Shown piece by piece: positions 1-43,326 of a stretch of 43,326 nucleotides of DNA. Made by a program: the position numbers and the translations under genes. The stretch's first letter is position 1; every line of letters starts with the position of its first letter. The DNA lies in contig PWSY01000074.1 of assembly GCA_003563055.1 (NCBI GenBank), positions 1 to 43,326 of the forward strand, read 5' to 3'. A model generated the notes under the pieces. That model did not search any database. It was not told the DNA's origin and saw nothing but the letters and a program-made list of their open reading frames with translations. Source of the stretch: Anaerolineaceae bacterium (GTDB taxonomy: Bacteria; Chloroflexota; Anaerolineae; Anaerolineales; Anaerolineaceae).

Positions 1-121
1 ATCCCTTGAGACCCTGCACTTTTGTTATCGCCGCTGTCAGCGTGGTTTTTCCATGGTCAATATGCCCCATTGTGCCCACGTTAAGGTGCGGCTTTGAGCG
101 ATCAAATTTCTCCTTGGCCAT
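1..121 (-). CDS. tuf: Elongation factor Tu, N-terminal fragment (contig edge)
   Basis: First 40 codons of EF-Tu, the GTPase that brings aminoacyl-tRNA to the ribosome. The translation begins [20 protein letters not shown] and reaches the P-loop GHIDHGKTT before the window stops. The start codon is at 121-119, with a TAAGGAG-type ribosome binding site just upstream (about 127-134 on the plus strand). Three tRNA genes lie directly upstream on the same strand, as in the enterobacterial tufB operon. The fragment is identical, base for base, to the fragment at 43206-43326, but upstream sequences differ, so these are two gene copies. Truncated by the window edge only. Confidence 0.97.
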
Positions 122-184
122 ATAAATTATCTCCTTAGTTAAAAGCCTCGTTCTTAATTATCGATAAATAAAATTTCGGCAGAA

Positions 185-257
185 AGCCCTCAATGGGATT
201 TGAACCCATGACCTCATTCTTACCAAGAATGCGCTCTGCCGACTGAGCTATGAGGGC
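185..257 (-). tRNA. tRNA-Thr (anticodon GGU)
   Basis: Cloverleaf of 73 nt with a 7-bp acceptor stem (GCCCTCA/TGAGGGC), D arm, T arm with GGTTCAAATCC, and anticodon loop TTGGTAA giving GGU. The discriminator base is U and no CCA is encoded, so CCA must be added enzymatically. It lies 63 nt upstream of tuf and is probably cotranscribed with it, matching the thrT position in the tufB operon. Confidence 0.96.
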
Positions 258-291
258 AGCCGATCCGACTGGAAGCCAGGGCTGCCAGAAA

Positions 292-374
292 TGGACGGTG
301 TTGGATTCGAACCAACGAAGGCTAGTGCCAACTGATTTACAGTCAGTCCCCGTTGTCCACTTGGGTAACCGTCC
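292..374 (-). tRNA. tRNA-Tyr (anticodon GUA)
   Basis: 83-nt class II tRNA with a 7-bp acceptor stem (GGACGGT/ACCGTCC), a long variable arm, T arm GGTTCGAATCC, and anticodon loop CTGTAAA giving GUA. The discriminator base is A; no CCA is encoded. It is the middle gene of the Thr-Tyr-Thr-tuf set. Confidence 0.96.
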
Positions 375-453
375 TGGATCAAGCGAGTTTGTTACCCGCT
401 CGAGACCGGGATTCTTTATCTAAAATCAATCCCGATCGCCAACGTGCAACCTG

Positions 454-525
454 AGCCGATGATGGGAATCGAACCCATAACCTATCACTTACAAGGCGAT
501 TGCTCTACCATTGAGCTACATCGGC
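454..525 (-). tRNA. tRNA-Thr (anticodon UGU)
   Basis: 72-nt cloverleaf, acceptor stem GCCGATG/CATCGGC, T arm GGTTCGATTCC, anticodon loop CTTGTAA giving UGU. Discriminator U, no encoded CCA. It is the promoter-proximal gene of the tRNA-tuf operon. In E. coli the order is Thr(UGU)-Tyr-Gly-Thr(GGU)-tufB; here the Gly gene is absent. Confidence 0.96.
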
Positions 526-568
526 AAAAACTCATTTGTTAAACTGCAAAGCGCCATAAGACTGCACG

Positions 569-597
569 ATTATACCAAAGCCTTACTCTAAACGCAA
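569..597 (-). promoter_or_regulatory. Promoter of the tRNA-tuf operon
   Basis: On the minus strand: -35 TTGCGT (597-592), 17-bp spacer, perfect -10 TATAAT (574-569), about 45 nt upstream of tRNA-Thr(UGU). The -35 is a weak match; the -10 and the spacing are ideal. Called from consensus only. Confidence 0.65.
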
Positions 598-756
598 GAC
601 TTTTATTGCAACCGTATTCCCATGCAGTGTGATTTATGAGTCTATCTGATAAATTTGTAAAGGTCAAGATAAGATGTCATAAAAAGTGGTTTCCAGTCTC
701 AAATTCAGTGAGAAATTGAACGGGAAATTTACAAAATATTGGGCTAATCAATCGAA

Positions 757-802
757 GTCGTCATATCACCCCCCCCATTTACCTTGCAGACTGAGCAGTT
801 AC
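757..802. mobile_element. MITE-like element, copy A (degenerate left end)
   Basis: 46-bp segment that aligns without gaps to copy B at 13217-13262: a C8 run at the same place and the same right end ACTGAGCAGTTAC. The left end no longer matches the GTAACTACTCA terminus, and the flanking 8-mers (CAATCGAA / TAATAATT) are not duplicated. I read it as an old or recombined copy. It lies just upstream of ubiX. Confidence 0.6.
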
Positions 803-838
803 TAATAATTATCATAAAGGCAAGCTCATATTTAACAG

Positions 839-844
839 TATAAT
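839..844 (+). promoter_or_regulatory. -10 element of a probably leaderless ubiX mRNA
   Basis: Perfect TATAAT ends 6 nt before the ubiX ATG at 851. Transcription would then start at or next to the A of the ATG, giving a leaderless message. Consistent with this, no Shine-Dalgarno sequence is visible. No good -35 hexamer is seen 16-18 bp upstream. Confidence 0.5.
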
Positions 845-850
845 TTCACC

Positions 851-1417
851 ATGAAAGACCGTAAACGTATTATCCTCGCAATAACAGGTGCCAGTGGTGC
901 CATCTATGGGTTCAGGGCTCTGGAAATGCTCAGTTCCCTTGATTACGAAGTCCATCTTCTCTTGAGCCAGGTTGGTACCCAGGTGATCGCACAGGAATTA
1001 GCCCTATCCACGGACGACCTGCTTGCGAAAGCAGACTATTATTACCATCCAGAAGACCTCAGCGCCCCAATCGCTTCCGGTTCATTTAATACCTGCGGGA
1101 TGTTGGTGATTCCATGTTCAATAAAGACCCTGTCGGGGATTGCCACCAGTTACGCTGATAATCTGGTCGAGCGGGCGGCTGACGTGTGTCTCAAAGAAGG
1201 CCGGCCGCTCCTGCTGGCAGTCCGAGAGACACCCCTGCACCGCGGGCATCTGCAGTTGATGACCCTGGCAGCCCAGTCTGGGGCGATTATTTTCCCCCCA
1301 GTCCCCTCGTTTTATCATAAACCTGATTCGATTGACAGTATGGTGACCACGACTGTGGCCCGTATGCTGGCCCGCGTGGGTATTGAGAATGATTTTTACC
1401 AATCGTGGGGAGAATAG
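851..1417 (+). CDS. ubiX: Flavin prenyltransferase UbiX
   Basis: 188 residues, the usual UbiX length. The family joins dimethylallyl phosphate to FMN, making the prenylated FMN cofactor needed by UbiD-type decarboxylases. Visible marks: the N-terminal FMN-binding turn TGASGAIYG (residues 12-20), VIPCSIKTLSGIA followed by DNLVERAADV, the family signature LLAVRETPLHRGHLQLM, and FPPVPSFYHKP near the C-terminus. It is a cytosolic enzyme that forms dodecamers in known members. A UbiD-family gene that would need its product lies 5.7 kb away on the other strand (7080-8381). Start chosen at the only ATG consistent with family length; no ribosome binding site, see the -10 element at 839. Confidence 0.94.
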   Translation: MKDRKRIILAITGASGAIYGFRALEMLSSLDYEVHLLLSQVGTQVIAQELALSTDDLLAKADYYYHPEDLSAPIASGSFNTCGMLVIPCSIKTLSGIATSYADNLVERAADVCLKEGRPLLLAVRETPLHRGHLQLMTLAAQSGAIIFPPVPSFYHKPDSIDSMVTTTVARMLARVGIENDFYQSWGE

Positions 1418-1469
1418 TAAATCCGACCAGACAGGTTTAAAGGATGAACCTTAGATATTCCCGGCTCTG

Positions 1470-1646
1470 TCAGATGGTTTCCCCACCCAATTTCAGTAAA
1501 GCTTTTTTCATCCGGTAGTTATTTTCCAGCAAACAATGGATTTCCATCGAGACATGAAGATTCTTTAATCCCTTGCAGGTTGCTTTATTTAGCAGGGTGA
1601 TACTAGCCTCTCCTGGGTTTTCTGGCCTCATATCTGGGGCCTTCAT
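1470..1646 (-). pseudogene. Possible remnant of an acetyltransferase (GNAT-like C-terminus)
   Basis: A 58-codon open frame on the minus strand ends in ...MEIHCLLENNYRMKKALLKLGG followed by ETI and a stop. The pattern 'LLENNxRMxxxLxxLGGE' resembles the C-terminal part of GNAT-type N-acetyltransferases, where a short beta strand normally follows but is cut off here by a TGA. The open frame extends a few codons upstream of the first ATG and then hits TAG. The acetyl-CoA binding motif is absent. It fills the gap between ubiX and the lipoprotein gene, and overlaps that gene's upstream region. I read it as a gene fragment; the family assignment rests on about 25 residues and is tentative. Confidence 0.33.
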
Positions 1647-1666
1647 TTTATTAACTGCTACCGCGT

Positions 1667-1695
1667 TTGAGAGATAAATTCGTGCGTGCTATAAT
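1667..1695 (+). promoter_or_regulatory. Sigma-70-type promoter for the lipoprotein gene
   Basis: -35 TTGAGA (1667-1672), exactly 17-bp spacer, -10 TATAAT (1690-1695). This is 11 of 12 consensus bases. The expected start near 1702 gives a leader of about 35 nt with an AGGCAGG-like ribosome binding site before the ATG at 1738. Confidence 0.8.
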
Positions 1696-1737
1696 CAAAT
1701 AGCGGCCATTTCTTTAATATGTAATGAAAGGCAGGTT

Positions 1738-2175
1738 ATGATGAAGAGAAGGTTTTTGATAATTGTTTTGCTATTGTTGTTGGCTGTGATTGCTTGCGGC
1801 GGTGGCACCGGCGGTTCAGTGACCGGTTCACGAGAATCATGCCAGGTCGTCAGCGGCACGGGCACCTGTGTTGGCAGCTATAACAGATTATCCGGCATCT
1901 ATACCCATAAAATTGAAACCGAATTCTATCAGGAAGGTGACCTGGTTGACATAGACGCCTTATTTTCTGTAGAAAGCGGCCGGATGAAAATTTCTTTCGA
2001 GGGCCCTGATGGCATGGTAGTGACAGCGGAGGTAGCACCAGGTTCACCCGCGTCGCTTTCCGGGATGGCTGTCGTTGATTCGTTTACGCAAGAAAATTTT
2101 ATCCCGATAAAAATGGAAGCCCTCAACGGCAATGTCGAAGGGATATCCTACACCATAGATTTTAGATATCCATAA
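1738..2175 (+). CDS. Small lipoprotein of unknown function
   Basis: 145 residues. Begins with MMKRR and a hydrophobic stretch rich in Leu/Ile, ending in the lipobox VIAC with the lipidated Cys at residue 20, then a Gly/Ser/Thr-rich linker (to about residue 32). The remaining ~110 residues look like a small beta-sandwich domain; the two Cys soon after the linker (SCQVVSGTGTCVG) may form a disulfide. It should sit on the outer face of the cytoplasmic membrane. A near-consensus promoter precedes it and the next gene starts 103 nt later, so it is probably transcribed alone. I do not recognise the domain. Confidence 0.8.
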   Translation: MMKRRFLIIVLLLLLAVIACGGGTGGSVTGSRESCQVVSGTGTCVGSYNRLSGIYTHKIETEFYQEGDLVDIDALFSVESGRMKISFEGPDGMVVTAEVAPGSPASLSGMAVVDSFTQENFIPIKMEALNGNVEGISYTIDFRYP

Positions 2176-2278
2176 AGTAACTGCTTAGTCTGGAAGGTAA
2201 TTAGGCGGTTTGGTGTGGTGGTTTTTGATCATTATCAGATCATAAAAATGAGGTGATTATCAAAGAAGGAGCAAATCA

Positions 2279-3400
2279 GTGGCAAAACTTGACCCCGAAC
2301 GCCAAAAGAAAGCTAAGACTTACGCACGGAAAAAACGCCGCATTTGGCTGGTAGACCAGGCTTTCAGCCTGCTGTATGCCCTGCTGTGGTTGGTCACTGG
2401 CTGGTCAACATCACTGCGGGCCTGGCTGGATGGCACCATGAACAGCGAGTGGTTAATTATCGGTGTGTTTGCGGTGATTTTTGGTGGTGGGTATTTTCTG
2501 ATCAATTTACCCATTAATTACTTCGCGGGTTTTATTCTACCCCACCGGTTTGAGCTTTCTACGCAATCCCTTAAAGATTGGCTGATAGATCAAGCCAAGG
2601 GACTGGCAATCGGTGCCGTACTGGGCTTGTTTCTGATCGAAATGGTGTATTTTGCGCTTAGAATGACAGGTGAATCCTGGTGGCTGTGGGTCACAGGTGG
2701 GATGCTGATCTTCAGCGTGTTATTGGGTAACCTGGCACCGATATTGATAATGCCTCTGTTCAATAAATTTACACCTCTGAGCGAGGAGCATGCTGATCTG
2801 GCTGAGCGGTTGATTGCGCTGGCAGAAAAGGCCAACACCAAAGTCAAAGGTGTTTTTAAAATGGACATGTCACGGCGAACCCGTGAAGCAAACGCAGCTT
2901 TGATGGGAATAGGCAATACCCGCCGTATTGTTCTGGGCGATACAGTTATTGAGAATTTCTCTGCCGATGAGATTGAAACCGTCCTGGCCCATGAACTGGG
3001 ACATCACGTTCACCATGATATTCCCTGGCTGATTGGTTTTGGCACCCTGATCACAGCTGTGGGATTGTACCTTGTTTCACTCGCCATGAATTGGGCCATT
3101 GGCACCTTTGATCTGATGGGGGTTGCAGACCCGGCCGGGTTACCAGCATTGATCATCTTATTGACCCTGTACCAGCTTGTTACCATGCCAATTGAGAATG
3201 CATTCTCTCGCTGGCGTGAAGAGCTGGCAGATGACTATGCCCTTGAGGCAACTGATAAACCACAAGCCTATGTTTCCGCCTTCACACGTCTGGCAAACCA
3301 GAACCTGGGAGAAGTCGATCCGGAACCCTGGGTGGTGTGGCTGTTCTACAGCCATCCTCCCCTCAATGCAAGGATTGCCAAGGCCGAAAGTTGGGAATAG
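2279..3400 (+). CDS. M48 family zinc metalloprotease (Ste24/CaaX-protease-like)
   Basis: 373 residues, GTG start preceded by AAGGAG. Membrane peptidase: N-terminal and central hydrophobic segments (about residues 25-45, 60-85, 110-130, 135-160), then the zinc site HELGHH (His238, Glu239, His242) and the third ligand region EELADD (Glu314). It ends SHPPLNARI, the typical M48 C-terminal motif. The arrangement of an N-terminal membrane domain before the peptidase domain is Ste24-like and not HtpX-like. Known members cleave prenylated or misfolded membrane proteins; in bacteria the role is usually membrane protein quality control. The next gene begins 43 nt downstream and may be cotranscribed. 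Confidence 0.9.
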   Translation: MAKLDPERQKKAKTYARKKRRIWLVDQAFSLLYALLWLVTGWSTSLRAWLDGTMNSEWLIIGVFAVIFGGGYFLINLPINYFAGFILPHRFELSTQSLKDWLIDQAKGLAIGAVLGLFLIEMVYFALRMTGESWWLWVTGGMLIFSVLLGNLAPILIMPLFNKFTPLSEEHADLAERLIALAEKANTKVKGVFKMDMSRRTREANAALMGIGNTRRIVLGDTVIENFSADEIETVLAHELGHHVHHDIPWLIGFGTLITAVGLYLVSLAMNWAIGTFDLMGVADPAGLPALIILLTLYQLVTMPIENAFSRWREELADDYALEATDKPQAYVSAFTRLANQNLGEVDPEPWVVWLFYSHPPLNARIAKAESWE

Positions 3401-3443
3401 TCGGTATGTCTTAATTTCGATCTGGATTTATCTTCTTATGGTC

Positions 3444-4427
3444 ATGAAAGCTACGGCACTGGCGCACCCCAACATAGCCTTCGTTAAATACTGGGGGTTT
3501 CGTGATGAGCATGACAGGATTCCAGCAAATGGATCGATCTCAATGAATATCGGGTGTTTATCTACCAAGACGGCGGTTGAGTATTCTCAGAGTTTCAAGG
3601 AAGACAGGTTTGTGTTAAATGGTGAGGCTGTCACTGGCCGGGGATTGTTTCGTGTTCAGCAATTTCTGAATCGCATTCGGCAGATGGCTCAAAAAGCTGT
3701 CTTTGCATATGTGGAAAGCGAAAACAATTTTCCTGTCGGTACGGGTGTGGCTTCCTCTGCCTCAGGATTTGCAGCTTTGGCGTTGGCCGGCACAGCCGCA
3801 TTGGGGTTGGCGCTTTCTGAAGATCAACTTTCCAGCCTGGCCCGCTTTGGTTCTGGCTCCGCTTGCCGATCGATCCCGGGAGGATTTGTTGAATGGCAAA
3901 CGGAAGCACGGACGGGTAAATCATTTGCCCATTCGATTGCCCCTGCAAACCACTGGAAACTGGTGGATTGTATTGTGGTATTGAGTGAAGATCATAAATC
4001 CGTTGGCTCGGAAGATGGTATGCGTACAGCCGGGACAAGCCCGTTACAGCAAGCCAGGGTTATGGATTCTGAACGTCGTTTGGATTTATGCCGGACTGCC
4101 ATTTTGACACGGGATTTTGATACCCTGGCCAAAGTCACCGAACTTGACAGCAACATGATGCACGCGGTGATGATGACATCTGAGCCGCCTCTTTTCTACT
4201 GGCACCCTCAATCTCTGGAGATCATGAAAGCGGTCAAGGAATGGCAAAAGGATGGGCTCGAAGTGACTTATACGCTGGATGCGGGCCCAAATGTACATGT
4301 GATCGCCACCCAGACGGATGTGGGTGAAGTTCTTGTGCGTTTAAATCAATTTCCGGCTGTGATTGATATTCTCAAGGGGGTTCCTGCCGGGCCAGCCCGT
4401 TTGTTGAGCTCTGGCTACCAGGCTTAG
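3444..4427 (+). CDS. mvaD: Mevalonate 5-diphosphate (or 5-phosphate) decarboxylase
   Basis: 327 residues from the chosen ATG; MKATALAHPNIAFVKYWG is the classical N-terminus of this GHMP-fold family. An ATG two codons earlier (3438) is the alternative; neither has a clear ribosome binding site. Signature parts: GTGVASSASGFAALAL (phosphate-binding loop), FGSGSACRSIPGGFVEW, and TLDAGPNVHVI with the conserved catalytic Asp. The enzyme performs ATP-driven decarboxylation giving isopentenyl diphosphate, or isopentenyl phosphate if it is the mono-phosphate type. The latter activity has been shown for a Chloroflexota homologue (Roseiflexus), so the exact substrate is open. No other mevalonate-pathway gene lies beside it. 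The same frame stays open upstream inside the M48 gene, but that extension has no family similarity. Confidence 0.9.
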   Translation: MKATALAHPNIAFVKYWGFRDEHDRIPANGSISMNIGCLSTKTAVEYSQSFKEDRFVLNGEAVTGRGLFRVQQFLNRIRQMAQKAVFAYVESENNFPVGTGVASSASGFAALALAGTAALGLALSEDQLSSLARFGSGSACRSIPGGFVEWQTEARTGKSFAHSIAPANHWKLVDCIVVLSEDHKSVGSEDGMRTAGTSPLQQARVMDSERRLDLCRTAILTRDFDTLAKVTELDSNMMHAVMMTSEPPLFYWHPQSLEIMKAVKEWQKDGLEVTYTLDAGPNVHVIATQTDVGEVLVRLNQFPAVIDILKGVPAGPARLLSSGYQA

Positions 4428-4516
4428 CTTGCGAGGGTATAATTAACCTCTAAATTTCTATAAGAGTCCCTCTTCCCAAAGGAAACTCGGGCAGATTAAG
4501 CAAAAAGGTTAAAAAA

Positions 4517-5596
4517 ATGAATGTTGTTTTACTGATTTTACAGGTGATATTTGTTATCGGTGTGTTGATATTCTTCCATGAATTGGGCCACTTTCTGGCA
4601 GCACGTTCTGTAGGTGTGCCTATTGAAGAATTTGGCTTTGGTTACCCACCACGGCTGGTAAAGCTTGGTGAATGGCAGGGCACAGTCATTTCTCTGAACT
4701 GGATTCCCTTTGGCGGTTTTGTACGGCCAAAAGGCGAGGCAGACGAAACGATTGAAGGAGGGATGGCGGCCGCGCCAGCATGGAAACGACTGGTGATCGC
4801 GCTTTCAGGGCCAGTGATGAATTTTCTCATCGGTATCCTGATATTGGTGCTGATATATAACTCGATTGGTTCGCCCGCCTCTGACCAGGCCATGGTCACC
4901 CAGGTTGCACCAGGGTCTCCTGCCATGGATGTTGGTTTGCAGTCCGGGGATATTATCCTAGCAGTTGATAATCAGGAAATTGAGGATATTAACCACTTAA
5001 TTGAGATGGTGAATGACAATACGGGCAAAGAAATCAGTTTGATTGTCGAACGCGAAGGCGCGGTCTCAACCGTGACCATCGTCCCCCGGGAGAACCCACC
5101 CGAGGGTCAGGGTGCTATGGGTGTGGGGTTAAGCAATCCGCTCAAGCCGACCCCCATCCACAAATCCATCGGTTATGCTTTTGAAGCCACTGGTTTTATT
5201 ATCCGTGAAACAGTTCTTTTACCTGCCAGGTTGATCAGCGGCAGTATCGACCCTGCGCTGGCACGACCGGTAGGTTATAAAGGCATTTATGATATCTACA
5301 GTCAGGCGGTTGAGATGGATCAGGAAATGGATCTGCCCACTGCTGAGCCTATCCCTGTTTTCACATTGTCCATCATCGCCAATATTTCACTGGCATTAGG
5401 AATTACCAACCTGTTACCCATCCCTGCCTTAGATGGGGGGCGGATATTATTCACACTGCCTGAGTTGATCTTTGGTAAGCGGATTCCACAGGAATGGGAA
5501 AATGCTGTTAACACCGTTAGTTTTCTGTTGTTGATTGTCCTGATGGTTGTCATCACCGTCCTTGACTTCACGAGTCCGATCGTCATACCAAGATAA
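4517..5596 (+). CDS. rseP: Site-2 protease RseP-like (M50 family)
   Basis: 359 residues. Intramembrane zinc protease: HELGH at residues 21-25 in the first membrane helix, a second hydrophobic helix around residues 95-115, a PDZ domain (about 120-205) in the extracytoplasmic loop, and the second metal motif NLLPIPALDGGRILF with Asp306 in the third helix, followed by a C-terminal hydrophobic helix. These enzymes cut membrane-bound anti-sigma factors or signal-peptide remnants. No sigma/anti-sigma gene is nearby. The ATG follows an A-rich spacer (AAAAAGGTTAAAAAA). It sits between mvaD and the HEAT gene, all on the plus strand, and is probably part of one housekeeping transcript. Confidence 0.93.
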   Translation: MNVVLLILQVIFVIGVLIFFHELGHFLAARSVGVPIEEFGFGYPPRLVKLGEWQGTVISLNWIPFGGFVRPKGEADETIEGGMAAAPAWKRLVIALSGPVMNFLIGILILVLIYNSIGSPASDQAMVTQVAPGSPAMDVGLQSGDIILAVDNQEIEDINHLIEMVNDNTGKEISLIVEREGAVSTVTIVPRENPPEGQGAMGVGLSNPLKPTPIHKSIGYAFEATGFIIRETVLLPARLISGSIDPALARPVGYKGIYDIYSQAVEMDQEMDLPTAEPIPVFTLSIIANISLALGITNLLPIPALDGGRILFTLPELIFGKRIPQEWENAVNTVSFLLLIVLMVVITVLDFTSPIVIPR

Positions 5597-5614
5597 ATTT
5601 ATGAAGAGGTATTC

Positions 5615-6625
5615 ATGATGGATTCACCGGAATATCATAAAGATTTTGAGTTTGAAGAAGTTAAGCAAGCGCTTTTAAACGCAGATGCGCCTTTTCCAAC
5701 GGCCATGATGTATTACTTCTCAGATATTAGCCGGAAAGACCTGAGTCGGTTAGAAGTGGTGTGGCCAGATGTGTGGATAGAACGTCGTCGGGGACTGTTG
5801 GAAGACATGGAAAGCCTGGCGGAAGGTGACACGCTGCTATTTTTCGATCATGTGGCCATCATGTGCTTGGAAGATCAAGATCCTGTTGCCAGAGCTACAG
5901 CCATTCGTCTCTTGTGGCAATCACATAAGGAAGAATTAGTGCCGATGTTCATCAGGCTTTTAAAAAATGATCCTGAATCGATTGTCAGGGCCGCTGCTGC
6001 AACGGGCCTGGGCATTTTCGTTTATCTTGGTGAATTAGAAGAAATTAAACAGGCAACTTATAAAGATGTGTTGAACTGCCTGATTAACGTTTATCTGGGT
6101 ACGGACGACATGTTGGTGCGCAGGCGCGCCCTGGAATCTTTAGGGTATACCAGCCATCCTGAAATTCCAGATTTTATCCGGCGTGCCTATAATTCCAATA
6201 ACGAGGAATGGCTGCAAAGCGCCTTGTTTGCCATGGGCCGCTCTTATGACCGTCGCTGGACGAAACAAGTCCTGCGAATGTTTGACCATCCCGATTCCCT
6301 CGTACGGTATGAGGCGATTCGTGCAGCAGGCGAACTGGAAGCAGAAGAAGCACGAGAGCTGATTTTTGACCTGCTGGAAGAGGGCACAGATGATGACGAC
6401 ATCTATTATGCCGCCATCTGGTCGCTCAGCAAGATTGGCGGGCATGGTGTTCGATCGCTTATCGAAATGAACCTGGAGGAAACGGAAGACCTCGAAGAGA
6501 TCCGATTCCTTGAGGAAGCCCTTGACAATCTGAACTTCACAGAACAGGTCAACCTCTTTGATATGTTGTATATTGAAGACGATGATCTGGATGCTTGGTT
6601 GGATGAAGATCAGGATATTGAGTAA
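5615..6625 (+). CDS. HEAT-repeat protein
   Basis: 336 residues, soluble, no signal peptide. From about residue 90 onward it consists of helical HEAT/PBS-lyase-like repeats (for example DPVARATAIRLLWQ, DPESIVRAAAATGLG, DDMLVRRRALESLG, DSLVRYEAIRAAGELE, DDIYYAAIWSLSKIG). The C-terminal ~50 residues are strongly acidic (FDMLYIEDDDLDAWLDEDQ). Such scaffolds bind other proteins; no enzymatic motif is seen. Start at the ATGATG pair at 5615 with AGAGG 5 nt upstream; the second ATG is equally possible. It follows rseP by 18 nt, so it is likely in the same operon, but a functional link is unproven. Confidence 0.85.
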   Translation: MMDSPEYHKDFEFEEVKQALLNADAPFPTAMMYYFSDISRKDLSRLEVVWPDVWIERRRGLLEDMESLAEGDTLLFFDHVAIMCLEDQDPVARATAIRLLWQSHKEELVPMFIRLLKNDPESIVRAAAATGLGIFVYLGELEEIKQATYKDVLNCLINVYLGTDDMLVRRRALESLGYTSHPEIPDFIRRAYNSNNEEWLQSALFAMGRSYDRRWTKQVLRMFDHPDSLVRYEAIRAAGELEAEEARELIFDLLEEGTDDDDIYYAAIWSLSKIGGHGVRSLIEMNLEETEDLEEIRFLEEALDNLNFTEQVNLFDMLYIEDDDLDAWLDEDQDIE

Positions 6626-6776
6626 CGCCGAAGTAATTTCACCTTTCTTTCGAAATTTAGAATCTGGTCAGGGATCACCCTGTAATCGGGTTGAGTTTTT
6701 AAGTTATGTCAATTACATTTGGCGTGGCATTATTGAGTTTGGTAGAATCAAATAAACATGACACGAAAGACATAGA

Positions 6777-7070
6777 ATGAGTGAGAAACAGATAATTCGA
6801 ATGCATGCATTTATTAAGGGCCGTGTCCAGGGAGTGGGGTTTCGCTATTTTGTTTTTCAGGTTGCCCAAGACCGTGATATTACTGGTTGGGTTCGCAATC
6901 GCCGTGATGGTAGTGTAGAAGTTACCGCAGAGGGGCATCAGGATGACCTGAATGGGTTCTTAGCTGATCTGCGCAAGGGCCCAATCAGTGCTGACGTGCA
7001 GGATGTGGATTATACATTCACTGAGGTTGATGGGAAGTCAAGAAAATTTCAGGTTCGGGCTACTGTATAA
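6777..7070 (+). CDS. acyP: Acylphosphatase
   Basis: 97 residues, typical family size. Hydrolyses acyl phosphates such as carbamoyl or acetyl phosphate. The catalytic Arg23 lies in GRVQGVGFRYF and the catalytic Asn41 in GWVRN; DGSVEVTAEG completes the family pattern. Cytosolic. Its stop is 9 bp from the stop of the convergent ubiD-family gene, and no clear terminator separates them, so the two transcripts probably overlap. Confidence 0.94.
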   Translation: MSEKQIIRMHAFIKGRVQGVGFRYFVFQVAQDRDITGWVRNRRDGSVEVTAEGHQDDLNGFLADLRKGPISADVQDVDYTFTEVDGKSRKFQVRATV

Positions 7071-7079
7071 ATACCATTC

Positions 7080-8381
7080 CTAATCGATTAATTCTTCCAG
7101 GTTTACTTTAGGAAAGGCCACTTTCGCGAAAGTTTTGCCGCCTGTTTCCAGCGGGGCGGTCAGGTCAAAACCGACTTTGGTCGTTTTGTATGTGCCGGGT
7201 GCGGCGCTGGGATCAAGGGAGGAGCCACGTTCCCGACCCAACATGACCAGGTCCCGATCCGCCTGGAAACGGGTGGCCATGGCCCATTCAACGGAAAGGG
7301 GATCATAAATGTCGATATCTTCATCAACCACGAATATATGTTTGCAAGAGTGATGGCCGCGGGATGCTGCTTGGATGGCTTTTTGGCCATCGTCCTCCCT
7401 TTCTTTGCGAATTTTTATGATGGCATGCAGCCAGGAACACCCACCTGGATTGATATTAACATCCAGGCATTTCACAACCTGGTTTACCTCGCGAAATATG
7501 GTTGGCTCCCGGGGCATCCCCATCAAGAGTTTGTGCTCCAGCCCGCCAGGTAACAGGGCATGCCAGATGGCATCCCGTCGATGGGTGATGCATTTGACTT
7601 CGAGCACAGGCTCCTGGCGGATGACATCCTGGGTTTCTGTCAAGTCTACAAAAGGGCCCTCAGCATGTCGGCGGTCTCTGTAAACAGTCCCCTCGATAAC
7701 AAATTCTGCCTCAGCCGGGATTAATAAATTGGATGTTGTTGCTTGTACGACTGCTACGGGTTCAAGGGCATTGGCAATTTCGAGTTCGTTTATTCCGATC
7801 TCGACAGAAGTTGCTGCCGCGACCAGGATGTTGGGCGCGACGCCAATACACAACGCAACATCAACGGCCCCCTGGTCTTGAAGGAAACTATCGAAATTTC
7901 GGGTCTTGACAACCCGCACGGCCATCTCGGTCTTGCTGAATTGCATACAGCGGTGAAAATCCATATTCTGACCATGTTGGGGGTGCCCGGCGATCATCAC
8001 AGCAGAGCTGATGTAATTGCCGCCGTCGCCTTGACAGTGGAATAGAATCGGCAGTTCGTCAAGGTCTGGTTTTTTAACGATCACTTCTTGGCAGGGGGCA
8101 TCATTTATTGTTTTTGGCGGTGAATACCCCTCAATGGCATTTGAGAGGGTAGGGATGATGTCATCAATCGCTATGCCCAGGTAGCGGGCAAAGGACTCCT
8201 TGGTGCAAAACAGATTGCCCATCACTGGAAAGGACGATTCAACCACTTTTTTGCAGATAACCGGGTCAGGTTCCAGGGCGTGTAAAACGCCTGCCAGTTG
8301 ATAATGCTTGGAAACCGGTTTGTAGATACTTTTCAAGCAGCCTTGTTGATCAAGTTTTTTAAAATAATCTCTCAGTGACAT
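7080..8381 (-). CDS. ubiD: UbiD-family prenyl-FMN-dependent decarboxylase
   Basis: 433 residues. Family members (de)carboxylate aromatic or alpha,beta-unsaturated acids using prenylated FMN and a divalent metal. Recognisable parts: N-terminal SLRDYFKKLD, the central Rossmann-like segment ending ATSVEIGINELEIANAL, then EAEFVIEGTV and the signature HAEGPFVDLTET, and the C-terminal LDPSAAP...KVGFDLTAPL. It is shorter than E. coli UbiD (497), so its substrate need not be polyprenyl hydroxybenzoate; gallate-, vanillate- or phenolic-acid-type decarboxylases are similar in size. The likely cofactor-maker ubiX is at 851. A TATAAT on the minus strand (8417-8412) is 30 bp upstream of the ATG. Confidence 0.88.
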   Translation of the reverse strand: MSLRDYFKKLDQQGCLKSIYKPVSKHYQLAGVLHALEPDPVICKKVVESSFPVMGNLFCTKESFARYLGIAIDDIIPTLSNAIEGYSPPKTINDAPCQEVIVKKPDLDELPILFHCQGDGGNYISSAVMIAGHPQHGQNMDFHRCMQFSKTEMAVRVVKTRNFDSFLQDQGAVDVALCIGVAPNILVAAATSVEIGINELEIANALEPVAVVQATTSNLLIPAEAEFVIEGTVYRDRRHAEGPFVDLTETQDVIRQEPVLEVKCITHRRDAIWHALLPGGLEHKLLMGMPREPTIFREVNQVVKCLDVNINPGGCSWLHAIIKIRKEREDDGQKAIQAASRGHHSCKHIFVVDEDIDIYDPLSVEWAMATRFQADRDLVMLGRERGSSLDPSAAPGTYKTTKVGFDLTAPLETGGKTFAKVAFPKVNLEELID

Positions 8382-8770
8382 GCTTATCCTTGGCTAGCGA
8401 AGTATGATGACATTATAGCAGGGAATAATCGCTGGAACCGAATCGATTTGAGACTTTGTTGAAGCGACTGATATAAAAAACCCATTATGCCGTAATGGCT
8501 GGGAATAAATTTGTCAGGGTTTCTTTAATGAAGCTTATTGATGGATGAGAGACGGGTTTGAAGGAGTCAATAAGACTATGGCAGTGCGCGGTATACGATC
8601 ATGGGACCAAGTATGGTTCTCAGGTGGTTAGCTTGATGGGCATTGCGTTGGCTTTGCCTGGTCAAGTATTAGTCAAGGACCGCTTTCTGAAGAAATTTGC
8701 GGTGCTGGTTTTCCTGTTTCAATTTCAGCGAATTAAATACTGGTTGATATGATTCGGTATAATATCACAG
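8382..8770. other. 389-bp gap between divergent genes, no gene recognised
   Basis: Holds the minus-strand -10 (8417-8412) of the ubiD-family gene and the plus-strand -10 (8758-8763) of the next gene. A 64-codon open frame at 8558-8752 starts with TTG, lacks a ribosome binding site and has no recognisable motif. A second frame begins MAVRGIRSWD after AAGGAG but ends after 17 codons. I see no convincing gene. Confidence 0.5.
8758..8763 (+). promoter_or_regulatory. -10 element, probably leaderless transcript
   Basis: Perfect TATAAT whose last base is 7 nt before the ATG at 8771, so the transcript would begin at the start codon. No Shine-Dalgarno sequence precedes that ATG. This is the same arrangement as at ubiX (839-844). 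Confidence 0.5.
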
Positions 8771-9181
8771 ATGTACGGGCAAAAGCTTTATTCGGTTGTG
8801 ACTTTATATGATTGCATGCAGGATCCTGCCACATTGGCCTGGCTTGTGCATACCAACATCGCCCTGCCAGGGGAATTGCCACCTGGACGGTACCCGACGC
8901 CTTCCGAAATTCGCAAGGTGATTGAAGGCATCCCAGGACTTCGTACAAATTACCTCATTGCCGATTGTGCCTGGCAGGCGACGCTCACCAGTCGGGAAGA
9001 TATCTGCTGGGCAAGCCTGCAGATCAAAAACTACACAGGCAACCCGGATGAACCACATTTTTTCATATTTGATTCTGGATGGGATGAGATAATATTGACT
9101 GTAACCAGCCACCTTGCAAAACTCTGCGGCCCTTTAGTACTGCTGCATGACTCTGGTGTAGCACCACAAGTGGTGACGTAA
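8771..9181 (+). CDS. Hypothetical protein, 136 residues
   Basis: Soluble protein without signal peptide or membrane segment. Mixed alpha/beta pattern; notable stretches are MYGQKLYSVVTLYDCMQDP, GIPGLRTNYLIADCAWQATLTS and PHFFIFDSGWDEIILTVTSHLAKLCGPLVLLHDSG. Codon use and the -10 placed directly before the ATG support a real gene. It converges on the photolyase gene. I do not recognise a family. Confidence 0.65.
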   Translation: MYGQKLYSVVTLYDCMQDPATLAWLVHTNIALPGELPPGRYPTPSEIRKVIEGIPGLRTNYLIADCAWQATLTSREDICWASLQIKNYTGNPDEPHFFIFDSGWDEIILTVTSHLAKLCGPLVLLHDSGVAPQVVT

Positions 9182-9209
9182 AAAGCCTAAAGGTATGCTC
9201 TTGATCGAT

Positions 9210-10622
9210 TCATGTCTCCGAAGTGGTCTCACGAGCAGTTTTATAAGCATCCAGGGTGCGTTGGCGGGCAAAAGCGTGGTCTACGATCCGATGGGGATAA
9301 TCGGTTCCCAGCTTGAAGGCGTATTTTTCCGCCTCTTTTTTTGAAAGTTTCCAGGGTTCATGGCGATATGCGGTGGGCAAAGCGCTTAATTCGGGAACCC
9401 ATTGGGCGATAAAGGCGCCATCGGGGTCGAATTTATGGCTCTGGATGACAGGGTTGAAGATGCGGAAGTAAGGGGCAGCATCCGTGCCGGTGCCAGCCGA
9501 CCATTGCCAACCACCGTTGTTGGCGGCCGGGTCGCCATCGATAAGGTTTTTCATGAACCAATCTTCACCGGATTGCCAATTGATCAGCAAGTCTTTAACA
9601 AGAAAAGAGGCGACGATCATTCGACCCCGGTTATGCATCCAGCCTGTGTGTGAGAGCTGACGCATGCAAGCATCCACAACAGGATAACCGGTCTGGCCCT
9701 GTTGCCAGGCTTGAAGATCCTCTGCTGATTGGCGCCATTGAATATGCTGATAGTCCTCACGAAAAGGGGCATTCACAACAAAGGGGAAATGATACAGGAT
9801 GGTTGTGAAAAAATCCCGCCAGACAAGTTCATTTATCCAGGTGCGGATCTCATGGCGTGGTTTATCTTCCCTGGCCTGGAGGGAGGCGATTTGGGCATTG
9901 CCAAAGGCCTCCCGGGCGGATATCAATCCAAAGCGAAGATAGGGTGAAAGCCGCGATGTGCCGTTCAGGTCTAAACGGTTACGCAAAGATTGGTATTGGC
10001 GGATATTGTGTTTCGCAAATTCGGTCAGGCGTTGTTGGGCTTCTTTGGCAGTGCCCATGAAACCAGGAACCGGTTCACTTTCTGGCAGCCTGTCCGATTC
10101 GATCTTGACTGGTAAGGGGGGGAGTGTTTTTGGTGCAGGGAGACAGTCAGCGGGGGTGGGCAGGGGCTTTTCGTGCCATTTGTTCTTATAGGGCGTATAG
10201 ACCGTGTAGGGATCACCATCCCCTTTGAGGACATCCTTTGGATGGCGGAGCACCACGCCAGGGAAAAGTCTCAGGTCAAAAACATTGGCAATTGCTTGAT
10301 CGCGCTGGCGGGCAAAGGGGGTGAAGTCTTCATGAGCGAAAATTGCATCCGCCTCACATTCATCAGTAATTTTTTGAAACGCATGAAGGGCAGGGCCCTG
10401 GCGGACGACCAGTTGACTTCCCAGGGCCTTAAGCTGCCGATTAAGGTCAGACAGGGCCTGCAGCAGGAAGGCTTTGCGTTTTGGCGCAGCATTATCCATT
10501 AAGTTGGGCTCGATAATGAAGAGAGGGATAAGTTGATCTGCGTGTTGCCGGGCAGAGTCAAGTGCCTCGTTGTCATGAATGCGGACATCACGCCGGATCC
10601 ACCAGACATTTGTTTGGCTCAT
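9210..10622 (-). CDS. phr: Deoxyribodipyrimidine photolyase, class I type
   Basis: 470 residues. Uses FAD and blue light to split UV-induced cyclobutane pyrimidine dimers in DNA. N-terminal alpha/beta antenna domain begins NVWWIRRDVRIHDNEAL. The C-terminal FAD domain carries the full class I signature: WRDFF, TGYPVVDACMRQL, TGWMHNRGRMIVASFL, DLLINWQ.GE.WFM, and NNGGWQWSAGTGTDA. The Trp-rich electron path and Asn-containing FAD pocket appear intact. The start follows AAGGAG with 7-nt spacing. Upstream on the same strand is a candidate regulatory leader (10696-10907). Cryptochrome function is possible but the sequence is photolyase-like throughout. Confidence 0.94.
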   Translation of the reverse strand: MSQTNVWWIRRDVRIHDNEALDSARQHADQLIPLFIIEPNLMDNAAPKRKAFLLQALSDLNRQLKALGSQLVVRQGPALHAFQKITDECEADAIFAHEDFTPFARQRDQAIANVFDLRLFPGVVLRHPKDVLKGDGDPYTVYTPYKNKWHEKPLPTPADCLPAPKTLPPLPVKIESDRLPESEPVPGFMGTAKEAQQRLTEFAKHNIRQYQSLRNRLDLNGTSRLSPYLRFGLISAREAFGNAQIASLQAREDKPRHEIRTWINELVWRDFFTTILYHFPFVVNAPFREDYQHIQWRQSAEDLQAWQQGQTGYPVVDACMRQLSHTGWMHNRGRMIVASFLVKDLLINWQSGEDWFMKNLIDGDPAANNGGWQWSAGTGTDAAPYFRIFNPVIQSHKFDPDGAFIAQWVPELSALPTAYRHEPWKLSKKEAEKYAFKLGTDYPHRIVDHAFARQRTLDAYKTARETTSET

Positions 10623-10695
10623 ATGGTCTCCTTTTTAACTTGATTGTACTTTAACACCCTTTAGGTTCGAAGGGATGTACGATGTTAACAGAAAT

Positions 10696-10716
10696 GCCGC
10701 CCGGAAAGCGGGCGGC
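10696..10716 (-). terminator. GC-rich hairpin upstream of the photolyase gene
   Basis: Perfect 8-bp stem GCCGCCCG/CGGGCGGC with a 5-nt loop. Read on the minus strand, it is preceded by an A-rich stretch and followed by ATTTCTGTT. The U-tract is only moderate, so it may be a partial terminator or attenuator; it may also act on plus-strand transcripts (AAATTTCTTT follows). It lies 74 nt before the photolyase start. Confidence 0.55.
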
Positions 10717-10739
10717 AAATTTCTTTGGCCGTAGCACCC

Positions 10740-10802
10740 TTATCGAATTCTACCGAGGAGGGGTGCCACAGCCTTTGTTAAGTAACTACTACTGTCTAAC
10801 AT
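10740..10802 (-). CDS. Candidate 20-residue leader peptide
   Basis: ATG at 10802 with a perfect AGGAGG (10817-10812) spaced 9 nt. It encodes 20 residues (MLDSSSYLTKAVAPLLGRIR). The Shine-Dalgarno region GAGGAGGTGGTG is complementary to CACCCCTCCTC near the end of the same ORF, so the ribosome site can be locked in a hairpin. A second pairing, GCACCC with GGGTGC just downstream, competes for the same bases. A promoter lies upstream and a GC hairpin downstream. This looks like a leader/attenuator or a small dual-function RNA; translation is unproven. Confidence 0.4.
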   Translation of the reverse strand: MLDSSSYLTKAVAPLLGRIR

Positions 10803-10878
10803 TGTACACCACCTCCTCTTTTCGTGGGATCGCAAGTTATAATGCGAGAAGCGAGCAGGTTTATTATTTTGTGATTAT

Positions 10879-10907
10879 AGTATCACACAATCCATTTCGT
10901 TTGTCAA
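10879..10907 (-). promoter_or_regulatory. Promoter of the photolyase leader transcript
   Basis: Minus strand: perfect -35 TTGACA (10907-10902), 17-bp spacer, extended -10 TGTGATACT (hexamer GATACT, 10884-10879). A shifted TATAAT lies five bases further on. Expected start near 10872, giving about 175 nt before the end of the GC hairpin and about 250 nt before the photolyase ATG. Confidence 0.65.
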
Positions 10908-11047
10908 CTGATTGCATAGGAGTGCCAGGGGCAAATTGTTTATACTTTGCAAATAAAAATAATTTGAAGCCCTATTTCACGGAGAGTGAATTTGCTTGTT
11001 CTGTTATAATTAATTATTGTTAAAGTGATATTTTGAGAGGTAGGCAC

Positions 11048-12199
11048 ATGCAATATCGTCAATTTGGTTCATTGGATTGGAAAGTTTCAGCGCTGGGATT
11101 CGGAGCAATGCGTCTGCCAGTGTTAAGTGATGACCACAGCAAGATTAACGAGCCTGAGGCAATGAAAATGATGCGTCATGCCATTGATGCTGGTGTCAAT
11201 TATGTCGATACAGCCTATACCTATCACCAGGAACAGAGTGAGCATTTTGTGGGTAAAGTCTTGAAGGATGGCTATCGAGAGAAAGTGCGCCTGGCGACCA
11301 AAATGCCTTGCTGGTTGATTAATGAAAAAGCGGATTTTGACCATTATCTGGAAGAACAGATGAACCGCTTGGATGTGGATCAGCTTGATTTTTATTTATT
11401 ACATGCATTAAATAAAAAGCAATGGCAAAAATGTCAGGAACTGGGTGTGGTCTCCTGGGCAGAGAAGCGCATGTCAGAAGGCCTTTTTAATCATTTTTGT
11501 TTTTCATTTCATGATGAATACCCGGTTTTCGAAGCGATTGTGCAAGCTTATGACAATTGGGCGATGGCACAAATTCAATATAATTATGTCGACGTAAATT
11601 ACCAGGCTGGTCGGAAAGGGCTGAAACTGGCTGCAGATCGAGGTTTGGCAGTGGTGGTGATGGAACCCTTACGAGGCGGCAGGATAGCCAAAAACCCGCC
11701 GCCAGCGTCTGTGGCCCGCATGTGGGAAAAGAGTGACCGTAACTGGTCGCCTGCTGCCTGGGCCTTCCATTGGCTTTGGGACCAGCCAGAAGTTTCCACA
11801 GCACTCAGTGGGATGTCGAAGATGATTGAGGTTGAAGAGAACCTGGAAACCGCTTCAGGATCAACCGTTGAGAAGTTGACTGCAGAAGACCATGCCCTGA
11901 TTGAGAAAGTGCGGGAGGTTTATTTCTCATTGGCACCGATACCCTGTACAGAGTGTGAATATTGCCTGCCCTGTCCAAGTGGTGTAGCCATCCCCCGCAT
12001 CTTCAATATCTATAATGATTCTGTTGCCTATGAAGCCTGGAATAATGGTCGAAATTCTTATAATGAGTTTATCAAAGCAGAGGCACGGGCGGATAAGTGT
12101 GTTGAATGTGGTGAGTGTGAAGAGGCATGTCCACAAAACATTAAAATAATGGATTGGTTGGCCAGGGCTCATGAAATGCTGGCAAAGCCAAAGGAATGA
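11048..12199 (+). CDS. Aldo/keto reductase with C-terminal 4Fe-4S domain
   Basis: 383 residues. N-terminal TIM-barrel of the aldo/keto reductase superfamily (LGFGAMRLP, then DAGVNYVDTAYTYH with the catalytic Asp/Tyr region, LATKMPCW with the Lys, DFYLLHAL). The C-terminal ~110 residues carry two Cys clusters, CTECEYCLPCP and CVECGECEEACP, typical of ferredoxin-like 4Fe-4S binding. Proteins of this type are common in anaerobes as predicted Fe-S oxidoreductases; substrate unknown. ATG at 11048 is chosen because GAGAGGT lies 7 nt upstream; a TTG 15 nt earlier is less likely. A TATAAT (11005-11010) lies 38 nt upstream. Confidence 0.9.
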   Translation: MQYRQFGSLDWKVSALGFGAMRLPVLSDDHSKINEPEAMKMMRHAIDAGVNYVDTAYTYHQEQSEHFVGKVLKDGYREKVRLATKMPCWLINEKADFDHYLEEQMNRLDVDQLDFYLLHALNKKQWQKCQELGVVSWAEKRMSEGLFNHFCFSFHDEYPVFEAIVQAYDNWAMAQIQYNYVDVNYQAGRKGLKLAADRGLAVVVMEPLRGGRIAKNPPPASVARMWEKSDRNWSPAAWAFHWLWDQPEVSTALSGMSKMIEVEENLETASGSTVEKLTAEDHALIEKVREVYFSLAPIPCTECEYCLPCPSGVAIPRIFNIYNDSVAYEAWNNGRNSYNEFIKAEARADKCVECGECEEACPQNIKIMDWLARAHEMLAKPKE

Positions 12200-12370
12200 T
12201 GAGAGCTCATACACACCTGATCATCCTGTGAAGAACCAGACTCGCATATCCGCAAGTATTTCCATGAGCTATCTATTTAATACAACTTTTACCCATAATT
12301 ATCGTAGATTGATGTAGAGCGCCCGTGGTTGTCACCCTTAATATAAACGTCCGATGAACTCAGGCTATGA

Positions 12371-13189
12371 ATGACTATGGTAAAAACACATAAATCTAAT
12401 CGAGAAACATCACCCTGGTTTTGGGCTCTTTTAGCTCTGGCTGTTACTTTGACGGTTATCTGGTTATTTCTGACACCAGATGGATTGCTGGGAAAAGCAG
12501 ACGCAATTGGTTATTCTGTTTGCCACAGGATTGATTTGAGATCTTTCAGGATTGGTGACAGACCCTTGCCGCTTTGTGCTCGATGTTCAGGTATGTTCCT
12601 GGGGGCGGTCTTGGGGTTGGTCTACCAGATTGCGCAGGGAAGAAAAGGTAAGATGCCGCCGGTTGCAGTTTTGGTTTTGTTTGGCTTTTTAGCATTGGCC
12701 TGGGCCCTGGATGGTTCCAACTCCTTTTTGATGCTGACACCTGTCATCCCATCCCTTTACCAAACCCAAAATTGGACGCGGCTGGTTACGGGAACGGGTA
12801 TGGGTATGGCCATATCAGCAGTTGTTCTGCCAGCTTTTATACAAACCATGTTCATGCGCTGGGAGGACAGATCCGGGTTAGGTGCTTGGCGCCAGGTTTT
12901 GGGGTTATTTGCTGCAGCTGCCGTGATGATTGGATTAATTCTGCTTGAAATCCCCTGGATTTTATATCCACTTTCATTATTAAGTGCAGCAGGTGTGCTG
13001 ATTCTACTCATTATGATTTACAGTATGGTGCTGGTAATGTTATTTAATAGGGATAATACTTATCATCGACTGAGGCAGCTTTTTATGCCTTTGTTGGGTG
13101 GTTATACCCTCGCGCTCATGCAAATCGGGTTAATTGATCTGTTAAGATATTTATGGACGGGCACCTGGGCAGGGTTTAATCTATTTTGA
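12371..13189 (+). CDS. DUF2085 membrane protein
   Basis: 272 residues, about seven hydrophobic segments. Diagnostic motif of DUF2085: SVCHRIDLRSFRIGDRPLPL followed by CARCSG (the CH...CxRCxG pattern, probably metal-binding or redox-active). A basic hydrophilic N-terminus of 14 residues precedes the first membrane helix (WFWALLALAVTLTVIWLFL). Function unknown. The ATG at 12371 or that at 12377 could be used; no strong ribosome binding site is visible. The 170 nt upstream hold nothing recognisable. Confidence 0.85.
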   Translation: MTMVKTHKSNRETSPWFWALLALAVTLTVIWLFLTPDGLLGKADAIGYSVCHRIDLRSFRIGDRPLPLCARCSGMFLGAVLGLVYQIAQGRKGKMPPVAVLVLFGFLALAWALDGSNSFLMLTPVIPSLYQTQNWTRLVTGTGMGMAISAVVLPAFIQTMFMRWEDRSGLGAWRQVLGLFAAAAVMIGLILLEIPWILYPLSLLSAAGVLILLIMIYSMVLVMLFNRDNTYHRLRQLFMPLLGGYTLALMQIGLIDLLRYLWTGTWAGFNLF

Positions 13190-13216
13190 TTATCAGTTAT
13201 AATTATAAGAACTAAG

Positions 13217-13262
13217 GTAACTACTCAACCCCCCCCAATTCTCCTGCGGACTGAGCAGTTAC
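13217..13262. mobile_element. MITE-like element, copy B, with 8-bp target duplication
   Basis: 46-bp element with 11-bp terminal inverted repeats GTAACTACTCA / TGAGCAGTTAC (one mismatch) and a C8 run inside. It is flanked by a perfect 8-bp direct repeat GAACTAAG (13209-13216 and 13263-13270), the footprint of a transposition event. IS66-family elements are known for ends starting GTAA and 8-bp duplications, so trans-mobilisation by such a transposase is plausible. No transposase gene is in the window. It sits between the DUF2085 and DUF4126 genes. Confidence 0.85.
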
Positions 13263-13281
13263 GAACTAAGAAAGGAAGAGA

Positions 13282-13842
13282 ATGGATATTATAGCGGCAT
13301 TTGGTCTTTCAGCCAGTGCAGGACTGAATGCCTATATTCCACTTTTGGTTGTATCGTTATTGGCGCGGTTTACAGATTTTATCGTTTTGTCAGAGCCCTG
13401 GCAGGCGCTTGAGAGTTGGTGGATTATTGGGCTGCTGATCGGATTATGTCTGATTGAGTTCTTTGCAGATAAGGTCCCGGCGGTCAATCATATCAACGAT
13501 ATTATTCAAACGCTTATCAGGCCGACCGCTGGTGCAATTCTTTTTGCCGCCAGTGCCAATGTCATCACAGAAATTCATCCGGTCATCTCGATCGCAGCCG
13601 GTTTACTGGTGGCGGGCAGTGTTCATGCTGTGAAATCAGTCCTTTTCCGCCCGGCCGTAACGGCAACCACGGGCGGTGCTGCAGATGTACCGGTGAGTAT
13701 TTTGGAGGATGTTGTGGCCACGATGGTTTCTTTACTCTCGGTCATTATTCCGATTGCTGTTGGCGTTTTTTTCCTGATTGTGGCCGTTTGGGTCATTTGG
13801 TGGCTTCGACGGCGTTCTTTAAGAAAAGAAAACCGGGCCTAA
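13282..13842 (+). CDS. DUF4126 membrane protein
   Basis: 186 residues, mostly hydrophobic with about five predicted helices. N-terminus MDIIAAFGLSASAGLNAYIPLL and the later FADKVPAVNHINDIIQT are typical of DUF4126. The C-terminus is basic (LRRRSLRKENRA) and likely cytoplasmic. Function unknown. A good AAAGGAAGAG ribosome site precedes the ATG; the MITE copy B ends 19 bp upstream and so borders its leader. Confidence 0.85.
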   Translation: MDIIAAFGLSASAGLNAYIPLLVVSLLARFTDFIVLSEPWQALESWWIIGLLIGLCLIEFFADKVPAVNHINDIIQTLIRPTAGAILFAASANVITEIHPVISIAAGLLVAGSVHAVKSVLFRPAVTATTGGAADVPVSILEDVVATMVSLLSVIIPIAVGVFFLIVAVWVIWWLRRRSLRKENRA

Positions 13843-13905
13843 TTCATTATTAGCCTGATAATGTGATATATTATAAACACTAGACAATAAGATAAGGAGA
13901 TTGCG

Positions 13906-14241
13906 ATGTCATATCATGATTATGGTCAACCCCCACCTCCCGGCTATGGGCAACAGACTTCTTCACTTGCGGTGATCAGCCTTATTTCTGGTATAGCCAG
14001 CTTTTTCATCGTACCACTATTGGGCGCTATAGCGGCAATCATCACGGGTAATATGGCTAGGAAAGAGATCCGTCAGAGCCGAGGTCGCATCACGGGTGAT
14101 GGGATGGCAAAATGGGGGATGATCCTGGGATGGATTAATATTGTACTATCTGCTATTGGCATCTGCCTGGTCGTACTTACGTTCGTCGGTGCGGTGTCGT
14201 TACCAATTTGCCTTGTGCCGCTAGGTTTTATGAATTGGTGA
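13906..14241 (+). CDS. DUF4190-type small membrane protein
   Basis: 111 residues. Short Tyr/Pro/Gly-rich N-terminal tail (DYGQPPPPGYGQQ), then two hydrophobic hairpins: SLAVISLISGIASFF...GAIAAIITGNMA and the segment MAKWGMILGWINIVL onward. The GNMARKEIRQSRGRITGDGMAKWG link is characteristic of DUF4190. Function unknown; often found near other envelope proteins. AGGAG lies 6 nt before the ATG. Confidence 0.82.
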   Translation: MSYHDYGQPPPPGYGQQTSSLAVISLISGIASFFIVPLLGAIAAIITGNMARKEIRQSRGRITGDGMAKWGMILGWINIVLSAIGICLVVLTFVGAVSLPICLVPLGFMNW

Positions 14242-14280
14242 TTTTATCCATTTTTTATTTTATAACCTGAGGAGGTATTC

Positions 14281-14499
14281 ATGTCCGAAAACTTTGAGAA
14301 CGTTTCTGAAGCACCTGAATTTTATGACGCTGCCCCTGAAAAAAAGAATAATAAGACTTTGTGGATCATCATCGCGGTTGTGGCGGTACTGCTTTTGTGT
14401 TGTTGTTGTTTAGCCGCAATGATATTTGGTTTGATTCCTGCTGTGGGCGGGTTAGATGAATGGCTGTTTGAATTGACCCCCTGGCTGAGCATGATCTAG
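14281..14499 (+). CDS. Small single-span membrane protein with a CCCC run
   Basis: 72 residues. Acidic N-terminal half (SENFENVSEAPEFYDAAPEK), then one hydrophobic helix containing LLLCCCCLAAMIFGLI, then a short C-terminal tail. A perfect GAGGAGGT stands just before the ATG, so it should be well translated. It follows the DUF4190 gene by 39 nt, probably in one transcript. The four adjacent Cys could be lipidation or metal sites, but this is speculation. Family not recognised. Confidence 0.7.
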   Translation: MSENFENVSEAPEFYDAAPEKKNNKTLWIIIAVVAVLLLCCCCLAAMIFGLIPAVGGLDEWLFELTPWLSMI

Positions 14500-14524
14500 A
14501 ATACGGGTTCTAAAATTCTTATTG

Positions 14525-14553
14525 CAAAGAGGCGCGTTCAACGCGTCTCTTTG
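14525..14553. terminator. Bidirectional terminator between convergent genes
   Basis: 13-bp stem (CAAAGAGGCGCGT / ACGCGTCTCTTTG, one G-U pair) with a 3-nt loop. The arms carry A- and T-rich outer ends usable in either direction. The stop codon of the minus-strand DUF402 gene lies in the loop (14540-14538). It ends the small membrane protein transcript on one side and the thiamine operon on the other. Confidence 0.8.
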
Positions 14554-15038
14554 TCATTGTGTATCGCTGTTACAAGCAGGCCAGCTTCTGCCAGCGCTTT
14601 CAATCGGTCCAGCCCTTGTAGTGCTTTTTGGCGGACTTCTTCGGTTAAATTGAGGGCATCAAACTCAGCTTGATCTAAAATGAGGTAGCGACTATCCGGG
14701 TAAACCAGTAGGTCTAGTGCCAGGTCGATATAGCTTAACTTCCCCGGTTTGAATTTTGCCGGGGTGGTCACGTTGCAATACCAGCCTTTTAAACGATCAT
14801 CCTCCCGATCGTGAATCTCGAATATATTGAACCATTGATCTTCGTAATAGCGTTCTAAGAAGCGATCATTTTCACGTAAAAAAATGTCGTGAAATAAAAG
14901 GTCACTGCGATTGAAGAACGCTTCGATGAGCAAGCTGGTTTTTCCGCGTGCTATGATTTGCCCCTGGTAACGCCAGTTCTCTTCTTGCTTTGTGTTCAAT
15001 TTAATTACCACCACTATATTTGGATCTGTAAATACCAT
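14538..15038 (-). CDS. DUF402 family protein (predicted phosphatase) in the thiamine operon
   Basis: 166 residues. DUF402 fold: beta-rich barrel with the family marks GWYCNVTTP, then YIDLALDLLVYPD and LDQAEFDAL; the clustered Asp/Glu residues are the known divalent-metal site. Characterised relatives hydrolyse nucleoside di/triphosphates or similar phosphate esters. Its start ATG overlaps the stop of thiQ (TGATG), so it is translationally coupled as the last gene of a TPP-riboswitch operon. A role on a thiamine phosphate is therefore a reasonable guess, but only from position. A TTG codon directly upstream is an alternative start. Confidence 0.82.
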   Translation of the reverse strand: MVFTDPNIVVVIKLNTKQEENWRYQGQIIARGKTSLLIEAFFNRSDLLFHDIFLRENDRFLERYYEDQWFNIFEIHDREDDRLKGWYCNVTTPAKFKPGKLSYIDLALDLLVYPDSRYLILDQAEFDALNLTEEVRQKALQGLDRLKALAEAGLLVTAIHNDKETR

Positions 15039-16090
15039 CAACCCTCTCCATTTTTTAGACAGAGCACATCTGTTTCATGATAGGTGACGCTAATTTTATC
15101 GCCAAATCGAGCCGGTTCAGGGAGCATGACCTGGAAATTAGGGATATCGGCATTGATTTTCAGTGTGATGCGATACATTTCTCCCTGGAACACCTGATCA
15201 ATTACTTCACCGTGAATCTTGTTGGTTCCATGCTTAGGATTATAAATGGCGTGGTTAGGTCTGAAGAGGAGAGCAATGTTCTGACCTTTTTCAGGTTCCT
15301 GACTGTTACAATGGGCCTGGATGGTCCCCAGTTTGGTAATAACAGTCAGGGGTGATTTTTCAATTACCTTGCCACTGATCAGGTTTCCAAGGCCAAAAAA
15401 TTTTGCCACCCATACATTGCGCGGATGATGATAGAATTCGTGCGGTTTTCCGCTTTGCAGGATGACTCCATCATGCAATAGTAACAGGCGATCCGCAATG
15501 GCAAATGCTTCCTCCTGGTCGTGGGTGACATAAATGGCAGGCACTTTTGTCTCGCGCAAGATTCGGCGCAACTCCTGGCTGAGTTGTTCGCGCAGGGTGC
15601 GGTCCAATGCGCCCAGGGGTTCATCCAGCATCACCAGACGTGGCTCAGGCGCCAGGGCGCGCCCCAAGGCGACGCGCTGCTGCTCACCGCCTGAGAGTTC
15701 TGTGACCTTGCGATCAGCAAAGCTGCGCATGTTTATGGTACCAAGGATGTCATCAACCCGCTGAGATATTTCTGGTTTTGGGATGTTTTGCATTCTTAAA
15801 CCAAAGGCGATATTTTCCGATACATTACGATGTGGAAACAGGGCATAATCCTGGAACATCAATCCAAACTTGCGTTGGTGGGCAGGCGTTTCACATAAAT
15901 CCATGCTTTTCCATAGAACAGCTCCTCCTTCTGGTTCTTCAAGCCCTGCAATGATTCGAAGCAAGGTGCTTTTGCCACTTCCTGAAGGTCCCAATAGGCA
16001 AACTGTTTCGCTCTCTTTTACATCAAAGGAGATTTCTCGTAAGAGGGGTTTTCCCTGGTAAGATTTTGTGATGTTTTTGATTTCCAGCAT
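15038..16090 (-). CDS. thiQ: Thiamine ABC transporter, ATP-binding protein
   Basis: 350 residues. ABC ATPase: Walker A GPSGSGKST (residues 34-42), Q-loop, signature LSGGEQQR, Walker B MLDEPLGALD, H-loop YVTHDQEEA. The C-terminal ~110 residues form a TOBE-like domain (GEVIDQVFQGEMYRITLK). E. coli ThiQ is only 232 residues and lacks this, so the protein resembles FbpC/PotA in layout; thiamine specificity comes from the operon and its riboswitch. It powers the permease 16090-17811, with whose stop it overlaps by one base (TAATG). Confidence 0.88.
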   Translation of the reverse strand: MLEIKNITKSYQGKPLLREISFDVKESETVCLLGPSGSGKSTLLRIIAGLEEPEGGAVLWKSMDLCETPAHQRKFGLMFQDYALFPHRNVSENIAFGLRMQNIPKPEISQRVDDILGTINMRSFADRKVTELSGGEQQRVALGRALAPEPRLVMLDEPLGALDRTLREQLSQELRRILRETKVPAIYVTHDQEEAFAIADRLLLLHDGVILQSGKPHEFYHHPRNVWVAKFFGLGNLISGKVIEKSPLTVITKLGTIQAHCNSQEPEKGQNIALLFRPNHAIYNPKHGTNKIHGEVIDQVFQGEMYRITLKINADIPNFQVMLPEPARFGDKISVTYHETDVLCLKNGEG

Positions 16091-17811
16091 TAAAGAATGT
16101 CCTTACCTGGCAGATGGATGCGGTCAATCACAAAGATACCACAAGCACAAACGAACATCAGTATGGTCGACATGGCCAAGGCCTGACCGTAGTTCAGAGC
16201 CCCGGGTTGTGAGATATAGCGGAAAATTGCGACAGGCATGGTGGGGTACTCTGGCCTGGTAAGAAAGGTGCTGGCGCCAAATTCACCCAGTGAAATTGTC
16301 ATGGCAAAGATGATACTGACCAAGATAGCAGGTGTGAGCATGGGCAGGTCAATCTCTCGCCAGACCCGGAGCGGGGAGGCCCCCAGCACCCGGGCGGCAT
16401 TGCGAAGTGATGGGGGGATATTATGCAAGGATGGGCTGATCGTCCTGACGACAAAAGGCAAAGCGACCAGGCTGTGGGCGATTGGCACCAGGATCGGGAA
16501 ACGAAATGTGCTAAAGGGCGGACGCGTAAAGACAATAATGAAGCCCAGACCAAGGGTAATGGCTGAAGCTCCTAAGGGAAGCATCATTAAAGGATCTAAA
16601 ACCTTGTTGATGGGTGACCTTTGCCACAGACCGTAAGCTACCAGGAGTCCCAGGGTTACGGTGATGAGGATGGTGACGGCAGCAAAAATGAATGAATTCT
16701 GGGCGGCGGCTATGGGGGGCACGTAGAAAAGACCACCTCGTCTGTCTACCCATAGCTCACGATAAAATTGTAGGGTCAGTCCAGATTGAAATTCTCCTCG
16801 CTCACCTCGTATGGGTTCCAGCTTCACGAAGGATCGCAATGCCAGGGATGCCAGTGGTGCGACGAGTAGTGCAAACAGCGAAATAATCAGAAGGATCACT
16901 ACCAGTCGTTCGAGCCCTTTGCGGGGTTTCCGCACACCCATTTCTTGAGAGCGAGGGGTGATGACCAGTGTCTTTTGGCTGGTGAGCTGGTTGTGCCCGG
17001 TGGTAATAAGCAATGTACAGGTCAATTGCAAGATGGAAAGGATGCCAGCAAGGGGCAGGTTAAGGAGATGTAATGCCTGAACATAAATTTCGACTTCGAG
17101 CGTCCTGAAGCGCGGCCCGCCCAGCATGAGGACCACACCGAAACTGGTGAAATTGAATAAAAAGACCAGTAAAGCCCCCGCTAAAATCGAGGGTCTCAGC
17201 AACGGTAACGTGACCTCCCAGAAAGTGCGCCACGGGTTTGCACCCAGCACTTTAGCCGCATGGTGAAGGCGAATGTTCTGCTGTGCCCAAGCGTTACTCA
17301 CCACGCGGATGATAATGGTGGTGTTGTAGAAAACGTGTGCAACTAAAATAGCGCCAAAAGTGTTGAGGAATTGGATCGGTGGCCTTTCCAGGTTTAGCAG
17401 ACTTATTAAACCCAAATTAAGCCAACCACGTGGGCCTAATAATGCGTTGAAACCAGCAGCAACCACAACGGTTGGGAGAATGAATGGGAGGGTGGTTAAT
17501 ATTTTGAGGGTTTTTTTACCTGGAAAACGAAACTGGGTGAACAACCATGCCCCGGGCAGCCCAAGGATCAGGGTCAGCAAAGTGGATAGGCTGGCCTGGG
17601 CGAAGGTGAACCTGAGGGGCACCCAAAGCCGATTAAGATTTAGGGCAGCCAGGTTAAAGCCCCACTCTGGCGAGATGAGCAGATTGAAGATTGCCAACAA
17701 TGGCTGGTAAAAAAAATAGCCAAGGTAAGCTGCTGGCAGGAACCAGAACATGAGTGCCCGCCAGGTGGGGTTTTTAATCCATCTATGCCAGTGAGCTGTC
17801 AGCGTTTTCAA
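16090..17811 (-). CDS. thiP: Thiamine ABC transporter, fused permease
   Basis: 573 residues from a TTG start. Two ABC permease units in one chain (about 12 membrane helices), each with an EAA loop: HAAKVLGANPWRTFWEVTLPLLRP in the first half and NAARVLGASPLRVWREIDLPML in the second (shown in part). This is the ThiP/FbpB design. The TTG overlaps the thiB stop (TTGA), which is why I prefer it; an ATG 33 nt earlier (17844) would overlap thiB by 37 nt and is the alternative. Inner-membrane channel working with ThiB and ThiQ. Confidence 0.87.
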   Translation of the reverse strand: MKTLTAHWHRWIKNPTWRALMFWFLPAAYLGYFFYQPLLAIFNLLISPEWGFNLAALNLNRLWVPLRFTFAQASLSTLLTLILGLPGAWLFTQFRFPGKKTLKILTTLPFILPTVVVAAGFNALLGPRGWLNLGLISLLNLERPPIQFLNTFGAILVAHVFYNTTIIIRVVSNAWAQQNIRLHHAAKVLGANPWRTFWEVTLPLLRPSILAGALLVFLFNFTSFGVVLMLGGPRFRTLEVEIYVQALHLLNLPLAGILSILQLTCTLLITTGHNQLTSQKTLVITPRSQEMGVRKPRKGLERLVVILLIISLFALLVAPLASLALRSFVKLEPIRGERGEFQSGLTLQFYRELWVDRRGGLFYVPPIAAAQNSFIFAAVTILITVTLGLLVAYGLWQRSPINKVLDPLMMLPLGASAITLGLGFIIVFTRPPFSTFRFPILVPIAHSLVALPFVVRTISPSLHNIPPSLRNAARVLGASPLRVWREIDLPMLTPAILVSIIFAMTISLGEFGASTFLTRPEYPTMPVAIFRYISQPGALNYGQALAMSTILMFVCACGIFVIDRIHLPGKDIL

Positions 17812-18863
17812 TTCAGTACAGTTTCCAGCCAGGTATCGATCCATTGTTCACGATATTGTTCAATCTGTTCAGGGGGCAGGGACGCTGGCTGATCAGGAAC
17901 CTGAACGTGATCAATGAAGGCTTGAGGGAGTTCAGCATTTGGGTTCACTGGAAAGACGAACATATGCAGGGGGATGTCTTCCTGAAAGGGGACGCTGAGC
18001 ATATAATCGATGAATTTTTCTGCGAGGTCCTGGTTGGCGGTTCCTTTAAGAATGCCCACGAATTCAATCTGACGGAAACAGGTGTTGGGACCAATAATGG
18101 AACCAGTAGGGGCTTCATCCAGTTCTGTTTGAGCAAAGATCACCTCTGCTGCCGGGCTGGAACCATAAGACACGACCAGTGGTTGGGGGCCCTGACCGGT
18201 TGAGCCGCTAAAATTGGTGTAGTAAGCAGTTTCCCAGTCGCTGACAACAACCAGTCCATTATTTACCAGCGCCTGCCAATAGTCAAGAAAACCTTCTTCG
18301 CCAAATTGGGCTATGGTCGCCATCAGGAATGAGAGCCCGGGTGAGCTGGTTGCTGGATTTTGAGTGACAAATAGGCCCTCATAGGTGGGCTCGGTTAATG
18401 CTTCTAATGAAGTGGGAATGGCCAGGTTCTTCTCTGCGAAATAGGCTTTATCGTAATTAATGCAAACATCTCCGTAATTTACAGGCAGGGCGTGGCTTTC
18501 CGGGTCAAGTTTAAACGAATCCGGAATTTCAGCCAGCATCGGGGATTGATAAGGTTCAAAGATGTCCTGGGACAGTGCACGGGTCAGGAAGGTATTATCC
18601 ACACCATAGAATACATCTGCAATGGGATTATCCTTGGTGAGAATAGCCTGGTTGAGGGCTGATCCCGTGTCGCCACTGCGAATGAATTGGACTCTCACCT
18701 GATGTTCGGCTTCGAACTGGGCGATGATCGTTTCACTGATCTCGAAGGAATCGTGGGTCATCACGGTCAGTGTTTGTGGTTCAGTAATGTCAGCCTGTGG
18801 CGCACATGCAACCACTAGCGCAGCTAACAAGAATAAAATAGGCAGTGTGTGTTTTATCTTCAT
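17808..18863 (-). CDS. thiB: Thiamine-binding lipoprotein of the ABC transporter
   Basis: 351 residues. Signal peptide with lipobox VVAC (Cys20), so it is anchored outside the cytoplasmic membrane. The mature part starts TLTVMTHDSFEISETIIAQFE and has DVFYGVDNTFLTRAL, matching ThiB/TbpA (thiamine/TPP-binding, type II periplasmic fold). ATG chosen after AAAGGAG that lies within the last codons of thiN; intergenic distance 4 nt. It delivers thiamine, thiamine phosphate or TPP to ThiP. The iron-binding Tyr-rich site of FbpA relatives is not evident. Confidence 0.88.
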   Translation of the reverse strand: MKIKHTLPILFLLAALVVACAPQADITEPQTLTVMTHDSFEISETIIAQFEAEHQVRVQFIRSGDTGSALNQAILTKDNPIADVFYGVDNTFLTRALSQDIFEPYQSPMLAEIPDSFKLDPESHALPVNYGDVCINYDKAYFAEKNLAIPTSLEALTEPTYEGLFVTQNPATSSPGLSFLMATIAQFGEEGFLDYWQALVNNGLVVVSDWETAYYTNFSGSTGQGPQPLVVSYGSSPAAEVIFAQTELDEAPTGSIIGPNTCFRQIEFVGILKGTANQDLAEKFIDYMLSVPFQEDIPLHMFVFPVNPNAELPQAFIDHVQVPDQPASLPPEQIEQYREQWIDTWLETVLN

Positions 18864-18867
18864 TATA

Positions 18868-19536
18868 TTAACTACTCCTTTCGGTTTTGTTTGAATATTC
18901 ATGGATACAAAGTAATAATCCTTTTTGGATGGCAATTGCTGCTGAAGACGCCGTCATCTCGTTACTGATACCGCGGGTCTTGTCTGGATAGAGGGTTTCA
19001 TTATCCAGGGGATATTTCAAACCGTTGGTATGAATTACCTTTGCTGGCCCATTGATGGGCAGTAAAGATACTCGCTGCCCTGGATTGCCATTGATCCTTG
19101 AAGTTCCTCGTACCAGGAAAACGTCAGATTGACCATCGACCAAATGGACATCAAATCCTTCAAGATCTGATCGGGTCAGCAGGAAAATATTCGCCAATGT
19201 CTGGTCGATCCTTTTTCCCAATGCTGCTACCACCCAAATAGTGGTCGGATTCAGGGTCAGGGCAGCATCCAATGCAATCTCCAGGTCGGTTTCATCTTTG
19301 TCTTCAGGGTATTGTTTAATATCAATGCCTTGTGAACGGTATTCCTGGATATCAGCCTTGAGGGCTGAGTCAAGGTCGCCAATAATCAGGTCTGGTGTCA
19401 GTCCGAGGTTCTTGATATGTTGAAGGCCCCCATTGACGGCAATCAGATAATCGCTGCTTTCAACCTGGGCCAGGACATGGGCAGGTGAACGCAGTTCACC
19501 ATTGACAAAAAGAACGACTTTATTAATTGATTCCAT
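18868..19536 (-). CDS. thiN: Thiamine pyrophosphokinase
   Basis: 222 residues. Transfers pyrophosphate from ATP to thiamine, giving TPP. Marks: LIAVNGGLQHIKNLGLTPD, IIGDLDS (substrate-binding Asp), QYPEDKDETDLEIAL with the catalytic acidic cluster, GKRIDQTLANI, and C-terminal LLPINGPAKV...TRGISNEM. The frame is open upstream to 19587, but that extension would run through the terminator and riboswitch. The ATG at 19536 directly follows the terminator U-tract and gives normal family length. First gene of the operon: imported thiamine is immediately converted to the active cofactor, which then shuts the operon off. Confidence 0.92.
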   Translation of the reverse strand: MESINKVVLFVNGELRSPAHVLAQVESSDYLIAVNGGLQHIKNLGLTPDLIIGDLDSALKADIQEYRSQGIDIKQYPEDKDETDLEIALDAALTLNPTTIWVVAALGKRIDQTLANIFLLTRSDLEGFDVHLVDGQSDVFLVRGTSRINGNPGQRVSLLPINGPAKVIHTNGLKYPLDNETLYPDKTRGISNEMTASSAAIAIQKGLLLCIHEYSNKTERSS

Positions 19537-19568
19537 AAAAAACACCCTTCCTTTTTGGGGAGGGTGTT
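19537..19568 (-). terminator. Rho-independent terminator of the TPP riboswitch
   Basis: On the minus strand an 11-bp stem (AACACCCTCCC... paired with ...GGAAGGGTGTT, one G-U) is followed by six U residues and then immediately by the thiN ATG. This is the expression platform: TPP binding should favour this hairpin and stop transcription. The AAGGG in its 3' arm may also be the thiN ribosome site. Confidence 0.88.
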
Positions 19569-19581
19569 GATTTTTGTGCAA

Positions 19582-19675
19582 TTTCATCCCTCCGCCGGCA
19601 TTATCCGGATCAGGTCTTGCGGGTCGAGGACCAATGTCCTCCTCTCAGCCTGACACTTCAGGCTCCCCGTTCAAC
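19582..19675 (-). promoter_or_regulatory. TPP (THI-box) riboswitch
   Basis: Minus-strand RNA with all conserved parts in order: GGGGAGCC, GGCTGAGAGG, a short variable hairpin (GAGGACATTGGTCCTC), GACCCGCAAGACCTGATC, and CCGGATAATGCCGGCGGAGGG. Closing P1 pairs the two ends. It lies directly upstream of the terminator and thiN and should control thiN-thiB-thiP-thiQ-DUF402. Confidence 0.97.
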
Positions 19676-19704
19676 TGTCTGCAACATATTTATTTATGAC
19701 CAGA

Positions 19705-19734
19705 ATCCTACCACATCAAGGTTGAGCAAGTCAA
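19705..19734 (-). promoter_or_regulatory. Promoter of the thiamine operon
   Basis: Minus strand: -35 TTGACT (19734-19729), 18-bp spacer, -10 TAGGAT (19710-19705). Expected start near 19698, about 23 nt before the riboswitch. The -10 is a 4/6 match; an alternative -10 cannot be excluded. Confidence 0.5.
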
Positions 19735-19812
19735 TCTGGTTTGACTTGTGGCCTGGCGTTTAGTCTAAAACCAACTCGAATATGGTCTCGCGGTCGGTTT
19801 GGTGTTATTGGG

Positions 19813-20013
19813 TTATTTACCCGTTAAAAATTTTTTAACTTCTGCTTCGGCCTTTGAGCTGGAGAGGTCATATTTTTCTTGAATTAAACCAACCAACTGA
19901 TCTAACTTTCCCTCAACCTTATCGAGGTCGTCGTCGGTCAGTTCGCCCCATTGTTCTTTGGCTTTGCCACGCAGTTGTTTCCACTGAGACTTAAGAATGA
20001 TTGATAGGTCCAT
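19813..20013 (-). CDS. CsbD-like stress protein
   Basis: 66 residues. Matches the CsbD family: WKQLRGKAKEQWGELTDDDL, then VEGKLDQLVGLIQEKYDLS and AEAEVKKFL. Members are small, helical, hydrophilic and often induced by general stress; their molecular role is unknown. AAAGGAAAA lies before the ATG. A single-gene unit, divergent from the large regulator gene. Confidence 0.9.
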   Translation of the reverse strand: MDLSIILKSQWKQLRGKAKEQWGELTDDDLDKVEGKLDQLVGLIQEKYDLSSSKAEAEVKKFLTGK

Positions 20014-20311
20014 ATTTTTCCTTTCATTTATTTGATATTGTTAAATTTATTAACCTTATTCAGCCTAACTTTATGCGATATTTACCGTGGCAAAGAATGA
20101 ATCCGGTTGGTTTAAGGTTTAATTTTTTTCGAACATTGTTGGATTAATGGTTGGGTATAGGGTCGATGGCATTGTTTTTGAACATGTTATACTTAATGCA
20201 TGAATTGATTTACCTGGTCTTCCTTTTTTCATCTCTTTTATCGGGTGTTGCAAACATATTGATAGATGTAAATCCTGTTCGCTAAAAAAACTAACCAGAA
20301 ACCCCAAATTG

Positions 20312-23300
20312 ATGTCGATTCAAAATTTAATCATTCTCAGCCAAGTCCAACCACCTGCGCAACGAAATAGGGTGCTGATTCGTGAACGGGTGATGAATAA
20401 ATTGCTGCCAGCGACGGATTGCCCGGTCACAATCCTTGAGGCAGGGACAGGATATGGGAAGAGCACCTCGATTATTTCTTTTATCAATCGCCTTTCCCTA
20501 CCGGTATTCTGGTATACCATCACAGGGTCTGATCGTGATCCGACACTGTTTCTGGCAAAATTATTTACAGCTTTTAATCAACAAGGCAGTAAGGCGGGAG
20601 AAGAGGCCCTGCAAATATTAGATCTGCCAGAATCGACACACCAAGAGGCAATGATTGCCTTCCTGAATGGCATTGCGACCCACCTTGAACAAGATTCTAT
20701 TTTTGTTCTGGATGATTTTCATCGGATCAGTGATGTTGAAGAGATTGTTGATAATATCGATTGGATGATTGAAAACCTGCCGCAGCAACTCCATGTGATC
20801 ATTATCACGCGACACAAGCTTGCATTTTCATCCATTAGCAAATGGCGGGTTAAAAACTGTATTTGCGAAATTGGCACGGAGGATCTGTCTTTTACCAATG
20901 AAGAGATTGGCCAGTTGTTTGAGGATCAATACGGTATAAAGTTGACGTCAGATGAAATATCTCGACTGCAAGAAAAAACGGAGGGATGGGCCATAGGATT
21001 GCAAGTTGTCTGGCAAACCTTGCAAAACAACCCTGATAAGCAGATTAACGATGTATTGGAAGAAAACAGCGTATCGCAATTGGCTTTGTTTGATTATCTT
21101 GCTGATGAGGTGATGAGTCATCTTACACCTGAGCTACAGGCTTTTTTACTTCACACATCCATCTTATCAAGGATAAATAGTGCAACCTGTGATTTTCTTT
21201 TAAATTGTGAAAACAGCGAAGACCTGATCCAATATCTTCACAAAGCCGGGCTTTTCCTTGATGAATTACAGCCAGGCGTATTCCGCTACCATCAGTTATT
21301 TCGAGAGTTCTTATTGAATCGTCTGGCAGAACAGCTTGAGTCTAAAGATATCACCGCCCTGCACCAAAAAATAGCCAGTTATTACCATGCCCATGAATAT
21401 TGGGAAGAGGCGATTTATCACTTATTGGCCGCAGAAGATTTCCACCTGTTAAATCAAATTCTTGAAAATATTGGTGAAGCGTTTATTCAAGAAGGACGTC
21501 ATGAAACAATACATTATTGGATTGATTCCTTTCCTGAAAAATTATTAATAGAATTTCCGTTTGTCTCTTATCTGTCTGGAGAGATCAATCGGTATTTAGG
21601 GCAGTTCGAAGAAGCTTTGGAGCATTACCACACTGCTGAACGTCTCTACCGAAGAAGAGCGAACCCATGGGGGATCTCCATGGCATTACGAGGGCAGGCG
21701 CGTGTCTTTTTGGATACTATTCGGCCCAATAATGCTGATCAACTCTTGCAAGATGCATTAAAGCTTCTTAACCCGGCAGAGACACCGAAAGAGGTGGCTG
21801 ATTTATTGGTGCTCACTGCAGAAAATCAACTCAATCTTGGTAACCCCAAAAGCGCTGAGAGACTATTAATTCAAGCGAAAAACTTGAGGCCTGAACTGGA
21901 TATGGAAACCGATTTTATCCAGGCTCGGATTTTCTTGCGAACAGGTCGGTTAAATGAAGGCATCGATTTACTCCAAACCCGTGATGCCACACGCCCGGTA
22001 ACGCCAATGGGAAGGCCCCAGCGATTTCATCGAGAAAGTTCTCTCCTTCTGTCTCTGTTTTATGCGATCATGGGTGAAACTGAACTTTGTGAACAGTATG
22101 CGCTTAAAGGGATTGAGGTTGGCAAAGCATTGCAGTCGGTTTTTGTTCAATCGGTAGGATATATGCGGCTTGGCCACGCCCTGCAACTACACTCTCAGAG
22201 CCCTTTTTTCAGCGAAGGTTTTACTGAAGCACTTGATTATTATCAGGAATCAATCGAGAAAATTGATGTGACCCGCATTCATGTTGAACCACTATGGGGC
22301 ATTTGTCGTGCATTGGGTTTTTCCCAAAGAATCATAGAGGCAGAAAATCGGGCTCTTGAAGGACTGGATATCGCCAAACGGGCGGGGGATGAGTGGATAA
22401 GTATTCTCATTCAGCTTTCATTGGGCGCTGGCCTGGTTATAAACCGAGATTATGATAAATCACAGCAGTACCTGACCAACGCAGAAATCAGTTCAATAAA
22501 AGTAAATGACCCTTTTACATTGAGTGCAACAAGAATGTGGCTTGCCATCAGAGCCTGGAAGCAGGGTTTTCGCAACACAGCGCTTGGGTATTTAGAAAAA
22601 ATGCTGAGAATTGTTCGCGAAGAGAATTATTCATTTCTGCTGTCCAAAGAAACTTTAATGGGATTGAGTGACTCGGAAATGCTTTACCCACTACTGATTG
22701 CTGCTAAAGAAAATGGTATTGAAAATGATTTCATCACCAGGATCTTAAAAAAACATCAACTGGAAACTTGCAGTTATCACCCGGGTTTCACACTCTGGGT
22801 GCGCACATTTGGCAGTTTTAGAGTCTGGCGTGGTGATGAATTGATCAGGCCGGATGAGTGGAAACGTCAAAAAGCCCTTCAGATTTTTGAATTATTGGTA
22901 GCTAATCATGGAAAGTGGCTCCATCGTGATCAGATAATCAGCATGTTATGGTCGGAATCCCAGGCAGCTACAGGCGGTAATTATCTCAAGGTTGTTTTCA
23001 ATGCACTCAACCAGGTGCTTGAACCTGACCGACCTAAAGGAGAAAAACCATTTTTTATTGAGCGTTACCAGGATCGATTTCGCCTGAGCCCTAATGCAAA
23101 AATCCTGATCGATGCAGAGATGCTTGTTGAGCAAATTAAAAAAGGGTCTGTCCAGTCTTTAGAAAAAGCATTAAGGCTATACGAGGGGCGCTTTTTAGCG
23201 GGCAGTTATATGCAGGAATGGTTAACCGTTGAAGAACAATACTATCACCAGCAATTCCTGCTGGCAGCAAATAAGCTCTCGCAACATTATTATGATGAAG

Positions 23301-23542
23301 GAAATTACGAAAAAGCGCTCAATATATCCCACCAGGTTCTTGGCGAAGACACATTGGTTGAATCGGCTTACCGACTGCAAATGAAAATCTTTCATAAGCT
23401 GGGGCGTTATTCGATGGTCCGGTCAGTGTTTAAGACCTGTCAGGAAACCCTACAAAATCAAATCAGCAGTGAGGTCTCTCCGAAAATGGTTGACCTTTAT
23501 GAAAGATTGCTTAGAGAAGAAGAAAGCCACCACACAAGATAA
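20312..23542 (+). CDS. STAND ATPase transcription regulator with SARP-like C-terminus
   Basis: 1076 residues. N-terminal MalT-like STAND NTPase: Walker A AGTGYGKS (residues 44-51) and Walker B FVLDDFHRI (Asp134/Asp135), then winged-helix region YLADEVMSHLTPELQAFLL. The middle (about 380-800) is TPR repeats (for example FEEALEHYHTAERLYRR, GNPKSAERLLIQAK). The C-terminus has no LuxR helix-turn-helix as in MalT; it has an OmpR-type winged helix (about 832-925, TFGSFRVWRGDEL...RQKALQIFELL) plus a BTAD helical domain (about 930-1070), as in SARP activators. It should sense a ligand through the TPRs and activate transcription. ATG 20312 chosen over the preceding TTG. The cluster it precedes starts 119 nt downstream, behind an 11-bp-period operator. 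Confidence 0.9.
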   Translation: MSIQNLIILSQVQPPAQRNRVLIRERVMNKLLPATDCPVTILEAGTGYGKSTSIISFINRLSLPVFWYTITGSDRDPTLFLAKLFTAFNQQGSKAGEEALQILDLPESTHQEAMIAFLNGIATHLEQDSIFVLDDFHRISDVEEIVDNIDWMIENLPQQLHVIIITRHKLAFSSISKWRVKNCICEIGTEDLSFTNEEIGQLFEDQYGIKLTSDEISRLQEKTEGWAIGLQVVWQTLQNNPDKQINDVLEENSVSQLALFDYLADEVMSHLTPELQAFLLHTSILSRINSATCDFLLNCENSEDLIQYLHKAGLFLDELQPGVFRYHQLFREFLLNRLAEQLESKDITALHQKIASYYHAHEYWEEAIYHLLAAEDFHLLNQILENIGEAFIQEGRHETIHYWIDSFPEKLLIEFPFVSYLSGEINRYLGQFEEALEHYHTAERLYRRRANPWGISMALRGQARVFLDTIRPNNADQLLQDALKLLNPAETPKEVADLLVLTAENQLNLGNPKSAERLLIQAKNLRPELDMETDFIQARIFLRTGRLNEGIDLLQTRDATRPVTPMGRPQRFHRESSLLLSLFYAIMGETELCEQYALKGIEVGKALQSVFVQSVGYMRLGHALQLHSQSPFFSEGFTEALDYYQESIEKIDVTRIHVEPLWGICRALGFSQRIIEAENRALEGLDIAKRAGDEWISILIQLSLGAGLVINRDYDKSQQYLTNAEISSIKVNDPFTLSATRMWLAIRAWKQGFRNTALGYLEKMLRIVREENYSFLLSKETLMGLSDSEMLYPLLIAAKENGIENDFITRILKKHQLETCSYHPGFTLWVRTFGSFRVWRGDELIRPDEWKRQKALQIFELLVANHGKWLHRDQIISMLWSESQAATGGNYLKVVFNALNQVLEPDRPKGEKPFFIERYQDRFRLSPNAKILIDAEMLVEQIKKGSVQSLEKALRLYEGRFLAGSYMQEWLTVEEQYYHQQFLLAANKLSQHYYDEGNYEKALNISHQVLGEDTLVESAYRLQMKIFHKLGRYSMVRSVFKTCQETLQNQISSEVSPKMVDLYERLLREEESHHTR

Positions 23543-23548
23543 TTTAGT

Positions 23549-23577
23549 TTGTAACCCCTGTGTAACCTTGTTGTAAT
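23549..23577 (+). promoter_or_regulatory. Three direct repeats, 11-bp period: candidate SARP-type operator
   Basis: Heptamers TTGTAAC (23549-23555), GTGTAAC (23560-23566) and TTGTAAT (23571-23577) are spaced exactly 11 bp, one helix turn, with 4-bp gaps. SARP/BTAD regulators are known to bind direct heptamers with this period overlapping the -35 region. An extended -10 candidate TGTTATGCT (hexamer 23588-23593) begins 10 bp after the third repeat. The array is 7 bp after the regulator gene and 84 bp before the first enzyme gene. Confidence 0.6.
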
Positions 23578-23661
23578 CACATAATGTTATGCTTGAATGG
23601 TAAATAATTCGACTAGTTCTATGGACATGCTGTTCATTATAGCCATCCAAGGAGAATGAAA

Positions 23662-24426
23662 ATGCGATTAAGGGATAAGGTTTGTCTAATCACCGGGGGC
23701 GCGGCGGGGATTGGAAAAGCAACCGCTGAGAAGTTTGTCAGTGAAGGTGCTGTGGTTGCCCTGTGTGACGTCAATGACCAGCCAGGCCATGCACTGGTGA
23801 GAGAATTGGGTGAGACTGCAGCCTTTTACAAAGTTGACGTTACCAATCGAGAGGAAGTTCAGGGATGGGTGGATGAAATTGTTGAACAGCACGGCCGGGT
23901 TGATGTGCTCATCAATAATGCCGGAATCACCCGGGATGGGCTTTTTGTCAAATATAAAAACGGAGAAATAACCGGTCAAATGTCTGAATCCGACTTTGAC
24001 CTGGTGGTTAAAGTTAACCTGTATGGCGTTTTTAATTGTGCCCAGGCCGTTACACCACACATGATTAAACAAGGAGGAGGTGTCATTCTCAATGCTTCTT
24101 CAATTGTGGGCCTTTATGGAAATTTTGGGCAAACCAATTATGCTGCCACAAAATTTGGAGTCATTGGGATGACCAAGACTTGGGCGAGGGAGTTGGGGAA
24201 ATATGGTATCCGCGTGAATGTTGTCTGCCCGGGTTTCATTCTCACTGAGATGGTTCAAAAAATGCCCGAGAAAATTCTGGAAGGTCTAGCTGCAAAAACA
24301 CCACTGGGCCGTATGGGTAAGCCAATTGATATCGCCAATGTTTATTGCTGGCTGGCGAGTGAGGAAGCCGCCTATATTCATGGTGCGGAGATCAGTGTGG
24401 ATGGCGGCATGGTTTTAGGCACCTGA
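23662..24426 (+). CDS. Short-chain dehydrogenase (FabG/3-oxoacyl reductase-like)
   Basis: 254 residues. Classical SDR: NAD(P) site TGGAAGIGKA, NNAG, catalytic Ser147 (NASSIVG), Tyr160 and Lys164 (YAATK), PG motif VVCPGFILTEM, C-terminal HGAEISVDGGMVLGT. Acidic CDVND after the second strand suggests NAD preference. Likely reduces or oxidises a 3-oxo/3-hydroxyacyl-CoA or an alcohol/ketone substrate. Of two close ATGs, 23662 has AAGGAG at good distance (7 nt); 23656 is too close. First gene behind the candidate operator; next gene 47 nt downstream. Confidence 0.9.
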   Translation: MRLRDKVCLITGGAAGIGKATAEKFVSEGAVVALCDVNDQPGHALVRELGETAAFYKVDVTNREEVQGWVDEIVEQHGRVDVLINNAGITRDGLFVKYKNGEITGQMSESDFDLVVKVNLYGVFNCAQAVTPHMIKQGGGVILNASSIVGLYGNFGQTNYAATKFGVIGMTKTWARELGKYGIRVNVVCPGFILTEMVQKMPEKILEGLAAKTPLGRMGKPIDIANVYCWLASEEAAYIHGAEISVDGGMVLGT

Positions 24427-24473
24427 TCCTGAAGGTTTTGGATTACTGTTATTTGATCTGAAGGAGATGTTGA

Positions 24474-25481
24474 ATGAAACATTTTGGAACAATTATTGGT
24501 ACCGGGCGATATATCCCGGAAAATGAGATTACCAACGAAACATTTGCCAGTTGGATGGTTGAGGTCAGCCCGAACCTGGTAGAGGTTGTGGGGAAATTCG
24601 AGTCAAGCACCAACATTAAAACACGTTTTTACGCGCCGGATGATTGGGCAACCTCTGATCTGGCTGTTGAGGCAGGTAAAGCGGCTTTAGATGATGCTGG
24701 AATCACACCTGAGGATGTTGATCTCATTATCCTGGGTACTGATTCGCCCGATTACATCACACCTGCTAGTTCTGTTGTTGTACAGCACAAATTAGGGGCG
24801 GTAAAGGCCGGCACCTTTGATGTTGGCTGTGCATGCGCAAGTTTTCCTACCGGGTTGGCACTTGCTTCTGGCCTGATCAGCACCAACCCCAATCTCAAAA
24901 ACATATTGGTGATTGGTGCCTACATGATGCACAGACTTGCAGATGTGAAGCAAGATGTGATCAGCTTTTTCTATGGGGACGGGGCTGGGGCGGCTGTGAT
25001 GGTGCCAGCCAACAAACCCGGGTTTATCTCATCTGCTTTTTTTGCAGACGGCTCATACTATCCCAACTGGGGGATATATGCCGGCGGAACAGCAGAACCT
25101 GCCACCTGTGAAAATGTTCAGAGTGGAAAAACGAAGGTCAAATTGGTGACACCTTTTCCGCCCGAGGTCAATAATGTGGGCTGGCCGCAGCGCATTCGAG
25201 AGGTGGCAGAAAATGGTGGTTTTAAAATTGATGAAATTGACTTTGTGATCTTCACCCAGGTGCGTCTGAGCAGTATTGAATTGGTTATGTCAGAGATCGG
25301 GCTGCCCCTTGAAAAAGCTCACTGGATCATGGATAAATGGGGATACACCGGTTCAGCTTGTTTGCCAATTGCTTTTGATGATGCCAGAAAACTTGGAAAA
25401 ATCCAATCCGGTGATCTGGTTGTATTTGTGGGGTCAGGCGTTGGTTACAACCAGGCTGCCGTAGCTCTTCGGATGCCGTGA
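24474..25481 (+). CDS. KAS III-like condensing enzyme with altered active site
   Basis: 335 residues, thiolase fold of the FabH/HMG-CoA-synthase-like type. N-terminus FGTIIGTGRYIPENEITN is FabH-like. The nucleophile Cys121 lies in FDVGCACASF (FabH: FDxxAACxGF). The FabH His position (IPHQAN) reads IFTQVR, Thr261, and the Asn position (GNTSAA) reads GYTGSA, Tyr291; the 30-residue distance between them equals that in E. coli FabH (244/274), so the alignment is firm. It probably cannot run the normal malonyl decarboxylation. Located between an SDR and a CoA-transferase, with thiolase and DUF35 genes following. GAAGGAG precedes the ATG. Confidence 0.85.
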   Translation: MKHFGTIIGTGRYIPENEITNETFASWMVEVSPNLVEVVGKFESSTNIKTRFYAPDDWATSDLAVEAGKAALDDAGITPEDVDLIILGTDSPDYITPASSVVVQHKLGAVKAGTFDVGCACASFPTGLALASGLISTNPNLKNILVIGAYMMHRLADVKQDVISFFYGDGAGAAVMVPANKPGFISSAFFADGSYYPNWGIYAGGTAEPATCENVQSGKTKVKLVTPFPPEVNNVGWPQRIREVAENGGFKIDEIDFVIFTQVRLSSIELVMSEIGLPLEKAHWIMDKWGYTGSACLPIAFDDARKLGKIQSGDLVVFVGSGVGYNQAAVALRMP

Positions 25482-25500
25482 GATAAGAGAGGTCCTCAAT

Positions 25501-26817
25501 ATGGAAAAAGCGCGTACTTATCAGGAAAAAACGCTCACACTGGCTGAGGCCGCAGGTTTAATTAAATCTGGTCAAACGATTGGTGTAGGGATTGCCGGCG
25601 CAGAACCGGTTGGATTATTGACTGAAATGGCAAACCATGCCCTAAATCTGGAAAACGTTCATTTCTGGACCTGTCTGCCAATGCGCGTGTACGATGTTTT
25701 TGCCAGAAGTGAAATGGCAGGTCATGTATTCAATGAGAACTGGTTTTACAGTCCATCAGATCGACATGTGCATCATGAGGGGCGTGTGTCCTACATCCCT
25801 AACAACCTCCATCGGGCTGCGGCAGACAAACTCTATGCGACCAAGGGTAAACTGGATGTTTGTTTTGCGACAGCAACACCGCCCAATGCAGAAGGTTATA
25901 TGTCACTCTCTTTGGGCTTAATCGTCCAAAAGGATTTGCTTGAGGCAGCTGACTTAAAAATCGTAGAAATCAACCAGAACCTGCCCTGGACAAATGGGGA
26001 CACGCTGGTGCATGTGTCAGAGATTGATTATCTGGTAGAAAACCATGTCCCCCTGGTAGAGTTGCCTTCAGCCCCACCAAGTGACCTTGAAAAAGAAATT
26101 GGCGGCTATATCGCTGAATTGATTGAAGATGGGTCAACCCTTCAACTGGGTATAGGCGGCATCCCCAACGCAATCACAGCGTTTATTATGGACCGTCATG
26201 ATTTGGGAATTCATACCGAGATGATTGTGGATGGGATGGTTGACCTGGTAGAAGCGGGTGTGGTGACCAATCGCAAAAAGACGCTGCACCCCGGAAAAAT
26301 TATTGGTGCTTTTGCTTTAGGAACGCAAAAACTGTATGACTTTCTTGACCATAATGAGGATGTAGAACTGTATCGAGGCCGCTACACCAACGATCCGTAT
26401 GTCATTGCCAAGAATAACCAGATGATCAGCGTGAATACCGCTTTGCAGGTGGATATTCTCGGCCAGGTTTGTTCTCAAAGTATTGGGACACGTCAGTTTA
26501 GTGGCACAGGAGGTCAACTGGATACACACCGAGGGGCCCAAATGTCTTCGGGAGGGCGGGGGATTATTGCATTACGGTCGACAGCCAAAAATGGTTGCAT
26601 ATCTACAATCATCCCTACACTGGCACCCGGCGCAGCGGTAACAGTGCCCAGCCAGGATGTTGACACGATCATCACAGAATATGGCGTGGCGGAACTGCGT
26701 GGCCGCTGTGTCAAAGATCGCATGGAAGCTTTGGTTCGCATTGCGCATCCGAATTATCGGGATTGGATCAGAGACGAAGCGCAACGTTTGGGGATCGTCC
26801 CTAAAACTCAGTTTTAA
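25501..26817 (+). CDS. Family I CoA-transferase (acetyl-CoA hydrolase / 4-hydroxybutyrate CoA-transferase type)
   Basis: 438 residues. Moves CoA between acyl groups, usually from acetyl-CoA to a free acid. Parts seen: ATATPPNAEGYMSLSLG, LQLGIGGIPNAITAF, the catalytic glutamate in HTEM (Glu240) followed by VDGMVDL, and C-terminal ITEYGVAELRGR. Closest in look to AbfT/Cat2 enzymes. In this cluster it most likely activates the imported acid or recycles the product. 19 nt after the KAS III-like gene; next gene 15 nt on. Confidence 0.9.
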   Translation: MEKARTYQEKTLTLAEAAGLIKSGQTIGVGIAGAEPVGLLTEMANHALNLENVHFWTCLPMRVYDVFARSEMAGHVFNENWFYSPSDRHVHHEGRVSYIPNNLHRAAADKLYATKGKLDVCFATATPPNAEGYMSLSLGLIVQKDLLEAADLKIVEINQNLPWTNGDTLVHVSEIDYLVENHVPLVELPSAPPSDLEKEIGGYIAELIEDGSTLQLGIGGIPNAITAFIMDRHDLGIHTEMIVDGMVDLVEAGVVTNRKKTLHPGKIIGAFALGTQKLYDFLDHNEDVELYRGRYTNDPYVIAKNNQMISVNTALQVDILGQVCSQSIGTRQFSGTGGQLDTHRGAQMSSGGRGIIALRSTAKNGCISTIIPTLAPGAAVTVPSQDVDTIITEYGVAELRGRCVKDRMEALVRIAHPNYRDWIRDEAQRLGIVPKTQF

Positions 26818-26832
26818 TTCAGGAGAGCATTT

Positions 26833-27159
26833 ATGGAAAAAATTATTGGAAAGTGGATACAGGCCAAGGGACAGGCATACGAGGGGTTATGGTTTGAATT
26901 TAAGACAGATGGCACCTTCACTGCTGAATACCCGGCTATGGGCATTGTCTCAAATGGCACCTACCAAACGGATGGTAACAGGATAGTGATTAACCAGGAA
27001 GAACACACCTTGGGTCTGACTGGGCAATTTAAAGGGTTATATCAGATAGATGGTGAGACATTAAAAATGGCTTTATCCAGCGGCCCGGGTCAAAAACAGC
27101 CCGATGACCTTTCTGAGGCAAGATTGTACCTTAATTCAACATCATTAAAAGGTGAATAA
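26833..27159 (+). CDS. Small lipocalin-like beta-barrel protein
   Basis: 108 residues, no signal peptide. Begins IIGKWIQAKGQAYEGLWFEF and continues with alternating beta strands and turns (GTFTAEYPAM, SNGTYQTDGNRIVI, GLYQIDGETLKM), the pattern of short lipocalin-like domains that hold hydrophobic ligands. GAGAG lies before the ATG. Its stop TAA is one base from the thiolase ATG, and it carries the thiolase ribosome site at its end, so it is a full member of the operon. Ligand binding is inferred from fold resemblance only. Confidence 0.7.
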   Translation: MEKIIGKWIQAKGQAYEGLWFEFKTDGTFTAEYPAMGIVSNGTYQTDGNRIVINQEEHTLGLTGQFKGLYQIDGETLKMALSSGPGQKQPDDLSEARLYLNSTSLKGE

Positions 27160-27160
27160 T

Positions 27161-28426
27161 ATGCGTCAATCAAATTGGGCAAGGGAAGTTGCTGTTGTTG
27201 GTGTTGGGATGAGTAAATTCGGGGCATTCCCTGAACAAAGCTCACGTGATTTATTTGTGGAAGCCTTTTTAGAATTACGGGACATAATCGATAAAGATTT
27301 TGAACTCGATCAAATCGACGCATTTTATTTAGGAAATTTCAGCAGTGATCAATTTGAGAAGCAAGCGCATTTAGCCCCGATCCTGGCAAACTGGGTAGGT
27401 CTTTCGCCCATTCCTGCTGTACGTGTTGAAGGCGCGTGTGCCAGCGGTGGCATTGCCATACGGCAGGGAGCCCTAGCGATTGCCGCCGGTCTGGCTGATG
27501 TGGTGCTGGTGGGGGGTGTTGAAAAAATGACAGACCTTGAAATTGCAGAGGTCACCGAAGCACTGGCAACTGCAGCTGACACATTGTATGAAATACCGGC
27601 CGGGTTTACATTCCCCGGGTTCTATGCTGCTATGGCTTCAGCTTATATGACGGAATTTGGGGCGGATCAAAAAGCATTCCACCAGGTTTGCATTAAAAAC
27701 CACCAGAACGGTGCGCTTAATCCAAAAGCGCAATACAATCAGACCATTGCCCAAATCATGGCGGCGAAAAAAGCTCGGGCAGTTCAAAAGGGAAAACCTT
27801 CTCCAGAGTGGGAGAATGAGGGCTCATTTTTAAGTGATCCCAGAGCGAACCCAAGCATTGCCTGGCCGCTGAGCTTGTTTGATTGCTCGCCGGTAACAGA
27901 TGGCAGTGCTGTACTTTTATTAACAGAATCCAAAAAGGCCAAACAATTTACAGATCATCCCCTTTACCTGGTCGGCAGCGGACAGGCCAGCGATGGGGCA
28001 TTAAATGAACGCAAAACCCTCTTCAATATTCCAGCAGCTGTTACAGCAGCGAAGCATGCCTATGCCATGGCAGGTCTGAAACCAGAGCAAATTGACCTGG
28101 CGGAAGTACATGATTGTTTTACCATAGCTGAGATCATGGCAAGTGAAGATTTAGGATTTTTTGATCGTGGCGAAGGCTGGAAAGCTGCTCTTGATGGAAA
28201 GACCCGGCGCGATGGGCCACGACCTATCAACACCTCCGGTGGATTGAAAGCAAAGGGCCATCCGGTTGGCGCCTCAGGTATTGGACAAGTGGTTGAATTG
28301 TGGAAACAGTTGCGCGGTGAAGCAGGCGAGCGCCAGGTAGAAGGTGATCCACAGATCGGGTTGGCGCATAATGTCGGCGGGACCGGGCAGACCTGTGTGG
28401 TAAATATCCTGGAAAGAAGAAATTAA
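27161..28426 (+). CDS. SCP-x/archaeal-type thiolase
   Basis: 421 residues. Thiolase family: nucleophile Cys93 in VEGACASGG, His317 in EVHDCFTIAE, His367 in KGHPVGASG, and a C-terminal HNVGGTGQTC with Cys412. The HDCF and HNVGG forms are those of SCP-x and archaeal acetoacetyl-CoA thiolases, which work with a DUF35 partner encoded next to them; that partner is the next gene here. It would cleave or form a C-C bond in an acyl-CoA. ATG 27161 chosen (AAAAGGTGA 6 nt upstream); a GTG 9 nt earlier lies inside the ribosome site. Confidence 0.9.
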   Translation: MRQSNWAREVAVVGVGMSKFGAFPEQSSRDLFVEAFLELRDIIDKDFELDQIDAFYLGNFSSDQFEKQAHLAPILANWVGLSPIPAVRVEGACASGGIAIRQGALAIAAGLADVVLVGGVEKMTDLEIAEVTEALATAADTLYEIPAGFTFPGFYAAMASAYMTEFGADQKAFHQVCIKNHQNGALNPKAQYNQTIAQIMAAKKARAVQKGKPSPEWENEGSFLSDPRANPSIAWPLSLFDCSPVTDGSAVLLLTESKKAKQFTDHPLYLVGSGQASDGALNERKTLFNIPAAVTAAKHAYAMAGLKPEQIDLAEVHDCFTIAEIMASEDLGFFDRGEGWKAALDGKTRRDGPRPINTSGGLKAKGHPVGASGIGQVVELWKQLRGEAGERQVEGDPQIGLAHNVGGTGQTCVVNILERRN

Positions 28427-28427
28427 C

Positions 28428-28844
28428 ATGAGCAAATATGCAATGAACAGTAAGGATTTTTATCTTGCGCTAGCAGAGAAAAAATTAATCGGTTCGAGTT
28501 GTCAGGTTTGTGGATTGCAGCAGGTTCCACAACGAAAACTATGCCCGCAATGCCATGCAGAAAACACCCAGATTACCACCTTCTCAGGAAAGGGTACCCT
28601 GGCAGCCTTTACGGTTATCCGTGTACCACCAATGCACATGGCTAGAGCAGGATATGGTTCAAAAACGCCCTATTGTGTGGGTATTGTGGCATTGGAGGAA
28701 GGCCCCAGTGTTTCTGCACAAATTCTGAATGTTGATTTGGCTAATCCCGATGAGATTAGTATAGGGATGCCGCTAAGAATGACAACCATAAAGCGAGAAT
28801 CAGATCCAAGCGAGCGGACCTATCTCGCTTTTGAACCCTGTTGA
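28428..28844 (+). CDS. DUF35 Zn-ribbon/OB-fold protein (thiolase partner)
   Basis: 138 residues. N-terminal helix, rubredoxin-like zinc knuckle CQVCGLQQVPQRKLCPQC (two CxxC pairs), then an OB-fold (GKGTLAAFTVIRVPP, YCVGIVALEEGP). In archaeal thiolase/HMG-CoA synthase complexes and in PhlACB this protein bridges the enzymes and helps pass CoA esters between them. It starts one base after the thiolase stop, so both should be made together. Confidence 0.9.
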   Translation: MSKYAMNSKDFYLALAEKKLIGSSCQVCGLQQVPQRKLCPQCHAENTQITTFSGKGTLAAFTVIRVPPMHMARAGYGSKTPYCVGIVALEEGPSVSAQILNVDLANPDEISIGMPLRMTTIKRESDPSERTYLAFEPC

Positions 28845-28863
28845 TCAGTAAGGATTGAGCAAA

Positions 28864-29667
28864 ATGCCTCATGTAGAAGTGAATGACATCAACATTTACT
28901 ACGAACTTTCCGGCCCTAAAGGCGCGCCTGTTTTGGTGCTCTCAAATGGCATCATGATGAGTACAGCCAGCTGGGGATTTCAACAAGCTATACTGAGTGA
29001 ACATCTCCAGGTGCTTTTGTATGATTGTCGTGGTATGTGGCAGTCCGACCATCCTGAAGGCCCTTATTCGATGGAACAACATGCGGATGACCTGGCTGGT
29101 TTGCTGAGTGCTCTAGAAATTCAATCAGCGCATATTGGGGGCATCTCTTATGGGGCTGAAATCAGTATGGTGTTCGCCCTTAAATACCCGGCCAAAACCG
29201 AGTCTTTGATCGTGATTGATGGTGTCAGTGAGATCCACCCACTGCTAAAAGCGCAAACGGATCCGTGGTTAAAAGCCGCCGAACAAGAAGACCCTGAGCT
29301 GCTGTTGATGACTTCTTATCACCTGAATTTTTCGGGGGAGTGGATCAGGGCCAATCAACCCTTAATTGAGGCCTCCCTTGATCGCTTTGCAAAAATTGAC
29401 ATGAAGGCACTGGCGGATCTGATGAAAGCCTTTTTTGATCTCAATGTCACAGACAGGCTGGATGCGATCATTGTGCCAACCCTGATTGTCGTTGGTGAGA
29501 AAGACCTGATAAAAGGGGTGGACTATGCAGATATTATCGCAAGGCACATCAAAAACAGCGAGTTAGCCATTATCCCCGGGGCTGGACATGCCCTGTGTTT
29601 GGAAAAACCAGCTGTGCTAAATTCATTACTGCTGGGTTTTGTTCTAAAGAATGCCAATCAATCCTAA
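28864..29667 (+). CDS. Alpha/beta hydrolase (enol-lactonase/esterase-like)
   Basis: 267 residues. Catalytic triad visible: Ser95 in GGISYGAEIS, Asp214 in VGEKDLI, His242 in GAGHALCLEKP; oxyanion region LSNGIMMSTASW. Overall resembles 3-oxoadipate enol-lactonase/PcaD-like hydrolases, a broad group, so it may open a lactone or cleave an ester or C-C bond of the pathway substrate. ATG 28864 preferred (AAGGA 9 nt upstream) over a TTG at 28855. Intracellular. Last enzyme gene before the transporter genes. Confidence 0.87.
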   Translation: MPHVEVNDINIYYELSGPKGAPVLVLSNGIMMSTASWGFQQAILSEHLQVLLYDCRGMWQSDHPEGPYSMEQHADDLAGLLSALEIQSAHIGGISYGAEISMVFALKYPAKTESLIVIDGVSEIHPLLKAQTDPWLKAAEQEDPELLLMTSYHLNFSGEWIRANQPLIEASLDRFAKIDMKALADLMKAFFDLNVTDRLDAIIVPTLIVVGEKDLIKGVDYADIIARHIKNSELAIIPGAGHALCLEKPAVLNSLLLGFVLKNANQS

Positions 29668-29754
29668 ACCAAGGAGGTGAAAATACCCAAACTATTGCGC
29701 TTGAGATCACGTCCAATTAAACCGTTTATCAAAAAATAAGAAGGAGTAATTAGA

Positions 29755-31197
29755 ATGAAGAAACTATTGTCAATTTTAATGACCATCATGGTCATCATTC
29801 CATTGCTGCTCACATCGTGTGTTCAGCAAATTGAAGAGGTGCCAGAACCCCCGGCGGAAGAACCGGTGGTTGAGGAACCGGTAGTCGAAGAACCTGTGGT
29901 GGAAGAACCTGAGGTTGAAGAGCCCGAGATAGAAGAACCCGAAGTGGAAGAGCCAGAGGTCGAGGAGCCCGAGGTAGAAGAGCCGGCAGAATTAGGTCCA
30001 GTACTGAAAATTGGCCAAATTTCAATGCTCTCTGGTGCCATGGCATTGTATGGGGAACAGCAGGTGCGAGGTTTTCAACTGGGGCTGGAGTGGATGTCTG
30101 GTGGCGAAACTGATGAAAACGGGAATTACATTATCGCCAACAGGCCGATTGAAGTGATTACCAAGGATGATGAAGGTAATCCCGAAAAAGGTGTGGCCCT
30201 TGCTTTGGAGTTAATTGAAAAAGATGGGGTTGAACTTCTCCAGGGTCCTGTTGCCTCTGGTGTTGCGGCAGCATTGACAACCGTAGCTGAGCAGAATGAA
30301 ATCATCTTGATGGTTGACCCGGCTGCTTCTGCCTTTATCACCGGTGAATATTTTAACCCTTATGTATTCCGAACCTCCCGGACAAACTTTGATGACACAC
30401 TGGTGATCGCAAAATACCTGGTTGAAAATATCGGCCCCACATTTGCCCATATTGGGATTGACAATGCCTTTGGGCAGGGCTCGGGGATTGCTTTAGCCTA
30501 TTCGGTCGAACAATTTGGTGGTGAAGTGGTGGCTGATATTTATGCACCCTTTGATACCACCGATTTCACCCCATATATCCAGCAAGCCATGGACAGTGGT
30601 GCAGAAAATCTCTTCCTAACCTGGGCCGGTGTGGGTTATGTGACCCTCTTCCAGCAGTTGGATGACCTCGGCGCACTGGAAGAAATGACGGTTGCAACCG
30701 GTTACGGTGACAACGCCTCATTTGCAGCGGTTTATGGCGCAGCACTTGGTCAGATCGGTCTGAATGTTTACCACTATACCGTTCCAGAAACAGAAGTTAA
30801 TGATTGGCTGACTGAACGGCACTTTGAGCTTTATAATGAACCGCCAGACCTGTTCACTGCCGGCGGTATGGCTTCAGCTATCGCGTTGGCAACCGCTTTG
30901 GAAATGACCGGTGGCGACACCTCACCTGAGGCGATGATCCAGGCTTTAGAGGGCTTGAAATTTGAGGGGCCAAAGGGAACCTACTATATCCGCCCCGAAG
31001 ATCATGTTTGTGAACAACCAATGAACATTTTGCAATTGGTAAATCTTGAGCCTGACTTAACTGGCGATGGGATTAATACCTATGAGTTCTTCGAGACGGT
31101 CTATGTCTCTGCGTACGATGAACTAGGTGTTCCCTGCACGCTTGTGGGTGATTATGCAGATCGCTGTGGTGACCTGCCGACGATATCGAGCGACTAA
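29755..31197 (+). CDS. livJ: Liv-type ABC transporter substrate-binding lipoprotein
   Basis: 480 residues. Lipobox LLTSC with lipidated Cys22, then an extended Glu/Pro/Val spacer of pentapeptide repeats (residues about 35-74), then a type I periplasmic binding domain: LKIGQISMLSGAMALYGEQ, then EVITKDDEGNPEKG and AHIGIDNAFGQGSG. The family (HAAT) binds amino acids, but many members take aromatic acids, amides or short fatty acids; position after CoA enzymes suggests an organic acid. AGGAG precedes the ATG. A 10-bp hairpin and a MITE separate it from livG, which may let the binding protein be made in excess over the membrane parts. Confidence 0.9.
   Translation: MKKLLSILMTIMVIIPLLLTSCVQQIEEVPEPPAEEPVVEEPVVEEPVVEEPEVEEPEIEEPEVEEPEVEEPEVEEPAELGPVLKIGQISMLSGAMALYGEQQVRGFQLGLEWMSGGETDENGNYIIANRPIEVITKDDEGNPEKGVALALELIEKDGVELLQGPVASGVAAALTTVAEQNEIILMVDPAASAFITGEYFNPYVFRTSRTNFDDTLVIAKYLVENIGPTFAHIGIDNAFGQGSGIALAYSVEQFGGEVVADIYAPFDTTDFTPYIQQAMDSGAENLFLTWAGVGYVTLFQQLDDLGALEEMTVATGYGDNASFAAVYGAALGQIGLNVYHYTVPETEVNDWLTERHFELYNEPPDLFTAGGMASAIALATALEMTGGDTSPEAMIQALEGLKFEGPKGTYYIRPEDHVCEQPMNILQLVNLEPDLTGDGINTYEFFETVYVSAYDELGVPCTLVGDYADRCGDLPTISSD
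29857..29976 (+). repeat. Eight 15-bp units encoding the EEPVV-type spacer of LivJ
   Basis: Eight consecutive codon-level repeats of EEP[VE][VI] (three EEPVV, one EEPEV, one EEPEI, three EEPEV). Synonymous codons differ between units, so the protein repeat is maintained despite DNA drift. Forms a stiff, acidic tether between the lipid anchor and the binding domain. Confidence 0.9.
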
Positions 31198-31220
31198 AAC
31201 ACGAACCTTAACCTGATCAA

Positions 31221-31244
31221 GGGAGGGCCAACTCTGGCCCTCCC
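31221..31244 (+). terminator. Hairpin after livJ
   Basis: Perfect 10-bp stem GGGAGGGCCA/TGGCCCTCCC with loop ACTC, 23 nt after the livJ stop. No U-tract follows, so it more likely protects the livJ mRNA 3' end or slows transcription than fully terminates it. Confidence 0.6.
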
Positions 31245-31310
31245 TCCAGGAAAGACACTGATAATAAAATGATTGTGCCGAAAATAGCTTTTTTAAATTA
31301 TTGAATTATT

Positions 31311-31412
31311 GTAACTACTCAGCATGCGAGGGAATAGGGGGGTGTGGTGTGGCAGCTTCGCCGCCACACCACACCCCCCTCCCTTCAGAAGCAGGGCTGC
31401 CTGAGTAGTTAC
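31311..31412. mobile_element. MITE-like element, copy C, with 8-bp target duplication
   Basis: 102-bp element with perfect 12-bp terminal inverted repeats GTAACTACTCAG/CTGAGTAGTTAC and perfect 8-bp flanking direct repeats GAATTATT (31303-31310, 31413-31420). Inside is an almost uninterrupted palindrome, GGGGGGTGTGGTGTGGC paired with its complement around a 9-nt loop. It is inserted between livJ and livG, so its hairpin becomes part of the operon mRNA unless livG has its own promoter (a TATAAT is at 31442-31447). Confidence 0.92.
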
Positions 31413-31471
31413 GAATTATTTTATCTTGTGAAATCTATGTCTATAATGGCATTAATGATAAAGGGTAGCAT

Positions 31472-32242
31472 ATGACGAAAAACATCATTCTTAGAGCAGA
31501 AAACCTGAGAAAAGCTTTCGGTGGATTGATTGCCGTTGATGATGTCAGCATTGAAGTGCAGCAAAAAACAATGCATGCAATCATCGGCCCAAACGGTGCT
31601 GGTAAAACAACGTTATTTAATTTGTTGAGCGGCACAATGCCCCCTACGAAGGGCAAAGTGTATTACAAAGATAATGAAATTACCAGCCTACCACCCCATC
31701 AAAGAGCGCATTTAGGCATCGGGCGTTCCTTTCAGATCACCAATATTTTTCCAAACCTGACCGTATTAGAAAATGTACGTTTGGCCGCACAGGCACTCGG
31801 TGGCGATAATTTTCGTTTTCTCAGCCATGTAGGCACCTTTGGTGATTATATAGATAAAGCCATGGCGGTGCTGGCCCAGGTTGGCCTTGCGGGCCAGGAA
31901 AATGTTTACGCACGCAGCCTGGCCCATGGTGAAAAAAGAAAACTGGAACTGGGGATCATGCTGGCCTGTGACCCGGAGCTACTTTTATTCGATGAGCCAA
32001 CCGCCGGCATGTCTTCAGAGCAGGTTCCGGAATTAATTGAAATCATCAAGAAAGTGGTCAATAGGAAGGAAAGAACAGCCATCCTGGTTGAACACCGCAT
32101 GGACATGGTGATGAATATATCGGACTTTATTACCGTGATGAGCCAAGGGAATGTGATTGCGGAAGGAACCCCTCAAGAAATTGCCAATAACCAGCTGGTG
32201 CAAAAAGCTTATCTTGGTGATTTTTACGGAGAACTTTTATGA
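31472..32242 (+). CDS. livG: Liv-type ABC transporter ATPase
   Basis: 256 residues. Walker A GPNGAGKT (39-46), the LivG-specific insertion with GIGRSFQITNIFPNLTVLENV, signature LAHGEKRKLELG (a variant of LSYGQQR), Walker B LLLFDEPTAGM, H-loop EHRMDMV. C-terminal KAYLGDFYGE is typical of LivG. Works as a heterodimer with LivF. Its stop overlaps the livF ATG (ATGA). Confidence 0.93.
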   Translation: MTKNIILRAENLRKAFGGLIAVDDVSIEVQQKTMHAIIGPNGAGKTTLFNLLSGTMPPTKGKVYYKDNEITSLPPHQRAHLGIGRSFQITNIFPNLTVLENVRLAAQALGGDNFRFLSHVGTFGDYIDKAMAVLAQVGLAGQENVYARSLAHGEKRKLELGIMLACDPELLLFDEPTAGMSSEQVPELIEIIKKVVNRKERTAILVEHRMDMVMNISDFITVMSQGNVIAEGTPQEIANNQLVQKAYLGDFYGELL

Positions 32243-32991
32243 AACAAACGCAAAAGACGGATTTGATCCTGATTGTGGACCATATCCAAACCTATATAGA
32301 ACAGTTTCACATATTGCAAAATGTCAGCGTAGAAGTACCACGTAATTCAATCACAGTGATGCTGGGACGTAATGGCGCTGGTAAAACGACCACCTTGAAA
32401 TCCATCTTGGGCCTGACACCACCCCGAGAAGGGAAGATTATCTTTGATGGTATGGAGATTCAAGGAAAACGTGCCTTTAATATCGTTAACCTAGGGATTG
32501 GTTTTGTACCTGAACACCGTGCCATTTTTCGTCAACTTTCAGTGTTTGAGAATTTAAAACTGGCTGAAAGGACTAAGGGTGATCTTGACCGCAGTGGCGA
32601 TTTTATTTTTGATCTTTTTCCGGACCTGAAACGGTTAATAAAACTTCCCGGGAACCACCTTTCGGGTGGTCAACAGCAGATGCTAGCTGTCGCCCGGGCA
32701 TTGGTGCCGGAGAACAAACTCTTGTTAATCGATGAACCCAGTGAAGGGTTGGCCCCCATTTTGATTCAACAGATGATGGAAGCCATCCAAAAGCTGAGTG
32801 CCACGACAACCGTTCTGCTTGTTGAGCAGAATTTCATTATGGCCAGCCAACTGGCAGATTATTACTACATCATCGATGATGGAAAAAGTGTGCATAATGG
32901 CTTGATGAAAGACCTGATAAAAAATGAAGACCTTGTTAAGGAATACCTGGGGGCAACAGCGGGCAAAGTTGTCAGTGGAGGACTTCAATGA
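32239..32991 (+). CDS. livF: Liv-type ABC transporter ATPase
   Basis: 250 residues. Walker A GRNGAGKTT, LivF-typical GIGFVPEHRAIFRQLSVFENL, signature LSGGQQQMLAVARAL, Walker B LLIDEPSEGLAP, H-loop EQNF. An N-terminal stretch of about 10 residues (MKQTQKTDLI) precedes the ABC core. Overlaps livG and livH by 4 bases on either side, showing translational coupling. Confidence 0.93.
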   Translation: MKQTQKTDLILIVDHIQTYIEQFHILQNVSVEVPRNSITVMLGRNGAGKTTTLKSILGLTPPREGKIIFDGMEIQGKRAFNIVNLGIGFVPEHRAIFRQLSVFENLKLAERTKGDLDRSGDFIFDLFPDLKRLIKLPGNHLSGGQQQMLAVARALVPENKLLLIDEPSEGLAPILIQQMMEAIQKLSATTTVLLVEQNFIMASQLADYYYIIDDGKSVHNGLMKDLIKNEDLVKEYLGATAGKVVSGGLQ

Positions 32992-34484
32992 ACAATAATA
33001 ATAAACGGCGCACTTACTTTATCAGCGGCTTTTTTGTCTTGCTGCTGGTGTTGATCATTCTGGCGTGGCAAACCCTTGGAACCGCACCTTTTGTGCGAAC
33101 ATCCCTTTCAGGCCTGACTCTGGGGTCCCTCTTTTTTATGGTCGCGGCAGGGTTAACCTTGATTTTCGGTTTGATGGATGTATTAAATTTCGCCCATGGA
33201 TCGATGTTCATGCTTGGCGCTTACATGGGTTGGCAGTTTTATACCAATCCAACCTTCATTTTTGGTACAGCACCGCTCTGGCTGGCATTTGCCACGGGTG
33301 TTTTTCTGTTGCCAATCCTTAAACCCTTCTTAATCCGCCTTGAATTGAGTGAAAGCTGGCAGAATGCACTCCCCCGGCTAGCTTATGCCCTGATGGTTGT
33401 GTTTTTATTGATAGGTTTATTGGGGGTTAATATCATGGAAATGGCTGACACGGCCATGGTTGCCATTACGACCACTGTCGTTTCAAATCCGCTGAGTGAA
33501 ATTGGCCCACAAGAACCGATCTCTTCTTTCTGGATTCGACCATTAGCCCTCTTTCTGGCAGGTGCGATGACCGCTGTAGGCGCTTCAAAGCCAGGGAATA
33601 AAAAAGAATATGCGACAGATGAGAACCGTTCGAGAAATCTCATCATCCTGGCTTTTCTGATTATCACAACCATCATCCTGACCATTTTCAGGGAAGCATT
33701 ACCAGTTGCGGTTTTGTTGATGAATGGTAACTTGAGGTTTGCGCTGGCCATCCTGACCGCCGTTTTGTTTGGTTTTATGTTTGGTATGGTCATAGAAATC
33801 ACCTTTATCCGGCCACTGTATCAACGGCACATGTTTTCAATCCTGATGACTTTAGGCCTAGCCTTTGTCATCGGTGAAGTTGTGCACATACTGTGGTCAC
33901 CTCTTGCTTATCAGATGGTGCGGCCGCCATTTTTCGCCCAACCCGGGAAGGCTGAAACCGTTTGGGAATGGTTCCAAAATGGGAATGCAACCCTGAACGT
34001 ATTTGGCGTCACTTTTCCAACCTACCGCCTGTTCATTATTGTTTTAGGTCTTTTAATGTTTGTCTCCTTAATTATCCTGATGACTAAAACACGCATGGGG
34101 ATGATCATTCGGGCGGGTGTTCAGGATCCAGAAATGGTGGAAGCATTGGGGATCAATGTCAGGCAGGTGTTTACGCTTGTTTTTGCGTTGGGGGTGGCAA
34201 TGGCAGCTCTGGGTGGTATTGGTGCAGCACCGTTTATCCCAGTTCAGCCTTTGATGGGTGATCAATTCTTGATGCAAGGTTTTATCACAGTTGTGCTGGG
34301 TGGGATGGGCAGTTATATTGGTGCGTTTGTTGGCGCAATTACCTTGGGAATGGCCAGGGCTTTTGGAGATTATTTCGCGCTCCGGCTTTCGCTTTCACCT
34401 GCCATAGCTGAGGCATCGACTGTCATCATTATGATCATCGTGTTACTGGTTCGTCCATCGGGCCTGTTTGGCAAGAAGGAGTAA
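32988..34484 (+). CDS. livH: Liv-type permease, enlarged LivH
   Basis: 498 residues against about 300 in standard LivH. The N-terminal part (GLTLGSLFFMVAAGLTLIFGL, VLNFAHGSMFMLGAY) and the C-terminal half (MVIEITFIRPLYQRHMFSIL, GVQDPEMVEALGINV, VVLGGMGSYIGAFVGA, LLVRPSGLFGKKE) are normal LivH. Between them, about residues 90-255, is an insertion with roughly four extra hydrophobic segments (such as LAYALMVVFLLIGLLGVNIM and NLIILAFLIITTIIL). Forms the channel with LivM. Confidence 0.9.
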   Translation: MNNNNKRRTYFISGFFVLLLVLIILAWQTLGTAPFVRTSLSGLTLGSLFFMVAAGLTLIFGLMDVLNFAHGSMFMLGAYMGWQFYTNPTFIFGTAPLWLAFATGVFLLPILKPFLIRLELSESWQNALPRLAYALMVVFLLIGLLGVNIMEMADTAMVAITTTVVSNPLSEIGPQEPISSFWIRPLALFLAGAMTAVGASKPGNKKEYATDENRSRNLIILAFLIITTIILTIFREALPVAVLLMNGNLRFALAILTAVLFGFMFGMVIEITFIRPLYQRHMFSILMTLGLAFVIGEVVHILWSPLAYQMVRPPFFAQPGKAETVWEWFQNGNATLNVFGVTFPTYRLFIIVLGLLMFVSLIILMTKTRMGMIIRAGVQDPEMVEALGINVRQVFTLVFALGVAMAALGGIGAAPFIPVQPLMGDQFLMQGFITVVLGGMGSYIGAFVGAITLGMARAFGDYFALRLSLSPAIAEASTVIIMIIVLLVRPSGLFGKKE

Positions 34485-34487
34485 TTA

Positions 34488-35606
34488 ATGTCAGAGCATA
34501 AAATTCAACGTCGCATGACCATCCGAAACTTACTTCAGCGAGAAAAGGCGTTCCTGATATTCATTCTGCTCATGGTTGCTTTTCCATTTGTTTTAGGCAC
34601 AATTACCGGTACTGGTATCAACCACGGAGTAACAAAGTTCTGGCAAGGGCAGTTGATTGTCTTTTTTGTAATGGCTGTCGTTGCCATGAGTTATGATTTG
34701 TTAATTGGTTATTGTGGCATATTGTCCTTTGGACATGCTGCTTTTTTTGGGGCTGGGGCCTACACCACCGCGCTCTTATTCACCCATTGGGCACCGAGCT
34801 TTTCGACGAAGTATCGGATTTTCATACCTGGGGGTGGTGACATCACGGGGATCCTAATTTTTGCGTTTGTGATCCTGATGGCCGTTCTTGCCTCTGTCCT
34901 GGTTGGGCTGCTTTTCAGCGCAACTTCGGTCCGTCTAAAAGGGGCTTACTTTGCCATGTTAACCCTTGCTTTAGCTGAAGCGTTGCATATTCTTGCGAAG
35001 GCTTCTGACTTTATCAAGTGGACCGGGGCGGATGAGGGGCTCCATGGCGTTCCTGTGCCAGCCTGGATTAACCCTACCCAGTTCAGACCCCGCTTCTATT
35101 TTATAGCCCTTGTTTTTCTTTTCGTCAGCTATTTGTTTATTCGTCGCTTCACTAATTCTCCGGCTGGAAAGGTGATTATAGGCACCCGTGAAAATGAAGA
35201 ACGCGTGCGGATGATTGGGTATAATCCCGTAACTTACCGGACACTCACTTTTGTGGTTTCAGCTATCTTTGCAGGTCTTGCAGGGGCAATGTTTTCGATG
35301 TGGAACATGAGTGCCACCCATTCCATGACCTCAACCGTCATTACGGTCAACGCGTTGATCATGGTTATCCTGGGGGGTATGGGAACACTGGTGGGTGGGA
35401 TCGTCGGCGCAGGACTCCTGCAGGCATTCAGCCATTTCTTTTATGATTGGTTTGGCCCACGCTGGCCACTGATGTTCGGCTTGATTTTTATCATCAGTGT
35501 GTTGTTCTTCCCCTATGGGATTGTTGGCACATGGCGGTTAAAGCGGCTGCAGATTAAAGAGGGGTGGGCACGTTTGATCGCACTCCTGGCTGTAAAAAAG
35601 GAATGA
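34488..35606 (+). CDS. livM: Liv-type permease LivM
   Basis: 372 residues with about ten membrane helices. LivM marks: AMSYDLLIGYCGILSFGHAAFFGAGAY (in part), LKGAYFAMLTLALAEAL, RENEERVRMIGYN (EAA-like loop), VILGGMGTLVGGIVGAG, FFPYGIVGTWR. N-terminal basic tail of about 25 residues. Starts 3 nt after livH; a strong hairpin (35658-35693) follows 52 nt after its stop and ends the operon. Confidence 0.93.
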   Translation: MSEHKIQRRMTIRNLLQREKAFLIFILLMVAFPFVLGTITGTGINHGVTKFWQGQLIVFFVMAVVAMSYDLLIGYCGILSFGHAAFFGAGAYTTALLFTHWAPSFSTKYRIFIPGGGDITGILIFAFVILMAVLASVLVGLLFSATSVRLKGAYFAMLTLALAEALHILAKASDFIKWTGADEGLHGVPVPAWINPTQFRPRFYFIALVFLFVSYLFIRRFTNSPAGKVIIGTRENEERVRMIGYNPVTYRTLTFVVSAIFAGLAGAMFSMWNMSATHSMTSTVITVNALIMVILGGMGTLVGGIVGAGLLQAFSHFFYDWFGPRWPLMFGLIFIISVLFFPYGIVGTWRLKRLQIKEGWARLIALLAVKKE

Positions 35607-35657
35607 TCCCGGCACGCCAATACCTCAACTCGCGGTTGAAGGTTTTTCCTGAATCTA

Positions 35658-35693
35658 ACTACAAGGTATCTCTGGCCAGTGGTACCTTGTAGT
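35658..35693 (+). terminator. Terminator-like hairpin after livM
   Basis: Perfect 11-bp stem ACTACAAGGTA/TACCTTGTAGT enclosing 14 nt. It is followed by ATTAAGCTTTCATTCC, only moderately U-rich. It separates the transport operon from the rpoB promoters. Confidence 0.6.
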
Positions 35694-35727
35694 ATTAAGC
35701 TTTCATTCCAGTTTGGCATGTAAGTAA

Positions 35728-35756
35728 TTGAATAATATTTGAGAAAGGGTTATAAT
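35728..35756 (+). promoter_or_regulatory. rpoB promoter P1
   Basis: -35 TTGAAT (35728-35733), exactly 17-bp spacer, -10 TATAAT (35751-35756). Would start about 175 nt upstream of the rpoB ATG. Confidence 0.7.
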
Positions 35757-35830
35757 GTTTTTTGGGTAAGGTGTTCGAAGATTATATTTTTGAAAAATTA
35801 ACGGCATTACCTTAAAATTCGCAATTTCGC

Positions 35831-35859
35831 TTGACTCTCATTTCTCAATTTGTTATAAT
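35831..35859 (+). promoter_or_regulatory. rpoB promoter P2
   Basis: -35 TTGACT (35831-35836), 17-bp spacer, -10 TATAAT (35854-35859): 11 of 12 consensus bases. Predicted start near 35866; the short leader contains a small GCGC-TTC-GCGC hairpin. Expected to be the main rpoB promoter. Confidence 0.82.
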
Positions 35860-35938
35860 GACAACTTGCGCTTCGCGCCAGTTTGCGCGTTTAAGTACAA
35901 AAAATTTATGTCAATTCCCGGCAACCCAGGAGTTTTGC

Positions 35939-38900
35939 ATGGCAAATTTATTGCCCACCAAATCATACAGACGCATTCCCGTTGGATTAGAGTTACCAAA
36001 ATTAATACAAGTGCAAATGGATTCCTTTGCGCGATTGAAGCGAGAAGGGTTTCAAAATTTATTTTCAGAAATATCACCGATTGAATCATATAACCAGGGC
36101 ATGCAGCTATATTTTCCTAGTGGGGATGCCTTTTCAAAAGAATGGGGCTTAAAGTTTTGGTATGAGGACCCTAAGAACACCATTGAGGAGTGTCTAGAGC
36201 GTGACTTGACTTATGCTTCACCGCTCTATGTTACCGTGTTGCTGAAGGGCAAAGAAGTGCCGGAGCCAATCAAACAAGACTTGTTCCTGGGTGATTTCCC
36301 AGAGATGACTCCTAAGGGCACCTTCATTATTAACGGCACCGAACGGGTGGTTGTTAACCAATTGATCCGTTCACCAGGCGTATATTTTGAGCGAGAAGTT
36401 GATCGAGCCACCGGGCGTTTCTTGTCCACGGCGAAATTGATCCCGGATCGGGGTGCCTGGATGGAGTTAGAGACCCGCAAGAATGACTACCTCATCATCA
36501 AATTTAATCGAAAACGAACCACGCCCATCACCATTTTCCTGCGCGCTTTGGCTTTAGTGGATGATGGCATGGATGGAGAAAGCCCGATTAAGACTGGGAC
36601 TGATGAAGAGCTGATAGAGATCTTCAAAGATGTTGACAATGTCACAGATCGGCTTTTTATTCCTTCATCGATCAACCAGGAACCTGAATGGGACCTGGAA
36701 GATGGCAAAACCGTTGCGGAAGCTGCCCTGATCGAGTTCTTCAAGAGGTTGCGTCCAGGTGACCCACCAACATTGGATAATGCGAAGGACTTCTTAGAAG
36801 AACAGCTTTTTGATATACGGCGATATGACCTTGAGCGTGTTGGTCGTTATAAATTGAATCAGAAGTTGGATCAGGAAATTTCCATCAATCATCGAACAAT
36901 TACTAAATTGGATATTATCCAGATTGTAAAGCGGATGATTCAGATCAATAACGGCATTGAGCCCGGTGACGATATCGATCATCTTGGGAATCGACGCATC
37001 AAAACCGTTGGCGAGCTGATCCAAAACAAACTGCGAGTCGGCTTGCGACGGATGGAGCGAGTTATCCGTGAACGGATGTCCATCCGAGACCAGGACCAGG
37101 TTTCACCAACCAGCTTGGTGAACATCCGCCCAGTTGTGGCATCCCTGAGGGAGTTCTTTGGCTCAAGTCAGCTTTCTCAGTTCATGGAAGAAACCAATCC
37201 CCTAGCAGAATTACGTCATAAACGAACGCTTTCGGCATTAGGTCCGGGTGGCTTACGGCGTGAACGAGCTGGTTTTGATGTGCGTGATGTTCACCATTCC
37301 CACTACGGACGAATCTGCCCAATTGAGACCCCAGAAGGCCCAAATATTGGCCTGATCGGTCGTATGGCGACCTACGCAACGGTTAATGAATATGGGTTCC
37401 TTGAGACTCCTTATCGCAAGGTAATTAAATCCTTGAAGCCAACGGATGATCTTGTGGGGCGTCAATTACGGGAAGACATCATTGACCCGAAGACTGAAAA
37501 AGTAATTGCTGAAAGTGGTGTCCGTATCACCGAAGATCTGGAAAAAGTCCTTTCCAAGCTTGACCGGGATGTGATCCTGGTGACACCATTTGTGAGTGAT
37601 GAATATTATTACCTTTCTGCTGACAAAGAAGATAAATTTGTGGTTGCACAGGCAAACGCGCCTATTGATGAAAACCGTGAATTTGTTCGACGGGTTTCCT
37701 GTCGATATCACTCAGGTTTCAGATACACAACTGCGGAAGAAATCGATTTTATGGATGTCGCTCCGCTGCAAATAGTGGGCGTCAGTGCTGCCTTAATTCC
37801 TTTCCTTGAACATGATGATGCCAACCGTGCTTTAATGGGGTCGAATATGATGGCTCAGGCAGTGCCTTTAGTCCGCCCTGAGATTCCAATAATCTCGACC
37901 GGGATGGAAGCCTATTCTGCGACTGACTCAGGCCAGCTTGTGGTTGCTGAGGAGGACGGCGAAGTGGTTTCTGTGACTGGACGTTCCATTCAAGTCCGCG
38001 AGGCTGATGGAAACATCCGTACTTATATCCTTCAGAAATATCGTCGATCAAATCAATCGACCTGTATTGATCAACGGCCGGCAGTGATCAAAGGTCAAAA
38101 GATCAGAAAAGGTCAAATAATTGGAGATTCCTCTTCATCTGTTGATGGAAACCTGGCACTGGGACAAAATGTCCTGGTTGCCTTTCTGTCTTGGGAGGGG
38201 GGCAACTTTGAAGATGCGATCTTGATTTCGGAGAAGTTGGTTCAGGAGGATCGTTACACCTCTGTTCATATTGAGAAGCACGAGGTTGAAGCACGAGACA
38301 CAAAACTTGGGCCGGAAGAAATCACCAGGGATATTCCCAATGTGGGTGAGGAAGCGATTCGCCATCTCGATGAAATGGGCATTATCCGTATCGGCGCTGA
38401 GGTAGGCCCTAATGATATCCTGGTTGGGAAAATTACACCCAAGGGTGAAAAAGAATTAACCCCTGAAGAGAGATTGCTGCGGGCTATTTTTGGTGAGAAG
38501 TCACGGGATGTGAAGGACACGTCACTACGCATGCCCCATGGTGAGCATGGAATTGTAGTCGATGTAAGGGTGTTTACCCGAGAAGAGAATTCGGATCTCA
38601 AAGCAGGTGTAGACATCATGGTTCGTGTGTCTGTGGCACAACGTCGAAAAGTCACCGAAGGGGATAAGATGGCCGGTAGACACGGGAACAAAGGTGTGAT
38701 TTCGCTGGTCGTTCCGGTTGAAGATATGCCTTTCCTCGATAACGGCCGTCCAATTGATGTGATTCTCAATCCATTAAGCGTGCCAGGCCGGATGAACCTC
38801 GGTCAGCTGCTCGAGGTGCATTTGGGTTGGGCTGCCGAAAGGCTAGCTTTCCGGGCGATAACCCCGGTGTTTGATGGCGCTACTGAGCATGAAATTGAGG

Positions 38901-39841
38901 CGGAGCTTGCCCGTGCTTGGATGATTGATTATGCCTGGGATGTAACAGCTGATAGGGCCTGGGAGTGGTTACACGAGCAAACTTATGACCCCGAAGCCAT
39001 CCGGGATGATGAAGAGGTTCGGTTGCTCTATTTAGAAGAATGGCTCAGCGATCGAGATTACGACATATACGAGATGGCCGCAAGCCAAAGCTATGCTCGC
39101 CGGGTGACAATGCGAGAGTGGCTGCGTGATGAGGGCTACGATCCAGATGGTGTCACGGCTTTTGAGGATGAAGAAATTCCAATCTCTGAGAGAAGTGACC
39201 AGGATACACGTGCCATCGAGGCATGTCTCAGGTTATGGATCAAGAGTTTTGGTATCAAAATCAGCGAAAACCTGGCAGGCAAAGAACTGCAAGCAAAGGC
39301 ACGCGAGGTCATGAAACAGGTTGATAAACCGATTCCGACGATAGGCAAACAAAAGCTGCGTGATGGCAAAACAGGTGACTATTACGACCATCCTGTCACT
39401 GTTGGTTTGATGACTGTCTTAAAATTGCACCACCTTGTTGAAGACAAAGTTCATGCCCGTTCGACAGGCCCTTACAGCCTTGTGACACAGCAACCCCTAG
39501 GCGGTAAAGCCCAATTCGGCGGCCAGCGATTTGGTGAGATGGAAGTTTGGGCGCTTGAGGCATATGGCGCCGCGTTTACATTGCAAGAGATGTTAACGGT
39601 TAAGTCGGATGATGTTGTCGGTCGTGTCAACACCTATGAATCGATCGTGAAGGGTGAGCCAATCGAAGACCCTGGCATTCCAGCGGCCTTTAAGGTATTG
39701 GTAAAAGAGATGCAGAGCCTGGGTCTCGCGATCGAGGCAGTGCTGGAGAACGGTGAGATTGTCAGTTTTGGTAAGGATGAAGACAAAGCGAAAATGCCAA
39801 ACACACCGACGGGTCTGATCAGCATCGGCAGGGATATCTAA
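35939..39841 (+). CDS. rpoB: RNA polymerase beta subunit
   Basis: 1300 residues. Core transcription enzyme subunit. Canonical segments: [23 protein letters not shown] (rifampicin region, in part), [74 protein letters not shown] 35939 chosen for AGGAG 6 nt upstream; the frame is open further upstream but would run over promoter P2. Between [13 protein letters not shown] (to ~990) and [13 protein letters not shown] (from ~1137) lies an insertion of about 145 residues where E. coli has about a dozen, containing repeated EWL..(x)YD motifs. rpoC does not follow: the next gene is rpsL. Confidence 0.97.
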
Positions 39842-39871
39842 AGGGTGTGCATAAAGGCAGGTTTAATCGCC

Positions 39872-39900
39872 TTGACGCCCTCTGATACACATGGTAAAAT
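39872..39900 (+). promoter_or_regulatory. str operon promoter
   Basis: -35 TTGACG (39872-39877), 17-bp spacer, -10 TAAAAT (39895-39900). Start near 39907 gives a leader of about 140 nt before rpsL. A further TATAAT at 39928-39933 has no good -35. Confidence 0.65.
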
Positions 39901-39970
39901 CATCCTTCGTGACCTTCATACTGACCCTATAATCTCGGCCAGCTTTTGGAGGCAAAAATTTTATACTTGT

Positions 39971-40000
39971 AAGGCCATCTTGAAAGATGATGATGGCCTT
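39971..40000 (+). promoter_or_regulatory. Hairpin in the str operon leader
   Basis: 9-bp stem AAGGCCATC/GATGGCCTT; within it CATCTTGAAAGATG can form a competing smaller hairpin. Located 46 nt before the rpsL start. Could be an attenuator or protein-binding site; no U-tract follows, so simple termination is unlikely. Confidence 0.4.
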
Positions 40001-40046
40001 CATTATTGGAAGAAAATAGTATTTCGTTTTAGATTTGGAGGCAACT

Positions 40047-40463
40047 GTGCCAACGATCAACCAATTGATACGCAAAGGCCGAAAATCGAAAAGTAAGAAA
40101 AGTAAGTCTCCTGCGTTGCAATACACATACAACTCGGACAAACAAAAACGCATCCGGCAACCAAAAGGTGCGCCGCAGAAACGCGGTGTTTGTACGGTTG
40201 TACGTACAATGACCCCTAAAAAACCGAATTCCGCTCTACGGAAGATTGCCCGTGTCCGTCTGACAAACCATATGGAAGTCACGGCATATATTCCTGGCGA
40301 AGGGCATCAATTGCAGGAGCACTCTGTAGTGCTTGTGCGTGGTGGCCGTGTCAAGGACCTGCCTGGCGTTCGATATCATGTCGTCAGGGGCACACTGGAC
40401 TCAACTGGTGTTGAAGACCGCTCTCGCGGCCGCTCAAAGTACGGCGCTAAGAAGCCTAAGTAA
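40047..40463 (+). CDS. rpsL: Ribosomal protein uS12
   Basis: 138 residues from GTG ([11 protein letters not shown] follows), with GGAGG 5 nt upstream; the frame is open 12 nt further back but the family start is here. Conserved [19 protein letters not shown] and [17 protein letters not shown]; both Lys of the decoding-site loops (streptomycin sites) are wild type. A ~13-residue insertion near the N-terminus ([13 protein letters not shown]) is the long form found in many non-enteric bacteria. First gene of rpsL-rpsG-fusA-tuf. Confidence 0.97.
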
Positions 40464-40493
40464 CCAGTCAATCCATAAATTTTTCTTTTTAAT

Positions 40494-40547
40494 TAGGGCG
40501 AAGCATTTTAACCGGTATACAGGGTATTGTGCAAATGTTTTGCCCTA
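40494..40547 (+). promoter_or_regulatory. Long stem-loop between rpsL and rpsG
   Basis: 15-bp stem TAGGGCGAAGCATTT/AAATGTTTTGCCCTA (two G-U pairs) with a 24-nt loop, followed by GTTTATTTTTTG. In E. coli, S7 binds the rpsL-rpsG intercistronic RNA to repress its own operon; this structure is at the same place. It could alternatively be a leaky terminator because of the U-rich tail. Confidence 0.55.
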
Positions 40548-40578
40548 GTTTATTTTTTGAGTGATGTAAGGAGTAAGT

Positions 40579-41049
40579 ATGGCGCGTAGATATACACCAG
40601 AGAAACGAGAAATCTTTCCTGACGTTCGCTATAACCGTGTTGAAATTCAGGAAATGATTAATCGGATCATGCTCAAAGGCAAGAAAAGCACTGCTGAACG
40701 GCAGTTGTATGATGCCTTGGACTTAATTGAAGAGCGCACAGGCAAAGACCCGCTCGAGACATTTGATGCTGCCATCAAAAATGTTTCACCCTTAATGGAA
40801 GTGCGCCCACGCCGTGTGGGTGGCGCTACCTACCAGGTGCCAATGGAAGTGGACCCCAGCCGCAGGAAGTATCTGGCCATGCGGTGGATAATCACTGCCT
40901 CACGCCAACGGCCGGGCAAATCCTTTGCAGAAAAATTGGCTAATGAGTTGATGGATGCGGCAACCAATTCTGGAGCCGCCTATCGGCGTCGCGAAGAAGC
41001 GCATCGTATGGCTGAGGCCAACCGTGCCTTCTCCCACTTCCGAATTTAG
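40579..41049 (+). CDS. rpsG: Ribosomal protein uS7
   Basis: 156 residues, normal length. Begins MARRYTPEKREIFPDVRYN; has MLKGKKSTAERQLYDALD, VRPRRVGGATYQVPMEV, AMRWIITASRQRPGKSFAEKL (shown in part) and ANRAFSHFRI at the end. Binds 16S rRNA 3' domain and is the classical repressor of the str operon. AAGGAG lies 7 nt before the ATG. Confidence 0.97.
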   Translation: MARRYTPEKREIFPDVRYNRVEIQEMINRIMLKGKKSTAERQLYDALDLIEERTGKDPLETFDAAIKNVSPLMEVRPRRVGGATYQVPMEVDPSRRKYLAMRWIITASRQRPGKSFAEKLANELMDAATNSGAAYRRREEAHRMAEANRAFSHFRI

Positions 41050-41088
41050 GCTGTCTATTTATTCTCGCCGGGATGGGAAGCTGATTTT

Positions 41089-43164
41089 ATGACCAAACAA
41101 GATTATCCGCTTGAACAATACCGCAACATTGGTATTATCGCGCATATTGATGCCGGTAAAACCACAACAACTGAGCGGATTCTGTTCTATACTGGTCGTA
41201 CTTATCGCCTGGGGTCCGTTGACGATGGGACCACTGTCACGGATTGGATGGAGCAAGAACGAGAACGGGGGATTACGATAGTCTCTGCAGCGGTAACAGC
41301 CTTCTGGAAAGACCATAAGATCAATATTATCGACACCCCAGGTCATATTGACTTTACTGCCGAAGTTCAACGCTCCTTACGGGTTTTGGACGGCGGCATT
41401 GTGGTGTTTGACGCCGTGCAGGGTGTGGAACCCCAGAGTGAAACGGTATGGCGGCAGGCAAACCTCTATGGTGTTCCCAGAATTTGTTTCGCCAATAAGA
41501 TGGACCGCGTGGGCGCGTCCTATGATCAGACTATTCAATCAATTCACGACCGTCTTGGCTCGAATCCATTGGCCATGCAAGTGCCTATTGGCCGTGAGGA
41601 TACTTTCTCCGGCGTGGGTGATTTGTTGACAGAACAAGCCATAATTTTCGAAGACGAACTTGGTAGTGAGCCTCATTATGATGCAATCCCTTCCCAACTG
41701 GTTGAGATCGTCAAAGTAAAACGAGCTGAATTGATTGAGCGAATCGTCGAATTAGATGATGAGATGACCATGAAGTTTCTGGAAGGGGAGCCGTTGACCC
41801 TTGAAGAATTGAAGGCAACGCTTCGAAAAGGGGTGCTTGACAACAAAATTGCACCAGTATTTTGTGGCTCATCCTTAAAGAATAAAGGCGTGCAACTCTT
41901 GCTGGATGCGGTGGTGGATTATTTGCCCTCACCTCTGGAAGTCCCCGATGTGATTGGGATGCATCCAAAAACAGAGGAAACGCTTACCAGATCTCCTGAG
42001 CCAGACGCGCCCATGTCTGCGCTTGTGTTTAAGATCGTCACTGATCCTTATGTGGGACGATTGGCCTACATCCGGATCTATTCTGGCACATTGAAGAAAG
42101 GTTCCACGTACCTCAATGCCACCCAGAGTTCTAAAGAACGGGTTGGGCGGTTGTTACGTATGTATGCAGATCGGCGTGATGATGTTGAGGAGATATCAGC
42201 TGGGGACATCGGCGCAATTTTAGGGCTGAAGCAGAGCTACACTGGTGATACATTGAGTGATCCTTCCAACCCAATTTTGTTGGAAAATATCTCTTTCCCG
42301 GAACCAGTTATTTCTGTAGCCATTGAGCCAAAAACAGTGGCAGACCAGGACAAAATGGGGATTGCCTTACAGAAATTGGCTGAAGAAGACCCGACTTTTA
42401 AAGTGCGGCAGGATGAAGAAACAGGCCAGACGATTATTTCAGGCATGGGTGAGTTGCATCTGGATATTTTGGTAGATAGGATGCTGCGCGAATTCAAGGT
42501 GCAGGCTAATGTGGGCAATCCGCGGGTTGCTTATCACGAGACGATTACCCGGACAGTGCCTGAAGTGGATTATAAATTTGTCAAGCAAACCGGTGGACAT
42601 GGCCAATATGGACATGTGGTTTTAAGGTTGGAGCCGCTTGAAAGTGGATCAGGTTTTGTTTTTGAAGAGCAGATTCGCGGGGGTTCTGTTCCTAGGGAAT
42701 ATATCCCTGCAGTTGAAAAAGGCGTTTTGGAAGCGGTCGAGAGCGGTGTTGTCTCTGGATACCCGATGACGGATCTAAAGGTGACGTTGCTGGATGGATC
42801 CTTCCATGAGGTCGATTCAAGTGATATGGCTTTTCGTATGGCAGCAATATTTGCGTTTCGTGAAGGTGCACCCAGGGGAAAGCCTGTATTACTTGAACCG
42901 ATTATGAAGGTTGAAGTGGTTGTGCCTGAAGATCACACTGGCGAAGTATTGGGTCAAATTAATACCCGGCATGGGAATGTGATGGGCATGGATGTGCGAC
43001 CTGGAAATGCCCAGGCTATCAGTGCAGAAGTGCCGCTGGCAGAAATGTTTGGCTATGCCACAGAGCTGCGGTCTGCAACTAAGGGGAGAGGCGTGTTTAC
43101 AATGGAATTTGACCATTACGCGCCGGTTTCAGAAGCTGTTAAGAAGAAGTTATTGGGTTTATAG
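41089..43164 (+). CDS. fusA: Elongation factor G
   Basis: 691 residues. Translocation GTPase: G1 AHIDAGKTT (18-26), switch I RGITI, G3 DTPGHIDF, G4 NKMD, then domain II, domain IV with the typical [12 protein letters not shown], and C-terminal domain V ([20 protein letters not shown]). The ATG lies 39 nt after rpsG; ribosome site GGGATGGGAAG is weak. A single canonical EF-G without insertions. Confidence 0.97.
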
Positions 43165-43205
43165 ACACTAGATATTTTTATTAAATTGAGGAGTATTTTA
43201 TAACA

Positions 43206-43326
43206 ATGGCCAAGGAGAAATTTGATCGCTCAAAGCCGCACCTTAACGTGGGCACAATGGGGCATATTGACCATGGAAAAACCACGCTGACAGCGGCGAT
43301 AACAAAAGTGCAGGGTCTCAAGGGAT
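43206..43326 (+). CDS. tuf: Elongation factor Tu, N-terminal fragment (contig edge)
   Basis: First 40 codons of EF-Tu following fusA by 41 nt, the classical str operon order. GAGGAG precedes the start. Sequence identical to 1-121 (inverted). Truncated by the window end. Confidence 0.97.

Follow-up and report, generated by a model that had tools for sequence, protein, structure and literature searches.

We examined what a run of genes on one strand of an Anaerolineaceae contig encodes, and which reaction its KAS III-like enzyme (KAS) may carry out. The window is the whole stretch of DNA analysed, 43,326 nucleotides. In the initial annotation the run was described as an uptake and CoA-processing system in which KAS, a thiolase, and a DUF35 protein form a functional unit resembling archaeal thiolase/HMG-CoA synthase (HMGCS) complexes and the PhlACB acyltransferase.

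Layout and conservation of the operon

The gene set and the single strand were confirmed: 13 genes, all on the + strand, occupy positions 20309-35606 of the window, with families assigned by Pfam and NCBIfam profiles (Table 1). The intergenic distances, in gene order, are 113, 47, 19, 15, -8, 1, 10, 87, 274, -4, -4, and 3 bases; the earlier wording of "gaps of a few bases" suits most of them but not others (e.g., 113, 87, and 274 bases).

Table 1. Genes and repeat element of the operon (window positions)
Feature	Position	Strand	Remarks
MalT-like AAA/TPR regulator, C-terminal BTAD domain (SARP-like)	20309..23542	+	in-frame ATG at 20312
SDR oxidoreductase (FabG-like)	23656..24426	+	Ser149-Tyr162-Lys166 present
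KAS III-like protein, CTY type, hallmark enzyme	24474..25481	+	Cys121, Thr261, Tyr291
Family I CoA-transferase, 4-hydroxybutyrate-CoA-transferase-like	25501..26817	+	Glu240 present
DUF5640-like small beta-barrel (lipocalin-like), optional	26833..27159	+	Pfam 25.6 bits
SCP2-type thiolase (PRK06064 family), optional	27152..28426	+	Cys96, His320, His370 present
DUF35 protein, thiolase partner, optional	28428..28844	+	Zn ribbon CxxC...CxxC (zf-ChsH2) + OB fold
Alpha/beta hydrolase (esterase/3-oxoadipate-enol-lactonase-like)	28855..29667	+	Ser98-Asp217-His245
Liv/HAAT-type substrate-binding lipoprotein (importer type A)	29755..31197	+	family profile
Dispersed palindromic repeat, gap between binding-protein and ATPase genes	31308..31415		hairpin, z = -8.7
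Liv-type ATPase (LivG-like)	31472..32242	+	family profile
Liv-type ATPase, second	32239..32991	+	family profile
Liv-type permease 1	32988..34484	+	family profile
Liv-type permease 2	34488..35606	+	family profile

The regulator contains Pfam BTAD (51 bits), AAA_22, and TPR domains and reached 250 bits with the MalT-like model, far under its cut-off of 537. The SDR retains its Ser, Tyr, and Lys in 56/56 aligned rows, and the hydrolase its triad in 53/53. Glu240 of the CoA-transferase, which we take to be the catalytic Glu of Family I CoA-transferases, is found in 48/48 rows; at 293.9 bits against a TIGR03948 cut-off of 674.8, the enzyme falls well short of the named butyryl-CoA:acetate activity. 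The DUF5640-like protein lies slightly under the Pfam threshold (28.5 bits), and AlphaFold models it (pLDDT 92) as a small beta-barrel; its top PDB hits by Foldseek are lipocalin-like and fatty-acid-binding proteins, all weak matches (E >= 5.8e-3). One binding protein, two ATPases, and two permeases of the family make up a Liv/HAAT importer. The binding protein scored 45 bits with the branched-chain model NF011933 (cut-off 477), and no ligand was seen for the importer's closest solved relatives. The 274-base gap harbours a palindromic repeat of ∼105 bases that is dispersed over at least 40 places in the same genome (hairpin z-score from the fold of 31285-31440); a search of the 96 loci L033-L128 at E <= 1e-5 gave no copy.

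As far as their contigs extend, 46 other Chloroflexota loci preserve the order SDR-KAS-CoA-transferase-(...)-hydrolase-Liv importer, so chance can be excluded. Synteny is thus not limited to this genome, and the earlier proposal of a conserved uptake-plus-CoA operon was borne out. Counting only those of the 46 loci with room for the gene on the contig, the SDR gene lies immediately upstream of KAS in 43/43, and the CoA-transferase (43/43), hydrolase (33/33), binding protein of type A or B (30/30), LivG-like ATPase (30/30), and second ATPase (29/29) are always present. The MalT-like regulator (22/33), the DUF5640-like gene (35/42), the thiolase (28/34), and DUF35 (27/33) are found less regularly, and the six loci lacking DUF35 are the same six that lack the thiolase. 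We concluded that SDR, KAS, CoA-transferase, hydrolase, binding protein, and ATPases are the fixed core and that the thiolase-DUF35 pair is optional. The two importers, types A and B, are different and are exchanged at sharp borders within near-identical operons. Over 13 hand-picked type-A relatives, KAS (mean identity 77%) is among the best conserved operon proteins, together with the SDR (76%), binding protein (79%), and second ATPase (78%). KAS was not found in 43 of the 61 genomes of the host family (E <= 1e-20) and is therefore not a housekeeping enzyme.

The thiolase and DUF35 genes

The thiolase exceeded the cut-off of NF004720 (460 against 420 bits) and has 7YVY and 6ESQ as its closest solved structures; the best solved match of DUF35 is 6ESQ chain E. 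An SCP2-type thiolase with a DUF35 partner is therefore present as in the archaeal complex 6ESQ: both subunits are homologous, the catalytic residues of the thiolase are retained, and this part of the proposed resemblance stood. The third subunit did not fit. It is HMGCS in the archaeal complex and the HMGCS-like PhlA in PhlACB, according to PMC6392133, and KAS is neither (see below).

That KAS would join the pair as third subunit of one such complex appears quite improbable, even with 6ESQ among the best solved matches of both partners and the three genes lying within 4.4 kb. The pair is missing from six operons with room for it, and KAS and the other core genes stay; in four of these genomes (MAGs, in which some of the loss may be incompleteness) no orthologous thiolase was found elsewhere. 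The trio is therefore not the core, and the claim of a functional unit was not upheld. Moreover, in the solved entry 6OK1 a DUF35 protein (ChsH2) pairs with a thiolase-like protein, presumably with no KAS in that entry. Among 34 non-Chloroflexota loci with this type of KAS, some of them on short stretches, none has DUF35 and two have a thiolase, at 28-30% only. PhlACB (PpATase) likewise combines a KAS-like protein, DUF35, and a thiolase-like protein. However, its KAS-like subunit PhlA, which is required with the other two, has no Cys and is nearest to the archaeal HMGCS subunit (38.5%; PMC6392133), whereas KAS keeps the Cys, is of a different type, and persists where the thiolase is missing.

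The benzoylsuccinyl-CoA thiolase BbsAB is another two-part thiolase with DUF35, and SDR and CoA-transferase genes adjoin it in the Bbs operon. The operon proteins are far under the BbsA and BbsB cut-offs (31.5 against 250 and 149.2 against 750 bits), and the Bbs CoA-transferase belongs to a different family.

The pair could also complete a 3-hydroxybutyrate/ketone-body route, in which the hydrolase opens esters, the SDR forms acetoacetate, the CoA-transferase forms acetoacetyl-CoA, and thiolase-DUF35 yields acetyl-CoA, with KAS as an accessory. On paper this route is complete, with intact residues in SDR, CoA-transferase, and thiolase. Furthermore, the PHB degrader Paucimonas lemoignei is among the KAS relatives and encodes both subunits of a 3-oxoacid CoA-transferase, each over its cut-off, 136 bases from KAS on the other strand. 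We nevertheless consider this reading unlikely: operons can do without its thiolase step but not without KAS, and the SDR, though under both cut-offs, scores as FabG-like (278.6 bits, cut-off 297.75) rather than as 3-hydroxybutyrate dehydrogenase (185 bits, cut-off 258).

Active site of the KAS III-like enzyme

The AlphaFold model of KAS (pLDDT 92) has the KAS III fold: all 50 Foldseek matches listed are of KAS III type, with TM-scores of 0.81-0.92 and identities of about 23-31%. In a profile search against PDB the best 20 matches were all KAS III/FabH (top score 210 bits), and no HMGCS or PhlA chain was found among 60 of the 84 matches. KAS scored 37.5 bits with the archaeal HMGCS model TIGR00748 (NCBIfam; cut-off 353.35) and 55.7 with PRK04262 (cut-off 244). 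By sequence, KAS is FabH-like and not HMGCS- or PhlA-like. It also stays below the FabH cut-offs (TIGR00747, 169.9 against 292.1 bits; PRK09352, 192.1 against 249 bits).

FabH and KAS thus have the fold and the acyl-carrying Cys in common, but the Cys-His-Asn triad of FabH is not conserved. Cys121 is retained in 96/96 aligned KAS rows. The FabH His position (Thr261) is Thr in 93/96, Ser in two (L083 and L111), and Asn in the distant L017, with His in none, and the FabH Asn position (Tyr291) is Tyr in 96/96. In a control set, 14/14 FabH proteins retained both His and Asn. Distant members (44% identity) group with the remainder at a support of only 94/97. This remodelled active site had been missed in the initial annotation.

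The replacements occur in Chloroflexota, Acidobacteriota, Pseudomonadota, and Myxococcota. In FabH the Cys carries the acyl group and His and Asn serve the decarboxylation step, according to PMC7645780. Identical replacements in several phyla point to a KAS reaction not yet described, judging from the aligned residues. With two of the three catalytic residues replaced, KAS might instead be inactive and serve the SDR or CoA-transferase as a scaffold or a CoA-binding regulatory subunit; PhlA is a precedent for a KAS-like partner that lacks catalytic residues (PMC6392133). Decay is, however, hard to reconcile with a near-invariant signature in an operon whose partner enzymes retain their catalytic residues, and since Cys121 is kept throughout, new chemistry suits the data better than loss of function, which we regard as improbable.

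Related clusters and a proposed function

Importers of several unrelated types, and likewise CoA-activating enzymes, recur beside the same type of KAS. Loci L115 and L117, from other families of the class, have the order regulator-KAS-ligase-hydrolase-SDR-ligase-hydrolase-Liv. In acidobacterial clusters the importers differ and an acyl-CoA ligase is usually found with KAS, e.g., TetR-TonB receptor-SDR-KAS-hydrolase-ligase-hydrolase-Na+/solute symporter (L111). A Holophagaceae MAG (L092) has KAS-B-KAS-porin-Liv importer, close to hydrolases and to a CoA-transferase on the opposite strand, and a Rhodocyclaceae MAG (L103) has CoA-transferase, enoyl-CoA-hydratase-like protein, ligase, MaoC, KAS-B, and KAS. 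The 3-oxoacid CoA-transferase of Paucimonas (L086) described above is a further case. In several Pseudomonadota and Myxococcota loci only a hydrolase or no recognised partner accompanies KAS in the stretch seen, so that not every locus shows the catabolic setting.

The acidobacterial set of KAS, alpha/beta hydrolase, SDR, and AMP-ligase matches the make-up of OleABCD, and SARP-like regulators, one of which is present here, occur in antibiotic clusters. The operon could thus make an unusual fatty acid, a polyketide, or an OleABCD-like beta-lactone or olefin from an imported precursor. We think this very doubtful: KAS lacks the condensing His and Asn and scored 95 bits with PRK09258 (cut-off 285), which we take to be the OleA-type family; genes dedicated to uptake (TonB, porin, symporter, or Liv) are present; the window version uses a CoA-transferase; and no carrier-protein domain was found in the 13 window proteins scanned.

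With moderate confidence, we favour an accessory catabolic uptake operon whose KAS forms an acyl-enzyme but does not perform decarboxylative condensation, the acyl group being moved or thiolytically released. The Liv-type ABC importer would bring in a small carboxylate, or an ester or lactone that the hydrolase would open; the CoA-transferase (elsewhere an acyl-CoA ligase) would convert the acid to its CoA thioester, and the SDR would interconvert 3-hydroxy and 3-oxo forms. KAS would then load the acyl group on Cys121 and pass it to CoA or another acceptor, probably building no chain, since the His and Asn needed for decarboxylative condensation are missing. Most likely Tyr291 would act as acid/base in a thiolytic (retro-Claisen) cleavage, a function for which no KAS precedent was found in the search made. 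Where present, thiolase-DUF35 may perform a final, separable thiolysis (e.g., of acetoacetyl-CoA), and MaoC may add a hydration step in some hosts. We infer the catabolic direction and the order of reactions, as well as the KAS reaction. More tentatively, the CTY type might be an undescribed catabolic class of KAS III-fold acyltransferases, in which Cys-Thr-Tyr replaces Cys-His-Asn for C-C cleavage or acyl transfer on an imported substrate. It would extend over at least four phyla and lie, in Chloroflexota and Acidobacteriota, in modular uptake operons with interchangeable importer and CoA-activating enzyme.

A neighbourhood of KAS, thiolase, and DUF35 need not mean PhlACB or an archaeal mevalonate complex. 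The operon offers a handle on this enzyme: a short protein whose signature hardly varies, a binding protein of its own, and natural thiolase-less variants. If the KAS reaction is as it seems, a fixed change of two residues has diverted a chain-building fold to breakdown or acyl transfer, and this change would span Acidobacteriota, Pseudomonadota, and Myxococcota as well as uncultured Chloroflexota.

Gene content and conserved order of the operon

The operon was annotated with Pfam and NCBIfam scans (table below). The initial annotation had described a run of genes on one strand, and these scans bore it out. The name butyryl-CoA:acetate CoA-transferase for the operon's CoA-transferase was ruled out by the NCBIfam scan, on which an OleABCD identity was also rejected. 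The stretch that follows the operon does not contain rpoC, which was found on another contig of the same genome (G000:C129). The palindromic repeat within the operon occurs at no fewer than 40 places in its own genome (40 of 114 candidates scored) and had no match in the 96 loci retrieved for comparison (L033-L128).

Features of the operon, its surroundings and the exchanged importer cassettes (window positions unless a locus is named)
Feature	Position	Strand	Basis or remark
13-gene operon	20309-35606	+	gaps mostly small
MalT-like ATPase, TPR and C-terminal BTAD domain (SARP-like regulator)		+	Pfam/NCBIfam scans
SDR		+	Pfam/NCBIfam scans
KAS III-like protein		+	Pfam/NCBIfam scans
4-hydroxybutyrate-CoA-transferase-like protein		+	Pfam/NCBIfam scans
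Small DUF5640-like protein		+	Pfam/NCBIfam scans
SCP2-type thiolase		+	Pfam/NCBIfam scans
DUF35 protein		+	Pfam/NCBIfam scans
Alpha/beta hydrolase		+	Pfam/NCBIfam scans
Liv-type importer, five proteins		+	Pfam/NCBIfam scans
Palindromic repeat, ~105 bases	31308-31415		terminal inverted repeats; between binding-protein and ATPase genes
TPP riboswitch	19570-19679	-	precedes - strand genes for a thiamine pyrophosphokinase and an ABC importer
rpoB, then rpsG and fusA	35831-43164		rpoB, at 35831, follows the operon
142-aa ORF	40035-40463		between genes of the rpoB/rpsG/fusA stretch
Exchanged importer cassette, genome of L050	L124:1541-7331		
Exchanged importer cassette, genome of L075	L125:1528-7180		

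A single scan of GTDB genome contigs with the KAS protein gave 100 loci, and the 80 best were retained; the titles of 46 of these 80 (L033-L077, L089) place them in Chloroflexota (as Anaerolineaceae, as Anaerolineae or simply as Chloroflexi). Each gene was counted over the loci whose contig reaches far enough, loci with too short a contig being left out; in L053 and L063 the KAS gene had been missed by the ORF caller and was found by tblastn. The SDR gene lies immediately 5' of KAS and the CoA-transferase gene immediately 3' of it in 43/43 loci each. The hydrolase gene follows further on in 33/33 loci. For hydrolase c13, the matches in this synteny analysis contain cross-hits at 24-26%, and c13 is at 58% or more in 13 loci. 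The importer's binding protein (30/30) and ATPases (30/30 and 29/29) are equally constant; DUF5640 (35/42), the regulator (22/33), thiolase (28/34) and DUF35 (27/33) are present in most loci. The order kept in the 46 Chloroflexota loci strengthens the earlier idea of an uptake-and-CoA-processing system.

The thiolase-DUF35 pair is absent from six operons (L052, L053, L056, L057, L058, and L061), in which DUF5640 is followed directly by the hydrolase. Where the operon carries the thiolase its identity is 63-68%. The genomes of L052, L053, L056, and L061, which are MAGs and may be incomplete, showed no thiolase at the level of an orthologue when searched: two gave nothing at E <= 1e-30 and two gave only 34-43% paralogues. 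The operon is otherwise intact without the pair, which is thus an optional module, and we concluded that the core consists of KAS, SDR, CoA-transferase, hydrolase, and importer. The obligate KAS-thiolase-DUF35 trio of the initial annotation was rejected: to the six operons and the four genomes are added 34 non-Chloroflexota loci with a KAS of the window type, none of which shows DUF35 (thiolase in two, at 28-30%) in stretches that are in part short, and PDB profile matches place the KAS itself with FabH.

Class and catalytic residues of the KAS III-like protein

The 20 best PDB matches of the KAS profile are KAS III/FabH, and no HMG-CoA synthase (HMGCS) or PhlA chain is found among the best 60 of 84. 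The AlphaFold model (pLDDT 92) also has FabH as its first structural match; in the NCBIfam scan the protein scores below both the FabH and the HMG-CoA synthase cut-offs. PhlA and the archaeal subunit matching it are HMGCS-type according to an excerpt of PMC6392133. The likeness to the archaeal thiolase/HMGCS complex and to PhlACB suggested earlier is therefore limited to the operon's thiolase and DUF35, for which solved-structure matches support it, and does not extend to the FabH-like KAS.

For residue comparison the window KAS and 95 relatives were aligned with 14 true Chloroflexota FabH and five PRK06840-type proteins (L003, the window's own locus, being left out). The FabH controls keep Cys, His, and Asn in 14/14. 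In the window group Cys121 is kept in 96/96, the FabH His position (residue 261) is Thr in 93, Ser in two and Asn in one, and the FabH Asn position (residue 291) is Tyr in 96/96; we refer to this type as CTY-KAS. For a tree of 69 rows, which carried a long-branch warning, the CTY rows were thinned to one in two and sequences shorter than 280 residues were dropped. A branch with 100/100 support sets the 44 closer CTY members sampled off from all other rows, FabH and PRK06840-type ones included; the branch grouping them with six distant members (∼44% identity) is supported at 94/97. A second KAS adjoins or lies near CTY-KAS in L088, L092, L101, L103, and L106. The one tested of these five is over the PRK06840 cut-off; all five have His at the FabH Asn position, and their His position is hard to align.

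The partner enzymes found in the fetched loci retain their catalytic residues: Cys and the first His of the thiolase in 37/37 rows (second His 36/37, one gap), Glu of the CoA-transferase in 48/48, Ser-Tyr-Lys of the SDR in 56/56, and the triad of the alpha/beta hydrolase in 53/53. The KAS active-site change is thus specific and not a result of decay. The Zn-ribbon cysteines of DUF35 are variable, since each of the four is kept in only 25/30 rows. In FabH the acyl group is borne by Cys, and decarboxylation depends on His and Asn (excerpt of PMC7645780). Given these roles, CTY-KAS should still form an acyl-enzyme yet not condense malonyl units.

Distribution and exchange of parts

Of 400 Chloroflexota genomes sampled, 16 (the window's own included) have a KAS match of at least 43% identity among the matches listed; the next listed are at 37% or less, and the 14 of these that were checked are FabH. 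Within the window's family the KAS gene is present in 17 of 61 genomes, once as two overlapping pieces on two contigs, and one further genome has only a 30% match. The remaining 43 gave no hit to KAS III at E <= 1e-20, and the fabF model TIGR03150 is over cut-off in 0/61 family genomes. On these two counts the reading of CTY-KAS as the housekeeping FabH was rejected; the gene is accessory in the Anaerolineaceae. The best matches of the fabF model sit inside long open frames of up to 2971 aa, a hint that the family has type I fatty acid synthases.

Two Liv-type importers, told apart by their binding protein, are found: the window type (A) in 26/46 Chloroflexota loci and type B in 9/46. The remaining 11 loci showed no binding protein, and each of them lacks the room needed to be counted. 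A binding protein of this group is single per genome in 12/12 tested (E <= 1e-30). Between L050 and L075 the proteins from regulator through hydrolase are 85-96% identical, whereas identity drops to 43% for the binding protein and to 36 and 40% for the permeases. The DNA identity of 87% extends until 75 bases into the binding-protein gene, the next ∼5.6 kb has only short 67-74% matches, and 84% identity resumes with the final 43 bases of the last permease gene, so both borders are sharp. It looks as if recombination within the cassette ends has replaced the importer as a whole.

Further families of the window's class carry runs of regulator-KAS-ligase-hydrolase-SDR-ligase-hydrolase-Liv (L115, L117) or variants of it (L113, L114, L116, and L119, the last with thiolase-DUF35), and the more distant Chloroflexota L118 and L120 have KAS, MaoC, hydrolase, a CoA-activating enzyme, and a Liv importer. 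The Acidobacteriota runs read TetR-TonB receptor-SDR-KAS-hydrolase-ligase-hydrolase-Na+/solute symporter, some with a PRK06840-type KAS. In L092 (Holophagaceae MAG) two KAS genes are followed by a porin and a Liv-type importer. In L103 (Rhodocyclaceae MAG) CoA-transferase, an enoyl-CoA-hydratase-like protein, ligase, and MaoC precede two KAS genes, and in L086 (Paucimonas lemoignei) the genes for the two subunits of a 3-oxoacid CoA-transferase (each over cut-off) lie on the opposite strand, 136 bases from KAS. Apart from these two CoA-transferases, a recurrent hydrolase and the family c17, CTY-KAS neighbors in Pseudomonadota and Myxococcota have little in common. The c17 protein, unnamed and of ∼215 aa, recurs in Pseudomonadota next to CTY-KAS, together with the hydrolase (L078, L081, L086, L091, L093, L098, L108); its L086 member has no Pfam match, and those of L086 and L091 have no NCBIfam match. 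L099, a MAG contig labeled Acidimicrobiia, carries a cluster of the acidobacterial kind that includes part of a TonB receptor, and in the tree it joins L101 of Acidobacteriota with 100/98 support. For these two reasons it was left out of the phylum count as probably misbinned; CTY-KAS is thus counted in four phyla, without Actinomycetota, for which L099 is the sole such contig.

Proposed reactions and candidate ligands

The main reason for a catabolic reading is that four kinds of uptake genes and three kinds of CoA-activating enzyme stand beside one KAS type. The claim is limited by the many proteobacterial and myxococcal members that have the hydrolase alone or no recognized partner in the stretch seen. 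Content, order, residues, and optional parts of the operon were observed. In the pathway we propose, the importer would take up a carboxylate, which would receive CoA by transfer and undergo a redox step by the SDR; KAS would then carry out acyl transfer or thiolysis, and thiolase-DUF35, where present, might perform a final thiolysis. A thiolytic KAS is our best guess; we rate lower a KAS that only transfers acyl groups and one that is an inactive partner.

The closest solved relatives of the binding protein are 3N0X and 3NND; no ligand was found for them, nor, in the open-licence PubMed Central literature, a paper on RPA4397, a tentative locus name among these relatives. Lower structure matches include 4EY3, 4F06, and 4EVS, presumably aromatic-acid-binding proteins of Rhodopseudomonas, and provide a lead for a candidate ligand. 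In the titles and abstract starts of the same literature we found no description of the operon or of the CTY-KAS type. Operons that combine uptake with CoA chemistry are already known; within the literature searched, the CTY-KAS core is what appears to be new.
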